Shown here: positions 1 to 46,041 of the stretch, one piece after another
How positions within the stretch are numbered: the first letter of the stretch is position 1
Layout: each line of letters begins with the position of its first letter
Virus record (IMG/VR): IMGVR_UViG_3300044705_000016
Location: 1 to 46,041 of that record
DNA from: a virus
Length of the DNA stretch: 46,041 nucleotides
Direction: 5' to 3' (one strand)
Notes under the pieces: generated by a model
The model's database searches: none
Told to the model about the DNA's origin: nothing
The model's input: only the letters and a program-made list of their open reading frames with translations
Program-made: the position numbers and the translations under genes

Positions 1-287
1 TAGCTGTCGCACGTGCACACCGCCTTCAGCGCCGCCAGCATGTCGGGCGCCGCGGCGATCAGGCGGGCGTCATCGTGCGAGAACTCGACGAAATCGCCCC
101 GTGTGATCTGTTTGCCGTCCCTCTCCTCGTAGGTGAACGGCAGGGCGATCGAATATCCGTTCTTCGGATCGTATCCGTAGGCGACCGGGTTGCGGCGATT
201 CTGTGCCGGCTGCGCCTGTGCCAGCACGATCGAGTGGCCGCCCATGGCGCGGGCCTTCCACGGCCCCGGCGTATGCTTCGCTTCCAT
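1..287 (-). CDS. Phage hypothetical protein (N-terminal part; gene crosses the contig junction)
   Basis: The ATG at 287 follows a strong GGAGGAG ribosome site. The product begins MEAKHTPGPWKARAMGG and contains the stretch LIAAAPDMLAAL, which is typical of a widespread small phage protein of unknown role. On the closed circle the gene continues at 46041 and ends at 45782, giving 123 residues. Bases 1-48 give an alternative C-terminus (ALKAVCTCDS) that differs from the copy at the other end, so the contig begins in a strain variant of this gene. Last gene read before the junction in the long minus operon. Confidence 0.8.
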   Translation of the reverse strand, partial: MEAKHTPGPWKARAMGGHSIVLAQAQPAQNRRNPVAYGYDPKNGYSIALPFTYEERDGKQITRGDFVEFSHDDARLIAAAPDMLAALKAVCTCDS

Positions 288-290
288 CGT

Positions 291-308
291 CTCCTCCGCG
301 GTCAAGGC
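291..308 (-). repeat. Stop/ribosome-site linker, copy 1
   Basis: 18 bp identical to 519-536. Read on the minus strand it is GCCTTGACCGCGGAGGAG: it contains the stop codon of the upstream gene and the Shine-Dalgarno sequence of the downstream one. Shorter variants (TGACSG..GGAGG) join other genes in this arm, near 42250, 42915, 43120, 44590 and 45190. Confidence 0.7.
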
Positions 309-511
309 ATCCAGCCAGGATTTAATTCGTGGACCGCGGCCTCAAGCCGATCCAGCCGGCCTAGCACGTCGTCGTTGTCTTCGGCCGCGGTCGGGCTGTC
401 TTCGGGCACGAGCTTGTAACCGACGTTCGCCGCGACACGCTTGGCGATCTCAAATTGATCGTCGCAATCGCGCGTCTTAATCATCTCGACTAAGTCGCTA
501 GTGGTGGTCAC
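302..511 (-). CDS. Small hypothetical protein, 69 aa
   Basis: GTG start at 511 preceded by GGAGGAGGATAGCC. The acidic protein (MTTTSDLVEMIKTRDCDDQ...) has a predicted helical C-terminal half rich in Leu, Asp and Glu (NDDVLGRLDRLEAAVHEL). No family recognised. Its stop codon TGA is part of an 18-bp linker (291-308) that carries the ribosome site of the next gene; the same linker lies ahead of this gene at 519-536. Confidence 0.65.
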   Translation of the reverse strand: MTTTSDLVEMIKTRDCDDQFEIAKRVAANVGYKLVPEDSPTAAEDNDDVLGRLDRLEAAVHELNPGWMP

Positions 512-518
512 GGCTATC

Positions 519-536
519 CTCCTCCGCGGTCAAGGC
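519..536 (-). repeat. Stop/ribosome-site linker, copy 2
   Basis: 18 bp identical to 291-308. Here the upstream stop codon (542-544) lies outside the repeat, so the repeat is not just a by-product of a shared C-terminus. It supplies the GGAGGAGG ribosome site for the GTG start at 511. Confidence 0.7.
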
Positions 537-541
537 CATTG

Positions 542-1000
542 TCAGCTACGGGCGAGTTCCGCGAGGTGGCGTGTGTGAGCCATCGCGCTGAACCGCAGAT
601 CTCCGCTTTCCGGCATGTCCTTGAGCCGATCGAGATAGGTGAGGAGGCCGGTCGCCCAACTCTTCACCTCGCCATTCGTCTGCCGGCGTATCCACGCCCG
701 GAGATCGCCAGCCACATGCTGGATGCGGGCGGCGTGACCGGTCGGCACAGCCCGCCCCGTCTCAAGCGCATCGGCGAAGTCCACGAGCTCGGGGGCTGCC
801 CGGAACCATTCTCCGTGAAGCCGCAGGTGCGCGAACCACGCGTGCATCGCGGCCTCCTCAGCCTCGCCACCCTCGATCGAGGTCAGCAGAAACAGCGGCC
901 GTGGTGAGCCCGACCGAAGGGCTTTCATGCGTTCCGTGATGACGGCTGAGAAGCCGATCTTGACCGCATAGCCGTCGCTGACGAAGTAGATGCGGCTCAT
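542..1000 (-). CDS. GIY-YIG-type (T5orf172/MUG113-like) protein, 152 aa
   Basis: The N-terminal 75 residues (MSRIYFVSDGYAVKIGFS...ERMKALRSGSPRPLFLL...EEAAMHAWFAHLRLHGEWFR) match the pattern of the T5orf172/MUG113 branch of the GIY-YIG superfamily: a YFV/VKIG strand pair, a conserved Arg-Leu helix, an acidic residue and a GEWF motif. That fold is nuclease-related, but activity is not proven for most members. The rest is helical and unassigned. ATG at 1000 chosen because AAGGAC lies just upstream and because it overlaps the stop of the zinc-ribbon gene (ATGA). A longer version starting at 1069 would only read through that neighbour out of frame. Confidence 0.8.
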   Translation of the reverse strand: MSRIYFVSDGYAVKIGFSAVITERMKALRSGSPRPLFLLTSIEGGEAEEAAMHAWFAHLRLHGEWFRAAPELVDFADALETGRAVPTGHAARIQHVAGDLRAWIRRQTNGEVKSWATGLLTYLDRLKDMPESGDLRFSAMAHTRHLAELARS

Positions 1001-1167
1001 CGCGGCACGTCCTTTCGCCAGTCGCAGGTCGTGCAGCTCGTCAACGAAGTGCCGAGAGGCGTGCCGCAAACGGGGCAGTCGGAAGCTGTCGGGACTGGCT
1101 CAGTTTGCTGTCCTGCAATGTCCCGTTTTGTCCGGGCTTGGTTGTTATCGTAAACCTGTACACTCAT
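997..1167 (-). CDS. Small zinc-ribbon protein, 56 aa
   Basis: The ATG at 1167 follows GGAGAAATCGTC. The product MSVQVYDNNQARTKRD... ends in a four-cysteine zinc ribbon, CPVCGTPLG...CTTCDWRKD (residues ~31-50). The stop overlaps the start of the GIY-YIG-like gene by ATGA, so the two are translationally coupled and probably function together; the zinc ribbon may bind nucleic acid or protein. No named family. Confidence 0.75.
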   Translation of the reverse strand: MSVQVYDNNQARTKRDIAGQQTEPVPTASDCPVCGTPLGTSLTSCTTCDWRKDVPR

Positions 1168-1259
1168 GACGATTTCTCCGTTATTTCAATGCGTTGGGTC
1201 ATCCGCAACGCAAAATCAACAAATGATTTGCGTCTGTTTCCACCTGAGAAAACAGTGAC
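1168..1259 (-). other. Gap after the integrase with two inverted repeats
   Basis: No gene. Contains GCGTTG/CAACGC arms around 1191-1211 and a near-perfect inverted repeat GCAAAATCA/TGATTTGC around 1208-1230. Such symmetry beside an integrase is what arm-type or core recombinase sites look like, so this is one candidate for part of attP. No host-derived core can be recognised here. Confidence 0.35.
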
Positions 1260-2258
1260 TTAGTTTTTCGGTACCTCGCCAGCAAATAGTTTGCGTTCCC
1301 CATTCGTGCTGAGCGACAGACGGTGCACCGCAGCGATAGCCAGATCGACGCGATCGGCGAACCGGCAGTACCGCTCGACCATGGGCGCCGACATGCCGAT
1401 GGTAGCGCAGATTTCGGGAACGGACGCGCCGGCCTTGCGATAGCGGACCACGCACGTTCCACGGAGGCCGTGTAGAACGAGTCCTGCTGCCCTCAGGGGC
1501 GCCAAGGCTTCGTTGTTCGCGCGGTCCTTGTTCCAGCGCCACGAAAGCTGGGCGCGCGTGTACGGCGATCCTGGCGTGTCTGAGCGCTGGTTCGTGACGA
1601 GATACCAAGGCGCCGGCCGGGCGAGGATCTCGGGGCGCCAGCGGTCGATGAGTTCGTTCAGCTCCTCGGTGAACGGCACCCAGAGCTTGAGGCCGACCTT
1701 CTTGGTCGTGGTGTTGATGCCGCGCACCATGCGGCCGGTCAGCGGGTGCCGCATCTCCTCGATGTGCGGGAGCTGCATGCGGACCACGTCCGACCCGCGC
1801 TGGCCCAGGTGTGCCATCAGGCTGATGATCCGGGAGATGTCCGGCGCGGCGTGCTGCTCGCCGTGGGCGACCTGGCTGTCGGACCAGGGCGTGTGGCCGC
1901 CCTCGGTCGCCTTGACCTTCACGCCCCGGATGATGGAGCGCGGCAGCATCTCGCGCGGCTCGGCCCACATGTCGAGCGCGCCGAGCATCGCCCGCACGTT
2001 GAACCGCTTGCCAGGGTTCGCCATGATCGTGTCGAGTGCCGCCTGGACCAGCTTCGGCCGAATACCGTTCACCGGATCGGTCGCGCTGAAGTGCCCCAGG
2101 ACGTGATGGCACCAGATGATCAGATACTTGTAATTGACCAGCGTACCGTCAGCGAGGTCGTTCGCCTTGTGACGCTCGATGCAGTGGCGCTCGAACGCCT
2201 CGAGCACCTCGCCGAACGTCCCCTTAGTGATGGGTGGCTTCAAGAGCCGCGGCCGCAT
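1260..2258 (-). CDS. int: Tyrosine-family integrase, 332 aa
   Basis: Site-specific recombinase that would insert the phage into and (with the excisionase) excise it from the host chromosome. The order is an N-terminal SAM-like core-binding domain (residues ~10-110) and a C-terminal catalytic domain. Visible catalytic residues: Arg154 in GQRGSDVVRM, probable Lys187 in TTKKVG, His263 and Arg266 in HGLRGT, and nucleophile Tyr297 in MVERYCRF. Length is normal. The ATG at 2258 has AAGGAG upstream and overlaps the excisionase gene by 35 bp. Confidence 0.93.
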   Translation of the reverse strand: MRPRLLKPPITKGTFGEVLEAFERHCIERHKANDLADGTLVNYKYLIIWCHHVLGHFSATDPVNGIRPKLVQAALDTIMANPGKRFNVRAMLGALDMWAEPREMLPRSIIRGVKVKATEGGHTPWSDSQVAHGEQHAAPDISRIISLMAHLGQRGSDVVRMQLPHIEEMRHPLTGRMVRGINTTTKKVGLKLWVPFTEELNELIDRWRPEILARPAPWYLVTNQRSDTPGSPYTRAQLSWRWNKDRANNEALAPLRAAGLVLHGLRGTCVVRYRKAGASVPEICATIGMSAPMVERYCRFADRVDLAIAAVHRLSLSTNGERKLFAGEVPKN

Positions 2259-2475
2259 CTTGGATCTCCTTGATTTGTTGGTCGGCCGTAGACGCTACCG
2301 CCGCGACGCAACCGCCGTCCATCCACTTCTCGACTTCCTTCCACTTCCACTTGCCGCCGGGCTTGGGCTGCGGAAAGTTGGAATCCGCCATGCGGCGTCG
2401 GATCGTCTTCTCCGACATATCCAACTCCTCAGCGAGCCGCTGAAGGCCGACGTAGGCGGGGATTTTATCGCTCAC
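2224..2475 (-). CDS. xis: Excisionase-like MerR/AlpA-type DNA-binding protein, 83 aa
   Basis: A winged-helix/MerR-type fold is seen in VGLQRLAEELDMSEKTIRRRMADSNFPQPKPGGKWKW (residues ~9-46), followed by KEVEKWMDGG; this is the AlpA/excisionase pattern. The gene overlaps the integrase start, the normal arrangement for a directionality factor. GTG start at 2475. It may also act as a transcription factor, as AlpA-like proteins can. Confidence 0.8.
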   Translation of the reverse strand: MSDKIPAYVGLQRLAEELDMSEKTIRRRMADSNFPQPKPGGKWKWKEVEKWMDGGCVAAVASTADQQIKEIQDAAAALEATHH

Positions 2476-2515
2476 GGGCGACCTCCGCAGACCATTCGGG
2501 TGGGTGATGCACTCG

Positions 2516-2776
2516 TCATGCGCCGACCCCGAACTGGCTATTGTCGATCATCCACTCTTCGAGGCAGTCCTCGCAGAGTGCGCGACCATCTTCGTCGAAC
2601 GCTACCGCGTTATTGGTGCATCCCCGATGATCGCAGCGCGCATTGCCGCTGCCCTCACACTCTTCGCACTCGCCCTCATCGCGAACGTCGGGGTCGTTGC
2701 CGCCATATCGTGAGGTGTAGCGCCGGCCCTCACCTCCGCATTTCAGGCAGTACAGAGAGAAAATGGCCATCGTCAC
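2516..2776 (-). CDS. Cysteine-rich zinc-binding protein, 86 aa
   Basis: Contains several CxxC pairs: CLKCGGEG near residue 10, CEECEGSGNARC around 37-48, CTNNA and CEDCLEEW near 67-75. The CxxCxGxG-like spacing resembles DnaJ-type zinc fingers, without a J domain. GTG at 2776 overlaps the stop of the small membrane gene upstream (GTGA); an ATG two codons later is an alternative. Role unknown. Confidence 0.7.
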   Translation of the reverse strand: MTMAIFSLYCLKCGGEGRRYTSRYGGNDPDVRDEGECEECEGSGNARCDHRGCTNNAVAFDEDGRALCEDCLEEWMIDNSQFGVGA

Positions 2777-2889
2777 ATCATCCCATCGATATCGATGTGA
2801 TTTCCTCGGTCAAATAGAACTGCCCAGCCCGCAAATACGCAGCACAAGTTGAAAACAACAAATATGAGGATCTGGGCAAACTCCATCAT
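2773..2889 (-). CDS. Small membrane protein, 38 aa
   Basis: Starts ATGATG at 2889/2886, overlapping the stop of the methylase gene (ATGA), and ends overlapping the next start. One transmembrane helix is evident (AQILIFVVFNLCCVFAGWAVLF, residues ~5-26), followed by a short acidic tail. Both coupled junctions argue that it is translated. Function unknown. Confidence 0.6.
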   Translation of the reverse strand: MMEFAQILIFVVFNLCCVFAGWAVLFDRGNHIDIDGMM

Positions 2890-3557
2890 TGCTCAGCCCT
2901 CTCGAACGGCCGCGCCCACATCTCGTCCCAGGTTTCGTTCGGCTTGAACTTGTCCGTCTCATTGCCCCAGCAATCCCAGCCAGGACGCCGCTGGCGCGCG
3001 AAAAGCTCAAGGTACGGTCCGGCCACCAGCCGCTCGATGCGCGCGTGGATGCCGTCCGGCTTGCGGCTGTGCTCGCGCCTCGGCTCGATGATCGCCTGCT
3101 TGATTCCGGCGTCGCGCCGCTTCGGCTTGCCACGAGTCGCCAGCAGGCAGACTTCGGAGTTGGAGCGCGTCCAATAGCCGAGCGTCATGTGGGGTTCGAT
3201 GTCCTCTTGGAACATTTCGAGCTGGCCGGCGTGCGCCTTCACCCAGCAGAAGCCGCACGTCTTGTACTCGAAGCCCCAAGCCGCGATCGTGCGCAACGAC
3301 CACTGCAGCACGGGCCAGCAGGTCCAGAGAAACAGCACGCAATCGTCGGCAGCCAGATCCGCGACCGGCAGAGCGTTTAGCTCCTCCTCACGCATGACCT
3401 CGTAGGTAGGCGTTGATGCCCTGGACGGATAGCTGAACTTCTTCTTCGGCGACGGCAGCTTGCTTGAGCGACCAGACCACCACGTCTGAAAGGCCCACGG
3501 GGGATCGGCAAGGATCGCCCCATAGTGGCCTTTCGGGAATTGGTCGAACGGGTTCAT
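2886..3557 (-). CDS. MT-A70-type adenine-N6 DNA methyltransferase, 223 aa
   Basis: The catalytic DPPW motif lies at residues 18-21 (AILADPPWAF), with the further MT-A70 features ALPV...CVLFLWTCWPVL, KTCGFCWVKA and SNSEVCLLATRGKPKR, and the late HSRKPDGIHARIERLV. Members transfer a methyl group from S-adenosylmethionine to adenine in DNA. No restriction endonuclease gene is adjacent, so it is a solitary methylase. It may protect phage DNA or alter methylation-dependent regulation; the GcrA-like gene at 4448-4912 makes the second option worth testing. Confidence 0.92.
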   Translation of the reverse strand: MNPFDQFPKGHYGAILADPPWAFQTWWSGRSSKLPSPKKKFSYPSRASTPTYEVMREEELNALPVADLAADDCVLFLWTCWPVLQWSLRTIAAWGFEYKTCGFCWVKAHAGQLEMFQEDIEPHMTLGYWTRSNSEVCLLATRGKPKRRDAGIKQAIIEPRREHSRKPDGIHARIERLVAGPYLELFARQRRPGWDCWGNETDKFKPNETWDEMWARPFERAEQ

Positions 3558-3578
3558 CGGTCAATCCAGGTGACGGCG

Positions 3579-3863
3579 CTACCGCGCGTGGATCGGGTCG
3601 ATCACGCGGGCGAGGTGCTTCGCGTAGACCGAGACCGCTTTCCAGTAGGCGGCCATGATGCCCTTGTTCGACTTCCACGATCGCTGCGCTTCGTCGGCGG
3701 CCTGCGCGGCGATCTCGCGGAGCAGCAAGCCGAGCGGCCGGCGCGTCTCGATCGGCAGGGCGAGGATCGAGCGGGCGCTTGGTAGACGCAGCACGGGATT
3801 GCGCACCTCACGTCGCGCGCCGCGACCAAACTCTCCGCCACCTGGCAGCTGTCGATCGCTCAT
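3579..3863 (-). CDS. Hypothetical protein, 94 aa
   Basis: MSDRQLPGGGEFGRGARREV... with a helical C-terminal half (LLREIAAQAADEAQRSWKSNKGIMAAYWKAVSVYAKHLARVIDP). No recognised domain. It lies 21 bp before the methylase gene on the same strand. The clear helical pattern and the tight packing between neighbours favour this frame over the overlapping alternatives. Confidence 0.65.
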   Translation of the reverse strand: MSDRQLPGGGEFGRGARREVRNPVLRLPSARSILALPIETRRPLGLLLREIAAQAADEAQRSWKSNKGIMAAYWKAVSVYAKHLARVIDPIHAR

Positions 3864-3902
3864 GGTTCAGACCTCAGCGGTGTACTGCGGTGACCGCTAC
3901 GG

Positions 3903-4019
3903 TCATTTTGACTTTCTTAGCTTGCGCCGCTTTTGCGAACGGACGGCGCGCTCGAGATCGCCCCACCATTTTATGGCGCGCCTGATTTCCTTATTTCTCA
4001 GCTTCGAATTTTTTCCCAT
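3903..4019 (-). CDS. Very basic small protein, 38 aa
   Basis: MGKNSKLRNKEIRRAIKWWGDLERAVRSQKRRKLRKSK: more than a third Lys/Arg, with an amphipathic helix around WWGDLERAV. The ATG at 4019 lies inside the 3' end of the sigma-like gene (29-bp overlap) with GAGGATGAGG upstream. Such charge suggests nucleic-acid or membrane-surface contact. Short, so coding status is uncertain, but it fills an otherwise empty 127-bp gap. Confidence 0.45.
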   Translation of the reverse strand: MGKNSKLRNKEIRRAIKWWGDLERAVRSQKRRKLRKSK

Positions 4020-4539
4020 CGGCCTCATCCTCGATTAGTCGACGAACTAGCTCCGTAACGGACTTTCGTTCAAACATCGCTTCATACATAGTCAGCGAGA
4101 GTTCGCGCGACGCCTCTGCTAAATCGGCCCCGTCAATCATGGACCACGCCACTCGTTGTTTCGAAATAGGGAGACGATCGATAACCGAAATGATCTGGCG
4201 CGCTAAACAATCATTAATTTGACTTGCTTCTTGTCGCCCCTTTATCGGGGCTGACGCGGAATCCTTGAATCCGGGCGAAGGTCTGTCATAGCTAATTATT
4301 CCATCACGGACTCTAGCTCCATTTCTCAGCTCCGTGAGAAGTTGTTTTCTTGACCACTCCAAGAAAGCTGCCAGCGAGTCTAGCGGTTCTGGCATTGCAT
4401 AATATTTTGTTAGGACCTCTTGCACCATATCCTCCGCGTTTTCGCGCTTAATATTTTTTCGAAGAAATTTCCCGACGATCGACTTTAATTGATGCTCTAC
4501 TGCGCTTTGTAGTAGCTCGGGCCGCCGCCAATTCAGCAT
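3991..4539 (-). CDS. Sigma-70/ECF-like RNA polymerase sigma factor, 182 aa
   Basis: Residues ~15-70 fit sigma region 2 (HQLKSIVGKFLRKN...ENAEDMVQEVLTKYYAM...LAAFLEWSRKQLLTELRN), including the diagnostic acidic AEDMVQE helix. Residues ~110-170 fit a region-4 helix set (DCLARQIISVIDRLPISKQRVAWSMIDGADLAEASRELSL). The size matches ECF sigma factors. It would direct host RNA polymerase to phage promoters; the repeated late motif GGTGCGTTGCCGCA is the obvious candidate target, by inference. ATG 4539 chosen because the upstream extension is only the GcrA-like gene read in another frame. The two genes overlap by 92 bp. Confidence 0.7.
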   Translation of the reverse strand: MLNWRRPELLQSAVEHQLKSIVGKFLRKNIKRENAEDMVQEVLTKYYAMPEPLDSLAAFLEWSRKQLLTELRNGARVRDGIISYDRPSPGFKDSASAPIKGRQEASQINDCLARQIISVIDRLPISKQRVAWSMIDGADLAEASRELSLTMYEAMFERKSVTELVRRLIEDEADGKKFEAEK

Positions 4540-4912
4540 GATCTTTGTAGCGGAACAATCGAGACGCCTTGACTCTAGAAAAGCTCTTTCCCTCGCGTGC
4601 AAGCCGTGCGCGGATTTCTGCGCGAATTGCACTCGGCGTGCGCGGGATAGACTGCGCAATCTCATCGGGAACCATTCCTTGGTCGAACATATAGTTGATC
4701 AGTTCGCGCTCTCGATCTGTCCATCGAGCGTAGTGGTGCTCCGATGAAGAGGCTTTCTGACGTTTCCAACCCAATTGGGCCGCCCGCGTATTGACGGTAA
4801 CGCAGGACGGGGCGCCCAAAAGCATAGCTATGCTTGTGGTAGGGCAACCATGGTCCCACATCTTCTTGAAGAATGGAGATTGCCACCATTTTGTCTTATC
4901 CATCGCGGACAT
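4448..4912 (-). CDS. GcrA/SANT-like DNA-binding protein, 154 aa
   Basis: Two helix-turn-helix-like units are visible. Residues ~12-52 (FFKKMWDHGCPTTSIAMLLG...NTRAAQLGWKRQ) resemble the GcrA N-terminal pattern; residues ~63-105 (WTDRERELINYMFDQGMVPDEIAQSIPRTPSAIRAEIRARL) are a Myb/SANT-like repeat. The tail is basic. GcrA is an alphaproteobacterial cofactor of sigma-70 that prefers methylated DNA. The match is by pattern only, so a generic phage HTH regulator remains possible. It directly precedes and overlaps the sigma-like gene, supporting a joint role in transcription. Confidence 0.6.
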   Translation of the reverse strand: MSAMDKTKWWQSPFFKKMWDHGCPTTSIAMLLGAPSCVTVNTRAAQLGWKRQKASSSEHHYARWTDRERELINYMFDQGMVPDEIAQSIPRTPSAIRAEIRARLAREGKSFSRVKASRLFRYKDHAELAAARATTKRSRASIKVDRREISSKKY

Positions 4913-4926
4913 CAGTCATGAACGCG

Positions 4927-5340
4927 CTAGTCGCTGCTATCGACGGTCATATCGAGACCGCACTTGATGCACTTCCCGGGATGCCAGCCGCGCGAATGAT
5001 TGGCGCCCGGCCCATCGACCTTTTGATGCTCACAAATCGCGAAGGTGCCAGCGATCGGACCTTCTCGGCGCGAGCTGTAAACGACGACGTAGCCGGTGCC
5101 GTCGAAACTGCCGCCATTGGCGTCGCCCATCGCGGTAGGCATCAGGAAGAACATGGCCCACTGCTTGCGGAGGTCGCGAGGATCGTGACCTTTGGCCCAT
5201 CCCCATTTGGCCAGCATCGAGTGGCCGCAGGCTGCGACGTTCCCCATCATCCAGGCGAGGTCTTGTTGCTTGAAATTCGGAAGCGAGACTTCGCCAGTGA
5301 TGATCGGCTTCAGGTCTTCTTCGAGCGTATATTTCTTCAT
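4927..5340 (-). CDS. Hypothetical protein with C-terminal zinc-ribbon-like end, 137 aa
   Basis: The ATG at 5340 follows GGGAGGGAACC, a strong ribosome site; an upstream extension to 5487 would be out-of-frame read-through of its neighbour. Begins MKKYTLEEDLKPIITGEVSL and has aromatic, beta-rich central segments (WAMFFLMPTAMGD, GTGYVVVYSSRREG). Cys/His residues at the end (CEHQK...HPGKCIKCGLDM) could bind zinc. No family named. Confidence 0.7.
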   Translation of the reverse strand: MKKYTLEEDLKPIITGEVSLPNFKQQDLAWMMGNVAACGHSMLAKWGWAKGHDPRDLRKQWAMFFLMPTAMGDANGGSFDGTGYVVVYSSRREGPIAGTFAICEHQKVDGPGANHSRGWHPGKCIKCGLDMTVDSSD

Positions 5341-5380
5341 GGTTCCCTCCCGAGTAGCGCTGTCATTCCGCATGTCAGCG

Positions 5381-5713
5381 TTAGTGGTTCGCAGCAAATC
5401 CACCCTCGAAGCCGGGCGGATCGGGCGGCTCGTGGTTGTCGATGATCTCGTCGATTTTGTCGGCCATCGCGATGAGCTTCTTGGCAAGCTCGCGCGCTTC
5501 TAGCGGGTATAGGTCGACATGCCGGCGCTGGTATCCCCAAAGGGTGTCCAGCATTAGAACGACGTGCGCCGGGTCTTTGTCGCCGATCTCGGCCCACAGC
5601 GTGATCCGAGGACGGCAACCGCTGCCGTCGCGCGGGTCGTCGACATCCTCCGTCAAGTCCATGTGGACATGTCGGATGTCGTCCAATTTCTCTTCAACCG
5701 ATTTGTAACCCAT
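5381..5713 (-). CDS. Acidic hypothetical protein, 110 aa
   Basis: MGYKSVEEKLDDIRHVHMDLTEDVDDPRDG... with WAEIGDKDPAHVVLMLDTLWGYQRRHVDLYPLEARELAKKLIAMADKIDEII. Resembles small acidic phage accessory proteins but carries no motif that I can name. Start at 5713 has GAGGACGCC upstream; a start at 6085 would run through two membrane-protein genes in another frame. Confidence 0.7.
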   Translation of the reverse strand: MGYKSVEEKLDDIRHVHMDLTEDVDDPRDGSGCRPRITLWAEIGDKDPAHVVLMLDTLWGYQRRHVDLYPLEARELAKKLIAMADKIDEIIDNHEPPDPPGFEGGFAANH

Positions 5714-5745
5714 GGCGTCCTCAGCGTTCTTCCGTGTAGATCGCG

Positions 5746-5904
5746 CTACAGCGCCTTCACGACTGTTTTGACAAGCGGCCAGATCGCGAAGACGCCGCCG
5801 ACAACAAGCAGCGAGGCAGGCCAACCCCACTGAAGCGCTGCGCCAAGCGCGAGTACGATCAATCCGACGATCCACGCGATCGTGTCGATATCGTCCGCCT
5901 TCAT
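5746..5904 (-). CDS. Small two-helix membrane protein, 52 aa
   Basis: MKADDIDTIAWIVGLIVLALGAALQWGWPASLLVVGGVFAIWPLVKTVVKAL: two hydrophobic segments at ~9-23 and ~31-45. The start codon overlaps the stop of the preceding gene (TGATG), with GGAGGAAGTG upstream. One of several tiny membrane proteins in this arm. Function unknown. Confidence 0.65.
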   Translation of the reverse strand: MKADDIDTIAWIVGLIVLALGAALQWGWPASLLVVGGVFAIWPLVKTVVKAL

Positions 5905-6119
5905 CACTTCCTCCCCTGGCACAGGCTGCGCCCATCAGGACGCGGCCCGACAAGCAGCGTTGAGCCATTCCAAAGAATGACGGCATCTTCGCCTTGCTCG
6001 CGGCGCCACTTGGCATCGGCCAGAGCAAGAGCAGCCGCAGACTGATCGCCGAGAATGTGCGCCATCGTGGCGACCGCCCCGTCATCCAGGATTGCGAAAC
6101 GGTTGGATCGCTTGCTCAT
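5904..6119 (-). CDS. Hypothetical protein, 71 aa
   Basis: Starts MSKRSNRFAILDDGAVATMAHILGDQSAAALALADAKWRREQGEDAVILWNG. Ends RPDGRSLCQGRK; the neighbour upstream ends DGRSLCVRGR, and the DNA encoding that tail is similar in both, so part may be a small duplication. Start and stop overlap both neighbours. Confidence 0.6.
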   Translation of the reverse strand: MSKRSNRFAILDDGAVATMAHILGDQSAAALALADAKWRREQGEDAVILWNGSTLLVGPRPDGRSLCQGRK

Positions 6120-6259
6120 CTCCCCCTCACACACAGGCTGCGCCCGTCTATCGTGCTGTGGCCGGTGCACGGCGGCGACGTGGCAATCGCGAGCGCGATG
6201 ACTGCCGCGAAAACCAAGCCGGCCAGAAATCCGATGACGAGATCGCGCTCTCCGTTCAT
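6116..6259 (-). CDS. Small membrane protein, 47 aa
   Basis: MNGERDLVIGFLAGLVFAAVIALAIATSPPC... with one membrane helix (~8-27) followed by a proline/cysteine turn and a short polar tail. The ATG at 6259 overlaps the stop of the RecT-like gene; the stop overlaps the next ATG. Could be a membrane-anchored or secreted peptide. Confidence 0.6.
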   Translation of the reverse strand: MNGERDLVIGFLAGLVFAAVIALAIATSPPCTGHSTIDGRSLCVRGR

Positions 6260-7383
6260 TGTGCGGCCTCGTTCATGAGCTGGCGCAGCTCGGCGCTCAT
6301 CGCCTGCACCTTCTCGCGCTGCGTCGGGTTGAGCCGCTTCCAGAACGTGTTGAACACCGGCTCGCCGTGCTTGGCGGCCTCGCGCGCCTCGTCTTCGATG
6401 GACAGCTCGGGCGCCCCCGCCGGGGTGGGACCAACAACAGGGGCGCCCTCGCCGTTGCCCGCGCGGTCCGCCTTCTGTTGGCGCGGGGGTACGATCTCAG
6501 GCTCGCGCTGCCAGGCGCGATAGTCGGCGACGAGGTCATCCCAAAGCGCGATGGCCTCTTGGTTCTCGGCGAGTTCGCGCCGGCTGCCGATCCTGCAGCG
6601 GTCGTAAACCACCTGCACGGCGCCGGCTTCGTCTGCGACGGCGAGATACTTCTGGAACGAAACCTCTCCGCACAGGATGCCGGCCTGCTGTACGCGGTCG
6701 GTGTGCTTGCCGCGCGCCAGATCCAGCGCGCGCTCCTGAATGCGCATGGTCAGGATATCCTCCCAATCCTGCGGCAGCAGCGCGATCCGGTCCTTGTTCT
6801 CCTCCTGCCACACGTCCAGGCTCGCGCGATCCGGGCACGCATCCACCTCGACCTGCATGCGCTGGTAGATGTCTTTGGCGTTCTTCTTCGGCAGGCGCTT
6901 CTGTGGGCCGCCGTCGATCTCGCTCTCGTCGAGGAAGCCAAGGCCGCAGATCGATAACGTCGCGCGCCGCTTGGCCTTCGTCTCGGCCTTCATGATCGCG
7001 TTGGCGAGGTCGGCGCCCTGCAGCCCCTTGAGCGATACAGCACCCTTCGCCATGTCGAGGCGGCCGGTATTATCCCGGACTTGCACTGTGACGACGATCA
7101 GGTCGCCCTCGCGCGCCTCCTTCATCTCGATGATCGAGACGCCGTGCATCTTCCGGAGCTGGTCGGTGGCATCGCGGCGGGCGTAGAGCCGAAGCTTACC
7201 GTTCAGCGTGATGTACTCGAACGGCTGCGTCATCGGATTGAGCCCAACCGACTCGCAGACGCGGACGTAGAGCTGCGCGCGCTCCTCAGGCTTGAGGTTG
7301 GCGAGATCGCCGCGGACGATCACCTGCTCGATGATCTCGCCCTTGCCGGCCGGCGCCGCCGGAAGCTTCTGGACCTCACCCAT
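6256..7383 (-). CDS. RecT/Red-beta-like single-strand annealing protein (putative), 375 aa
   Basis: The N-terminal ~170 residues carry the pattern of RecT-superfamily annealing proteins: an N-terminal LNPMTQPFEYITLNGKLRLYA segment, then DATDQLRKMHGVSI, DNTGRLDMAKG, and the closing KAETKAKRRATLSICGLGFLDESE, which parallels the conserved KRALRRATL-type element of RecT. The C-terminal half is variable and helical, ending EKVQAMSAELRQLMNEA. Would anneal complementary strands in phage recombination or replication. No partner exonuclease is obvious next to it; the DUF1064 nuclease lies in the other arm. Superfamily placement is by motif only. Confidence 0.6.
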   Translation of the reverse strand: MGEVQKLPAAPAGKGEIIEQVIVRGDLANLKPEERAQLYVRVCESVGLNPMTQPFEYITLNGKLRLYARRDATDQLRKMHGVSIIEMKEAREGDLIVVTVQVRDNTGRLDMAKGAVSLKGLQGADLANAIMKAETKAKRRATLSICGLGFLDESEIDGGPQKRLPKKNAKDIYQRMQVEVDACPDRASLDVWQEENKDRIALLPQDWEDILTMRIQERALDLARGKHTDRVQQAGILCGEVSFQKYLAVADEAGAVQVVYDRCRIGSRRELAENQEAIALWDDLVADYRAWQREPEIVPPRQQKADRAGNGEGAPVVGPTPAGAPELSIEDEAREAAKHGEPVFNTFWKRLNPTQREKVQAMSAELRQLMNEAAQ

Positions 7384-7543
7384 GGCCGCGCACCAGGAAG
7401 CTGACCAGCAGCAGCACGAAAGACGCGCTGGAGAAGGCGGCCAGCACGTAGATGCACGCGATGGCGCGATCGATGCCGTTGAGCACAGACTGCGGCGTGT
7501 AGCCGTCGGCGCGGGCGGAAAATCCGAAGTTGCGGCGAGTCAT
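7376..7543 (-). CDS. Small membrane protein, 55 aa
   Basis: MTRRNFGFSARADGYTPQSVLNGIDRAIACIYVLAAFSSASFVLLLVSFLVRGHG: a polar N-terminus then one long C-terminal membrane helix (~29-51). ATG at 7543 overlaps the stop of the upstream gene (ATGA), and the end overlaps the RecT-like start by 8 bp. Confidence 0.6.
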   Translation of the reverse strand: MTRRNFGFSARADGYTPQSVLNGIDRAIACIYVLAAFSSASFVLLLVSFLVRGHG

Positions 7544-7749
7544 GCCATTTCCCTCATCTTGTCGAGCGCGGATCGCCCGCGTACTGGATCGCCGAGAAAA
7601 ATCTGGTTCAGCGTTTCGGGCTCTGGTACGGCGCAGGGGAAATCGGGTGCCGCGATCGGTGGTGCGCTGGCGGTCAGCCCCGTCTTCGGTCGACCGCCAC
7701 GTGATGCCCGCTTCAGCCTGAGGCTCTGGTACTCTCGCCACTTCGGCAT
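7540..7749 (-). CDS. Hypothetical basic protein, 69 aa
   Basis: MPKWREYQSLRLKRASRGGRPKTGLTASAPPIAAPDFPC... ends LNQIFLGDPVRGRSALDKMREMA. The RGGRPK element resembles a minor-groove (AT-hook-like) contact, but alone this is weak. Coupled to the next gene by ATGA overlap. Confidence 0.6.
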   Translation of the reverse strand: MPKWREYQSLRLKRASRGGRPKTGLTASAPPIAAPDFPCAVPEPETLNQIFLGDPVRGRSALDKMREMA

Positions 7750-7766
7750 GCTTCCCCCTCCGAGCG

Positions 7767-7949
7767 TTACGCGTTCACCATCTGCATGTAGGTCACGACG
7801 TTGCTGATCTGCGCCTCGGACCAGCCGGTGGCGGTTTGCAGCTCGCCCATCGTGATCTCAGGGTTCCGCTTGATGAGAGCGGTTACCCGCTCGGCCATCT
7901 TCTTGACGCGGGCGCTGGACGCGCGGCGGATCATGTCGGCCTCGGTCAT
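7767..7949 (-). CDS. Small winged-helix DNA-binding protein, 60 aa
   Basis: MTEADMIRRASSARVKKMAERVTALIKRNPEITMGELQTATGWSEAQISNVVTYMQMVNA fits a three-helix HTH: a scaffold helix (VKKMAERVTALIKRN), then ITMGELQTATGWSEAQISNVVTYM as turn and recognition helices. Probably a regulator of phage or host genes. Start 7949 preferred to the in-frame ATG at 7961. Confidence 0.65.
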   Translation of the reverse strand: MTEADMIRRASSARVKKMAERVTALIKRNPEITMGELQTATGWSEAQISNVVTYMQMVNA

Positions 7950-7957
7950 GACATCCC

Positions 7958-8254
7958 TCATGGGAACAGCGGATTGCTGAACTTCTCGCCGGTGGTGCGC
8001 TCGATGGCGCGGCGGGCCATGTCGCGTATCATCGGCAGCTTGCTAGCAGCGCACACGTCGCCCCAGATGCGGTGATCGGCAAGAGCCTCGATCTCCAGCA
8101 GCGCGGCGAGCGCCGGCACGTCCTTCCACGCGGTCGCCGACGCATCGAACCGGCTCACGGCCTCGGAGATCGGCGGCGCCTGATCCATCGCCTCGCGCAT
8201 GGCGTCGTAGCCGCGCTTGAAGTCGGCCGGGAGGATGATGACGGTCGCGCTCAT
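7958..8254 (-). CDS. Hypothetical protein, 98 aa
   Basis: MSATVIILPADFKRGYDAMREAMDQAPPISEAVSRFDASATAWKDVPALAALLEIEALADHRIWGD... mostly helical, no cysteines in a metal pattern, no recognised family. The ATG at 8254 overlaps the stop of the upstream gene (ATGA). Confidence 0.65.
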   Translation of the reverse strand: MSATVIILPADFKRGYDAMREAMDQAPPISEAVSRFDASATAWKDVPALAALLEIEALADHRIWGDVCAASKLPMIRDMARRAIERTTGEKFSNPLFP

Positions 8255-8592
8255 GCCGCCGCCCCGAGCTTGCTCCACGCCTCCAGCGCGTCGGCCATCT
8301 CGCCGGGCGTGGACACGGGCTTCTCGACGGTGGTGCTGGCCTGCAGGATGCCGCCGGCCACCGCCTTCATCTCGCTGTAGGTCAGCCGCGACAGCAGCAG
8401 CTTGAGCCCGGCGACGGGATCGATCAGCGGATCGCGCGCGGCCTGCTCCCTATTGTGCTGGTCAAGCTCGGCCTCGAGCGCGTCGAGGTCGACGCCCGGC
8501 TGGCGCAGGAATTCCGGCAGCTTGCGGGGCTTGAGGTCTTCGATCTCGGCGGCCGGGTTGCGGCGCGGGGCGTAGGGGTCGGTCATGCTCAT
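8251..8592 (-). CDS. Hypothetical protein, 113 aa
   Basis: MSMTDPYAPRRNPAAEIEDLKPRKLPEFLRQPGVDLDALEAELDQHNREQAARDP... then VAGLKLLLSRLTYSEMKAVAGGI. Acidic and helical. Start at 8592 overlaps the preceding stop (TGATG); ATG at 8586 is an alternative. Family not recognised. Confidence 0.65.
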   Translation of the reverse strand: MSMTDPYAPRRNPAAEIEDLKPRKLPEFLRQPGVDLDALEAELDQHNREQAARDPLIDPVAGLKLLLSRLTYSEMKAVAGGILQASTTVEKPVSTPGEMADALEAWSKLGAAA

Positions 8593-8783
8593 CACCACAC
8601 CTCGCGGCGATGCTCGACACCCTCACGCGTCGCCCGAGTGAGCAGCGTGCGCATATGCGCGTTGTTGGGAGCGCCATCAGTCCGACCAGTGCGGCCGTGG
8701 CCGTCGACCCACTCGACGTAGGTCTTGACTTGGCCGGTGTCGCTGTAGCGGCGAGTGTAGGCGTCGGTGATCTTGGCAATCAT
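8592..8783 (-). CDS. Small hypothetical protein, first gene of the left operon, 63 aa
   Basis: MIAKITDAYTRRYSDTGQVKTYVEWVDGHGRTGRTDGAPNNAHMRTLLTRATREGVEHRREVW: a short beta-rich start (KTYVEWVDGHG) followed by a helical basic end. It is the first gene downstream of the left promoter region. Its GGAGGG ribosome site lies in one arm of a perfect 10-bp inverted repeat (8785-8811). Confidence 0.7.
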   Translation of the reverse strand: MIAKITDAYTRRYSDTGQVKTYVEWVDGHGRTGRTDGAPNNAHMRTLLTRATREGVEHRREVW

Positions 8784-8784
8784 G

Positions 8785-8811
8785 GTGCCCTCCGTTCGAA
8801 GCGGAGGGCAC
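8785..8811 (-). promoter_or_regulatory. Inverted repeat containing the ribosome site of the first left-operon gene
   Basis: Perfect 10-bp arms (8785-8794 and 8802-8811, GTGCCCTCCG/CGGAGGGCAC) with a 7-bp loop TTCGAAG. The arm nearest the ATG at 8783 carries the Shine-Dalgarno GGAGGG. If the transcript starts upstream of 8811, the hairpin would hide the ribosome site; if it starts nearer 8803, the repeat would act only as a DNA palindrome. Confidence 0.5.
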
Positions 8812-8840
8812 TCAAGCATGGCTTTATTTTTAAGTCAAGC
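8810..8840 (-). promoter_or_regulatory. Putative left promoter/operator (PL/OL)
   Basis: Reading on the minus strand, GCTTGACTT (8840-8832) then, at 8826-8813, TAAAGCCATGCTTG. Exactly the same two blocks with the same spacing occur on the plus strand at 9427-9454 ahead of cro. TTGACT is a good -35; the -10 is weak (TTGAGT at 17 bp). The shared blocks suggest common control by CI/Cro. Confidence 0.6.
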
Positions 8841-8854
8841 GATACTTGAGTTGG

Positions 8855-9055
8855 TCAGTTCTTCAAACGTGCAAAGAACACCGACACGCCGGCCGATCCG
8901 GCCAGCACGTACAGCGAAATCAGGAACTCATCGTGAAGGTGGATCGAGCTAAATCCGAGCCACGACAGGGCAAGGAACAGCGCGAACGGCCAGATCCGGT
9001 AATCGGGCCCGATCTCTCTACGAAGGCGCGCCAGCGAATGCCAGAAGCGCCACAT
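8855..9055 (-). CDS. Small membrane protein co-transcribed with CI, 66 aa
   Basis: MWRFWHSLARLRREIGPDYRIWPFALFLALSWLGFSSIHLHDEFLISLYVLAGSAGVSVFFARLKN: two membrane helices at ~20-37 and ~44-61, with a basic N-terminus. It begins 4 bp after the cI stop and lies upstream of the left promoter, so it should be expressed in the lysogen along with the repressor. That position is typical of superinfection-exclusion proteins; this role is inferred from position only. Confidence 0.65.
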   Translation of the reverse strand: MWRFWHSLARLRREIGPDYRIWPFALFLALSWLGFSSIHLHDEFLISLYVLAGSAGVSVFFARLKN

Positions 9056-9059
9056 CGCG

Positions 9060-9383
9060 CTAAGCGACGCGACCGCCGCGTCCGCGCATGGCTGAGATCA
9101 CGCCAGTCACAGCCTCTCGCTCGCTCGGCGAAAGGCTGTCGATCAGCGCATCGAGGCCGTCGGGCTCCGGTGGATCGCCGTTGCCCTCGAGCAGCCAGGC
9201 CACAGGGACATGCAGGAGGCGAGCAAGGCGGGGAATCCGCTCAAGCTCGGGGCCTTTACTGTCATCGCGCTCCCATGCCGAGACGGCCTGCTCGGTGATC
9301 CCGAAAGCGGCCGCGATTTGCTTCTGGGTCACACGCGGATGCAATCGGTCGCGCGCTTTGCGAATGCGTTTACCTATAGACAT
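9060..9383 (-). CDS. cI: CI-type repressor (XRE family), 107 aa
   Basis: MSIGKRIRKARDRLHPRVTQKQIAAAFGITEQAVSAWERDDSKGPELERIPRLARLLHVPVAWLLEGNGDPP is a complete HTH_3/XRE domain (residues ~4-65, recognition helix around TEQAVSAWER). The remaining ~35 residues are helical (LSPSEREAVTGVISAM). There is no S24/LexA-type peptidase domain, so self-cleavage after DNA damage is not expected. It is divergent from cro across an 82-bp gap. The start is unusually close to its putative -10 (6 bp), as for the leaderless lambda cI mRNA. Confidence 0.85.
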   Translation of the reverse strand: MSIGKRIRKARDRLHPRVTQKQIAAAFGITEQAVSAWERDDSKGPELERIPRLARLLHVPVAWLLEGNGDPPEPDGLDALIDSLSPSEREAVTGVISAMRGRGGRVA

Positions 9384-9465
9384 ATCAATAGGATAAAGGA
9401 TCGCTTTAGGTACGCAATGAAGCGTTGCTTGACTTTCACCTAAAGCCATGCTTGTGTCCGCCGCT
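9384..9465. promoter_or_regulatory. CI/Cro switch: divergent promoters and operators
   Basis: Minus direction: -35 TTGCGT (9417-9412), 16-bp spacer, -10 TATCCT (9395-9390), then six bases and the cI ATG. Plus direction: -35 TTGACT (9429-9434), weak -10, cro ATG at 9466. The 9-bp half-site ACCTAAAGC occurs on the plus strand at 9438-9446 and inverted at 9403-9411, one in each promoter spacer. A similar element (AAATAAAGC) sits at the left promoter. These are candidate repressor operators. Confidence 0.65.
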
Positions 9466-9681
9466 ATGACCGACCCCCGTGATGCACTCAAGCGGGCGCT
9501 GGAGGCCGCTGGCGGCCAAGCGAAGCTCGCCGAAAGCCTCGAGATCAGCGCGCAGGCCGTCTCGCAATGGGACGTGGTCCCACCCCTGCGTGTTCTGGCT
9601 GTTGAGAGAGCATCGGGGGTTCCGCGGCATGAACTGCGTCCGGATTTGTATCCGGAGCCGGTCGCCGGTGCGCCCGCATGA
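9466..9681 (+). CDS. cro: Cro/YdaS-type regulator, 71 aa
   Basis: MTDPRDALKRALEAAGGQAKLAESLEISAQAVSQWDVVPPLRVLAVERASGVPRHELRPDLYPEP matches the YdaS/Cro family: AAGGQAKLAESLEIS as first HTH helices, QAVSQW as recognition helix, VPPLRVLAVERASG and the family-typical LRPDLYP ending. First gene of the plus early operon, opposite cI. Start at 9466; an upstream in-frame ATG at 9448 lies inside the promoter. Confidence 0.88.
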   Translation: MTDPRDALKRALEAAGGQAKLAESLEISAQAVSQWDVVPPLRVLAVERASGVPRHELRPDLYPEPVAGAPA

Positions 9682-10096
9682 CGCGCCGGGAACTCGACGA
9701 TACTGCCCATGTGTCGCACCCCGTTGTACCGGCGGCTTCACTGGTCCGCCTGCGACAAGTATGCGACCACCATACGAAAGTCGGCAATCAAACTTTCTTG
9801 TTCGGAAAATCACGATTCATTCCAATCCGGCTGCAACCGCCGCACGTATGTCAGGTAGCTTACATTCAGCGGTATTACTTTGTAGCAAATCCGACATTTC
9901 GCCCCCTCGCATGTAGTGAATTGCGGAAGTTGCCGGCAGGGCAAGGCAACGAGGGGACAGGTTCCCGCCCTGCCGGCCAGGCGCGCTGGGGGCTGCGCGC
10001 CGATCTGCGAACCACACCCAATCATCGTTCCGGCTCTCCCATGTGCGGGGCTGCACGCGGCCGAGCCTTGTTGCGTCGTGAGGAGAGGGGCTGTTC
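9682..10096 (+). other. 415-bp region after cro without a convincing gene; strong inverted repeat
   Basis: Less GC-rich than its surroundings in part (around 9775-9830). A perfect 11-bp inverted repeat, GCCGGCAGGGC at 9932-9942 and GCCCTGCCGGC at 9967-9977, brackets a 24-nt loop and could be a structured RNA, a terminator without a T-run, or a binding site. One frame from a GTG at 9916 gives MNCGSCRQGKATRGQVPALP... with repeated cysteines and might be a short protein. It runs into the next gene and has no ribosome site, so it is not called. Confidence 0.4.
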
Positions 10097-10351
10097 ATGC
10101 GTGCAGTATTCGAGGGCGATGGCCTCGGGGCCATCGCTAATCATCCGCAGAAAAGCGGAACGCCGACAAAATTGTCGGGTCGGAAATTCGGCGCTGTTGC
10201 CAAGGTCTTGTGGCCAGAGAACACCGCGAAGGTCGTCGCCGGGATTGCAAATCGCAGTCACCGGACGGCCGAGCGTTGGCTATCGGGGGAATTCGAGCCG
10301 CCTGCCATCGTGATCGCTGCGGCGGTCGTCGAGATGACGCGCGAGCTCTAA
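10097..10351 (+). CDS. Small HTH-like protein, 84 aa
   Basis: MRAVFEGDGLGAIANHPQKSGTPTKLSGRKFGAVAKVLWPENTAKVVAGIANRSHRTAERWLSGEFEPPAIVIAAAVVEMTREL. The segment WPENTAKVVAGIANRSHRTAERWLSGEFEPP is a helix-turn-helix with the W-LSGE-PP turn seen in small phage regulators; position after cro is consistent with a CII-like or replication-control role, which is inferred. GGAGAGGGG precedes the ATG. Confidence 0.75.
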   Translation: MRAVFEGDGLGAIANHPQKSGTPTKLSGRKFGAVAKVLWPENTAKVVAGIANRSHRTAERWLSGEFEPPAIVIAAAVVEMTREL

Positions 10352-10430
10352 TCGCCAAGTCAGGTTGCGTGTTGTGTGACCGCGTTGCCACGCACGCGCA
10401 TAGCCGTGCGCTCATCACAGGAGCGCCCAT

Positions 10431-10775
10431 ATGGGACGCAATCGCAACGGCGGGCAGCCGGAAGAAGCGAAGCTTGGCCACAACAGCAACCTGAACGAGA
10501 ACGAGAAGCTCAAGCTCTCCGGGATCATCAGCGAGGTCGAGCGCCTCAACGCCACCATCGCCGACTACAACAGCCAGAAGTCCGAAATCTTCAAGGCTGC
10601 CAAGGAGCAGGGCTTCGACACCAAGGCTGTCAAGCATCTGATCGCCCTGCGCAAGATGGAATCGTCCAAGCGAAACGACTTCGAGAACGCGCTGGCGGCC
10701 TACCAGCACGCCATGGGCGACTTCGTCTCGACGCCGCTCGGCGCAGCCATGGCTCCCTCGGCCGAGGCGCACTGA
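10431..10775 (+). CDS. GapR-like (DUF2312) protein, 114 aa
   Basis: The core NENEKLKLSGIISEVERLNATIADYNSQKSEIFKAAKEQGFDTKAVKHLIALRKME (residues ~22-78) matches DUF2312: a long first helix, then KEQGFDTKAVKHLIALRK in place of GFDVKALRKIIRLRK. Caulobacter GapR is a nucleoid protein that binds overtwisted AT-rich DNA and helps replication. The phage copy has an extra N-terminal basic segment and an Ala-rich C-terminus. Ahead of the nuclease and primase genes, so a replication role is likely. Confidence 0.8.
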   Translation: MGRNRNGGQPEEAKLGHNSNLNENEKLKLSGIISEVERLNATIADYNSQKSEIFKAAKEQGFDTKAVKHLIALRKMESSKRNDFENALAAYQHAMGDFVSTPLGAAMAPSAEAH

Positions 10776-11206
10776 TGCTGCGGTGGTCCGAAGAGCAGTT
10801 GGCCGAGTACCAGAAGCGGCGCCCGGCCAATGACCCGCCCCCGTTCAAGCTGCCCGCCAACCAAGCGGGCGCTTTCGCGCTCGGTCGCTTGCCGGCGGGC
10901 ACCATGAACAAGACCGAGACGCGGTACGCCGCCTATCTCGCCGATCTGCAGGCCAGCAAGCAGATCCTGTGGTTTAAGTTCGAGGCCGTAAAACTGCGGC
11001 TCGCCGACAACACGTTCTACAGCCCTGACTTCCTCGTTCTCACGTCCGCATGCGCGCTCGAGTGTCACGAGGTCAAGGGTTTTTGGCAGGACGATGCGCG
11101 CGTAAAGATCAAGGTTGCGGCATCGATCTACCCGTTTCGGTTCATCGCAGTCACGGCTCGCGCCAAGAAGAACGGCGGTGGCTGGGACGTCGAGGAGTTC
11201 GCATGA
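10775..11206 (+). CDS. DUF1064 nuclease-like protein, 143 aa
   Basis: The DUF1064 pattern is clear from residue ~44: MNKTETRYAAYLADLQASKQILWFKFEAVKLRLADNTFYSPDFLVL...ECHEVKGFWQDDARVKIKVAASIYPF. This is the PD-(D/E)xK arrangement: Glu in KTETRY, Asp in SPDF, and E-V-K in HEVKG. These proteins are thought to be phage endonucleases, possibly Holliday-junction resolvases. The ATG overlaps the previous stop (TGATG). Confidence 0.85.
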   Translation: MLRWSEEQLAEYQKRRPANDPPPFKLPANQAGAFALGRLPAGTMNKTETRYAAYLADLQASKQILWFKFEAVKLRLADNTFYSPDFLVLTSACALECHEVKGFWQDDARVKIKVAASIYPFRFIAVTARAKKNGGGWDVEEFA

Positions 11207-11826
11207 ACCGGCCGTGGCTCCCGCTGTATGTCGCTGACTATCGGCGGGACACGCCGCACCTGAGTGCTGCCGAGCATGGCGCTTATCTGCTTCTGATCAT
11301 GCACTACTGGTCTGCCGGCGGCCTACCTGATGATGATCGCCAACTTTCTCGTATAGCCGCAATGACGGGCCCCGAGTGGAAGCGTGCGCGGCCGGTGGTG
11401 CAGTCTTTTTTCCACGACGGGTGGAGACACAAACGCATCGACGCGGAGCTTGCAAGAGCGGCCGACATCAGCAGCAAGCGGTCTGCAAGCGCGAAGCAAA
11501 AGCATAACAATAGCTCTGCAAATGCACCTGCAAATGCACAGCAATTGCATACACACGCGCGCGCGTCTTCACCTTCACAGTCACAAAGAGAAGATGCGGC
11601 TGCGCCGCCTTCGAGCAACCTCGAGAAGGAACTCTACGATCGGGGCAAGGTGGTCTTGGGGACCGCAGCCGGCGGACTGATCAAAAACCTCGTGCGCGCC
11701 AAAGGCGGCGACATTGCCCTAGCTCGAGCTGCGATTGAGACCGCCTCAACGAAGAGCAATCCACGCGAATACATTGGGGCGATCGTGCGCGGACACGACG
11801 CCGAGCCCCAGAGTCCGCTGATATGA
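11203..11826 (+). CDS. DUF1376 (YdaU-type) replication-associated protein, 207 aa
   Basis: MNRPWLPLYVADYRRDTPHLSAAEHGAYLLLIMHYWSAGGLPDDDRQLSRIAAMTGPEWKRARPVVQSFF is the standard DUF1376 domain (residues 1-~90). A low-complexity Ser/Asn/Ala/Gln linker follows (~95-140), then a helical end (YDRGKVVLGTAAGGLIKNLVRAKGGDIALARAAIE). DUF1376 proteins usually sit before helicase or helicase-loader genes and are thought to help start replication. ATGA overlap with the gene before; GTG and ATG choices further upstream are rejected as read-through. Confidence 0.85.
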   Translation: MNRPWLPLYVADYRRDTPHLSAAEHGAYLLLIMHYWSAGGLPDDDRQLSRIAAMTGPEWKRARPVVQSFFHDGWRHKRIDAELARAADISSKRSASAKQKHNNSSANAPANAQQLHTHARASSPSQSQREDAAAPPSSNLEKELYDRGKVVLGTAAGGLIKNLVRAKGGDIALARAAIETASTKSNPREYIGAIVRGHDAEPQSPLI

Positions 11827-12113
11827 GCACGGTTTCCGAGATTCTCCGCGACGCGCGGATCACGGTGCGCTCGGATGCACCAGGGCGCTCACTGGTGGTC
11901 TGCCCTGAATGCTCACATTTGCGGAAGAAGGCGCGCAACCGCTGCCTATCCGTGCTCATCGACCACGTTGGCGTGCGTTGGAACTGCCACCATTGCGGCT
12001 GGCACGGAGGGAAATTCTATGACGAAGGTGCTCGGTCCGATCGGCCTCGACTTCATCGAAAGCCGGGGTATCTCGGTCGAAACCGCCGTCCGGCACGGGA
12101 TATTTACTGCTAG
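11823..12113 (+). CDS. Primase zinc-ribbon domain encoded in a separate frame, 96 aa
   Basis: MSTVSEILRDARITVRSDAPGRSLVVCPECSHLRKKARNRCLSVLIDHVGVRWNCHHCGWHGGKFYDEG is the zinc-binding domain of T7 gp4-type primases (CPEC at ~27-30 and CHHCGWHGG at ~55-63). In relatives this domain is normally fused to the TOPRIM-helicase. Here the frame changes at ~12018, the zinc frame continues only to a stop at 12111-12113, and its last ~28 residues lack domain character. A functional separate domain, a +1 frameshift or a sequence error are all possible. Confidence 0.75.
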   Translation: MSTVSEILRDARITVRSDAPGRSLVVCPECSHLRKKARNRCLSVLIDHVGVRWNCHHCGWHGGKFYDEGARSDRPRLHRKPGYLGRNRRPARDIYC

Positions 12114-13515
12114 GTCCACACGCGAAGGCGTGATCCCAGACCCGGCCGGCAACGTGTTGGTGTTCCCGTTTGTTGATCGCGAGGCTGAGGTCGGCGAGAA
12201 GTATCGCGGACCCGACAAGCGCTTCTGGCAGCGCCAAGGCGGGAAGCGCACGTTCTGGAACGCCGACGTCCTCGACGATCCTGCGCTGCAGGACGGTCGC
12301 ATTCCGCTGATCATTACCGAGGGCGAAATCGACGCACTGACCGCGATCGACTGCGGTTTTCCGCTCACCGTCTCGGTGCCGGATGGCGCGCCTGCTGTGC
12401 CCGACGACCAGCAGCCCGACGATCTGCCGGCCCTCGACATCGGTGCGGACGCCACGGGCAAGTTCGAGTTCATCTGGAATAATCGGGACAGGTTGCAGCG
12501 CATCAAGAGGTTCGTGCTTGCGGTCGACAATGACCGGCCGGGCCAGCGGCTCGCGGCCGAGCTCGTGCGCCGATTATTCGCCTCGCGGTGCTCGTTCGTG
12601 ACCTATCCGGCCGGGTGCAAGGATCTCAACGATGTTCTGCGCGCCGGTGGTCCGGAGAGCGTCACGCGCGTGCTCAACAGCGCCAAGCCGTACCCCGTGC
12701 GTGGCCTCTACCGACTGTCGGAATACCCCGAGCACGAGCCGCTGCAGACGTACACGACGGGCTGGGAGACACTGGACCAGCACCTGCGGCTGTTCCTCGG
12801 CGAGTTCATGGTGGTGACCGGTATCCCGAGCCACGGCAAGAGCACGTGGGTTTTGAACATGCTGGCGAACGCCGCGAATCTACACGGCTGGCGTGCGGCG
12901 GTATTCTCGCCTGAGATGCCGGCCGTGCCACATCTCCGCGGCAAGCTCCGGCGCATCAAAAGCGGCCAGATGAATACCCGCCCCTGGGTCGATTCGTGGA
13001 TCGACGAGCACTTCGTGTTCATCGACGCCGATCCGACAGGGCAGTCCGATCAGGATTTCAATCTGGATTGGATCTTGGACCGCGCCACGGACGCGGTGCT
13101 TCGCGACCACATACAGGTTCTGCTGATCGATCCATGGAACGAGATCGAGCATGCGCGCGGCCGCGACGAGAGCCTGACGGACTACATCGGGCGCTCAATC
13201 CGCGCGCTGAAGCGGTTCGCCAGGCTTCGCAATGTGGCTGTCATCGTGGTGGCGCATCCCACGAAGGAGGTCGGGAAGGACGGCAAAAGCCGTGTGCCGA
13301 CGCTGTACGACATCGAAGGCTCTGCCCACTGGTTCAACAAGTGCGACCACGGCGTGATCGTGTACCGCGAGGCGAGCGGATCGCGCATTTTCGTGGCCAA
13401 AAGCCGCTTCGAGGAGGCCGGCGAACGCGGTGATGTCCGAATGGACTTCGATCGCGACACCGCACGCTTCACTCTACTAGCGCAAGCCGAGCAGCGCGCC
13501 GCGGAGGCGGGATGA
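12019..13515 (+). CDS. T7 gp4-like TOPRIM primase-helicase, 498 aa, without zinc domain
   Basis: Order: start of the RNA-polymerase domain (LGPIGLDFIESRGISVETAVRHGIF), TOPRIM with Glu in LIITEGEIDALTA (~97-108) and the DND motif at 170-172, then a RecA-like DnaB-type helicase with Walker A GIPSHGKST (268-276), Walker B VLLIDPW (~367-373) and VIVVAHPTKEV. It would unwind the fork and, with the zinc domain, prime DNA synthesis. Start chosen at 12019 because GGAGGG lies 8 bp before it. This start gives a zinc-less form like T7 gp4B. No phage DNA polymerase is visible, so the host enzyme is presumably used. Confidence 0.9.
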   Translation: MTKVLGPIGLDFIESRGISVETAVRHGIFTARSTREGVIPDPAGNVLVFPFVDREAEVGEKYRGPDKRFWQRQGGKRTFWNADVLDDPALQDGRIPLIITEGEIDALTAIDCGFPLTVSVPDGAPAVPDDQQPDDLPALDIGADATGKFEFIWNNRDRLQRIKRFVLAVDNDRPGQRLAAELVRRLFASRCSFVTYPAGCKDLNDVLRAGGPESVTRVLNSAKPYPVRGLYRLSEYPEHEPLQTYTTGWETLDQHLRLFLGEFMVVTGIPSHGKSTWVLNMLANAANLHGWRAAVFSPEMPAVPHLRGKLRRIKSGQMNTRPWVDSWIDEHFVFIDADPTGQSDQDFNLDWILDRATDAVLRDHIQVLLIDPWNEIEHARGRDESLTDYIGRSIRALKRFARLRNVAVIVVAHPTKEVGKDGKSRVPTLYDIEGSAHWFNKCDHGVIVYREASGSRIFVAKSRFEEAGERGDVRMDFDRDTARFTLLAQAEQRAAEAG

Positions 13516-13549
13516 GCGAGCATAGAAAATATCATCATAGGAGGCATTC

Positions 13550-14386
13550 ATGCTGAATTTTGTGCCGAATGAGACTAATCGCGGCGTCGACAAGGTTCGT
13601 CGCTATGGCTGGACGGTGAGCGACAAGCCCGGCGTCTTCAAGATGATCGCGAAGACGGCCTTGCGCCTTGATCACGAGGCCTACCAGCGCGAACAGCGTG
13701 AGGCCAAGAGCGTCAGAATGGCCGGCGAGTGGTCGTGGGTCGCTTGCGGAGCCCTCACAGTCGCTGCACGCAAATCTGGCGTGACCGTCGAGTTCTACGT
13801 GATCGACGGTGGACATCGGCTTCTAGCCGCCCTGAAGCGGTCGGACATCGCCGCCCTGCCGTGCATGGTATTCGAGGTAGGTGATGTGCGAGGTGAAGCT
13901 CACGGCTTTCTCCAAGCCAATACGGAACGCAAGCCAATCACCTCACGGGATCGGTTCCGCGCGCTTGTCACCACGGGGGACGAATGCGCGGCCTTCGTTC
14001 GGGATCTGCTCGACAACGCCAATCGTAGCGAAGTCGGGGAGGGCAATTCAGCGCGCTGCTTCACCGCTCTGTTGAAATTGGCCGCCGCGAAGCGGGAGGA
14101 GCTCACCCGCCTCTGGCCGATTATCGATCACCTTTGCCGTGGGCAAGCCATCCACAATCATCTTCTGCGAGCGATGGTGTACGTCGAGTCTCACATGCCG
14201 GAAGGCGAGAGCTTGACTGACGCTCGCTGGCGCAACCGCCTGATCTCGGTGGGGGTGGACGCGCTGGTCGAGTCCATGAATAAGGCCGCGGCCTTCCGGG
14301 CAAAGTCTGGCGAGCGAGTATGGGGCGAGGGCATTGTTCAGCGCCTCAACCATGGCCTCCAGAACAAGCTGGTGCTCCGGCCGTGA
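13550..14386 (+). CDS. ParB-like (DUF6551-type) protein, 278 aa
   Basis: Residues ~45-110 (YQREQREAKSVRMAGEWSWVACGALTVAAR...VEFYVIDGGHRLLAALKRSDIAALPCMVF) show the ParB/Srx N-terminal fold with the signature DGGHRLLAA in place of DGxHRxxAA. The remaining ~160 residues are helical and include FLQANTERKPITSRDRFRAL. Related phage proteins are unassigned; some ParB-fold proteins bind CTP or act as nucleases. GGAGGCATTC precedes the ATG. No ParA partner. Confidence 0.8.
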   Translation: MLNFVPNETNRGVDKVRRYGWTVSDKPGVFKMIAKTALRLDHEAYQREQREAKSVRMAGEWSWVACGALTVAARKSGVTVEFYVIDGGHRLLAALKRSDIAALPCMVFEVGDVRGEAHGFLQANTERKPITSRDRFRALVTTGDECAAFVRDLLDNANRSEVGEGNSARCFTALLKLAAAKREELTRLWPIIDHLCRGQAIHNHLLRAMVYVESHMPEGESLTDARWRNRLISVGVDALVESMNKAAAFRAKSGERVWGEGIVQRLNHGLQNKLVLRP

Positions 14387-14607
14387 TGCAGCGGCGATCA
14401 CTCCTCACCGGCGTGGTCGCCTCGATCACGCGATGCCACGTGTGGCATGAGTTGCCATTCCTAGGCCGACTAAGGCAGCGGTTCGGGTTTCGGTGGTGGC
14501 GCGCGTCGCCTGAGGATCTGAGGTGCTACCCGCACTGCTTGCTCTGGATATTGGATGTGCGGATTGGCGTCTGCACCGTCATCATGTGGCGAGAACGCCA
14601 TGGCTGA
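14386..14607 (+). CDS. Small hypothetical protein, 73 aa
   Basis: MQRRSLLTGVVASITRCHVWHELPFLGRLRQRFGFRWWRASPEDLRCYPHCLLWILDVRIGVCTVIMWRERHG: rich in Trp, Arg and Cys, with a possibly membrane-associated C-terminal segment (CLLWILDVRIGVCTVIMW). The ATG overlaps the ParB-like stop (TGATG) and the gene overlaps the next by 8 bp. No family. Confidence 0.55.
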   Translation: MQRRSLLTGVVASITRCHVWHELPFLGRLRQRFGFRWWRASPEDLRCYPHCLLWILDVRIGVCTVIMWRERHG

Positions 14608-15238
14608 GCCGCAGCGCTTGGCGGTGGTGTTGAGCGATGATGATCTCTCGGCGCTGTGCCGGGCGCAGGCGGCGGCGCTGCGCGTGACATACGGCACGCT
14701 CGACCGATACTCGGGATTCACCGAGGGCTTCTGGTCGAAGAAGCTGCAGACGGACACGTCGTCGACCGGCAAGCGCACATCGAAACGCGGTTGGAGCTCG
14801 GAGTCGTTCCAGGCATCACCGGCAGCATTCTGCTTCAAGCTGATCGCGGTGCACGACCCTGAAGCCGAAGCGAAGTTGCGCGCGTGGATGGAGCAAAGGC
14901 TCGAACAGCCCGCCGGAGCGTCATCCTTACTCATCGCCGGTACGAAAGAAGCCGTGGTTTTTCGATTTTCCCGCAAATACATGCGGAAATTGAGCCGTTC
15001 TGCAGCCCGCGCTCGCAAGAATATCCCAAGGTGGAAACGCAAGCAGATGGCACGCAAAGCCAACCGCGCGCGCAATGAGAAACTGTCAGCCAACCGTCGG
15101 CGCGAGATAGCGAAAGCGGCCACAGAGGCACGCTGGGAGCGCGTGAGGGCTGAAACCTGTCAAGCCCTCGGCGACGCACCCATCGCAATCGCAAAACCCA
15201 CGAAATCATCGGGGAAAATGGCCATATGCTCAAAGTGA
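14600..15238 (+). CDS. Hypothetical protein with very basic C-terminal half, 212 aa
   Basis: MAEPQRLAVVLSDDDLSALCRAQAAALRVTYGTLDRYSGFTEGFWSKKLQ... contains an HTH-like stretch near the start. It then has ACYK-poor strands (AFCFKLIAVHDPEAEAKLRAWMEQRLEQP) and an extremely Arg/Lys/Ala-rich helix region (residues ~135-190, FSRKYMRKLSRSAARARKNIPRWKRKQMARKANRARN...). The tail suggests nucleic-acid binding. Function not recognised. End of the replication block. Confidence 0.65.
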   Translation: MAEPQRLAVVLSDDDLSALCRAQAAALRVTYGTLDRYSGFTEGFWSKKLQTDTSSTGKRTSKRGWSSESFQASPAAFCFKLIAVHDPEAEAKLRAWMEQRLEQPAGASSLLIAGTKEAVVFRFSRKYMRKLSRSAARARKNIPRWKRKQMARKANRARNEKLSANRRREIAKAATEARWERVRAETCQALGDAPIAIAKPTKSSGKMAICSK

Positions 15239-15360
15239 GCACGAAAAGCGGCCATCGCTGAAACAAAACGTGTGCTACGCTCAACGCATTCCACAGTGAG
15301 CGCGACCAGCGCGAACGAGGACCGCGCAGCCGAGCAAACGCGAGGCGAGGCAGGCCTGAC
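15239..15360 (+). other. Short gap, nothing firm
   Basis: 122 bp, AT-poor towards the 3' end. A TACGCT hexamer near 15278 could serve as a -10 for the two small genes that follow, but no matching -35 is clear. Confidence 0.25.
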
Positions 15361-15474
15361 ATGAACACCGACGATCCCACCCAAAAGGCCTTCGCCGATC
15401 TCAAGCGGATCAACGCACTGCCCGAGCCACAACGCAGCGTGGCGCTCGACGCGGCCCGCCGAAGGCGCAGATGA
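15361..15474 (+). CDS. Small protein, 37 aa
   Basis: MNTDDPTQKAFADLKRINALPEPQRSVALDAARRRRR, a single amphipathic helical region with a five-arginine end. GAGGCAGGCCTGAC precedes the ATG, and its stop overlaps the start of the next gene (ATGA), which supports translation. No known family. Confidence 0.5.
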   Translation: MNTDDPTQKAFADLKRINALPEPQRSVALDAARRRRR

Positions 15475-15599
15475 GCACGGCAGTCATTGCAGGGATCAGC
15501 GCCGCGATCGGCTATCTCATCTTGTTCGCCGCCCTCGATTACGGCTTCGCATGGGCTCGTCAGCGAGATCGCCGAGACATCTTGCAGACATTCGAGTGA
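15471..15599 (+). CDS. Small membrane protein, 42 aa
   Basis: MSTAVIAGISAAIGYLILFAALDYGFAWARQRDRRDILQTFE: one membrane helix (~4-24) followed by a charged cytoplasmic-type tail. Coupled by ATGA to the preceding gene. Last gene of the early plus block. Confidence 0.5.
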   Translation: MSTAVIAGISAAIGYLILFAALDYGFAWARQRDRRDILQTFE

Positions 15600-15854
15600 A
15601 ACGCGCAGATGATCTCGTCAGTAGCGCAGCACCGATAACCGGCTGTTCCGCTATACGGAACGCCAACCATTTTATCCACATGGTGAGTTCGAGCGCGGTC
15701 ACGACACATGACGGCTGGCTCCGAGCTAAGTGGTTGATTCCAAACGCATCTGTGCATCACTCGGCATATCGAACAGGTACGCCGCACAGCTGGCCGCGAG
15801 CCAGGCGCAACGTGATCGCTGGCGCAACCGTTGAAATCGTTGATGAAATAGACC

Positions 15855-15875
15855 GGGGTGGGGTGGGTGTGGGGG
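15855..15875 (+). other. G-quadruplex-type motif
   Basis: Four G-runs on the plus strand, GGGG-T-GGGG-T-GGG-TGT-GGGGG, with loops of 1-3 bases, about 130 bp before the small terminase gene. It meets the usual G4 consensus and stands out from the surrounding mixed sequence. Confidence 0.6.
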
Positions 15876-15960
15876 AGGAACTGCCGCCGCGGCCCGATCG
15901 CGACATCCCCTCTCTTTTTCGCGCCTTCTCCTGAAATCACAGCCGGTTGGCGAAAGACCC

Positions 15961-15995
15961 GGTGCGTTGCTGGACCGGGGGTGTGTGCCAATAAC
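15961..15995 (+). promoter_or_regulatory. Late promoter motif P1 (partial), ahead of terminase
   Basis: GGTGCGTTGC matches the first ten bases of the late motif. AATAAC at 15990-15995 could be the -10, with the ATG at 16004. The motif is flanked by CCCGGT/ACCGGG arms (15958-15963 and 15974-15979). Weakest of the six copies. Confidence 0.45.
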
Positions 15996-16003
15996 CGTGA
16001 CCT

Positions 16004-16519
16004 ATGGACGGCGATCCTGAAACTTACGGGCCTGCGATGCTGGCGCTGACGGAGAAGCAGCAGCGGTTTGTGCTGGCGATGGCGGCTGATCCGTTCGGGA
16101 ACCAGACGAAGTGGGCGCGGGCGGCCGGCTACCGGAACAGCGAAGGTGGGATGCGGGTGAAGGGGCACAATCTGTTCCACGACCCGAAAATTCAGGCTGC
16201 GGTTCAGGAGTTTGGGTCGAGCGCGCTGAAGACGCTGGGGCCGATGATTGCGGCGGCCGGGATGTTGCGGATCGCCCGGAACCCGAAGCACAAGCAGCAC
16301 TTCAAGGCGCTGGAGGCGATCGCCAATCGGACCGGGATGCACGAGACGACCGAGCACAAGGTGACGGTCGACCACAAGGATCGGAGCCCGAAGGGGCTCG
16401 AGCAGCGGCTGACGCGCGCGCTGGAGCGGCTGCAGAAGCTCGGAAGGCTGCCGCCGGACATGGCGGCGCGGCTCGCCCCGCCGGTCGACGCCGAGTTCAA
16501 GGTGGTCGATGGCAAGTGA
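16004..16519 (+). CDS. terS: Terminase small subunit, 171 aa
   Basis: MLALTEKQQRFVLAMAADPFGNQTKWARAAGYRNSEGGMRVKGHNLFHDPKIQAAVQEFG is the Terminase_2-type N-terminal HTH (residues ~13-70) that binds the packaging site. A helical oligomerisation region follows, and a C-terminus (GRLPPDMAARLAPPVDAEFKVV) that would contact the large subunit. Overlaps the large subunit gene by 11 bp. Start 16004 has no good ribosome site; the in-frame ATG at 16037 is an alternative. Confidence 0.85.
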   Translation: MDGDPETYGPAMLALTEKQQRFVLAMAADPFGNQTKWARAAGYRNSEGGMRVKGHNLFHDPKIQAAVQEFGSSALKTLGPMIAAAGMLRIARNPKHKQHFKALEAIANRTGMHETTEHKVTVDHKDRSPKGLEQRLTRALERLQKLGRLPPDMAARLAPPVDAEFKVVDGK

Positions 16520-17963
16520 CGATCTTGCCGCCTTTGCGGCCATGGTGGAGGAGGTCGAGCGCGAAGCCGACCTTGCGACCTACGAGGGCCGGGTCCTCTC
16601 GTTCGAGCCGTATGCGAAGCAGGTGCAGCATCTCGGGCTTGGGCGGACGCGGCGCGAGCGGCTGCTGATGGCCGGCAACCGGCTCGGCAAGTCCGAGACC
16701 GGGGCTTACGAGGCAGCGATGCACCTGACGGGGCGCTACGACGACGCGAAGGTCCCGTGGACCGGCCGCCGGTTCGATGGCCCGACCAAGGGGTGGATTG
16801 CCGGGGTGACGTCGCTCGACGTCCGCAACGTCTGCCAGACCAAGCTGTGCGGCCAGTACGGCGTCCAGGCGATGTTCGGCAGCGGGATGATCCCGAAGGA
16901 GGACATCGTGGACGTGTCGCTGGCGCGCGGCGTGACCGACGCCTACGACACGATCCAGGTCCGGCACGTCTCCGGCGGCATCTCGGTCGCCCAGTTCAAG
17001 TCCTACGAGCAGGGGCGGGAGAAGTTCCAGGGCGAGGGCCTGGACTGGATCTGGCTCGACGAGGAGCCGCCGCTCAACGTCTACAGCGAGGCGCTGACCC
17101 GCATCGGCGAGCGCGACGGGCTGCTGTGGATGACCTTCACGCCGCTCGAAGGGCGGTCGGACGTCGTGATCCGGTTTCTCGACGAGCCGAGCCGCGACCG
17201 GGCGGTCACCACGATCACGATCGACGAGGCGCCGCATATCACGCCGGCCGCCAAGGCACGCATGCTCGATGGCTACCTCGACCACGAGCGCGAGGCGCGC
17301 GCCCAGGGCGTGCCGATGCTCGGCTCCGGCCGAATCTTCAAGTCGCCGGAGAGCGCGATCATCGAGCCGGCGATCGAGCAGGTGCCGCTGTTCTGGCGCA
17401 AGCTGTGGGCGATCGACTTCGGCATCGGGCATCCGTTCGGCGCGGTGCTGCTCGCCTGGGAGGAGCCGGACGGCGCCGACGTGATCCATGTCCTGCACAC
17501 GATCCGGATGCCGGACGCCCTGCCGATCGTCCACGCCGCGGCGATGAAGGCGGTGGCGGCCGAGGTGCCGGTGGCCTACCCGAAGGATGGCGACGACCGC
17601 GAGAAGGGATCCGGCGAGCCGCTGGCGAAGCTCTACCGGGCGCACGACCTCAAGATGCTGGACAGCTACGCGGAATGGGAAGCGGGCGGCATCTCGACCG
17701 ACGCCGGCATCGAGGAGTGGGACGCCCGCGAGAAGACCGGCCGGCTCAAGGTCGGGGCCCATCTCGCGGACTGGCTGGAGGAGCGGCGGTTCTACCACCG
17801 CAAGGACGGCAAGATCGTCAAGATCAAGGACGACCTGATGTCGGCGACGCGCGTCGGCCTGATGGCGAAGCGCTTCGCGCGCGCCGTCCCGCTCGGCAAG
17901 TCGGTCGCCCGGCGCCGCAACGACGGCATGGCGGCCGGGGTCGACTTCGACGTCCTCGCCTGA
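16509..17963 (+). CDS. terL: Terminase large subunit, 484 aa
   Basis: DNA-packaging motor. ATPase domain with Walker A AGNRLGKSE (~55-63), Walker B GLDWIWLDEEPP (~176-187) and the coupling motif WMTFTPLEG (~204-212). Nuclease domain of RNase-H fold, with the first acidic residue in LWAIDFGIGHPFGAVLLAW (~299-317) and a later Asp in KIKDDLMSATR. Typical length. Belongs to the Terminase_6 type common in BPP-1-like podoviruses. Start overlaps the end of terS. Confidence 0.93.
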   Translation: MASDDLAAFAAMVEEVEREADLATYEGRVLSFEPYAKQVQHLGLGRTRRERLLMAGNRLGKSETGAYEAAMHLTGRYDDAKVPWTGRRFDGPTKGWIAGVTSLDVRNVCQTKLCGQYGVQAMFGSGMIPKEDIVDVSLARGVTDAYDTIQVRHVSGGISVAQFKSYEQGREKFQGEGLDWIWLDEEPPLNVYSEALTRIGERDGLLWMTFTPLEGRSDVVIRFLDEPSRDRAVTTITIDEAPHITPAAKARMLDGYLDHEREARAQGVPMLGSGRIFKSPESAIIEPAIEQVPLFWRKLWAIDFGIGHPFGAVLLAWEEPDGADVIHVLHTIRMPDALPIVHAAAMKAVAAEVPVAYPKDGDDREKGSGEPLAKLYRAHDLKMLDSYAEWEAGGISTDAGIEEWDAREKTGRLKVGAHLADWLEERRFYHRKDGKIVKIKDDLMSATRVGLMAKRFARAVPLGKSVARRRNDGMAAGVDFDVLA

Positions 17964-17982
17964 TGTTCCACGTGAAACTGAC

Positions 17983-18020
17983 GGTGCGTTGCCGCAAAAG
18001 GCCACTGGCGCGAGCCTGAC
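17983..18020 (+). promoter_or_regulatory. Late promoter motif P2
   Basis: GGTGCGTTGCCGCAAAAGG at 17983-18001, followed 17 bp after TTGCCG by GAGCCT and then an ATG at 18021 that opens only a 23-codon frame. It looks like the same cassette as the later copies. The first real gene begins at 18101. Confidence 0.65.
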
Positions 18021-18054
18021 CATGCCCTCCATGGGCGACGCCTCCCTGACTTTC

Positions 18055-18087
18055 GGCCGGCTGTCCCTTTGTCCGGCCGGCCCTTTT
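18055..18087 (+). terminator. Possible hairpin terminator between P2 and the next gene
   Basis: GGCCGG (18055-18060) pairs with CCGGCC (18073-18078), followed by GGCCCTTTT. The stem is short and the T-run brief, so it may be a weak terminator or a mere GC-rich repeat. Confidence 0.35.
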
Positions 18088-18100
18088 GCATGAGGAACGC

Positions 18101-18391
18101 ATGCCGACACCCCACGAACACCTGCGCGCCTTCGAGGACGAGAAGCTCGGCGAGGACTGCGAGCGCCACGAGGGCGCGGTGGAGAAGGGCAGCGGGTCCC
18201 GATTCAGCGAGATGAGCGCGACCGACAAGGCCCGCCACGCCGCGCTGGAATATCTGATCGAGGCCGAGGCGCTGGTCGGACGGGCCCGCGCGGGTCTCGA
18301 CGCTGCGATCGCCAATCACGCATCCGCGGCGGCGCGTGCCGGCGTCGAGATCGAACCGGAAGAGCCGGCCGACGAGGACGAGGAGGACTGA
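18101..18391 (+). CDS. Acidic head-module protein, 96 aa
   Basis: MPTPHEHLRAFEDEKLGEDCERHEGAVEKGSGSRFSEMSATDKARHAALEYLIEAEALVGRARAGLDAAIANHASAAARAGVEIEPEEPADEDEED: helical, ending in a strongly acidic tail. Located between terminase and portal; unassigned structural or assembly factor. Confidence 0.7.
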   Translation: MPTPHEHLRAFEDEKLGEDCERHEGAVEKGSGSRFSEMSATDKARHAALEYLIEAEALVGRARAGLDAAIANHASAAARAGVEIEPEEPADEDEED

Positions 18392-18395
18392 CGCC

Positions 18396-18797
18396 ATGGT
18401 CACCAAGACGCCCGCCGAGCTCGCCGAGATGCGCGCCGATGTCGAGGCCGGCAAACTGCCAAAGAACGCCATCGAGCAGTATTACGCCGGCGAGGAGAAG
18501 GCCGTATTCGGCCACGACGTGAAGCACGACCGGCACAAGAACCCGATCGAGCAGGGCATCGGCTCGCCCGGCCATGAGACCCTGAATCATTTCAAGGCGA
18601 TCCGCACCTACGAGGGCGAGGACGCCTACCACGCGGCCTGCGCGCAGCACTGGAAGGACAATCCCGAGCACGCCGCGAAGCTCAAGCTGCCCAAGGCCGC
18701 GCCGCCCAAGCCGGCCGCCGCCGGCAACTCCGAGATCGAAGCGCTCAAGGCGCAGATCGCCGCGCTCGAGAAGCTGATCAAGGCCAAGGCGAACTGA
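18396..18797 (+). CDS. Hypothetical head-module protein, 133 aa
   Basis: MVTKTPAELAEMRADVEAGKLPKNAIEQYYAGEEKAVFGHDVKHDRHKNPIEQGIGSPGHETLNHFKAI...ends with a coiled-coil-like helix (EIEALKAQIAALEKLIKAKAN). Conserved-looking phage protein without a named function; starts 4 bp after the preceding stop. Confidence 0.7.
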   Translation: MVTKTPAELAEMRADVEAGKLPKNAIEQYYAGEEKAVFGHDVKHDRHKNPIEQGIGSPGHETLNHFKAIRTYEGEDAYHAACAQHWKDNPEHAAKLKLPKAAPPKPAAAGNSEIEALKAQIAALEKLIKAKAN

Positions 18798-18799
18798 CC

Positions 18800-19009
18800 A
18801 TGGCAGCGATCGGGATGAGCGTCCCGGGCGCTACCGATCTGCTCGGCAGCGCGCTCGGCAACCAGGTGGCCGGCGAATCCGAGGACGAGCGCCGCCGCCG
18901 GCTGCTTGCGATGCAGCAGAACAAGCTTCTGCCGACCTCGACGCCCGGCGCCTCTGCGCTCGGCCTGTCGTCGACCGGATACAGCGTGGCAGGGGGACTC
19001 GGCCGGTGA
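18800..19009 (+). CDS. Small head-module protein, 69 aa
   Basis: MAAIGMSVPGATDLLGSALGNQVAGESEDERRRRLLAMQQNKLLPTSTPGASALGLSSTGYSVAGGLGR. A Gly/Ser-rich N- and C-terminus surrounds a charged helix (EDERRRRLLAMQQN), as in small proteins found before the portal in BPP-1-like phages. Function unknown. Confidence 0.65.
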   Translation: MAAIGMSVPGATDLLGSALGNQVAGESEDERRRRLLAMQQNKLLPTSTPGASALGLSSTGYSVAGGLGR

Positions 19010-19263
19010 GTTTCAAGCGCGAATTCAAGGACGCCCTGGTCACCCCGCCGTTCGGCATCGTGCCGGGCCCGCAGGCGCGCCGGCTGACCAGCGGCAATAA
19101 CCTCGACGGCACGTTCTGGCTGGAGATCGAAGGCGTTCCGGGCCGGATCAACCTGCGGCCGGCCGAGGTCGAGATGATCTCGCTCGCGTGGCTGCGCGCG
19201 CTCGGCCACACGATCGACGAGGTCCCCGCGCTCGCGGAGGTCGGAGTTGGCCGGAATAACTGA
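19006..19263 (+). CDS. Hypothetical protein before the portal, 85 aa
   Basis: GTG start overlapping the previous stop (GTGA). MSFKREFKDALVTPPFGIVPGPQARRLTSGNNLDGTFWLEIEGVPGRINLRPAEVEMISLAWLRALGHTIDEV: a beta-rich middle followed by a helix. No family named. Overlaps the portal start by 17 bp. Confidence 0.65.
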   Translation: MSFKREFKDALVTPPFGIVPGPQARRLTSGNNLDGTFWLEIEGVPGRINLRPAEVEMISLAWLRALGHTIDEVPALAEVGVGRNN

Positions 19264-20995
19264 GAAGACGCGGCCGTATCTGCCCGACGAAGAGGAGACC
19301 GTCGACGAGACGATGCGCCTCTTCAACGAGCTGACCACGTACCGCAACGTGCACGCGGCGCAGTGGGAAGAGGCGGCACAGCTCATCGACCCGGACAGCC
19401 GGAACACGTTCTACTACGGCTCGTATAATTTCCCCGGCATCAAGAAGACGCAGCAGCAGGTCGACTCGACCGGCGCGCTCGCGCTGCAGGGGTTCTGTGC
19501 GATCGTCGACAGCCTCGTGACGCCGAAGACCCAGAAATGGCACGGCCTCGAAGGCGACGAATACGTGATGAAGGACCCGGCCTCTCGCCGCTGGTTCGAC
19601 GACGTGCGCGACATCCTGTTCCGGTTCCGCTATCGCCCCGAGGCGAATTTCGCGTCGCAAAATTTCGCCAACTGGAAGTCGCTCGGCGGCTTCGGCAACT
19701 CGGTGATGTACATCGACGAGCTCGACACCCGGGTGCACCAGCATGCGGTCGGCCTGCGCTACCGCGGCGTGCCGCTCGGCGAGTGCTTCTTTGCCGAGAA
19801 CCACCAGCACCAGGTTGACACCATGGTGCGCTGGTTCCGGCGCACCGCGCGCCAGGCCGTGCAGATGTTCGGCGAGGAATGGCTACCACCGACGCTGCGG
19901 CCGGCGCTGGAGCGCGATCTGCAGACGCCGTATCAGTTTCTGCACTGCGTCAAGCCGCGCGGCGAGGACTACGACGATCAGCGGCTCGACGAAAAAGGCA
20001 TGCCGTTCGAGAGCTATTACATCTCGATCGAGGGCAAGTGCATGATGGGGCCGGAGCGCGGCTATCGCGTCTTCCCCTATGCGGTGTCGCGCTACATCCA
20101 AACCCCCGGCGAGGTCTATGGCCGCGGCCCGGCGCAGCTCGTCCTGCCGGCGCTCAAGACCCTCAACGTCGAGAAGCGCATCTTCCTCAAGACCGGCCAC
20201 CGCGCCGCCGATCCGGTGCTGCTCACCCGCGATGACGGCCTGGTCGACGGCTTCAACCTCGAGCCCGGCCGCATGAACAAGGGCGGCGTGTCCGAGGACG
20301 GCAAGCCACTGGTGATCCCGCTGCCGACCGGCTCGGTGCAGATCACCGAGGAGATGATGAAGGAGGAGCGCGGCATCGTCGACACGATGTTCCTCACCTC
20401 GCTGTTCAAGGTGCTGACCGAGCACCCCGACATGACCGCGACGCAGGTGATCGAGCTGCTCAACGAGCGCGGCATGCTGGTGGCGCCGACGCTCGGCCGC
20501 CAGCATACCGAATATGTCGGCGGCCTCGTGCCGCGCGAACTCGACCTGCTGTCGCGGATGCGTGGCCCGCGCGGCCGGCCGGTGCTCCCGCCGATGCCGC
20601 CGCGGCTGCGCGAGGCGATGGGCTATTACGAGGTGGTCGACACCTCGCCGCTCGCCATGGCGGCCCGCGGCAACGAAGTGGCGGGCCTCTACCGCTTCGC
20701 CGAGTTTGGCAAAGGCATCGCGACCGATACCGGGGACATGACGTTCCTCGACGCGATCGACGCCGAGACCGCCGGCCCCGAGGCCGCGCGGCTGATGGGC
20801 CTGCCGGAGCGCTGGGTTTCGAGCAGCGACAAGATCGCGGCGAAGCAGAAGAACCGGCAGCTTGCGCAGCAGCGTCAGGAGCAGATCCAGGCGATGCCGG
20901 CGCAGGCGGCAATGATGAAGGCGCAGGCCGCGCAGCAGAAGGCCGGCATTCCGGCGCCGGGTCAGCCGGGTGCCCAACCGGGGCCAATGCAATGA
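19247..20995 (+). CDS. Portal (head-to-tail connector) protein, 582 aa
   Basis: T7 gp8/Head-tail_con family: N-terminal TVDETMRLFNELTTYRNVHAAQWEEAAQLIDPD, STGALALQGFCAIVDSLVTPKTQKWHGL, LGGFGNSVMYIDE, GVPLGECFFAENHQHQVDTMVRWF, and the conserved QTPGEVYGRGPAQLVLPALKTLNVEKRI, then a Gln/Ala-rich tail. Forms the dodecameric DNA gate at one head vertex. TTG start at 19247; the next ATG lies 51 residues in and would cut conserved sequence. Confidence 0.92.
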   Translation: MAGITEKTRPYLPDEEETVDETMRLFNELTTYRNVHAAQWEEAAQLIDPDSRNTFYYGSYNFPGIKKTQQQVDSTGALALQGFCAIVDSLVTPKTQKWHGLEGDEYVMKDPASRRWFDDVRDILFRFRYRPEANFASQNFANWKSLGGFGNSVMYIDELDTRVHQHAVGLRYRGVPLGECFFAENHQHQVDTMVRWFRRTARQAVQMFGEEWLPPTLRPALERDLQTPYQFLHCVKPRGEDYDDQRLDEKGMPFESYYISIEGKCMMGPERGYRVFPYAVSRYIQTPGEVYGRGPAQLVLPALKTLNVEKRIFLKTGHRAADPVLLTRDDGLVDGFNLEPGRMNKGGVSEDGKPLVIPLPTGSVQITEEMMKEERGIVDTMFLTSLFKVLTEHPDMTATQVIELLNERGMLVAPTLGRQHTEYVGGLVPRELDLLSRMRGPRGRPVLPPMPPRLREAMGYYEVVDTSPLAMAARGNEVAGLYRFAEFGKGIATDTGDMTFLDAIDAETAGPEAARLMGLPERWVSSSDKIAAKQKNRQLAQQRQEQIQAMPAQAAMMKAQAAQQKAGIPAPGQPGAQPGPMQ

Positions 20996-21426
20996 TCATT
21001 GATCCGCTGCACACCATGCACGCGCAGCAACTGCGCGACAAATGGCAGGCCCGCATCCTCGCCGAGAACAAGGGCCGCGCGTTCGTGGTCGCGCTCGCGA
21101 TCATCGCCAAGCGCTGGCCGGAGGCGCTCGAAATCCTGCTGCGCGTCGTGTTCGAGAGCTTCCGCGACATCGGCCGGCCATTCATCCGGTCGCGCGCCAT
21201 CGTGCAGAAGGACGGCAGCGTGATCGCTGAGGTCGTGCCGCGCATCGGGCCGCCGCGCTGGCAGATCGTCTACGACAGCGAAGCCGAGATGGTGAAGGAA
21301 TTCCGCGACATCGCCGACCGGCTCCGGCTTGACGACGCCGAGCGCGTCGAGATGACCGAGACGCTCAAGATGTGGGTCGCCGCCGATCGCCGCGTCGACT
21401 TCAACGGGGAGCGGCACGTCGCATGA
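20992..21426 (+). CDS. Hypothetical structural-module protein, 144 aa
   Basis: MIIDPLHTMHAQQLRDKWQARILAENKGRAFVVALAIIAKRWPEALEILLRVVFESFRDIGRPFIRSRAIVQKDGSVIAEVVPRIGPPRWQIVYDSEAEMVKEFRDIADRLRLDD. Helical first half, beta middle, helical end. Overlaps the portal stop by ATGA. Role unknown. Confidence 0.7.
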   Translation: MIIDPLHTMHAQQLRDKWQARILAENKGRAFVVALAIIAKRWPEALEILLRVVFESFRDIGRPFIRSRAIVQKDGSVIAEVVPRIGPPRWQIVYDSEAEMVKEFRDIADRLRLDDAERVEMTETLKMWVAADRRVDFNGERHVA

Positions 21427-21761
21427 GGGCGCAGAATTATCAGGAGTTGCTCGATCGACTCCGGCTGCGTCAGCGCGCCTATGCCGAGGTGACGTTCGGG
21501 CCGCCCGAGCAGAAGGTGATCTTCGGCCCGCCGGGCACCGCGAGCTACGAGTTTCTGACCGACTTGGCGAACTTCTGCCGCGCATTCGATCACACCCCGG
21601 CACGCCGTGCGAACGGCTCGATCGACACCGAGCTCGAACTGATCCGCGTCGGCCAGCGCATGGTCTGGGACCGGATCGCCCAGCATCTCAATCTCGAACC
21701 CGAGCAACTGGCGCTGATCTATGGCGCTGTCGTCGCTCGCCAACTTGAGGACGTAGCATGA
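21423..21761 (+). CDS. Bbp19-like phage protein, 112 aa
   Basis: Residues ~12-95 (RLRQRAYAEVTFGPPEQKVIFGPPGTASYEFLTDLANFCRAFDHTP...IDTELELIRVGQRMVWDRIAQHL) fit the Bbp19 pattern from Bordetella phage BPP-1: an AY...F opening, a LADLAxFCR-type helix and a GxRxVWxRI helix. It lies in the same place, between portal and scaffold. Function in the virion unknown. Confidence 0.7.
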   Translation: MRAQNYQELLDRLRLRQRAYAEVTFGPPEQKVIFGPPGTASYEFLTDLANFCRAFDHTPARRANGSIDTELELIRVGQRMVWDRIAQHLNLEPEQLALIYGAVVARQLEDVA

Positions 21762-22672
21762 ACGACACAACGACCACCACGACTGGAACCACCGGCACGA
21801 CCGGCACGACGCAAACCACCGGGACCACGACGACCACCACGACGACCGAGGCCCCCTGGTACACCGGCAAGGTCGACGGCGAATTCCTCGGCCACGCGCA
21901 GAACAACGGCTGGGACAAGCTCGCGCCGGCCGACGCCGCCGCAGCCGCCATCAAGGCGCACCGCGAGGCGCAGAAGATGATCGGCGTGCCGGCGAACGAA
22001 CTGCTGCGCATCCCGAAGCCGTCGTCGCCGACCAACGAGATCGACGCATTCTGGGGTCGCCTCGGCGCCGTGAAGGACGCCAAGGACATCGATCTGTCCG
22101 GCATCAAGTCGGCATCCGGCGAGCCGCTCGACCCGAAGGTGGCCGACGTGCTGCGCAACAACGCGATCGCGCTCCGCGCTCCGAAGGACGTCGTGACCGG
22201 GCTCGCGGCTGCGCTGCAGAAGCACTTCGACGCCGAGGCTGCGGCGCGCGCCGCCGAGCACACCACGGTCACCCAGGAGCAGCAGGCCGCGCTCGACCGC
22301 AACTGGGGCAAGAACAAGCAGGTCAACATGGTGATCGCCCAGACCGCGCTGGAGCGGATCGGGCAGGCCGCGGGCCTCACCGCAGACCAGATCACGGCCG
22401 GCTGGGACGCCCTCTCGAAGGTCGGCGGCATCGGGGCGAGCTACGCCATGCAGATGCTGCTCACGCTCGGCCAGCGAATGAGCGAGGACACGTTCAAGGG
22501 CGGCGGCCTGCCTCCGGCGAACGGCGGCGTGATGAGCCGCGAGCAGGCGCTGGCCGAGATCGCCGACCTCAAGAAGGACAAGGCGTTCGCACAGCGAATC
22601 TTCGAGGGCAACGTCGAGGACAAGAAGCGGTGGTCGAACCTGCACAAGATCGCCTACGGGCAGGCGGCCTGA
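21758..22672 (+). CDS. Scaffold (capsid assembly) protein, 304 aa
   Basis: After a Thr/Gly-rich N-terminus (residues ~3-30, runs of TTTG and TTT), the protein is helical and acidic (APADAAAAAIKAHREAQKMIGVPANELLRIPKP, VADVLRNNAIALRAPKDVVTGLAAALQKHF). It closes with KDKAFAQRIFEGNVEDKKRWSNLHKIAYG, a basic capsid-binding-type tail. Placement between portal and capsid genes matches T7 gp9-like scaffolds. Identity rests on order plus composition. Confidence 0.75.
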   Translation: MNDTTTTTTGTTGTTGTTQTTGTTTTTTTTEAPWYTGKVDGEFLGHAQNNGWDKLAPADAAAAAIKAHREAQKMIGVPANELLRIPKPSSPTNEIDAFWGRLGAVKDAKDIDLSGIKSASGEPLDPKVADVLRNNAIALRAPKDVVTGLAAALQKHFDAEAAARAAEHTTVTQEQQAALDRNWGKNKQVNMVIAQTALERIGQAAGLTADQITAGWDALSKVGGIGASYAMQMLLTLGQRMSEDTFKGGGLPPANGGVMSREQALAEIADLKKDKAFAQRIFEGNVEDKKRWSNLHKIAYGQAA

Positions 22673-22673
22673 C

Positions 22674-22847
22674 ATGCCGGTCGAGAGCGAGGCGCAAAGG
22701 GGTTTCATGGCCATGTCGAAGACGGCCGCCGGCCGCGCCAAGCTCCGCGCGCACGGCAAGAAGCCCGCGCCTGTCGCGGTCGCCAGCGAGTTTCTGAAGG
22801 CCAGCAAGGGCAAGACCGGGCTGCCGGCGCACAAGAAGTCGTCCTGA
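22674..22847 (+). CDS. DUF3008-like small basic protein, 57 aa
   Basis: MPVESEAQRGFMAMSKTAAGRAKLRAHGKKPAPVAVASEFLKASKGKTGLPAHKKSS. The SEAQRGFM...VASEFLKASKGKxGLP pattern matches the small DUF3008-type phage/bacterial proteins (SKAQRRFM...FLKADKG). It starts 1 bp after the scaffold stop. Confidence 0.65.
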   Translation: MPVESEAQRGFMAMSKTAAGRAKLRAHGKKPAPVAVASEFLKASKGKTGLPAHKKSS

Positions 22848-22851
22848 CTTC

Positions 22852-22890
22852 GGTGCGTTGCCGCAAGATCGGACCGCCCGCATTCTCGCG
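22852..22890 (+). promoter_or_regulatory. Late promoter motif P3, upstream of the capsid gene
   Basis: GGTGCGTTGCCGCAAGATCGG at 22852 onward, five bases after the DUF3008-like stop. The -10-like hexamer (CATTCT) is 17 bp after TTGCCG. It stands 288 bp before the capsid ATG, so this transcript would have a long leader. Confidence 0.65.
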
Positions 22891-22912
22891 CCTGCCTCTG
22901 GGTTGCGGACCG

Positions 22913-22953
22913 ACGAACGGCTGGGGCTTTTCTCCTTTCACCCAGCCGTTCGT
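22913..22953 (+). terminator. Strong 13-bp hairpin in the capsid leader
   Basis: Perfect 13-bp inverted repeat (22913-22925 and 22941-22953, ACGAACGGCTGGG/CCCAGCCGTTCGT) with a 15-nt pyrimidine-rich loop, followed by TTTCC. Could end transcripts from the scaffold side, act as an attenuator, or stabilise the capsid mRNA. Confidence 0.55.
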
Positions 22954-22985
22954 TTCCGCCCCATCCCAGCGTCGCCGGGTCCCGC

Positions 22986-23116
22986 AAGGACAAGCCCGGC
23001 AGGGGAGTATCCGGCCCGGTAGCACGGCAAGCCGGCTCTGACTGACAAGGCCCCGCCGCCGCGGCGGACAAGCCATAGCGACTGATCGTCTGGCCCCCTT
23101 ACCGGACAAGGCCCCC
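22986..23116 (+). repeat. Four spaced GACAAG(G/C)CC repeats in the capsid leader
   Basis: GACAAGCCC near 22989, GACAAGGCCCC near 23044, GACAAGCC near 23067 and GACAAGGCCCCC near 23105. Spacing is irregular (about 55, 23 and 38 bp), so it is not a CRISPR array. The last copy is 30 bp before the capsid ATG. Confidence 0.5.
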
Positions 23117-23139
23117 ACGCACGTTCAACGGGGACAGCT

Positions 23140-24066
23140 ATGGCTGAGAACCAAGGCCTCTATCCGCAGTTCACCGCGCAGTACACCTCGAACCTCGAGC
23201 TGTTGCTGCAGCAGAAGACGTCCAAGCTCCGCGGCAAGGTGCGCGAGCAGGGCGGCTTCGTCGGCAAGATGGCATCGCCCATCAACCAATACGGCTCGGT
23301 CGTGATGAAGGCCCCGAAGGGCCGCTTCTCGCCGCTCGACAGCACGCAGCCCGACGCCTTCCGGCCCTGGATGTTCCCGGTGCCGGGCGAGCTCCCGCAG
23401 CTCATCGACTCGTTCGACAAGCTGGAGACCATCGTCGACCCGCAGTCGGCCTACGTCGAGGCCGCCGCCGCGGCGACCGCCCGCTACTGGGACGACGGCC
23501 TGATCGCCAACGCGGTCGCTTCCCGCCAGCTCGGCACGGACGTCGGCTCGCTCACCACCGAGACGTTCTCGACGACGAACTTCCAGGTGGCGTCGACCTT
23601 CGGCTCCTCGTCGGCCTCCGGCCTGACGGTGGCGAAGATCATCGAGGCGAAGCGCATCTTCGAGCACTACCACAACGACCTGGAGATGGACCCGCCCTGC
23701 ATGGTGATCGGGTCGCAGCAGCACTCCGATCTGTTCAACCAGGTGCAGGTGGTATCGACCGAGTTCCAGAAGATCGACGCGGTGGTGACCGGCGGCAAGG
23801 TCCGCCAGATCCTCGGCATCGACATCGTGATCTCGGAACGCCTGTCGGTCTCCGCGAACGTCCGCACCGTCCTCGTGTTCGTCAAGTCTGGCCTCATGCT
23901 CGGCCTGTGGCGCGACATGGAGAACCGCATCAGCATCCGCAACGACCTGTCGGGCGAGCCCTGGCAGCTTCTCACCTCCACGATGTACGGAGCGCTGCGG
24001 ATGCAGCCCGGCAAGGTGGTGTCGATCCTCTGCTCCGACACGACCGGCGCAGACATCACCCCGTAA
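23140..24066 (+). CDS. Major capsid protein, 308 aa
   Basis: MAENQGLYPQFTAQYTSNLELLLQQKTSKLRGKVREQGGFVGKMASPINQYGSVVMKAPKGRFSPLDSTQ... GLWRDMENRISIRNDLSGEPWQLLTSTMYGALRMQPGKVVSI. The length and position after scaffold, together with the VIGSQQHSDLFNQ and closing GALRMQPGKV segments, match podovirus capsid proteins of the BPP-1 type; an HK97-like fold is expected from the family. GGGGACAGCT precedes the ATG. Confidence 0.85.
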   Translation: MAENQGLYPQFTAQYTSNLELLLQQKTSKLRGKVREQGGFVGKMASPINQYGSVVMKAPKGRFSPLDSTQPDAFRPWMFPVPGELPQLIDSFDKLETIVDPQSAYVEAAAAATARYWDDGLIANAVASRQLGTDVGSLTTETFSTTNFQVASTFGSSSASGLTVAKIIEAKRIFEHYHNDLEMDPPCMVIGSQQHSDLFNQVQVVSTEFQKIDAVVTGGKVRQILGIDIVISERLSVSANVRTVLVFVKSGLMLGLWRDMENRISIRNDLSGEPWQLLTSTMYGALRMQPGKVVSILCSDTTGADITP

Positions 24067-24078
24067 GGAGCGCGCACC

Positions 24079-24732
24079 ATGGCCGCCGAACAAATCAAGT
24101 CGACCTCGATCACCAACCTCGACTCGACGCCGATCCAGCCGAACACGGCCGGGCAGGGCGCCGCGGGCCGCATCACCTACGTCGATGACTACGTGACCGC
24201 CTCGGCGACGCCGCTGCAGTCCACCAAGTCGGTGTACCGCATCGTGCGCTTCCCGACCGGTGCGGTCCCGAAGTCGCTGTTCATCGCCACCTCGACCGCG
24301 CTCGATACCGGCACCCACGCGCTGGTGTTCGACATCAACGTGGTCTGGGCCGACGACATCCGGTATCTGCCGAACTCGATTGCCGCGCCAGCGGCCGGTG
24401 AGGCGACGATCCCGACCACCGCCAACGACGGCGCGACCACCACCACGGTGTCGGCCTATTCGAGCCCGAACATCGCGTTCGGCACGATCAACAACACCTC
24501 GGCCTCGGTCGCCTATGTGTCGAGCGAGCTCGTCACCAACGGCAGCCAGACGAACTATCCGCTGAACACCTTCACCCAGCAGCCGCTGTGGCAGACGTTC
24601 GGCTATGTCGATGGCCGCGGCAACCCGGTCGATCCGAACGGCTACTTCGATCTGATGCTGTACGTCTCGACGGCGGCCGGCACCGGCGCCGCGGGCAAGA
24701 TCTATGCCCGGCTGGGCTACACCGCGAGGTAA
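24079..24732 (+). CDS. Probable capsid decoration (Bbp16-like) protein, 217 aa
   Basis: Beta-rich, Thr/Ala/Ser-rich, no helices of note: VDDYVTASATPLQSTKSVYRIVRFPTGAVPKSLFIATSTALDTGTHALVFDINVVWADD...GYFDLMLYVSTAAGTGAAGKIYARLGYTAR. The gene directly follows the capsid gene, as does the cement protein of BPP-1. Assignment by position and composition. Confidence 0.6.
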   Translation: MAAEQIKSTSITNLDSTPIQPNTAGQGAAGRITYVDDYVTASATPLQSTKSVYRIVRFPTGAVPKSLFIATSTALDTGTHALVFDINVVWADDIRYLPNSIAAPAAGEATIPTTANDGATTTTVSAYSSPNIAFGTINNTSASVAYVSSELVTNGSQTNYPLNTFTQQPLWQTFGYVDGRGNPVDPNGYFDLMLYVSTAAGTGAAGKIYARLGYTAR

Positions 24733-24735
24733 GCC

Positions 24736-24981
24736 ATGACGGCTGTTTCGTTCTCGATGAGCCGCGGCGTCGACGGCTTCAAGATGTCCGACGTCACGGT
24801 CGGATCGTCGGCGCCTGGCACCGGGGACGTGGAGCTTCGGTTCCAGGTCCTCGACGGCCAGAGCAAGAACATGAACGACCTCGAGATCATCAAGATCATC
24901 GAGGCGTTCCGGCGCTGGCTGCTCACGAACGGCAAGAGCGCCATTTCGATCACGACCCAGCCCTCGGGACCACCGAACTAG
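24736..24981 (+). CDS. Small structural-module protein, 81 aa
   Basis: MTAVSFSMSRGVDGFKMSDVTVGSSAPGTGDVELRFQVLDGQSKNMNDLEIIKIIEAFRRWLLTNGKSAISITTQPSGPPN. Short beta N-terminus, then the helix LEIIKIIEAFRRWLL. No family named; conserved position between decoration and tail genes. Confidence 0.65.
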   Translation: MTAVSFSMSRGVDGFKMSDVTVGSSAPGTGDVELRFQVLDGQSKNMNDLEIIKIIEAFRRWLLTNGKSAISITTQPSGPPN

Positions 24982-24990
24982 GAGCACGTC

Positions 24991-25440
24991 ATGCGCTTCC
25001 TTCGCTATCTTCTGCTTGCCGCGCTCCTTGCCACGCCGGCCGCGGCGCAGGTCGCGACCCAGCAGTCCGCCCAGCATCTCGACGCCGCGACGAACGTCTG
25101 CACGCCGAACGCCGCGCTGGCCGTCAACCAGCAGGAGACGGTCACCTGCACGCCGCCGGCCGGCCAGTTCGTCTACATCACGGCGATAGCCTTCGACGTC
25201 TGCACCAACGGCACCGGCACCGCGGCGAACCAGGTCACCTGGACGACCACGAACATCACCGGCGCGCCCACCTTCGGCTTCTCGGTCGCGGCCACCGCCT
25301 CGATCTGCCAGCACTGGGCGATCCCGCTGCCGACCCCGCTCAAGTCGACCGCGGCCGGCACCGCGGTGACCTTCGTGTCGCCGACAGCGGCGACGAACAA
25401 CAGCTACCACGCCAGCGTGTTCGCCTACTTCGGGTTCTGA
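24991..25440 (+). CDS. Beta-rich protein with Sec signal peptide, 149 aa
   Basis: A clear signal peptide, MRFLRYLLLAALLATPAAAQ, with AxA cleavage near residue 19. The mature part is beta-rich with four or more cysteines (NVCTPN, VTCTPP, FDVCTNG, ASICQHW) and ends ASVFAYFGF. Export is unexpected for a gene between capsid and tail. The mature domain resembles its neighbour at 25454 in overall pattern (cysteine pairs, TT-rich strands), so they may be paralogous. Confidence 0.7.
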   Translation: MRFLRYLLLAALLATPAAAQVATQQSAQHLDAATNVCTPNAALAVNQQETVTCTPPAGQFVYITAIAFDVCTNGTGTAANQVTWTTTNITGAPTFGFSVAATASICQHWAIPLPTPLKSTAAGTAVTFVSPTAATNNSYHASVFAYFGF

Positions 25441-25453
25441 TCGGAGGCGCAGC

Positions 25454-26071
25454 GTGAAGCGGCTTCTCGCATCGTTCGCGCTCGCGGCCCTCCTCGCGGG
25501 GGCCGCAAACGCACAGCAGGCACAGTTCAGGACCGGCATCGGCAACACGACCGCGCCGGGCGTGACGCTGATGTGCCTCAACGCGGCCGGCCTCGCCGTC
25601 CCGCTGGCGCTATGCGACCAGTGGCCCGGCGTGTCGCAGCCGTTGCTCGGCGCCACCCCCGAGCAACGCGGGCAGGTCGTCACGATCAGCCCGAACAGCG
25701 GCGCCCCGAATCCCTATCCGGTGGGCTCCGTTCCGCTGACCGAGACGGCGACGGGCACCACCGGCGGCACCACGGCGACGTTCCCGGCCATTGCCGGCAA
25801 GACCAATTGGCTGTGCGGCTTCAGCGTGTCGCCCGGCAGCGCGACCGCGGCGATCACCATCACGGTCACCACGACCGGTCTGACAAACAACTTCACCCTG
25901 AACGTCGGCGCGCCGGTGACGGCGGCCGGCACCACCGGCACCCCGCTCGTTCATCCGATCACGCCATGCGTCCCGGCCAGCGCCACCAACACGGCGATCA
26001 CCGTGGTGGCCGGCGCGCTCGGCTCCGGCGGCGTCGGTCAGGACGTCAACGCCTGGGGCTATCGGCAGTAG
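25454..26071 (+). CDS. Second beta-rich protein with Sec signal peptide, 205 aa
   Basis: GTG start with GGAGGCGC upstream. Signal peptide MKRLLASFALAALLAGAANAQ (cleavage after ANA). Mature protein: QFRTGIGNTTAPGVTLMCLNAAG..., PYPVGSVPLTETATGTTGGTT, then NWLCGFSVSPGSATAAITITV and VNAWGYRQ at the end. Likely exported or surface-displayed. No family recognised. Ends 1 bp before late motif P4. Confidence 0.7.
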   Translation: MKRLLASFALAALLAGAANAQQAQFRTGIGNTTAPGVTLMCLNAAGLAVPLALCDQWPGVSQPLLGATPEQRGQVVTISPNSGAPNPYPVGSVPLTETATGTTGGTTATFPAIAGKTNWLCGFSVSPGSATAAITITVTTTGLTNNFTLNVGAPVTAAGTTGTPLVHPITPCVPASATNTAITVVAGALGSGGVGQDVNAWGYRQ

Positions 26072-26104
26072 GTGCGTTGCCGCATAGGTGGCCGCCAATA
26101 GCCT
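26071..26104 (+). promoter_or_regulatory. Late promoter motif P4, leaderless type
   Basis: GGTGCGTTGCCGCATAGG at 26071; TTGCCG 26077-26082; 16-bp spacer; TAGCCT at 26099-26104; six bases; ATG at 26111. No Shine-Dalgarno fits between. The geometry predicts that the mRNA starts at or beside the ATG. Confidence 0.7.
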
Positions 26105-26110
26105 GCCACC

Positions 26111-27427
26111 ATGGCCGAATTCAATAGCGCCACCGACATCGGCAACCGGGGGCTTCAGCACGTCGGTGCGTCGCTGATGGGCTCGCTCGGCTTTGCGGAG
26201 CAGACCAAGCAGGCCCGGCAGGTCTCGTTCTGCTACGGCAAGCTGCGCCGCGCCCAGCTCCGGGAGAACGTCTGGAAGTTCGCGACCAGGCGCGCGGCAA
26301 TCCGCCCGATCAGTGCCTCGACCATGTTCCTGGTGCCGGCACTGTGGACGCAGAGCACTACCTATTTCCGCGGCTCGATCGTCTCCGACGAGAACGGCGT
26401 GCCGTGGCGGTCAAAGATCCCGGACAACACCGGCAACCAGCCGGAGAATTCGCCGAACACCTGGGAGCCGTATTTCGGACCGCTGACCGTCTCGCTGTGG
26501 GACACCACCGGCACCACCGCGTATTTCGCGGGCGAGCTCGTCTACACGACGGCCGGAGACGGCACCAACCGGGTCTATGCGTCGCTGATCAACGCCAACT
26601 CGGACAATCCCGCGACCGCGACCGCATGGAGCGCGACCACGACCTACTACAAGGACCAGGTCGTGACCGAGAACTCGATCGCGTACATGAGTCGGATCGA
26701 CAACAACCTGAACCAGGACCCGGCGACGACCTTCTTCGCCGAGTGGGCGAGCACGACGACCTACGCCTCCGGCACCAAGGTCACCGGCTCCGACGGCACG
26801 ATCTACACGTCGAAGGTCAACGGCAACGTCAACCACGATCCGACGCTCGACGTCACGGCGACGTTCTGGACGAACACCGGCATCTTGTCGCCGTGGGATA
26901 CGACCTTCGTCGGCGGCACCGGCTCGGTGAACTGGCTGCAGATCGGTGGCAAGGAGTTCCCGAATGGCGTCACGGTGACGACGCTCGACACGTCCTGGCC
27001 GATCGGCGTCGGGCCGGTGTCGCAGACCGTCACCCGCAATGCCTACCGGCTGCCGGCGGGCTTCATCCGCATCGCGCCGGATGACCCGAAGAACCTGACC
27101 GGCGTCGGCGCATGGGCGCCCGTCGGCCACGCTGCGAAGGACTGGCTGTTCGAGGGCCCCTATCTCGTCTCATGGGATTCCAATCCGATCGTGCTGCGCT
27201 TCGTCGCCGATGTGGTCGATGTGACCAGCATGGACGACTTGTTCTGCGAAGCGCTGGCCGCAAAGATCGGTCAGGAGGTGTGCGAGCCGCTGACCCAGGA
27301 GACCACGAAGATCACGGTGTGCACGCGCGCCTACAACGATGCGGTGTTCAAGGCCAAGGCTCAGAACGCGATCGAGATCGGGTACGAGGACCCGCCAGAG
27401 GATGACCTGATCCTCTGCCGCTATTGA
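26111..27427 (+). CDS. Tail tubular protein A-like, with four carbohydrate-binding-like repeats, 438 aa
   Basis: The N-terminal ~75 residues (ATDIGNRGLQHVGASLMGSLGFAEQTKQARQVSFCYGKLRRAQLRENVWKFATRRA) and the end (LFCEALAAKIGQEVCEPLTQETTKITVCTRAYNDAVFKAKAQNAIE) match T7 gp11-type tail-tube adaptors. Inserted between are four units of about 40 residues, bounded by Trp79, Trp118/130, Trp173, Trp212 and Trp253. Each reads W...T-Y--G-V-----Y-S----N--P----W, the ChtBD3/CBM5-12 pattern. They may project from the tail and bind cell-surface glycans. Read from late promoter P4. Confidence 0.8.
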   Translation: MAEFNSATDIGNRGLQHVGASLMGSLGFAEQTKQARQVSFCYGKLRRAQLRENVWKFATRRAAIRPISASTMFLVPALWTQSTTYFRGSIVSDENGVPWRSKIPDNTGNQPENSPNTWEPYFGPLTVSLWDTTGTTAYFAGELVYTTAGDGTNRVYASLINANSDNPATATAWSATTTYYKDQVVTENSIAYMSRIDNNLNQDPATTFFAEWASTTTYASGTKVTGSDGTIYTSKVNGNVNHDPTLDVTATFWTNTGILSPWDTTFVGGTGSVNWLQIGGKEFPNGVTVTTLDTSWPIGVGPVSQTVTRNAYRLPAGFIRIAPDDPKNLTGVGAWAPVGHAAKDWLFEGPYLVSWDSNPIVLRFVADVVDVTSMDDLFCEALAAKIGQEVCEPLTQETTKITVCTRAYNDAVFKAKAQNAIEIGYEDPPEDDLILCRY

Positions 27428-27434
27428 GGCCCCG

Positions 27435-30035
27435 ATGGGCACCGCCTCATACGTCCGCGGCAACTTCCTCGGCGGCGAATGGTCGAAGTTCGCGCAGGGC
27501 CGCTACGACCTGCAGAACTATCCGACCGCGCTCAATGTCAGCCTGAACGGCTTCCCGGTCGAGATCGGCACTTGGGTTCGCCGGCCCGGCACACGCTTCC
27601 TTGGGCAGACTTTCGGCGGGCGCAAGGCGCGGCTGATCCCGTTCGCATTCAAGAATGCGCTGCCGTACACGCTCGAGTTCACAGACACGACCCTGCGCAT
27701 GTGGGCCGGAACGAGCAGCACAGCCGGCATCAGTCTGGCGACCACGAACGATGCGCAGATCGTATCCTCAATCTCGACCGCATCGCCGGCCGACGTGACG
27801 ACCGCAGGCACGCATGGCTGGTCGTCCGGCGACCACGTCTACTTCAGCCAGCAGGAGAACCGCGAGTTCGTCATCACGGTGACGGGCGCGAGCGACTTCA
27901 CGCTGCAGGATCAGGTGACCGGACAGGACATCGATGGCTCGACCATCGGCGGCCTGCTCGCCGGGACGCGGGTCAATCGCGTGCTGAAGCTTGGCTCGCC
28001 GTACACGCTGGCGCAGCTTTCCTCGATCCGGAAGGTGCAGGCCGAGACCACGGCGGTGTTCCTCAATCCTGGCGTGGCGCCGTACGGCATCGGCGTGCTC
28101 ACGGCGCCGACCTCGGCGAGCTTTGCGACTTTCACGTCGCTCGCTCCGGCCGCATTCCAGGACGGCCCCTATCTCGATCAGTACGTGGGCACGACGGTCA
28201 CTCCGACCGGCACATCCGGCTCGATCACGTTGCAGACCGGAGGCGCGGCCTTCCCGGGATTTCAGCCTGCGGACGTGGGGCGTCTGGTCCGCCTGTTCTC
28301 CCAGCCGGCGCAGTGGAACGGCGGAACGGCTTACGTCGCCGGCAACGTAGTCGCCCTCTATCCGGACCCTATCAACACGCCGGCCGTGGCGACCTACTAC
28401 GTGTGCAAGGCGCCATCGACCGGCCATTCTCCTGATCTGACGCCGAGCGAATGGACGCTGGTGACCGGCACGCAATACGCGGTGTGGACGTGGGGCACGA
28501 TCACGGCCGTCAACTCGACCAGCAATGTCACGGTGACGATCGACGGATCGGCGCTGCTCTACAACTCGACGGTGATCTACGCGTGGCGGCTGGGGGCCTA
28601 CGGCGGCGCGAACGGCTACCCGACCTGCGGCGTCTACTACGAAGGCCGGCTGTGGCTCGGCGGCGCCATTGCAAACCGTTTCGATGCGTCCGTGGCGAAC
28701 GGCATTTCGGTCAGCACCAGCGGCATCGTCGACATCAACTTCGCGCCGACCGATGCGTCTGGCGCCGTCGGCGCAGCTAATGCGATTGCAGGCACCGTCA
28801 ACGCCGAGGACGCAAACCCGATCCTGTGGATGCAGTCACATCAGCAGGGCGTCATCGCCGGCACCCAGCCGGCCGAATGGCTGATCTTCGCGCCGAGTCA
28901 GGGCGCCATCGCGCCTAACAACATTGCGGCGCACCGCGTCACCAAGGTCGGCGGCGCTTCCGCCGAGGCCATCGCAACCGAGCACACCATCGTGTTCATC
29001 CAACGGTTCACCCGCAAGCTGATCGAGTATTTCGCGGACGTGTTCTCGGGCAAGTACGCCGCGCCGAACATCACCGATCGGTCGAAGCACCTCACCAAGG
29101 GCGGCCTCGCCGAGGTCGTGTACCAGCAGGAACTTGCCCCGATCATCTGGGCGCGCACGGCGCTGAATGCTTTGGTGCAGTGGGTCTACAAGCGCGACAG
29201 CCTCGTATCAGCACAGGGCCCGACGTTCGCGGCCGGCGCGCGCGTCACGCTGGGGTCTGGCCGCCAGATCGAAAGCATATCGGTTGGCCCCTCGACCGGC
29301 GGTACCACCGATACCGTGATGATGGCGACGAACAACACGGCGGACAATGTCCGCTGGGTCGAGGCGCTATCCGACATTCTCGATGAGGGATCGACGCTAC
29401 TCGATGCGCAGTATCTCGATGCTGCGATTGCGCCGTCTTGGCTCTTCGCCGCTCCAACAACGAACATGCCTTATGGAGGTCTCACGCTGTCCGGCCTGTG
29501 GGCGCACAACGGAAAGACCGTGACGGCCTGGATCGGCGGGCTGGACTGCGGCGACTACACCCCATCGAACGGGCAGATCACGGTGCCGTTCGGCGACGGC
29601 ATTTCAGCCGGCACGGGCGGCGGGAAGCTGACGCAGGCCTATGTGCAAAGCATCCCGGCGATCCCGATGTGGGTCGGCTACACGTACACGAGCGACGGCC
29701 AGATCGTGCGGCCGAACGCGCCGGCTGAAACTGGCGCGCGCAACGGCCCCGGCTTCATGAAGCTACGCCAAGCGGCTTGGGCCGGGTTCCAGGTCGAGGG
29801 CGCCGTGACGCGCACGATCAGCGTCGGCACGACGTTCGATGCGCTCGATCCGCTGATCTTCACCCAGTACGAGGACGGCCCCGAGCTCGACGTGCTCACG
29901 CAGTTCAGCGGGATCAAGCGCGTCAGCATCGAGGACGGCCAGACGTTCGACTCCATGCTGTGCTGGCGCGTGACGCGGCCCTATCCGGCAAACATCGTCG
30001 CGGTCGGTGCCGCGCTCGACACGGTGGACATCTAG
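27435..30035 (+). CDS. Tail tubular protein B-like (nozzle), 866 aa
   Basis: Opens with the family-typical YVRGNFLGGEWSKFAQGRYDLQNYPTALNVSLNGFPVEIGTWVRRPGTRF, later FAFKNALPYTLEFTDTTLRMW and TEHTIVFIQRFTRKLIEYFADVFSGKYAAPNITDRSKHLTKGG, ending with DMLCWRVTRPYPANIVA-type sequence. Forms the tail tube/nozzle. Residues ~293-340 (WNGGTAYVAGNVV...YYVCKAPSTGHSPDLTPSEW) form one more ChtBD3-like unit, so glycan-binding inserts occur in both tail proteins. Confidence 0.87.
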   Translation: MGTASYVRGNFLGGEWSKFAQGRYDLQNYPTALNVSLNGFPVEIGTWVRRPGTRFLGQTFGGRKARLIPFAFKNALPYTLEFTDTTLRMWAGTSSTAGISLATTNDAQIVSSISTASPADVTTAGTHGWSSGDHVYFSQQENREFVITVTGASDFTLQDQVTGQDIDGSTIGGLLAGTRVNRVLKLGSPYTLAQLSSIRKVQAETTAVFLNPGVAPYGIGVLTAPTSASFATFTSLAPAAFQDGPYLDQYVGTTVTPTGTSGSITLQTGGAAFPGFQPADVGRLVRLFSQPAQWNGGTAYVAGNVVALYPDPINTPAVATYYVCKAPSTGHSPDLTPSEWTLVTGTQYAVWTWGTITAVNSTSNVTVTIDGSALLYNSTVIYAWRLGAYGGANGYPTCGVYYEGRLWLGGAIANRFDASVANGISVSTSGIVDINFAPTDASGAVGAANAIAGTVNAEDANPILWMQSHQQGVIAGTQPAEWLIFAPSQGAIAPNNIAAHRVTKVGGASAEAIATEHTIVFIQRFTRKLIEYFADVFSGKYAAPNITDRSKHLTKGGLAEVVYQQELAPIIWARTALNALVQWVYKRDSLVSAQGPTFAAGARVTLGSGRQIESISVGPSTGGTTDTVMMATNNTADNVRWVEALSDILDEGSTLLDAQYLDAAIAPSWLFAAPTTNMPYGGLTLSGLWAHNGKTVTAWIGGLDCGDYTPSNGQITVPFGDGISAGTGGGKLTQAYVQSIPAIPMWVGYTYTSDGQIVRPNAPAETGARNGPGFMKLRQAAWAGFQVEGAVTRTISVGTTFDALDPLIFTQYEDGPELDVLTQFSGIKRVSIEDGQTFDSMLCWRVTRPYPANIVAVGAALDTVDI

Positions 30036-30037
30036 CC

Positions 30038-30526
30038 ATGGCGTTCGGACCAGCAACACTCAACGACGCGGCCGGCGCCGCTTCCGACCTGTTTGGCGGC
30101 ATCGGCGATCTCGAAAAGGCGAAGGGCGCCCGGTTCGAGCAGCAGCGCTACGACGAGGCCGCTCTGTTCGCCGGCCAGGAGGAGAAGTACGTCGAGGAGT
30201 CCGAGGCGATCAAGCAGGCGCAGCTCGACCGGCAGGCGTTCCTCTCGCAGAGCCAAACCCGCGCCGACGTCGCGGGCGCCGGCCTTGCTATATCCGGGTC
30301 CGGTCTCGACATCCTCGCCGACAGCGCCTCGCAGGCCGCGCTGACAAAACAGGTGGCGGCGCGGCAGGGCTTCATCACCGAGGAAGGCTACCAGCAGCAG
30401 CAAAAAAGCTACCAGCTCATGTCCGAGGCCGCGGGCGAGGCGGCGAACGCGGACAAGCTGGCGGCCTTCGGATCGTTCGCCACGGGTGCAATCAAAGGCG
30501 CGGCTGCGGTCGCGACGCTGCTCTGA
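30038..30526 (+). CDS. Internal virion protein, gp14-like, 162 aa
   Basis: MAFGPATLNDAAGAASDLFGGIGDLEKAKGARFEQQRYDEAALFAGQEEKYVEESEAIKQAQLDRQAFLSQSQTRADVAGAGLAISGSGLDILADSASQAALTKQVAARQGFITEEGYQQQQKSYQ. Glycine-rich ends around a long Gln-rich helix, as in T7 gp14-type ejection proteins, and placed first of three internal virion genes. Would be ejected to form a channel in the host envelope. Confidence 0.75.
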   Translation: MAFGPATLNDAAGAASDLFGGIGDLEKAKGARFEQQRYDEAALFAGQEEKYVEESEAIKQAQLDRQAFLSQSQTRADVAGAGLAISGSGLDILADSASQAALTKQVAARQGFITEEGYQQQQKSYQLMSEAAGEAANADKLAAFGSFATGAIKGAAAVATLL

Positions 30527-32196
30527 TGCCCAACATCCACGGCTTCGACACACCCCAGCTTCAGCTTCGCCCCTCCGACATGGGTCCGGAGGCGATGGCC
30601 GCGGCCGCGCGTCGTGGCGGCGCTTTCTTCAACCAGGCCGCGGAGGACTTCGGGCAGATCGGTCAGCGTGTCGGCTCGGCGGCGCGTGATGTCGGGCAGG
30701 TTGTGCTCGATCACATGGATCATCAGCAGATCACCGAGGGCGCCGCCATGGGCGCCCAGATGTTCGACACGCTGACCGAGCAGAAGAACAAGATCGTCGC
30801 CGGCATCGATCCGAACGATCCGCAGTACGGGCAGAAGGTCGAGGTCGCACTCAAGCAATGGCGCGAGGAGCAGCTTGAGCCGCAGCTACAGAAATTCGGC
30901 GAAGGCTTTACGACCGAGAAGTCGCAGACGTGGGCCGAGCACTTCGTTGCGCAGACGCGCAACCACATGTTCACGCAGACTGCGGCGGACATCTCGACGG
31001 CCGCAGCCATCGGCATCCGCAACAGCGTCCGCACGTTCCAGAATTCCGCATCGAACACGGCGTTCAACGATCCATCCGCGATGCCAGGGCTGCTTGCCGC
31101 AGCCGAGCATTCGATTACCGGCATGGTGTCGTCATCGAATGTGAAGGGCATCGATGCCGCCCGTATCCAGAGCGAGCAGCTTGAGGCGACCAAAGAGCAG
31201 ATCGTGAAGTCGGCGGCGCTCGGCTACATCGACAAGTTCGCGAAGGTGCCGTCGTGGGTCAGCGACCCGCAATATTCGAAGTACGTGAGCGGCGCCGAAC
31301 TGAAGACTTTCCAGCACAATGCCGAGGCTCGGGTTAAGGCGAACAACTACTACGACCGGCAGACTGCCCTCGTACAAAAGCAGCAAGCCGATCTCGCTGT
31401 TCATCAGGCGGCAGGTGACATCATGTCGACCAGCCTGACGCCGGACCCGACGAACCCGTCGCGCCTGATTGTCGCGCCCGACGCGATGAAAAAAGTGCTC
31501 GACATGGTTCGGAAGAATCCGGATGCGCCGAGCGCCGCGGCGACGGCTCGGACGCTGATCGACTTCTTCGAGCACCAGCAGAACCAGCGCGCGCAGCCGG
31601 TCACGGATGACGCGGTGGTCAAGTCCGACCTGATCGCGCGGCTCGGCGACCCGAACAAGCCGACAGGCGAGATCGATGTGCTGCGCGCAGCGGCCGACGA
31701 CAAACTGTCGCCGCACACGACCACGCTGCTGCGCGAGATGGTCAAGTCGATGGGGCCGGACCTGACGCACGACCCGCTGGTGCACAGCGCGATCGACGCG
31801 GCGAAGGAGCGCCTTGGCGTCACCACGGTGGTCGACGGCCACGAGCGGTTCGCCAACTTCATGCAGGCGTTCCTGCCGACCTACCTCAAGCAGAAGCGCG
31901 ACGGCACGCTGCCGCCGAACTGGGGTGACCTGAAAGACCCGAACTCGCTGATCAGCCAGTCGCTCAAGGCCTACGAGCCGAGCGCCGCCGCGCGGATGCA
32001 AGGGCACCTGCTCAAGAGCCTCGGCGCGACCGGTGACATTATGAATCCCTCGGCGCCGGGTGGGGGTAGCTTCCGGCCGCCGGCCAACTGGGAATGGAAT
32101 CCCAAACGCGAGCAGTATCGCGATCCGGCCGGCAACCTCTACGACAAGGCCGGCAAGCCGGTCAGCGGCGGCCCGGTCGTGCCGCAGTCGAGGTAG
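30526..32196 (+). CDS. Internal virion protein, gp15-like, 556 aa
   Basis: Long, mainly helical (DHMDHQQITEGAAMGAQMFDTLTEQKNKIVAGIDPNDPQYGQKVEVALKQWREEQLEPQLQKFGEGFTTEKSQTWAEHFVAQTRNHMF...) with a low-complexity end (GGGSFRPPANWEWNPKREQYRDPAGNLYDKAG). Position and composition match the second ejection protein. ATG at 30526 overlaps the gene before (TGATG). Confidence 0.7.
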   Translation: MPNIHGFDTPQLQLRPSDMGPEAMAAAARRGGAFFNQAAEDFGQIGQRVGSAARDVGQVVLDHMDHQQITEGAAMGAQMFDTLTEQKNKIVAGIDPNDPQYGQKVEVALKQWREEQLEPQLQKFGEGFTTEKSQTWAEHFVAQTRNHMFTQTAADISTAAAIGIRNSVRTFQNSASNTAFNDPSAMPGLLAAAEHSITGMVSSSNVKGIDAARIQSEQLEATKEQIVKSAALGYIDKFAKVPSWVSDPQYSKYVSGAELKTFQHNAEARVKANNYYDRQTALVQKQQADLAVHQAAGDIMSTSLTPDPTNPSRLIVAPDAMKKVLDMVRKNPDAPSAAATARTLIDFFEHQQNQRAQPVTDDAVVKSDLIARLGDPNKPTGEIDVLRAAADDKLSPHTTTLLREMVKSMGPDLTHDPLVHSAIDAAKERLGVTTVVDGHERFANFMQAFLPTYLKQKRDGTLPPNWGDLKDPNSLISQSLKAYEPSAAARMQGHLLKSLGATGDIMNPSAPGGGSFRPPANWEWNPKREQYRDPAGNLYDKAGKPVSGGPVVPQSR

Positions 32197-32199
32197 GCC

Positions 32200-35100
32200 A
32201 TGGCCGATCCCGCCGACGAATGGCAGCCGGTCGCCGCAGCACCGCAACCGCAGAGCGACGACGGCTGGCAGCCCGTGACATCGCCGACCATCGACAGCCG
32301 CGACAAGCCTCAGCAGGCCGAGGTGCAGCGCAGCTACGTCGGCCGGGTGTGGGACGCCTTCATGAACGAGGGCGCGGCGGCGTTCGGCGATGCGCCGCTC
32401 GGCATGTCGGACAAGGATATTCAGTGGTTCCAGTCGCACGGCATGTTCCGGGAGGGCGTCAACCAGGCTGATCCGAACCCGTTTCGCGCCTTCGCCGACG
32501 GCATCGTCTTCAACGCAATCCGGGCGGGCGACTGGGGCAAGCGGCAGCTCGCCGGCTTCTCCCGCGGGCTCGGCGCTGCGGCCTACGAGGCGGGCGCGCC
32601 GAAGGATGTCGCCGGCATCATCGCGGGCGAGGAGCCTATGCTGCCGTTCGCCGCGCCACACATCCCGGTGGAGCGGGCGCCCATGCTGGCTGAGGGCCGC
32701 GATCTCGGCGTGATCGGCCCAGAGCGCCCACCGGTGGATGTCGCCAAGCCGGCTGAAGCGGCAGCCGCCAGCGTACCCCGGCCGCCCGAGGCCGCACCGC
32801 CGGCCCGCGCCATTGCGGCTGAGGCGCCCAGCGACGTCGTGCGATCGGAGCAGCCGAATGGCTGGCGAGCCCGGTTCGACGAGTTCGTTGGCAAGATCAA
32901 CACCGGCGAGGACGCCAAGGACTTGATCCGCAACGCGGCCGACCAGAACGACGACTTCCCCGCGGCGCGCGCCGGCGATATCCCGCTCCGGCAGGTCGAG
33001 GACCTCGCCAACGCGGCGGGCGTCCCGGCCGAGACCGTCGACCGCACCGGCGCCGGCCGGCTGCTGCAGAACGACAACCAGGTCCGCAACGCCATGCAGG
33101 CCATGCTGGCGGCGACCGAGGAGGTCAAGGCGGCCGCCCGCGAGGTCCGCACCGACGGCTCGCCGGAGAACCTGCAGAAGCTCCAGGAGGCCATGCTGCG
33201 GCGCGACATGTGGGTCGAGCAGGTCGTCGGCCACCGCGCCGAATGGGGCCGGACCGGCAACGTGTTCCAGGAATTCTTGGCCCGCACCAAGGAGGAGAAC
33301 GGCTTCACCGAGTGGATGAAGGACCAGGACCGCTCGCCGAACGGGCTCAAGAAGCTGGCCGAGCAGCTCGATGGGCTGGAGCCCGGGCAAGTGCCGAAAT
33401 TCCTGTCCGACGCCAACAAGCCCGGGTTCGCCGACAAGGCCATGTGGTACTGGGTCAACGCCCTGATCTCGGGGCCAACCACCCACGCCAAATACATCGG
33501 CGCCAATGCGCTGTTCGCCGGCTACGAGGCAGGTGTGGTCACCCCGCTCGCGGGCGCACTGGGGACTCTCCGCAGGGCAGTGGAGGGCAATCGGGAAGGG
33601 GTGTTCGCCGGGGAGGCGGGGCCGCGGCTCTGGGGACTGGTGGCGGGCGTGCCCGACGCCATGCGGGCCGCGCGCTCCGCTTTCAAGACCGGCCTGCAGA
33701 CGCCGCTGCCGGGCGAGGTGGCGCAGAACATCCTGCCGGCGCAGAACCGGGCGTTCTCCTCGAACATCCAGCCGATCCCGGGCTGGCTCGGCAAGGTGAT
33801 CGGCATCCCGTCCCGCGGCGCGTCGGGCATCCATTCGTTCTTCAACTTCCTCGGCTACCGGGCATCGATCGAGGCACAGGCCTATCGGCAGGCCGCCAAG
33901 GAAGGGCTGTCGCCGACCGACGAGGCGTTCTGGCAGCGCCGGCAGGCGGCCGCCGCGAACCCGACCCCGGAAATGATGACGTTGGCGAATGAGGAGGGCT
34001 ACCGGCTGACCTACATCTCCGAGCTCGGTCCGGCCATGAAGGCGGTCAGCACCGCGGTGCGCAAGGTCCCGGGCGGCCGGCTGATCATGCCGTTCCTGCA
34101 CATTCCGTTCAACATCCTGGCGCGCGCCGCCGAGGGCTCCCCGCTCGCGTTCCTGCCGGAGGAGAGCCGCAACAACCTGCTCGGCCGCAACGGCGCCGTG
34201 AAGCAGGACATGGCGGTCGCCCGCCTCATCGCCGGCTCGGCCATCGGCGCCTGGGCGATGAACATGGTCATGAACGACCGGATGACCGGATTCGGCCCGA
34301 CCGACGAGAAGGAGCGCGCGCAGTGGCTCGCGACAGGCCACCAGCCCTATTCGGTGCGGATCGGCGACTATTGGCTGAGTTTCAACCGGCTCGGCTCGAT
34401 CGGCACCATGCTCGGCCTGCACACGAACCTCGCCGAGGCGATCCCGCACATCAAGCCGGACAGCGACGAACTGACCAAGGCGGTCGCCATGACGGTCCAC
34501 TCGACCGGCCGGCTGCTCGAGGACGAGGTCGGCATGCAGGGCCTCGCCAACCTGATGGGCGCGATCGACGAGCCTGACCGCAAGGGCTCGCGCTATGTGG
34601 CGAGCTTCGCGGGCTCCTGGCTGCCATACTCCTCGGCGCTCCGGCAGACGGCGAGCGCCATGGACCCGTACATGCGCGAGACCAAGGGCGTGGTCGACGG
34701 ACTGCGCTACTACATCCCGGGGCAGCGGCAGGGCCTGGAGTTCAAGCGCGACTGGCTCGGCCGGCCGATCCCGAATGCGGGCTACGGCGGCGATCTCCCG
34801 GTGCCGGGCGTGTCGGCCATCATCCAGCACCGCACGGCCATCCCGGACGCGCTCGGCATGGAGATGCAGGCGCTCGACCTGCACCCGGCCAAGCCAGAGG
34901 ACCGCATTGCCGGCGTGAAGCTGACCCCGAGGCTGTACGACCACTATCAGGCGGCCGCCGGTGCGCTGACCGAGAGCACGCTGACGAACCTCATCAACAT
35001 GCCGGACTGGCACAGCATGCCGCCGATCGTCCGGCAGCAGGCGTTCCAGAAGGCGATCTCGGCGAGTCGAAAGGCCGCAGGGGCGGCGATCCAGATGCAG

Positions 35101-35208
35101 TACCCGGCGCTGATCCAGGCCGGCATCGATCAGCGCATGGACCAGATCAACGGCGTGACCCTGTCGCGGCCGAAGAAGGCGCCGACCAGCCTCGAAGCCC
35201 TGCAATAG
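32200..35208 (+). CDS. Internal virion protein, gp16-like, 1002 aa
   Basis: Large protein. Pro/Ala-rich N-terminal third (PADEWQPVAAAPQPQSDDGWQPV..., AEAAAASVPRPPEAAPP), then long helical regions (RNAMQAMLAATEEVKAAAREV, MLRRDMWVEQVVGHRAEWGRTGNVFQEFLART). It includes semi-hydrophobic stretches (ALISGPTTHAKYIGANALFAGYEAGVVTPLAG; LIAGSAIGAWAMNMVMNDRMTGFGP) suited to membrane insertion. No transglycosylase signature is visible, unlike T7 gp16. Third ejection protein by order. Confidence 0.75.
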   Translation: MADPADEWQPVAAAPQPQSDDGWQPVTSPTIDSRDKPQQAEVQRSYVGRVWDAFMNEGAAAFGDAPLGMSDKDIQWFQSHGMFREGVNQADPNPFRAFADGIVFNAIRAGDWGKRQLAGFSRGLGAAAYEAGAPKDVAGIIAGEEPMLPFAAPHIPVERAPMLAEGRDLGVIGPERPPVDVAKPAEAAAASVPRPPEAAPPARAIAAEAPSDVVRSEQPNGWRARFDEFVGKINTGEDAKDLIRNAADQNDDFPAARAGDIPLRQVEDLANAAGVPAETVDRTGAGRLLQNDNQVRNAMQAMLAATEEVKAAAREVRTDGSPENLQKLQEAMLRRDMWVEQVVGHRAEWGRTGNVFQEFLARTKEENGFTEWMKDQDRSPNGLKKLAEQLDGLEPGQVPKFLSDANKPGFADKAMWYWVNALISGPTTHAKYIGANALFAGYEAGVVTPLAGALGTLRRAVEGNREGVFAGEAGPRLWGLVAGVPDAMRAARSAFKTGLQTPLPGEVAQNILPAQNRAFSSNIQPIPGWLGKVIGIPSRGASGIHSFFNFLGYRASIEAQAYRQAAKEGLSPTDEAFWQRRQAAAANPTPEMMTLANEEGYRLTYISELGPAMKAVSTAVRKVPGGRLIMPFLHIPFNILARAAEGSPLAFLPEESRNNLLGRNGAVKQDMAVARLIAGSAIGAWAMNMVMNDRMTGFGPTDEKERAQWLATGHQPYSVRIGDYWLSFNRLGSIGTMLGLHTNLAEAIPHIKPDSDELTKAVAMTVHSTGRLLEDEVGMQGLANLMGAIDEPDRKGSRYVASFAGSWLPYSSALRQTASAMDPYMRETKGVVDGLRYYIPGQRQGLEFKRDWLGRPIPNAGYGGDLPVPGVSAIIQHRTAIPDALGMEMQALDLHPAKPEDRIAGVKLTPRLYDHYQAAAGALTESTLTNLINMPDWHSMPPIVRQQAFQKAISASRKAAGAAIQMQYPALIQAGIDQRMDQINGVTLSRPKKAPTSLEALQ

Positions 35209-35213
35209 CCAGC

Positions 35214-35247
35214 GGTGCGTTGCCGCATAAGGCCCCGTCCGTAGCCT
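35214..35247 (+). promoter_or_regulatory. Late promoter motif P5, leaderless type
   Basis: GGTGCGTTGCCGCATAAGG at 35214; TAGCCT at 35242-35247, six bases before the fibre ATG at 35254. Same spacing as P4 and P6, and no ribosome site in between. Confidence 0.7.
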
Positions 35248-35253
35248 CGCGGC

Positions 35254-37824
35254 ATGCTGACACGCATCGCCGCGCTGCTGCTCGCCCTGCTGGTCGCCGT
35301 TCCCGCGGCAGCGCAGCAATTCCCCCAAACGCTGCCGTATCATAGCGTGTACGGCCGCATCGGCGCCGCGCCTGGCGATACCGGGCCCGGGCAGGCCATC
35401 CCCTTCGCAACGCTCTCGCAGCAGCTCAACTCGTCGCTGTCGGGCGGCGTGGCGAAGATGTTCCCGCACGTCGCGCAGACGAGTTCGTCAACCGACGCCT
35501 ACACCGCGGTCGACCCCTACGGAAACGCGATCTCCTGCACCGGCACGAACAGCCAGTGCCTGCAGGAGTTCCTGACGGCGACGACATCGAATGGCTGGCC
35601 GGCCGCGGTCTACTGCCAAGGCACCGAATTCCCGTCCGGCTCCGAGCCGATCTTCATCAACACCACGGTGCAGATCACCGTCCCGGTCGCTCAGGACTGG
35701 TCGTTCCACTCCTACGGCTGCAACCTCAACATCAATGTCACGACGTCGTCCGGCCTCGTGATCGACAGCGAGGGCGCCAGCGAATTCGATTGGGACGGCA
35801 AGATCGTCTACAACGTCACCTCGCCGAACGGGAACACCACCACGAACCCGTCGTGCGCGGTCCTGATCCACCCGACCACGCACACCCAGGACGGTTTCGC
35901 CGGCCTCTACGCCAAGCGCATTCGCATCGGCAGCCCGGTGGTCAACCCGGTCGGCGGCGCCACCGCAACGGCGGCCGTCTGCGTCAACAACGATACCGGC
36001 TCGACGATCCAGCAGACGCTGTGGTTCGATGAGGTCAACGGCACCGGCCACGCCGTCTACGGCTTCCTCCAGTTCGGCAACACGGTCTCGACCGGCTTCA
36101 AGCAGAATTACGTGCATATCGGCCAGTCGCACGGCTTCACCACGGCCGGTATCAACCTCGGCTTCAACGGCACGAACGGTTCGAATAACAAGGGAAACAT
36201 CTGGGATGTCCCGGCGTGCAACGGCGCGGCTGCGCTGTCGCGCTGCTTCGATACCTGGGGCTCGAACGATCAGGGCCGCATCGGGCAGATGGACGCTGCC
36301 GACGGCGGCATGCAGTACGGCATCGTGTTCGAGACGGGCGCGAACAACAACAATTTCACCTACGGCAACAGCGCGGCCTCGACGAACGCCTTCGTCGACA
36401 ACGGCACCTGCAACTCGGTTACAGGACCGCAAGGGAGCAGCGTCGCACTCTGGGGAACCACGAGCGGCTGCACTAAGGTGACCCCGGCGGGGACCGCGTC
36501 AGGCACGCTCACCGCACCGTCGGCGACCGACCAGCTCATCGCCCGCGCGACCACCGACACGTTGACCAACAAGACCTACGACACGGCCGGCACCGGGAAT
36601 GTCTTCAAGATCAACGGCACCGCCATCACGGCGGTCTCGGGCAACACGGCCACGGTCGCGACCACCACCGGCGCGCTGACCAGCACGCACTGCGTCAACA
36701 TCGACGCGAGCGGCAACCTCAAGGACAGCGGTTCGACCTGCGGCGGCGCGGGCGGCTCGCCGGGCGGCTCTGACACGCAGGTCCAGTACAACAACTCTGG
36801 CGCCTTCGGCGGCGCGGCCGGTTTTGTTTTCGACAAGACGAGCAAGGTCACCCTCGGTGTCGCCGGGACGAGCGTCGGCGGAATCGCGCTCAACAACGCC
36901 ACGTCAGGCTCGATCACGATCAACCCGGCGACCGGCGCGCTCGGCACCGTCACGGCGACCCTGCCGGCTAACACTGGCACGATCGCCGAACTCAATCTCG
37001 CGCAGACCTGGACGGCGGCGCAGACCCACAACTCCGGCACCCTCAAGCTGGCCGGCGCCACGTCGGGCACCCTGACAGTCAACTGCGCCGGAACCTGCGG
37101 CACCAATACGCTGACCCTGCCAGCCGGCACCACCGACTTCAGCGCCACCGGCGGCACGTCCCAGGTCGTCAAGCAGACCTCATCCGGCGGCGCGTTCACG
37201 GTCGGCCAGTTGCAGTGCAGCGACCTCTCGAACGGCGCGACCGGATGCTCGACCGCGACCGGCACGAGCGGCGCGACGCTGCCGCTGCTCAACGGGACGA
37301 ACACGTGGTCGGGCGCGCAGACGTTCAACAAGGACGATGCGCTGATCACGGCAGGCAACAGCACCAGCACCGTCAAGCCATCCGGATTGCTCTGCCAGGG
37401 CCTCTCCTCGACCGGCAACACCGCCGACGCCGGGCCCGACACGCTGCAGAGCTGCACGGTTCCGGCCAATACGCTCGATGCGGTCGGTCGCGGGCTTCAC
37501 GTCGAGACGTGGGGCGTGTTCGCCGCCAACGGGAACACCAAGACGGTGACGGTCACCTGGGGCGGCACGACGATCTACACCTCGACCGCCCTGACCGGCA
37601 GCGGCCTCAACTGGTACGTCTGGTGCAACATCTACAAGACCGGAGCGAACGCCCAGACCGCGGCCTGCACCGGGATATTCCAGAACACCGTTCCGGGCTC
37701 GAACGTGAACGCCACAGCGATCACCGACACGAGCTCGGCGACGATCGTCACAACTGGGACGTCGGGATCATCTGCCGCAAACGATATCGTGTCGAAAGGC
37801 CAAACCGTGATGGTGATCAATTGA
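35254..37824 (+). CDS. Probable tail fibre/spike with N-terminal signal-like segment, 856 aa
   Basis: MLTRIAALLLALLVAVPAAAQQ is a textbook Sec signal followed by FPQTLPYHSVYGRIGAAPGDTGPGQAIPFATL. Then come a beta-helix-like Gly/Asn/Thr-rich body (residues ~90-400), fibre-type repeats (TDTLTNKTYDTAGTGNVFKING, DTQVQYNNSGAFGGAAGFVFD, TLPANTGTIAELNLAQTWTAAQTHNSG) and a beta C-terminal head (VETWGVFAANGNTKTVTVTWGG...). Composition and place after the ejection genes indicate the receptor-binding fibre. The signal is odd for a cytoplasmically assembled virion part. Confidence 0.78.
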   Translation: MLTRIAALLLALLVAVPAAAQQFPQTLPYHSVYGRIGAAPGDTGPGQAIPFATLSQQLNSSLSGGVAKMFPHVAQTSSSTDAYTAVDPYGNAISCTGTNSQCLQEFLTATTSNGWPAAVYCQGTEFPSGSEPIFINTTVQITVPVAQDWSFHSYGCNLNINVTTSSGLVIDSEGASEFDWDGKIVYNVTSPNGNTTTNPSCAVLIHPTTHTQDGFAGLYAKRIRIGSPVVNPVGGATATAAVCVNNDTGSTIQQTLWFDEVNGTGHAVYGFLQFGNTVSTGFKQNYVHIGQSHGFTTAGINLGFNGTNGSNNKGNIWDVPACNGAAALSRCFDTWGSNDQGRIGQMDAADGGMQYGIVFETGANNNNFTYGNSAASTNAFVDNGTCNSVTGPQGSSVALWGTTSGCTKVTPAGTASGTLTAPSATDQLIARATTDTLTNKTYDTAGTGNVFKINGTAITAVSGNTATVATTTGALTSTHCVNIDASGNLKDSGSTCGGAGGSPGGSDTQVQYNNSGAFGGAAGFVFDKTSKVTLGVAGTSVGGIALNNATSGSITINPATGALGTVTATLPANTGTIAELNLAQTWTAAQTHNSGTLKLAGATSGTLTVNCAGTCGTNTLTLPAGTTDFSATGGTSQVVKQTSSGGAFTVGQLQCSDLSNGATGCSTATGTSGATLPLLNGTNTWSGAQTFNKDDALITAGNSTSTVKPSGLLCQGLSSTGNTADAGPDTLQSCTVPANTLDAVGRGLHVETWGVFAANGNTKTVTVTWGGTTIYTSTALTGSGLNWYVWCNIYKTGANAQTAACTGIFQNTVPGSNVNATAITDTSSATIVTTGTSGSSAANDIVSKGQTVMVIN

Positions 37825-38027
37825 TGCGCGCGATGGCTCTTGCCGCCCTGCTGCTGCCGTCGCTCGCCATGGCGCAGGAGACCGCCCCGCGTGAACAGGC
37901 GCTCGCCGACAAGCTGGTCGCTGAGATCAGCGCCAACGTCGATGCGCGGGCGCAGATCATTTCGCTCCAGCGGCAATTGGCTGCCGCCCTGGCCAGGATC
38001 AAGGACCTGGAAGCGAAGAAGGACTAG
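37824..38027 (+). CDS. Small exported coiled-coil protein, 67 aa
   Basis: Signal peptide MRAMALAALLLPSLAMAQE (cleavage after AMA), then a short helix with heptad-like pattern: ALADKLVAEISANVDARAQIISLQRQLAAALARIKDLEAKKD. The ATG overlaps the fibre stop (TGATG). A periplasmic trimerising or chaperone-type peptide for the fibre, or a spanin-like part, are both possible. Confidence 0.65.
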   Translation: MRAMALAALLLPSLAMAQETAPREQALADKLVAEISANVDARAQIISLQRQLAAALARIKDLEAKKD

Positions 38028-38869
38028 TCTCGGATACCGAGCAGGGCGAGGTGATCCCGGGTCCAGTGAGGCGGCATCGATCGGCTCGGCGCCGATAAGT
38101 CGACGATCCGGTTGAATCCCATCTTCTCGAGCGAAAAGCGCAGCAGGCGCTGCGACACGGTCGTGACGTCGAAGCATCCTGGGAATCTGGCATCAGTGTA
38201 ATAGCGGTTCGCCGCATGGAAGCGGATCGAGAGATCGTCTTCCGCATGACACGGCGTCAGCACCAGAAGGGCGCGGCGGGCTGCCGACCCGAGCCATGCT
38301 AGATGGCGCAGCGGCTCGCTGAGGTGCACCAAGACGGCGACAGACAGCACCAGGTCGAAGCGGCTGTCGGCCTGCGTCGCGCCATCGTAGCGCCAGCGGT
38401 CGAAACGAACCTTCGTCCCGCAGATGCTATTGAGCAGCTTGATCGTGTCCGAATAGTCCTCACTGTCCAGCCCTCTGGCGATGGCACCGCGCCGAGCGAA
38501 GGCCAAGGGGAAATAGCCGCTGTTGCAGCCGACATCGAGAACCGTTTGCCGCTCGACCGAGCCGAGCGCGCCGATCACTTCCTCGACCAAGCCATCGTAG
38601 AATCGGCGCATCGCAGCGTTGGCCTCGAAGAACGGCCCAGGGTCCGTGGCGACCTGCCGCGACAGGAATTCGGGATCTGCATCGCCAGCGCTGGCATCCG
38701 GGCAATAGATCGACGGTGTCTCGCGCGCATGTCCTGCCAAGATGCTGAGGCCGGACCCAACGGCGAGCCGCTCGCTGAACGTGAATGGTTGGTAGTTGAG
38801 GAGGCCACGAAAAGCGAGCCGCCTGGCGGCCTGCACATGCTTCGGGGACGCGATGCCACGGAAGTCCAT
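38024..38869 (-). CDS. Class I SAM-dependent methyltransferase (moron-like), 281 aa
   Basis: Minus-strand gene among plus-strand late genes. Motif I VLDVGCNSGYFPLAFARRGA (~114-133), acidic loop ARGLDSEDYS (~136-145), motif for the third strand FDLVLSVAVLVHLSEPLRHLAWLGSAARRALLVL. Resembles the DUF1698/tRNA-cmo5U or sugar/lipid O-methyltransferase group; substrate not evident. Start at 38869 chosen because upstream in-frame sequence is the late promoter region. Ends 4 bp inside the preceding plus-strand gene. Possibly alters host surface glycans or the lysogen's physiology. Confidence 0.8.
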   Translation of the reverse strand: MDFRGIASPKHVQAARRLAFRGLLNYQPFTFSERLAVGSGLSILAGHARETPSIYCPDASAGDADPEFLSRQVATDPGPFFEANAAMRRFYDGLVEEVIGALGSVERQTVLDVGCNSGYFPLAFARRGAIARGLDSEDYSDTIKLLNSICGTKVRFDRWRYDGATQADSRFDLVLSVAVLVHLSEPLRHLAWLGSAARRALLVLTPCHAEDDLSIRFHAANRYYTDARFPGCFDVTTVSQRLLRFSLEKMGFNRIVDLSAPSRSMPPHWTRDHLALLGIRD

Positions 38870-38916
38870 GGGCCGCAACCCTAGCGGACTCAACCCCGGG
38901 CTGTCCACGGCCCTAC

Positions 38917-38950
38917 GGTGCGTTGCCGCATAAGAGGTATCGGCCATCTT
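38917..38950 (+). promoter_or_regulatory. Late promoter motif P6, leaderless type, ahead of the lysis module
   Basis: GGTGCGTTGCCGCATAAG at 38917; CATCTT six bases before the ATG at 38957. It restarts plus-strand transcription after the inverted methyltransferase gene. Confidence 0.7.
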
Positions 38951-38956
38951 CGCCGC

Positions 38957-39313
38957 ATGACCCGCTGCGGCATTGCCCTCCCGCTGATCCTACTGCTCGC
39001 CCTGCCGGCGGCGGCGCGTGACCACGGGCAGTTCGGCGCGACCGATCCGGCGATCAGCCAGTGGTTCAGGAGCCTGCGCAGCGTGGGCGGCGCCTGGTGC
39101 TGCGACCAGGCGGACGGTTCGCGCGTGGAAGACCCGAACTGGCGGATCGAGCAGGACGGAACCTATTCGGTGCGCCTCGACGGTGACTGGCAGCGCATGC
39201 CGCCGAACGCAATCGTGACAGCAACCAATCGCGTGGGCTTCGCGGTGGCGTGGACCTATCTGGTCGACGGCCATCAGGTGGCCCGCTGCTTCATGCCCGG
39301 AACCACATCATGA
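38957..39313 (+). CDS. Exported protein of unknown function, 118 aa
   Basis: Signal peptide MTRCGIALPLILLLALPAAARD (AAA cleavage), mature part with GGAWCCDQADGSRVEDPNWRIEQDGTYSVRLDGDWQRMPPNAIV...VDGHQVARCFMPG. The WCCD...DG..V...DG.W..P..AI...RCF.P pattern recurs in small secreted proteins of rhizobial phages and prophages, function unknown. First gene of the lysis block. Confidence 0.7.
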   Translation: MTRCGIALPLILLLALPAAARDHGQFGATDPAISQWFRSLRSVGGAWCCDQADGSRVEDPNWRIEQDGTYSVRLDGDWQRMPPNAIVTATNRVGFAVAWTYLVDGHQVARCFMPGTTS

Positions 39314-39951
39314 CGCTCCAAGTCATCGACAGCCCCGATCCGCGCCACATCGCCGCGAAGATCGACAGCCTCAAGGCGCAGGGCCTCAAGGCCGCAATCG
39401 TTTATATCTCGCCGATCAATCCGGCCGGCGACAAGACGGCCAAGAAGCCGGCCATCGAGACGATTCTCGCGGCCGGCGTGGACGTCGGCTTCGTGTGTGA
39501 AGGCTGGGGCGGCTCGAACAACTTCGCCCACCACGACATCAACGGGCCGGCCGGAACGCGTGACGGTGCGATGTGCGGCCACTGGCTCGACCAGCTCGGC
39601 GCGCCCGACGGAACGGCCGTCTATCCCACCGTCGACAACGACGCGAGCGCGAAGCAAATCCTGCAACTCTGCATGCCGTACTTCCGAGCCTTCCGTGCCG
39701 CGCTGCCGAAGAAGTACCGCATGGGCTGCTACGGCTGCGGAGCGCTGCTCGAAGCCCTCGACAGCGAGAAGCTGATCGACTTCCGTTGGCTGTCCAACGC
39801 CATGGGCTGGAACGGGTCGCGGTCGTACCGGGACTCGAAGCAGTGGGACATCCTGCAGCACCTCGAAACGCGCGTCGCCGGCATCGACGTCGACCCGGAC
39901 GAGCTCAATCCGCGCACGACGGACTTCGGGTTCTGGAGGGCCGCAGCATGA
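39310..39951 (+). CDS. Endolysin, DUF1906 glycoside-hydrolase-like, 213 aa
   Basis: Residues ~1-205 form a TIM-barrel-type DUF1906 (Rv2525c-like) domain: AKIDSLKAQGLKAAIVYISPINPAGDKTAKKPAIETILAAGVDVGFVCEGWGG, then the aspartate strand TAVYPTVDNDAS and YRMGCYGCGALLEAL, FRWLSNAMGW. Presumed to cut peptidoglycan. Lies beside holin-like genes. No own signal peptide, so a holin or the neighbours would be needed. ATGA overlap with the gene before. Confidence 0.82.
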   Translation: MTLQVIDSPDPRHIAAKIDSLKAQGLKAAIVYISPINPAGDKTAKKPAIETILAAGVDVGFVCEGWGGSNNFAHHDINGPAGTRDGAMCGHWLDQLGAPDGTAVYPTVDNDASAKQILQLCMPYFRAFRAALPKKYRMGCYGCGALLEALDSEKLIDFRWLSNAMGWNGSRSYRDSKQWDILQHLETRVAGIDVDPDELNPRTTDFGFWRAAA

Positions 39952-40208
39952 TCCGCGCCGTCATCATCGGAGTCGTCACCTACCTGCTCGGCCTCAGCCT
40001 GTGGGCGGCTGGTCTGGCGCACGCCAGCCAGGGCGGCATGTCCGAGGCGATGCGCTTCACTCTCAACGGCAACCGCGACCTGACGATCCGGCGCGAGCTG
40101 CGCCGCGAGCGTTTCTGCTCGACGCAGATTCGGTGCTCCGGGGGGATATGCGGCCTGACGTGCTGGACCGAGCCGGTCCGCGTCAACGTGATCGAGCGGT
40201 GGCGCTGA
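39948..40208 (+). CDS. Small membrane/exported protein, 86 aa
   Basis: MIRAVIIGVVTYLLGLSLWAAGLAHASQGG is a signal or signal-anchor sequence; the rest is basic with four to five cysteines (RFCSTQIRCSGGICGLTCW). A spanin or lysis accessory role is suggested only by position. ATGA overlap with the endolysin. Confidence 0.6.
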   Translation: MIRAVIIGVVTYLLGLSLWAAGLAHASQGGMSEAMRFTLNGNRDLTIRRELRRERFCSTQIRCSGGICGLTCWTEPVRVNVIERWR

Positions 40209-40327
40209 TGTGCCAGCCTAGCCCGGCCTGCTCCGCGGTTCTGCTGTTCCTGGCCGGTATCGCCTACTTCTGGCGCCATCGGCATGACGACGGCGTGTTG
40301 CGCTATCGGGGAGACGGGCGGTCGTGA
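40208..40327 (+). CDS. Small membrane protein, 39 aa
   Basis: MCQPSPACSAVLLFLAGIAYFWRHRHDDGVLRYRGDGRS: one membrane helix (~9-21) and a basic tail. ATG overlaps the stop before (TGATG), stop overlaps the next GTG. May be a lysis accessory peptide. Confidence 0.5.
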   Translation: MCQPSPACSAVLLFLAGIAYFWRHRHDDGVLRYRGDGRS

Positions 40328-40566
40328 GCATGCCGGACCGCAAGTACCCGCTGATCTGGACCGGCTGGCTGCTAGCGATCGTCGCCTCGTTCGGCGTGAT
40401 CGAGGGGCTCGCCATCGCCAACCACGCGACGACGCTCTCGCGGTTCACATGGGAAGTCTACGAGGCGTGGCCGCCGATCGCCGTGATCTACGGCGCCATC
40501 TTCGGCGGGCTCGCCGTTCATTTCTGGTGGCACTGGTCGCCACCGGGTTCAGAGAACCAAGGCTAG
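40324..40566 (+). CDS. Holin-like membrane protein, 80 aa
   Basis: MSMPDRKYPLIWTGWLLAIVASFGVIEGLAIANHATTLSRFTWEVYEAWPPIAVIYGAIFGGLAVHFWWHWSPP: two membrane helices (~10-31 and ~50-68) with charged ends. GTG at 40324 or ATG at 40330. Location in the lysis block favours a holin or antiholin. Confidence 0.6.
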   Translation: MSMPDRKYPLIWTGWLLAIVASFGVIEGLAIANHATTLSRFTWEVYEAWPPIAVIYGAIFGGLAVHFWWHWSPPGSENQG

Positions 40567-40575
40567 GAGATCGAC

Positions 40576-40806
40576 ATGAACACCGACGAAATCGCAAGCC
40601 TCGCGCGCAAGGTCCTCATCATGGTGCTGACTTCGCTCGCCACCAAGCTGCACATGGACGGCAGCCAGGTCGCCGCGGTGGCGACCGACATCGTCGACCT
40701 CGGCATGGTGGCCTGGGGCGTCTACGCGCACTGGGACATGAAGAAGGTCCCGGAGGACGCGCGGGTCGTCGTCACCGCCGGTCAGGCGCAGGGGACCGGC
40801 CGATGA
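40576..40806 (+). CDS. Probable holin (Pam3-gp28-like), 76 aa
   Basis: MNTDEIASLARKVLIMVLTSLATKLHMDGSQVAAVATDIVDLGMVAWGVYAHWDMKKVPED. Pattern of a short helix, LARKVLIMVLTSLATKL, a small loop and a second membrane segment VDLGMVAWGVYAHW, as in the Pam3-gp28 holin family. GGAGATCGAC before the ATG. Confidence 0.65.
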   Translation: MNTDEIASLARKVLIMVLTSLATKLHMDGSQVAAVATDIVDLGMVAWGVYAHWDMKKVPEDARVVVTAGQAQGTGR

Positions 40807-41330
40807 AGCGCCTGATCCTCGCAGCCGCTCTGATCACCTTCGCCCTGCCGGCGGCGGCGCAGCAGAAGAAAATCGGTGGCGTCGTCGGCCATGTCCTCGA
40901 CGACATCCAGGCACCTGAGAAGCCCGTCACCAACGCGCCGTGTGACTTCAATATCTTCACGGCGCTGCAGGCCAAAAACCTGCTCGATCAGCTCAAGATC
41001 TGCGCCACGACGCGCGGCCAGGACGACCTACAGCTCGCGCTCGACAGCGCCACCAAGTCGAACGACAAGGTCGGCGTGTCGTGTCTGCAGCCCGCTCTTG
41101 CTATCGTGCAGGCCGCGGCGCAGGCGTCCATCGCTCAGTCGGCCGCCCATGGCGACACGGCGCCCGCCGTCCCGGACCCGAATAGCACGACACCCGCAGC
41201 TCACACTCCGGTGCCCGGTTTGGTCACGATGTTCCAGAAATTCCGCGAGTTCGTCCTGGCCGGCGGCGTCACGGCCTGCAAGAGCTACGTCAATGTGACG
41301 ATCGTCGCAGGACAACCAATCGGCCAATGA
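40803..41330 (+). CDS. Exported protein of unknown function, 175 aa
   Basis: Signal peptide MKRLILAAALITFALPAAAQQ. The mature part KKIGGVVGHVLDDIQAPEKPVTNAPCDFNIFTALQAKNLLDQLKICATTRGQDDLQLALDSATKSNDKVGVSCLQPALAIVQ is helical with paired cysteines, followed by a Pro/Thr/Ala-rich linker and FQKFREFVLAGGVTACKSYVNVT. Periplasmic; possible outer-membrane spanin substitute, not recognised. Overlaps the holin-like gene (ATGA). Confidence 0.65.
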   Translation: MKRLILAAALITFALPAAAQQKKIGGVVGHVLDDIQAPEKPVTNAPCDFNIFTALQAKNLLDQLKICATTRGQDDLQLALDSATKSNDKVGVSCLQPALAIVQAAAQASIAQSAAHGDTAPAVPDPNSTTPAAHTPVPGLVTMFQKFREFVLAGGVTACKSYVNVTIVAGQPIGQ

Positions 41331-41463
41331 CTAGCGGCCACCGGGGCCTGTGAGGCAGGCGCCGATGGCCTAACCACCGGAAGGGAATGATCTCCCGATG
41401 GCTACGTTTGATATACGACACAACCGCTTAAGCGGACGTGAATGGCTTCACAGGCACTGAGCC
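41331..41463 (+). other. Short gap with palindromes in the lysis region
   Basis: Holds a perfect 12-bp palindrome CCGCTTAAGCGG (41424-41435), a hairpin GTGAA-TGGC-TTCAC (41438-41451) and GGGA/TCCC arms near 41385. One 20-codon frame from 41399 (MATFDIRHNRLSGREWLHRH) is too short to call. Could be a regulatory or recombination site. Confidence 0.4.
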
Positions 41464-41766
41464 ATGGTGCCCCCGCGAGATACCGGCATGGAGCGAATTC
41501 CGAGCATCATGTCCGACGTCGCCACTCTCAAGCAGAGGGTGGACGACTTGACGCGGCGCTTTGAGGAAAGCGAGGAGCGACAGGACGAGCGGCATCATGA
41601 GAACAAAACTGCCCTGCTCGGATTCGGAACGTCGCTGCGCTCGATCGAGGACACGCTGCGCGATCTCGGCATCGCCTTCAAGATCGGCCGCTATGTGATG
41701 CACATCCTGTGGGGACTGTTCGGCGGCGCCGCCGGCATCATCATCTCAAAGTGGGTGACGAAGTGA
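41464..41766 (+). CDS. XhlA-like coiled-coil/membrane protein, 100 aa
   Basis: Coiled coil MSDVATLKQRVDDLTRRFEESEERQDERHHENKTALLGFGTSLRSIEDTLRDLG followed by a C-terminal membrane helix (HILWGLFGGAAGIIISKWVTK). This is the arrangement of haemolysin XhlA-type lysis proteins. ATG at 41464 or 41488; neither has a good ribosome site. Confidence 0.65.
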   Translation: MVPPRDTGMERIPSIMSDVATLKQRVDDLTRRFEESEERQDERHHENKTALLGFGTSLRSIEDTLRDLGIAFKIGRYVMHILWGLFGGAAGIIISKWVTK

Positions 41767-41864
41767 AGCGCCGTCGCTCCGACATCATCGTCATCCCCGA
41801 CAGCCGTTTGCCGGGCCGGAAGTTCTTCGCTAGGTGGGTTGAGCCGAGACGGCGGAGGAAGTAG
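41763..41864 (+). CDS. Very basic 33-aa peptide, last plus-strand gene
   Basis: MKRRRSDIIVIPDSRLPGRKFFARWVEPRRRRK. GTG start overlaps the previous stop (GTGA). Ends 8 bp before the convergent minus-strand gene. Short, but the coupling supports it. Confidence 0.45.
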   Translation: MKRRRSDIIVIPDSRLPGRKFFARWVEPRRRRK

Positions 41865-41872
41865 CGCTCAGA

Positions 41873-42061
41873 TCATCTATGACGGCGGCACTGCTTGCGC
41901 CGATTCTTCGGGGTAGCTGCGTATCGGTCGAAGGCGGCGACGATCTCGGAGCGCGCCTCCGCCTTCCATAGCCATCCAGGCATGTCGTGCTTGGTGATCA
42001 GCGCGTGGATCAGCGCGGCGGCTTGGTGGTCGGCTTCGGTAAATTCAGTCATCGCCGTCAT
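41873..42061 (-). CDS. Small hypothetical protein, 62 aa
   Basis: MTAMTEFTEADHQAAALIHALITKHDMPGWLWKAEARSEIVAAFDRYAATPKNRRKQCRRHR: helical with a basic end. Last gene of the minus arm, converging on the late genes. ATG at 42061 overlaps the upstream stop (ATGA). Confidence 0.65.
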   Translation of the reverse strand: MTAMTEFTEADHQAAALIHALITKHDMPGWLWKAEARSEIVAAFDRYAATPKNRRKQCRRHR

Positions 42062-42240
42062 TGCCCACGATCGCCAAGGTACTTGTCCATCACTTCGCGT
42101 GCCTTCCGACCCACAGCGGCGTGCATCGTTTCGAGCCGGCAGTCGGCCTGCTCGCACGCTAGAAATTCGTAGTAGCCCGCACCACACACGTCACAATAGA
42201 AAGGGCGACCGTCGTGTGGCTCTCGCTTCTCAGCCATCAT
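42058..42240 (-). CDS. Small zinc-finger-like protein, 60 aa
   Basis: MMAEKREPHDGRPFYCDVCGAGYYEFLACEQADCRLETMHAAVGRKAREVMDKYLGDRGQ with four cysteines (YCDVCGAG, ACEQADC). Start ATGATG at 42240/42237 with AAGGAG upstream, part of a TGACGG...AAGGAG linker. Function unknown. Confidence 0.65.
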   Translation of the reverse strand: MMAEKREPHDGRPFYCDVCGAGYYEFLACEQADCRLETMHAAVGRKAREVMDKYLGDRGQ

Positions 42241-42254
42241 TCGCTCCTTCGCCG

Positions 42255-42455
42255 TCAATCGCCGTGTGCGCGCTTCAGCAAGCGCACGGCATCATCCAAC
42301 GCTGCTTGATAGCCATAGTGCCAGTACGCACGCTCCGGCGTGTTCTCGTCTAGATGACGCTGATCGGCAGCACAGAACGGGGCATTATCGCCAAGCCATT
42401 GCCGAATGCCGTCTCGGCGGTCCTCCAATTTCTTAATCGCGCCATCCACGCTCAA
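42255..42455 (-). CDS. Small hypothetical protein, 66 aa
   Basis: MSVDGAIKKLEDRRDGIRQWLGDNAPFCAADQRHLDENTPERAYWHYGYQAALDDAVRLLKRAHGD, all helical, of a type common among small phage proteins (ERAYWHYGYQAAL...LL). Overlaps its upstream neighbour (ATGA). Confidence 0.65.
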   Translation of the reverse strand: MSVDGAIKKLEDRRDGIRQWLGDNAPFCAADQRHLDENTPERAYWHYGYQAALDDAVRLLKRAHGD

Positions 42456-42685
42456 CCCGCCTGACCGCGCGAGGCATAATAAGCTCTCGCCGCCTTTTTA
42501 AACTCGCCCACAGTGAGCGCCGGTCTGATGACAACATTTCGCAAGGGCGCTGAATCTGGAATGGTGCTATCATTGAGAGCTTGTAGCTGTCGACCGACAT
42601 CAGCAAATGGCTTGAGCGCCGCCCGCAGGCCCTCGATCTCGCGGGCCATGGCAGCCATTTCGGCTACATCGCCATCATCAGCCAT
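42452..42685 (-). CDS. Small hypothetical protein, 77 aa
   Basis: MADDGDVAEMAAMAREIEGLRAALKPFADVGRQLQALNDSTIPDSAPLRNVVIRPALTVGEFKKAARAYYASRGQAG. The EIEGLRAALKPFA...F..AR.AY segment matches a common small phage helical protein. ATG at 42685 has AAGGAGGACAAG before it. Overlaps the upstream gene by 8 bp. Confidence 0.7.
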   Translation of the reverse strand: MADDGDVAEMAAMAREIEGLRAALKPFADVGRQLQALNDSTIPDSAPLRNVVIRPALTVGEFKKAARAYYASRGQAG

Positions 42686-42911
42686 CTTGTCCTCCTTGGT
42701 CAGCCCGCGGGTGGCCGAGCTTGGCGATACGCCCGTGACCTTTGCAAGTCGGGCATCGGTCTGTCGCCTGTAGCCATTCCTCGCGCTCCGCAATCAGTTC
42801 GCGCGTCGTCCGCACCTCAAGCGGCATGCGGTAGCCGAGCGGGATGATGGCCGGCGGCTCGTTGGAGAGCTTATCAAAGCGGCCTTCACCGCGCGGAATT
42901 GGCTTCTTCAT
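42678..42911 (-). CDS. Small zinc-motif protein, 77 aa
   Basis: MKKPIPRGEGRFDKLSNEPPAIIPLGYRMPLEVRTTRELIAEREEWLQATDRCPTCKGHGRIAKLGHPRADQGGQDG; a single CPTCKGHG motif near the end resembles half of a DnaJ-type zinc finger. Preceded by TTGACGGAGGAAGGC. Confidence 0.65.
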   Translation of the reverse strand: MKKPIPRGEGRFDKLSNEPPAIIPLGYRMPLEVRTTRELIAEREEWLQATDRCPTCKGHGRIAKLGHPRADQGGQDG

Positions 42912-42923
42912 TGCCTTCCTCCG

Positions 42924-43115
42924 TCAAGAGACGAGACCGCGGCGCCTGAGATTGGCGCGCGACTTGGCCTGAAGCCGATCGATATGGCCGTCCACATTTT
43001 CGATGCCGGCCCGCAAGCCATACACGAATGGCCCGATAAGGATTCCAACAGCCAGACCGATCCCCATAGGGATAAGGAGGACGAGCTGCCAAGTGACCCG
43101 CAAAAATTCTTTCAT
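42924..43115 (-). CDS. Small membrane protein, 63 aa
   Basis: MKEFLRVTWQLVLLIPMGIGLAVGILIGPFVYGLRAGIENVDGHIDRLQAKSRANLRRRGLVS: one or two membrane spans (~8-33) then a basic helix. GGAGGAGCCC before the ATG at 43115. Confidence 0.65.
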   Translation of the reverse strand: MKEFLRVTWQLVLLIPMGIGLAVGILIGPFVYGLRAGIENVDGHIDRLQAKSRANLRRRGLVS

Positions 43116-43126
43116 GGGCTCCTCCG

Positions 43127-43372
43127 TCAAGCGGCGTGACCGCGGCTGCGGCGTTTCTTCTTGGCATCCTGCCGGCGCCTGATCGATCGCTCAACAAAGC
43201 GCCACGGGATGTACCAGGCGGGCGCGTTGAACAGCAGGGTGCCGTTCTTTGCGCGCGGCTGGTAGATGCAGCACAGGCCCTTCGGCTCTTCGTAGAACCA
43301 GAACTCATTGCTGACGTTCTGAGGCGATAGCGAATAGCCATGCCGGTCGAATTGTTCTTTCTTCTTCGCCAT
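43127..43372 (-). CDS. Hypothetical protein, 81 aa
   Basis: MAKKKEQFDRHGYSLSPQNVSNEFWFYEEPKGLCCIYQPRAKNGTLLFNAPAWYIPWRFVERSIRRRQDAKKKRRSRGHAA: beta-rich, aromatic middle with a strongly basic C-terminus. GGAGAGGGAGAGGGAAG before the ATG. Confidence 0.65.
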   Translation of the reverse strand: MAKKKEQFDRHGYSLSPQNVSNEFWFYEEPKGLCCIYQPRAKNGTLLFNAPAWYIPWRFVERSIRRRQDAKKKRRSRGHAA

Positions 43373-43390
43373 CTTCCCTCTCCCTCTCCG

Positions 43391-43612
43391 TCAGGTGGCT
43401 TGACCGCGCTGCTCAGCCTTCACGAACACTGACTTTCCGTCGACGCCCAACACTGCGTCGACTAGGCGCCAATCTCGTCGGCCGCCGCGATCTAGCTGCC
43501 ACAGGCTTCCGATGCCGAACCGGCATGTGATCTGTTCATAGCCTCTGCGGAGGAGGTCGCGCTCTTGGCGACGTTCGGCAAGGGCTGATCTGGTCAAATC
43601 CGTTACCTTCAT
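43391..43612 (-). CDS. Small hypothetical protein, 73 aa
   Basis: MKVTDLTRSALAERRQERDLLRRGYEQITCRFGIGSLWQLDRGGRRDWRLVDAVLGVDGKSVFVKAEQRGQAT: a charged helix followed by beta strands (SLWQL, WRLVDAVLGVDGKSVFVKA). Stop lies in a TGACGGAG linker. Confidence 0.65.
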   Translation of the reverse strand: MKVTDLTRSALAERRQERDLLRRGYEQITCRFGIGSLWQLDRGGRRDWRLVDAVLGVDGKSVFVKAEQRGQAT

Positions 43613-43622
43613 GGCGTGCGCC

Positions 43623-43847
43623 TCAGGTAATTGCGAGTTCGCGGGCAAGGTCGCCCTTCTTCTCGGGATATTTTTCGCCGCAGAACGGGCAGAACGTCGC
43701 CTCCATGACCGGCGGTGTTTTATTGATCTTGCTCACAAGCTTGCAAATGCTGACCATGGCGCGCGCCGGGTTGGACAGCCAATTGGTCTCGACGAGCCCG
43801 TTATATGGTACAAGCTGCGCGTTAACTATCTGAATACATTTGCACAT
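43623..43847 (-). CDS. Small zinc-ribbon-type protein, 74 aa
   Basis: MCKCIQIVNAQLVPYNGLVETNWLSNPARAMVSICKLVSKINKTPPVMEATFCPFCGEKYPEKKGDLARELAIT. The late CPFCGEKYP with an earlier cysteine pair is a common phage pattern (short strand-rich protein ending in CPFCGxxY). Function unknown. Confidence 0.7.
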   Translation of the reverse strand: MCKCIQIVNAQLVPYNGLVETNWLSNPARAMVSICKLVSKINKTPPVMEATFCPFCGEKYPEKKGDLARELAIT

Positions 43848-43869
43848 AGGGTTCCTCAGTTAGGCGCGT

Positions 43870-44340
43870 TCAGCAATCGCAATTTGGTGATTGACATGTC
43901 GCTCCCGGGAGCTCTCGGGCAAGACAGCCCGGGGAATATGGTTTGGCCCCGGTCGCCGGAATCGAACCGACTGTTCGCCCTGCCTCGGTAGGGGCGCTCA
44001 CGTCTGAGGCGCCCTCCGCAGCATTCGGGTCTGCACCAGCACCGGGTCCTGTCACGTGATGGGTACGAATTTTGTCGGCAATCGCTTCCGCTACTTCGGA
44101 ATCCCTTAGGCCCCCATATGGGGATCGCCATATCTCTGCGATTTTGGCGCATTTCTCATGGATTGCTATCCATGCAGCTAAGGCCGCATCGTCGTATCCC
44201 CCGCGTTCGACGGGGCAGTCTTTCGGTAGGCGCCCTCTATTCGCTGGCCATTGGCAGCAAGCCGCGCCCTCGCACGAGCGAGATTTGCATATCGCTTGCG
44301 CAATCTGCTTGCGGCCGCCGTCGAATGCACTTTCGCTCAT
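43870..44340 (-). CDS. Cysteine-containing protein ending in a tRNA-derived sequence, 156 aa
   Basis: MSESAFDGGRKQIAQAICKSRSCEGAACCQWPANRGRLPKDCPVERGGYDDAALAAWIAIHEKCAKIAEIWRSPYGGLRDSEVAEAIADKI... with an N-terminal Cys-rich part and a helical middle. Its C-terminal GRTVGSIPATGAKP is encoded by sequence that matches a tRNA 3' end (43944-43971). That is the pattern seen where an attP core overlaps a gene. Confidence 0.65.
   Translation of the reverse strand: MSESAFDGGRKQIAQAICKSRSCEGAACCQWPANRGRLPKDCPVERGGYDDAALAAWIAIHEKCAKIAEIWRSPYGGLRDSEVAEAIADKIRTHHVTGPGAGADPNAAEGASDVSAPTEAGRTVGSIPATGAKPYSPGCLARELPGATCQSPNCDC
43944..43971 (-). other. tRNA 3'-end-like sequence, candidate attP core
   Basis: On the minus strand: a 5-bp T-stem GTCGG/CCGGC around the loop TTCGATT, then seven acceptor bases GACCGGG, a discriminator G and CCA. 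This is the exact layout of a tRNA T-arm and 3' end. The rest does not fold as a tRNA in sensible length. On the closed circle it lies about 3.2 kb beyond the end of the integrase gene. Confidence 0.55.
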
Positions 44341-44564
44341 GCGTCGCTCGTGTTCACAGCATCGAATGTCATTCCGGGTTCGATGTCGATTGAACGGCCT
44401 GGGATTAAGGTCCCGCTACGCCCACGCCCCTCCACGGGAGGCGTTGTGTAGACAACCGTCAGGCTCGCATCGCCCGGCGGCCTTCCCGCCAATAGAGCGA
44501 CATCTTCGTAGCTTATGAACTCCGTCTTCACGTCGAACTCATCTGCATTGACAACGATCCGCAT
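44337..44564 (-). CDS. Ubiquitin-like (Multi_ubiq-type) protein, 75 aa
   Basis: MRIVVNADEFDVKTEFISYEDVALLAGRPPGDASLTVVYTTPPVEGRGRSGTLIPGRSIDIEPGMTFDAVNTSDA. The layout matches the bacterial multiubiquitin domain: IVVN strand, ISYEDVALLAG helix, TVVY strand, GTLIPGRSIDIEPGMTFDAV ending, as a single unit. There is no C-terminal Gly-Gly and no E1/E2/JAB gene next to it, so conjugation is not evident. Strong AGGAGG site before the ATG at 44564. Confidence 0.75.
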   Translation of the reverse strand: MRIVVNADEFDVKTEFISYEDVALLAGRPPGDASLTVVYTTPPVEGRGRSGTLIPGRSIDIEPGMTFDAVNTSDA

Positions 44565-44587
44565 AAATTCCTCCTGTTGTTCAGCGG

Positions 44588-45175
44588 TCAGGCGGCATGA
44601 GTGCCAATGAACTTGGCCTTCCACTCGGCAGTGAACTTGTGAAGGATCGGGTGGATCGCGGGGCCATCCTTCAAACCTGACAGGGCCTGCCCGACCAAGT
44701 AGCGAAACACGTTCTTGCGATCGTCCGGCCGAAAGTCCTCGCCGCAGTTCTCGCCCGCCTCGTACCCCGCCCTTTCGAACGTCTCCACGATGGTCTTGCG
44801 GCGGACGATCACGTCAACGTGGTCGCTGGGATCTTGCATTTCGCAGAGCCAATCGAGCACCGCTACCTGATCGTAGAGGTCCAGCTTGGGCAGCCGCTGC
44901 ATTAGCGCATCGTGCCTCGCCTGGGCCGCCTGGCGCCGTTCGTCGGCCTCGCGCTCCGCTTTCTGGCCCTCCGGCGACTTCCGGTAGGCGTCGTCGCGCG
45001 CCTCGGTCGCTCGCGTGAAGAAATCGACGACCGCCTCTGGCGTTGTTTCCGCCTCCGCCAGGAGGTGGATGTCGTTGAACATCCCCTCTGCGCTGCCGTG
45101 CTTCTTCGCGGCGTCGACCAGCTCGGCGGCAGCGCGGGCGATATGCGTTCCCGGCGAAAATTCTACGATGTGCAT
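44588..45175 (-). CDS. Hypothetical acidic protein, 195 aa
   Basis: MHIVEFSPGTHIARAAAELVDAAKKHGSAEGMFNDIHLLAEAETTPEAVVDFFTRATEARDDAYRKSPEGQKAEREADERRQAAQARHDALMQRLPKLDLYDQVAVLDWLCEMQDPSDHVDV...AGYEAGENCGEDFRPDDRKNVFRYLVGQALSGL. Helical; the long charged middle may be a coiled coil. Common in phages as a protein of unknown role. Lies directly upstream of the ubiquitin-like gene (24 bp). Confidence 0.7.
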   Translation of the reverse strand: MHIVEFSPGTHIARAAAELVDAAKKHGSAEGMFNDIHLLAEAETTPEAVVDFFTRATEARDDAYRKSPEGQKAEREADERRQAAQARHDALMQRLPKLDLYDQVAVLDWLCEMQDPSDHVDVIVRRKTIVETFERAGYEAGENCGEDFRPDDRKNVFRYLVGQALSGLKDGPAIHPILHKFTAEWKAKFIGTHAA

Positions 45176-45213
45176 TGCGTCATGCTCCTCAGCGGTCAGC
45201 GGCGATGAACGCG

Positions 45214-45399
45214 TTAGGCGCGGCGCCCGTTGAAGAACACGTCGAGCGTTCGCGCGAAGTCGATTGTCGCCTCGGGCTTGATCGGGAAATATTCGACGCG
45301 TTTCACGATGCCGTTCTCGTGGTACTCAATCGCCTTCACCAGCGGGCAGCGCCCGGCGTGGATCTTGCCGCAGTGGGTGCAGGTGCTTGTCTGGTCCAT
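45214..45399 (-). CDS. Small zinc-knuckle protein, 61 aa
   Basis: MDQTSTCTHCGKIHAGRCPLVKAIEYHENGIVKRVEYFPIKPEATIDFARTLDVFFNGRRA: N-terminal CTHCGKIHAGRC zinc knuckle, then beta strands AIEYHENGIVKRVEYF. This two-part design is common in small phage proteins. GGAGAGGATC before the ATG. Confidence 0.72.
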   Translation of the reverse strand: MDQTSTCTHCGKIHAGRCPLVKAIEYHENGIVKRVEYFPIKPEATIDFARTLDVFFNGRRA

Positions 45400-45435
45400 G
45401 ATCCTCTCCGTTCCCTTCCCGCGAGGAGAAGGGGG

Positions 45436-45726
45436 TTAGGCTGGTGCACCGGGCATGTCGAACACGATCGTGCTGTCCTGCCGACATGCCTCCTCGAAAG
45501 TGATCTCCTCGCACTTGATCCGCTCGGTAATCGGACACCATGCCCAGCGCACGAAGGCCGTCCGATCTCCGGAGCCGTAGTCGATGCTGACGCCTTGGAC
45601 CATTTCTTCCCAAATCTCAGCGCCCGTCTTGATCGCCTTCACCGGCATCAGGCTGGTGGCGCGCACGATAGCCGGCGCGGCCACCAACGAGATCAGCCCG
45701 GTAATCAGTCCTCTGCGATTGATCAT
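45436..45726 (-). CDS. Exported protein with Tat-type signal, 96 aa
   Basis: MINRRGLITGLISLVAAPAIVRATSLMPVK has a twin-arginine motif (NRRGLI), a hydrophobic core and an AxA-like region (IVRA). The mature part EIWEEMVQGVSIDYGSGDRTAFVRWAWCPITERIKCEEITFEEACRQ is short. Recurs in rhizobial phages; function unknown. GACGGGAAG before the ATG at 45726. Confidence 0.7.
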   Translation of the reverse strand: MINRRGLITGLISLVAAPAIVRATSLMPVKAIKTGAEIWEEMVQGVSIDYGSGDRTAFVRWAWCPITERIKCEEITFEEACRQDSTIVFDMPGAPA

Positions 45727-45781
45727 CTTCCCGTCCTCTGCTCCGTCGATCGCGGTCAAGGGCTAACCAGTTCACCTGGGG

Positions 45782-46041
45782 TCATTTATCGGTTCCTTCG
45801 GCTTTGCGAATGGCGGCGCGGGCGCCAGCCTGTGCGGTTTCGATGCGTTTGCTGTCGATCACGTCGGCCTCATCGACCGCCAGCAGATCCTTGAGCGCCG
45901 CCAGCATGTCGGGTGCCGCGGCGATCAGGCGGGCGTCATCGTGCGAGAACTCGACGAAATCGCCCCGTGTGATCTGTTTGCCGTCCCTCTCCTCGTAGGT
46001 GAACGGCAGGGCGATCGAATATCCGTTCTTCGGATCGTATC
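45782..46041 (-). CDS. Phage hypothetical protein (C-terminal part; joins 1-287)
   Basis: Continues the gene that starts at 287 across the closed junction: ...GDFVEFSHDDARLIAAAPDMLAALKDLLAVDEADVIDSKRIETAQAGARAAIRKAEGTDK, stop at 45784-45782. The ending differs from the variant encoded by bases 1-48. Confidence 0.8.
   Translation of the reverse strand, partial: YDPKNGYSIALPFTYEERDGKQITRGDFVEFSHDDARLIAAAPDMLAALKDLLAVDEADVIDSKRIETAQAGARAAIRKAEGTDK
45894..46041. repeat. Terminal direct repeat (matches 28-175)
   Basis: Bases 45915-46041 equal 49-175 exactly (127 bp); the match extends back to 45894/28 with one mismatch (45914 T against 48 C). A 127-base overlap is a usual assembly word length, so this is most simply a sign of a circular or circularly permuted genome, not a physical terminal repeat. 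Confidence 0.85.

Follow-up and report, generated by a model that had tools for sequence, protein, structure and literature searches.

A putative and mostly leaderless late promoter class, with a candidate regulator, in a lineage of temperate phages with T7-like virion genes

INTRODUCTION

When the same short sequence stands in the gap before one late gene group after another, three questions arise: whether it marks a promoter, where the transcripts would begin, and which protein would read it. Such a repeat occurs in the window studied here, by which we mean the whole stretch of 46,041 nucleotides of IMG/VR virus record IMGVR_UViG_3300044705_000016 (GC 64.5%). The window encodes an integrase (1260-2258, phrog_1) and a lambda-like immunity region, in which a Cro/YdaS-like gene (9448-9681, plus strand) diverges from a CI-like repressor gene recognized by homology (roughly 9060-9390, minus strand). 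It also encodes a primase/helicase, a terminase and T7-like portal, head and tail proteins. A megablast comparison with 50,697 phage records gave no match, the nearest named portal is 46% identical, and no prophage turned up when bacterial genomes were scanned with the portal.

An original prediction, made from the window alone, held that the repeat is a phage-specific late promoter giving leaderless mRNAs and that a sigma-like gene at 3991-4539 encodes its reader. In proteobacteria and their phages, leaderless mRNAs are usually regarded as exceptions, whereas here a whole late regulon in many related phages seems designed around them. The lambda cI mRNA is leaderless (PMC9031893), and absence of a leader has been described as frequent among phage transcripts (PMC5312081). 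Sinorhizobium meliloti, an alphaproteobacterium, has 171 leaderless mRNAs, every one of which starts with AUG (PMC3616915).

RESULTS

Copies of the element in the window

Sequence searches confirmed five exact copies of GGTGCGTTGCCGCA, at 17983, 22852, 26071, 35214 and 38917, and one partial copy with two mismatches at 15961. All are on the late (plus) strand and intergenic, the copy at 26071 beginning on the final base of a TAG stop codon. For the 12-mers inside the motif about 0.02 occurrences are expected by chance, against the five seen on one strand. Looser matches with up to three mismatches were at chance level (11 found, 11.9 expected). Among the genes opened by the copies are those for the terminase small subunit, the major head protein, a tail protein and lysis; the gene behind the copy at 35214 has no family match.

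At three copies the predicted geometry is exact: TTGCCG is followed by 16 bp, the hexamer TAGCCT, TAGCCT or CATCTT, 6 bp and the ATG, which lies 40 bp from the motif start. The first of them (26071-26084; −10 TAGCCT at 26099-26104) has its predicted transcription start on the A of ATG 26111, which opens a tail protein gene (phrog_394). The second (35214-35227; −10 TAGCCT at 35242-35247) precedes ATG 35254 of a gene for an 856-residue protein. The third (38917-38930; −10 CATCTT at 38945-38950) precedes ATG 38957 and opens the lysis region, in which a gene for a 118-residue protein comes first, followed by an endolysin/glycoside-hydrolase-like gene (39250-39951, PF08924). By their predicted starts these three copies would be leaderless. 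The partial copy GGTGCGTTGCTGGA (15961-15974) is probably leaderless too. It opens the terminase small subunit gene at ATG 16004 (+43), three bases beyond the 40-bp position, and its −10 is poor; orthologous sites precede this gene in most relatives.

The remaining two copies do not fit the claim that all six are leaderless. The copy at 17983-17996, with a −10-like GAGCCT at 18012-18017, opens the genes after the terminase, and its ATG at 18022 (+39) starts a frame of just 23 codons. The copy at 22852-22865 (−10 CATTCT at 22881-22886) has no nearby ATG; the major head protein gene starts 288 bp further on, at 23140. Since neither has a long frame starting at +40, both must be leadered if they are active. 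Terminator-like hairpins come after two window sites, in one case at about 18063-18088 behind the 23-codon frame. Tested across sites, a rule of a terminator after each promoter was not general.

Conservation in related phages

Relatives were collected from IMG/VR by a terminase scan (36 loci) and a portal-alignment scan (80 loci), and for 21 relatives a complete or nearly complete contig was analysed. G001, the relative whose terminase is closest (66% identity), has GGTGCGTTGCTG as its most over-represented 12-mer, a result reached without using the window motif. The core [GA]GTG[CT]GTTG occurs in 19 related genomes at 110 late-strand sites, compared with 15 on the opposite strand and 15 for a reversed-pattern control. 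The exact 9-mer gave 104 late-strand and 13 other-strand sites over the 80 loci. Among the literature matches listed for this 9-mer there was unrelated sequence only.

Several phages use a one-base variant of the core in all their copies: GGTGTGTTG occurs six times in G023, and AGTGCGTTG six times in G034 and five times in G032 and is also used in G035. These four genomes were first classed as motif-negative, and the exact-motif count thus understated conservation. Given such genome-specific variants, the core behaves as if a phage protein reads it. Counting against this picture, cores with GGTGC and AGTGC are mixed in G031, G017 and G019. A scan of viral contigs with GGTGCGTTGCCGCATA returned coincidental matches only, so the CCGCA extension of the motif is mostly particular to the window genome.

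A set of sites picked by gene and not by motif gave the same picture. The element, followed by an in-frame ATG at +39 to +43, stands upstream of the orthologue of the tail protein gene at 26111 in 20 of 22 phages. At least 19 of these 20 sites agree at each of positions 2-9 (GTGCGTTG); the first base is G in 15 sites and A in the other 5. The relatives carry the same element, −10 and ATG spacing before the same genes. Together with the start-codon features described below, this comparison strongly supports the prediction of a phage-specific late promoter that gives leaderless mRNAs, though not at all six window copies: the repeats are very probably promoters, and the class they would form is common to a lineage of related temperate phages whose virion genes are T7-like. 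A separate terminase scan yielded 25 loci, mostly proteobacterial, and these cellular relatives of the terminase had neither a series of late-type sites nor the candidate regulator described below.

Promoter anatomy

The regions downstream of 190 distinct sites were aligned without supervision and without use of the ATG. They contain a block [GC][CT]AnnnT[CG] located 16-18 bp after the TTG hexamer (mode 17), with an alignment score of 453 against at most 7.5 for ten letter-shuffled sets. In the −10 element (C/T)AnnnT the A is present in 94% and the T in 84% of the sites. These bases correspond to the A at −11 and the T at −7 of sigma-70-family promoters, far above shuffled controls, and a TTG-type −35 sequence stands at the 16-18 bp spacing of that family.

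By standard sigma-70 numbering we placed +1 at 13 bases after the start of the −10 block. For the 94 sites with an ATG at +39 to +43, the distance from block start to ATG was 13 (37 sites), 14 (28), 15 (12) or 12 (7), together 84 of 94. With the −10 lying 16-18 bp after the TTG hexamer, the predicted +1 falls at, or one to two bases from, the A of the ATG, and in 65 of the 94 sites the predicted leader is 0 or 1 base. Many of the sites lacking an ATG at these offsets still show this −10; their transcripts would have leaders, in some cases with an SD-like GGAG ahead of the gene.

Other features of the start codons agree with this placement. Of the 110 sites in 19 phages, 66 are followed by an ATG at a distance of 39-43 bases, predominantly at +40 to +43, and 64 of these open frames of at least 60 codons; 1.8 ATGs per offset are expected by chance. 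GTG and TTG showed no peak at the same offsets, which is what leaderless mRNAs would lead one to expect. Shine-Dalgarno-like tetramers precede 4 of the 64 leaderless-class genes and 96 of 182 other genes. The base at −1 is C or T in 59 of the 64 as compared with 100 of the 182; in both comparisons the control genes were assigned the start of the longest ORF, which makes them imperfect. Bacterial RNA polymerase usually prefers a pyrimidine at −1, and the bias suggests that the ATG itself is the transcription start site. We consider it likely, from these patterns, that the promoters are mostly leaderless.

Candidate polymerases and sigma factors

The spacing and the −10 positions fit sigma-70, which raises the possibility that a host sigma factor suffices for recognition, without any phage factor. 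Alphaproteobacterial sigma-70 promoters can keep the TTG with a poor −10, and in S. meliloti the sigma-70 −10 is poorly conserved (PMC3616915). A nearly invariant core of 9 bp with genome-specific variants nevertheless goes beyond what sigma-70 needs and tracks the phage, and we regard recognition by the host factor alone as distinctly unlikely. The preferred reading adds a phage activator to the host enzyme. It was inferred from the combination of a poor −10 with a long upstream element that is nearly invariant within genomes and variable between them.

The sigma-like gene of the original prediction (3991-4665, minus strand) has a weak Sigma70_r2 match, with E-values of 4e-4 when one genome was searched and 0.036 in another search. 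It is the only match to Pfam sigma region 2 in 11 phages and lies below the cut-off, so that nothing matched in the ten other motif-bearing phages. Matches to sigma region 4 were short, scattered and likewise below the cut-off. A blastp search of the other motif-bearing phages tested gave no relative, nor did a scan of viral contigs, and the structure predicted for the protein alone was of unusable quality (pLDDT 48). An ECF-type factor would go well with a long −35 and a weak −10, and a phage sigma factor reading the whole promoter, encoded by this gene in the window and by others elsewhere, was considered on that ground. The motif persists in phages without the gene, however, and profile and blastp searches found no sigma factor shared by the motif-bearing phages. 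The sigma-like gene was thus probably wrongly taken for the reader, and a phage sigma factor of any kind seems improbable to us.

As in phage T7, T7-like virion genes occur in the window together with repeated late promoters of the same orientation. Unlike in T7, the promoter is made of two parts, one of them a sigma-70-like −10, and a single-subunit RNA polymerase gene was not found. Searches with PF00940 gave no match in 11 phages and none in the control genomes, and no early ORF of the size of a T7-type polymerase is present in the window or in G001. Because the profile search was without a positive control, the ORF sizes are the stronger evidence.

A candidate late regulator

The last identified gene before the first late promoter (14600-15238, plus strand) is single-copy and was named LR, for candidate late regulator. 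Iterated profile searches with 132 early-region ORF seeds singled out its family as the only early one present in 17 of 17 motif-bearing genomes for which sequence could be examined and absent from all 3 motif-lacking genomes (G003, G018 and G033). Among 46 loci with enough upstream DNA, 20 had both site and LR, 18 neither, 6 LR only and 2 the site only, counts that are not independent events as some of these contigs are near copies. By co-occurrence LR is the best supported candidate reader, ahead of the sigma-like gene. The phages are related, the comparison included only three motif-lacking genomes and six loci have LR but no recognized site, so the link may also reflect shared ancestry.

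The N-terminal half of LR is predicted to form helices of the HTH type and its C-terminus basic helices. XRE/HTH proteins come first in its profile and fold rankings, weakly and short of significance, with E-values of 0.2 (PDB profile), 1.5 and 0.6. Foldseek matches had E-values above 0.1, and tblastn of one LR against named phages gave no match.

The immunity region supplies another potential reader. Asymmetric, mostly one-directional and intergenic sites in temperate phages are reminiscent of mycobacteriophage stoperators, and the repeats might be operators at which a CI-like repressor silences rather than activates; the repressor family is present in 16 of 17 motif-bearing genomes. The tight coupling to a −10 and an ATG is unexpected of stoperators, and apart from one site in G031 no late-type site comes closer than 600 bp to the repressor gene in any phage. 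The sites thus keep clear of the immunity region, which makes the repressor a poorer candidate than LR, and silencing by it appears highly improbable.

The position of LR, last before the late region, is also that of lambda Q, and the hairpins behind two window sites would be in keeping with a Q-like antiterminator that is loaded at these promoters and does not activate initiation. Such a function would not account for several sites per genome instead of one, most sites have no downstream terminator-like hairpin, and the weak −10 suggests help at initiation. We therefore think antitermination unlikely and return to LR as an activator.

DISCUSSION

In the mechanism that we propose the promoter would consist of [GA]GTG[CT]G, the −35 hexamer TTGnnn, a spacer of 16-18 bp and a weak −10 (C/T)AnnnT, whose A at −11 and T at −7 would be read by a sigma-70-family factor. 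An activator encoded by the phage would sit over the −35 region and bring in the host polymerase carrying its main sigma factor. In most late operons the first transcribed base would be the A of the ATG or lie one to two bases from it, giving leaderless mRNAs, and other copies would give leadered ones. LR would be the most likely activator, binding [GA]GTG[CT]G over the −35, with GGTGCGTTG as its predicted target. Sequence comparison shows the element with its geometry and conservation and its association with LR; from these we infer promoter activity, the start site, late timing, the polymerase and the role of LR. Host sigma-70 polymerase with a phage activator is the probable machinery, and we put the chance that LR is this activator at about even. 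An activator-dependent, mostly leaderless late promoter class read by LR is, as a whole, the best explanation of the data and somewhat probable.

The lambda CII promoters and the T4 MotA middle promoters are activator-dependent sigma-70 phage promoters. The putative late class resembles them in its weak −10, its normal spacing, a phage-specific element over or beside the −35 and repetition before several operons; it differs in the element, in the candidate protein and in the predicted start on the ATG. With other leaderless phage and alphaproteobacterial transcripts it would share an AUG at the 5′ end and the lack of a Shine-Dalgarno sequence, whereas in the present phages one late promoter class, serving structural and lysis genes across the lineage, seems to have leaderlessness built in. 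GafA of the Rhodobacter gene transfer agent is a phage-type DNA-binding activator of structural, lysis and its own genes in an alphaproteobacterium; its promoter includes a ribosome-binding site, and the passages considered report no leaderless transcript (PMC6363796). LR may be likened to GafA in its proposed role as a late activator.

Activator-type promoter parts are known, and coupling of the promoter to the start codon across a late regulon appears to be new; we found no report of it in the open-licence literature. Tentatively, and with somewhat less than even confidence, we suggest that a temperate phage lineage controls its late regulon by a new activator family, LR, acting at promoters welded to start codons. 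Leaderless late mRNAs would then be the rule and might shift translation toward phage messages late in infection. Selective leaderless translation in infection thereby becomes testable. The −10 keeps a constant distance of six or seven bases to the ATG across many related phages, which provides a sequence rule for start-codon annotation in these phages along with a named candidate late switch.

Promoter-associated elements

The first late promoter, which in the window lies at 15961 (+) and opens the terminase small subunit gene, contains a palindrome of the form TAAC-N(1-3)-GTTA (or TAAT) in 15 of 17 relatives (among them the related phage genomes G001, G019, G020, G022, G023, G025 and G034), and in G030 in addition. 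The palindrome is positioned either over the −10 element (+27 to +30 from the start of the promoter motif) or within the spacer (+16/17), and the copy in this promoter is nearly the only one per genome. The window carries a degenerate counterpart (TAACCGTGA) at 15992-16000 in the same promoter. Judged from the sequences, the palindrome looks like a putative operator specific to the first late promoter.

Several relatives have one promoter copy on the minus strand that faces a small divergent gene and precedes the terminase site by about 600 bp. Such copies were located at G001 44978 (−), G025 9077 (−), G026 30128 (−), G022 23123 (−) and G020 755 (−), and further copies facing a divergent gene occur in the related loci L061 (1084) and L074 (793). 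The ATG of the divergent gene is mostly found at +40 to +46 from the promoter copy. Some of the encoded products are HTH-like in appearance, and that of G025 matches sigma region 4 at an E value of 0.001.

Leader regions

Each of the two leadered promoters of the window (17983 and 22852) has a terminator-like hairpin no more than about 100 bases downstream, at 18063-18088 and about 22910-22955, respectively. The predicted transcription start of the G019 promoter at 7479 falls within a hairpin, which therefore could form in read-through RNA only. In most relatives, including G001, G017, G019, G020 and G026, and in the window at about 22960-23110, repeats of the CCCGCAAGG(A/G)CAAGGC type are conserved in the mRNA leader of the major head protein. 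G003 has no late promoter, yet its head gene too is preceded by a similar repeat, of the AAGG(A/G)CAAG type. No match to an Rfam family was found.

Other repeated sequences

The window ends (30-150 and 45896-46020) are near-identical over more than 100 bases, with one mismatch, and their outer flanks differ; they do not form an exact terminal repeat.

The early region of two phages harbors paired TAACCGTTA sites with a spacing of 123 bp, at 31480 and 31603 in G027 and at 3575 and 3698 in G023. These pairs are perhaps origin iterons or operators; the G027 pair consists of tandem AACCGTTACGCAAC repeats.

Follow-up and report, generated by a model that had tools for sequence, protein, structure and literature searches.

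A solo Multi_ubiq-type ubiquitin-like protein in a phage genome: a candidate mimic of a bacterial modifier

Judged from their sequences, a few phages carry a rare, recurrent, solo modifier of ubiquitin-like type whose copies have residues in common. The example described here is a ubiquitin-like protein (Ubl) of 75 residues plus stop, encoded at positions 44337..44564 on the minus strand (the open reading frame, or ORF, is read from 44564 to 44337) of a virus record of 46041 bases, the whole of which is called the window below. The protein belongs to the Multi_ubiq family, has the family's fold, stands alone in the window, and carries phage-specific residues that recur in the other phage copies. 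Its sequence and a structure model make it a candidate for a virally adapted mimic that might engage Bub-type enzymes of the host as a decoy or as a poor substrate, a tentative reading held at slightly less than even confidence.

According to the accessible part of PMC13373217, the ability of Bub operons to stop phages has not been demonstrated so far. A phage mimic of the Bub modifier would offer a direct handle on whether Bub-type conjugation defends against phages. If the phage Ubl binds and blocks the E1, this would be strong evidence that phages meet the Bub system as a defence. No phage-encoded ubiquitin-like protein of the Multi_ubiq kind was found in the literature searched (subscription papers and preprints aside), and the mimic, if true, would be a phage counter-measure of a kind undescribed within that literature.

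The gene and its phage

The earlier note on this DNA, made from the letters alone, had matched the 75-residue product to Multi_ubiq, and the Pfam profile PF14452 (Multi_ubiq) bears this out: the E-value is 2.8e-7, the score of 31 bits exceeds the cut-off of 24.5, and the match spans positions 1-68 of the 69 in the profile. In a Pfam profile search of the whole window, the family is matched in one place, the ORF at 44337-44564, and a PF14452 search of 14 control genomes gave zero matches. The Ubl has no match in PHROGs, NCBIfam, or PADLOC, the last of which covers defence and not counter-defence, so Pfam alone recognises it.

The ORF carries the signs of a gene. A ribosome-binding-site-like hexamer, AGGAGG (44570..44575, minus strand), lies 5 nt upstream of its ATG, and its stop overlaps the ATG of a 156-aa ORF (43870..44340, minus strand; no family match) as ATGA, so the two are probably translationally coupled. 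Upstream, on the same strand, a 195-aa ORF (44588..45175, minus strand) ends 23 nt before the Ubl start; it has no family above cut-off and is weakly similar to a Vibrio phage protein. Relatives of the ORFs neighbouring the Ubl were sought with no informative result, a promoter scan found 0 against 1.3 expected, and a tRNA scan found none. The G+C of the Ubl gene is 0.575 compared to 0.645 for the window, and its third-position G+C is 0.64, with 0.55 in the 156-aa ORF and 0.78-0.94 in the six other genes measured. The low third-position values of these two genes form a pattern that recent arrivals would show.

The window encodes a terminase, a head-tail adaptor, a major head protein, a tail protein, and an internal virion protein, and further an integrase, a repressor-like protein, and an endolysin-like protein, from which we infer a temperate phage with a T7-like virion. 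A 148-bp repeat is found at both ends (28..175 and 45894..46041, identical at 147/148 positions); the ends thus overlap, and the genome is probably near complete. IMG/VR classes the record as linear despite this terminal repeat with its one mismatch. The endolysin-like protein (39310-39948, plus strand) has an Rv2525c-type glycoside-hydrolase-like domain, and a SAM-methyltransferase-like gene (38024-38947, minus strand) lies directly before the plus-strand lysis-type genes. The nearest record by terminase (66%) has mainly virion genes in common with the window, plus a repressor and a weak integrase match, and none of the window ORFs tested from 38 kb onward was matched in it. The Multi_ubiq family was found in 0/36 viral contigs nearest by terminase, the closest record included; the 595-kb phage LR756511, discussed below, was searched alongside these as a 37th record.

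Fold and cellular relatives

The AlphaFold2 model of the Ubl, built from a 19-row alignment (17 of the 23 genome loci described below, the contig-edge locus L044, and the window protein, with six near-duplicates left out), is a beta-grasp, as the earlier note had expected, with a mean pLDDT of 86 and a pTM of 0.75; residues 71-75, the last of the chain, are less certain (pLDDT 66). Bacterial multi-ubiquitin chains take the top Foldseek ranks. With a structural aligner, the best fold match is the C-terminal domain of the Escherichia coli ZDHYS365 multi-ubiquitin protein (9cd2; Z 10.2, 72 residues, 2.9 A), a domain that ends ...TDKS in a PDB chain of 222 residues compared to the 75 of the window protein. 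The entry 9ea8, titled 'BubCD(D104A)-BubA(155-229) complex', gave Z 8.8 over 69 residues at 2.0 A; further scores were 9.7 for both 9d5b and 8u38 and 9.4 for 9d5a, with ordinary ubiquitin at about 6.6. A fold search of BFVD with the model found nothing at E <= 0.001, and PDB relatives of DUF6527 were sought with no informative result. A chance match to the family was rejected on the strength of several independent profile and fold results.

The cellular relatives live in operons, on chromosomes as well as plasmids, and the closest operons are in Bosea and Sinorhizobium, in the latter on a plasmid of Sinorhizobium numidicum. On plasmids of Sinorhizobium, Bradyrhizobium, Roseovarius, and Croceicoccus, multiubiquitin proteins are followed by a ThiF-type E1 and DUF6527, and in the plasmid loci of these four genera the DNA that encodes the modifier's tail and the beginning of the E1 gene overlap; the Sinorhizobium E1 carries DUF6791 at its N-terminus. 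A scan of genome contigs with patterns taken from the family gave 23 loci, with E1 and DUF6527 in 23/23. In a sample with less bias, PF14452 carriers make up 12/385 alphaproteobacterial and 14/369 gammaproteobacterial genomes (26/754 together), each set including one centre genome picked for carrying the family. An E1-like frame adjoins the PF14452 gene in all 26 carriers, 11 of these neighbours having come from the profile and then 1 and 14 from further searches. The window has no match to the Pfam profiles for ThiF, DUF6527, or Prok-JAB, nor to purpose-built profiles for E1 and DUF6527, which agrees with the earlier description of a single unit without enzymes. The name 'Bub' for these operons is reportedly used by Gong in 2025 and Ye in 2026, and the 2026 study by Ye et al. 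reportedly describes oxyester intermediates in the action of Bub enzymes, and serine proteases among the products of Bub operons.

In 2/4 plasmid loci the upstream DNA holds one gene for an HTH protein and one for an ImmA/IrrE peptidase, a pair that resembles CapH+CapP in the accessible part of PMC13373217, where CapH+CapP, together with CapW, are placed at 219/544 Bub operons. In the part of PMC4963859 that is available, 70% of PF14452 genes are near COG2856/DUF955 loci. The operon class with a DUF6791-ThiF E1 and DUF6527 corresponds to row 6e of Iyer et al. 2006, as given in the accessible part of that paper (PMC1779556).

The cellular modifiers fall into two branches. In branch 1, an E1 with DUF6791 accompanies DUF6527, and the modifier ends in T-x-x-S, no further than 2-3 residues from the profile end; in branch 2, there is a JAB-type E1 or an E2-like fusion, and the modifier ends elsewhere, often in Gly. 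The window Ubl scores 39.4 bits with the branch-1 profile compared to 25.9 bits with the branch-2 profile, the latter set also containing inner domains and two branch-1 members. It is like the Multi_ubiq/BubA modifiers of DUF6791-ThiF E1 and DUF6527 operons in Pfam family, fold, and domain length, and in part in its tail (T-x-x-[S/A]). It is unlike them in being phage-borne and a single domain, in having no E1 or partner gene, and in its [DN]A tail and Phe10; its identity to any cellular copy found is 40% or less.

Phage relatives and the shared residues

A tblastn search of 50,697 phage records with the window protein gave one full-length relative, in LR756511 (E 0.02). It is a 148-aa ORF that scores 24.6-25.9 bits with PF14452, just over the Pfam cut-off. 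This Multi_ubiq phage also has a 224-aa ThiF-like frame (LR756511.1 280703-281230) 210 kb away, so some components of such a system for conjugation might be present there. Scans of IMG/VR gave a second solo copy, of 70 residues and 31.7 bits with PF14452, from one phage represented by two records, L137 (40,888 bp) and L138 (33,640 bp), neither of which has a ThiF match. By PHROGs, the L137 record encodes a portal protein, a head maturation protease, and a terminase; these belong to other families than those of the window, so the two phages look unrelated. The same scans also gave a cellular-type operon (L136) and contig-edge genes (L044, L135). Close viral relatives of the window Ubl were sought by sequence with no informative result. 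With three phages found to carry the family, its members are rare in phages.

The window Ubl has the C-terminus ...GMTFDAVNTSDA, its last four residues being TSDA. The earlier note had mentioned the lack of Gly-Gly; there is indeed none, but cellular branch-1 members end in T-x-x-S, so its absence is no distinguishing feature of the phage protein. Missing Gly-Gly was for this reason set aside as the mark of a decoy, since the family tail has none. What does differ is the tip itself. Among 31 distinct branch-1 rows (duplicates dropped, and rows with a tail of more than 6 residues beyond the profile end excluded, a rule that removed L060, ending AGES, and L103, ending TVLS, both Ser-ended and both among the branch-2 set above), 30 end in Ser and the other in Ala, and Thr occupies position -4 in 30. 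In this sample 20/31 rows end TGES, and the search patterns behind most of these include a portion of the conserved motif. The endings of the three phage proteins are TSDA, TGNA, and TGDA, compared to [EQK]S, with a single QA, in cellular rows; the Ala-ended cellular protein, L099, has an E1 gene and a DUF6527 gene as neighbours. In the window Ubl, Thr remains at -4 and the tail is neither longer nor shorter, with Ala replacing the final Ser.

For the residue comparison, the 31 rows were joined by L135 and L136, and viral records are the source of three of the resulting 33 'cellular' rows (L044, L135, and L136, the last beside its E1). Ala at residue 75 is found in 3/3 phage proteins compared to 1/33 other rows (Fisher p 0.0006, not corrected for kinship). 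Three other columns, likewise uncorrected for kinship, behave in the same way: Asp or Asn at residue 74 (3/3 compared to 0/33), Phe at residue 10 (3/3 compared to 0/33, which have His 23, Lys 5, Arg 4, and Tyr 1), and Asp at residue 21 (3/3 compared to 1/33). Also, the stretch after the helix is shorter in the window and L137 proteins. Because a scan of all columns turns up some chance differences, the tail and Phe10 should be treated as leads.

A tree with 24 of the 33 comparison rows groups the three phage proteins (84/89, and 86% of bootstraps), on long branches. When the last four columns are removed, the support drops to 76/48, and in trees that leave out one phage row at a time, two of the three pairs separate. 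The tree therefore does not establish that the three go back to one viral ancestor, and these sequences are compatible with shared ancestry as well as with convergence.

A possible mimic and its rivals

In the mechanism proposed, the window gene would encode a phage-adapted, stand-alone version of the BubA-like (Multi_ubiq) modifier known from Bub-type conjugation operons. The protein, most likely produced in early infection or during lysogeny, would dock on the E1 of the putative host pathway or on its modifier-recognising partners. Changes in its last residues and on its surface (Phe10 and the shorter loop after the helix) could then turn it into a decoy or poor substrate that competes with the host modifier at the E1 or its partners, leading to less conjugation of the host modifier and a presumed benefit to the phage. 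One guess is that DUF6527 or the N-terminal domain of the E1 trims the tail, in which case [DN]A may render the phage protein uncleavable. A decoy role, which the earlier note had raised, is a reasonable suggestion. It fits a solo modifier whose fold is intact and which aligns to its last residue, changed at the end that an E1 would activate, and the recurrent altered tip in rare viral copies suggests that viruses may interfere with a bacterial tagging system. The broader proposal, that unrelated phages share a viral Ubl branch marked by [DN]A and Phe10 as a counter-defence jamming Bub-type conjugation, is possible and falls some way short of probable.

Some observations speak against a decoy. 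The tail DNA overlaps the E1 start in cells, and this overlap may itself contribute to keeping the ES/KS ending there; also, the phage Ubl retains Thr at -4 and a tail of unchanged length, which a functioning modifier would require. The phage Ubl could accordingly be just such a modifier, conjugated by the host E1 and its partners to host or phage proteins for the benefit of the phage, and the intact fold of the model is in keeping with this. So is L099, a cellular protein beside an E1 and DUF6527 that ends in Ala as well, so Ala is no proof of inactivity. This reading is nevertheless rather unlikely: the last residue is unlike that of 32/33 other rows and the penultimate unlike all 33, and the phage has no E1, with which the sampled cellular modifiers are always accompanied. 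A beta-grasp reused outside conjugation (for instance to bind a regulator, an RNA polymerase, or a virion protein), for which the family tie would be ancestral only, is unlikely too. A long branch in the tree, a solo gene set among small ORFs of unknown function, and the coupling to one of these, the 156-aa ORF, would suit it, but the tail, important to conjugation though not to the fold, aligns to its last residue and is changed in the same way in all three phages.

Recent accidental cargo, meaning a fragment of a host operon carried without selection, would account for a G+C below that of the window, for a third-position G+C below 6/7 other genes measured, and for the absence of the family from the nearest phage records. 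It would not be expected to leave an intact ORF with a ribosome-binding site and a coupled start, to be at most 40% identical to any cellular copy found, or to recur in unrelated phages with the same residues, and is very improbable. The mimic is the preferred reading among these.

Other systems offer partial parallels. Bil has its own E1, E2, and JAB. Its BilA is, like the window Ubl, a ubiquitin-like modifier, in this case a bacterial one used against phages according to the accessible part of PMC11676413; unlike the solo phage gene, it is on the side of defence. The operon class and the phage TAPI ubiquitin-like proteins were both defined by Iyer et al. 2006, in the part of that paper that is available (PMC1779556). 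TAPI, the tail assembly protein I of phages lambda and T1, is likewise a phage-encoded ubiquitin-like domain, but the same part of PMC1779556 assigns its gene to the tail module, next to one for JAB/NlpC, and describes a conserved Gly at its C-terminus. A TAPI tail protein was rejected as an identity for the window gene, which is outside the virion module in an accessory region, ends TSDA, and matches Multi_ubiq. A truncated host operon at the edge of a prophage was also rejected, as the Ubl gene sits inside the record. Such an operon was met elsewhere, at L044 (IMGVR_UViG_2775506814_000001, 1-6222), where the contig-edge position marks a truncated operon at a prophage edge, as it probably does at L135. 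The L044 viral record starts inside a multiubiquitin operon, with an HTH gene, an ImmA/IrrE-like gene, and finally, right at the edge, the gene for the modifier, and this operon may adjoin a prophage or belong to one.
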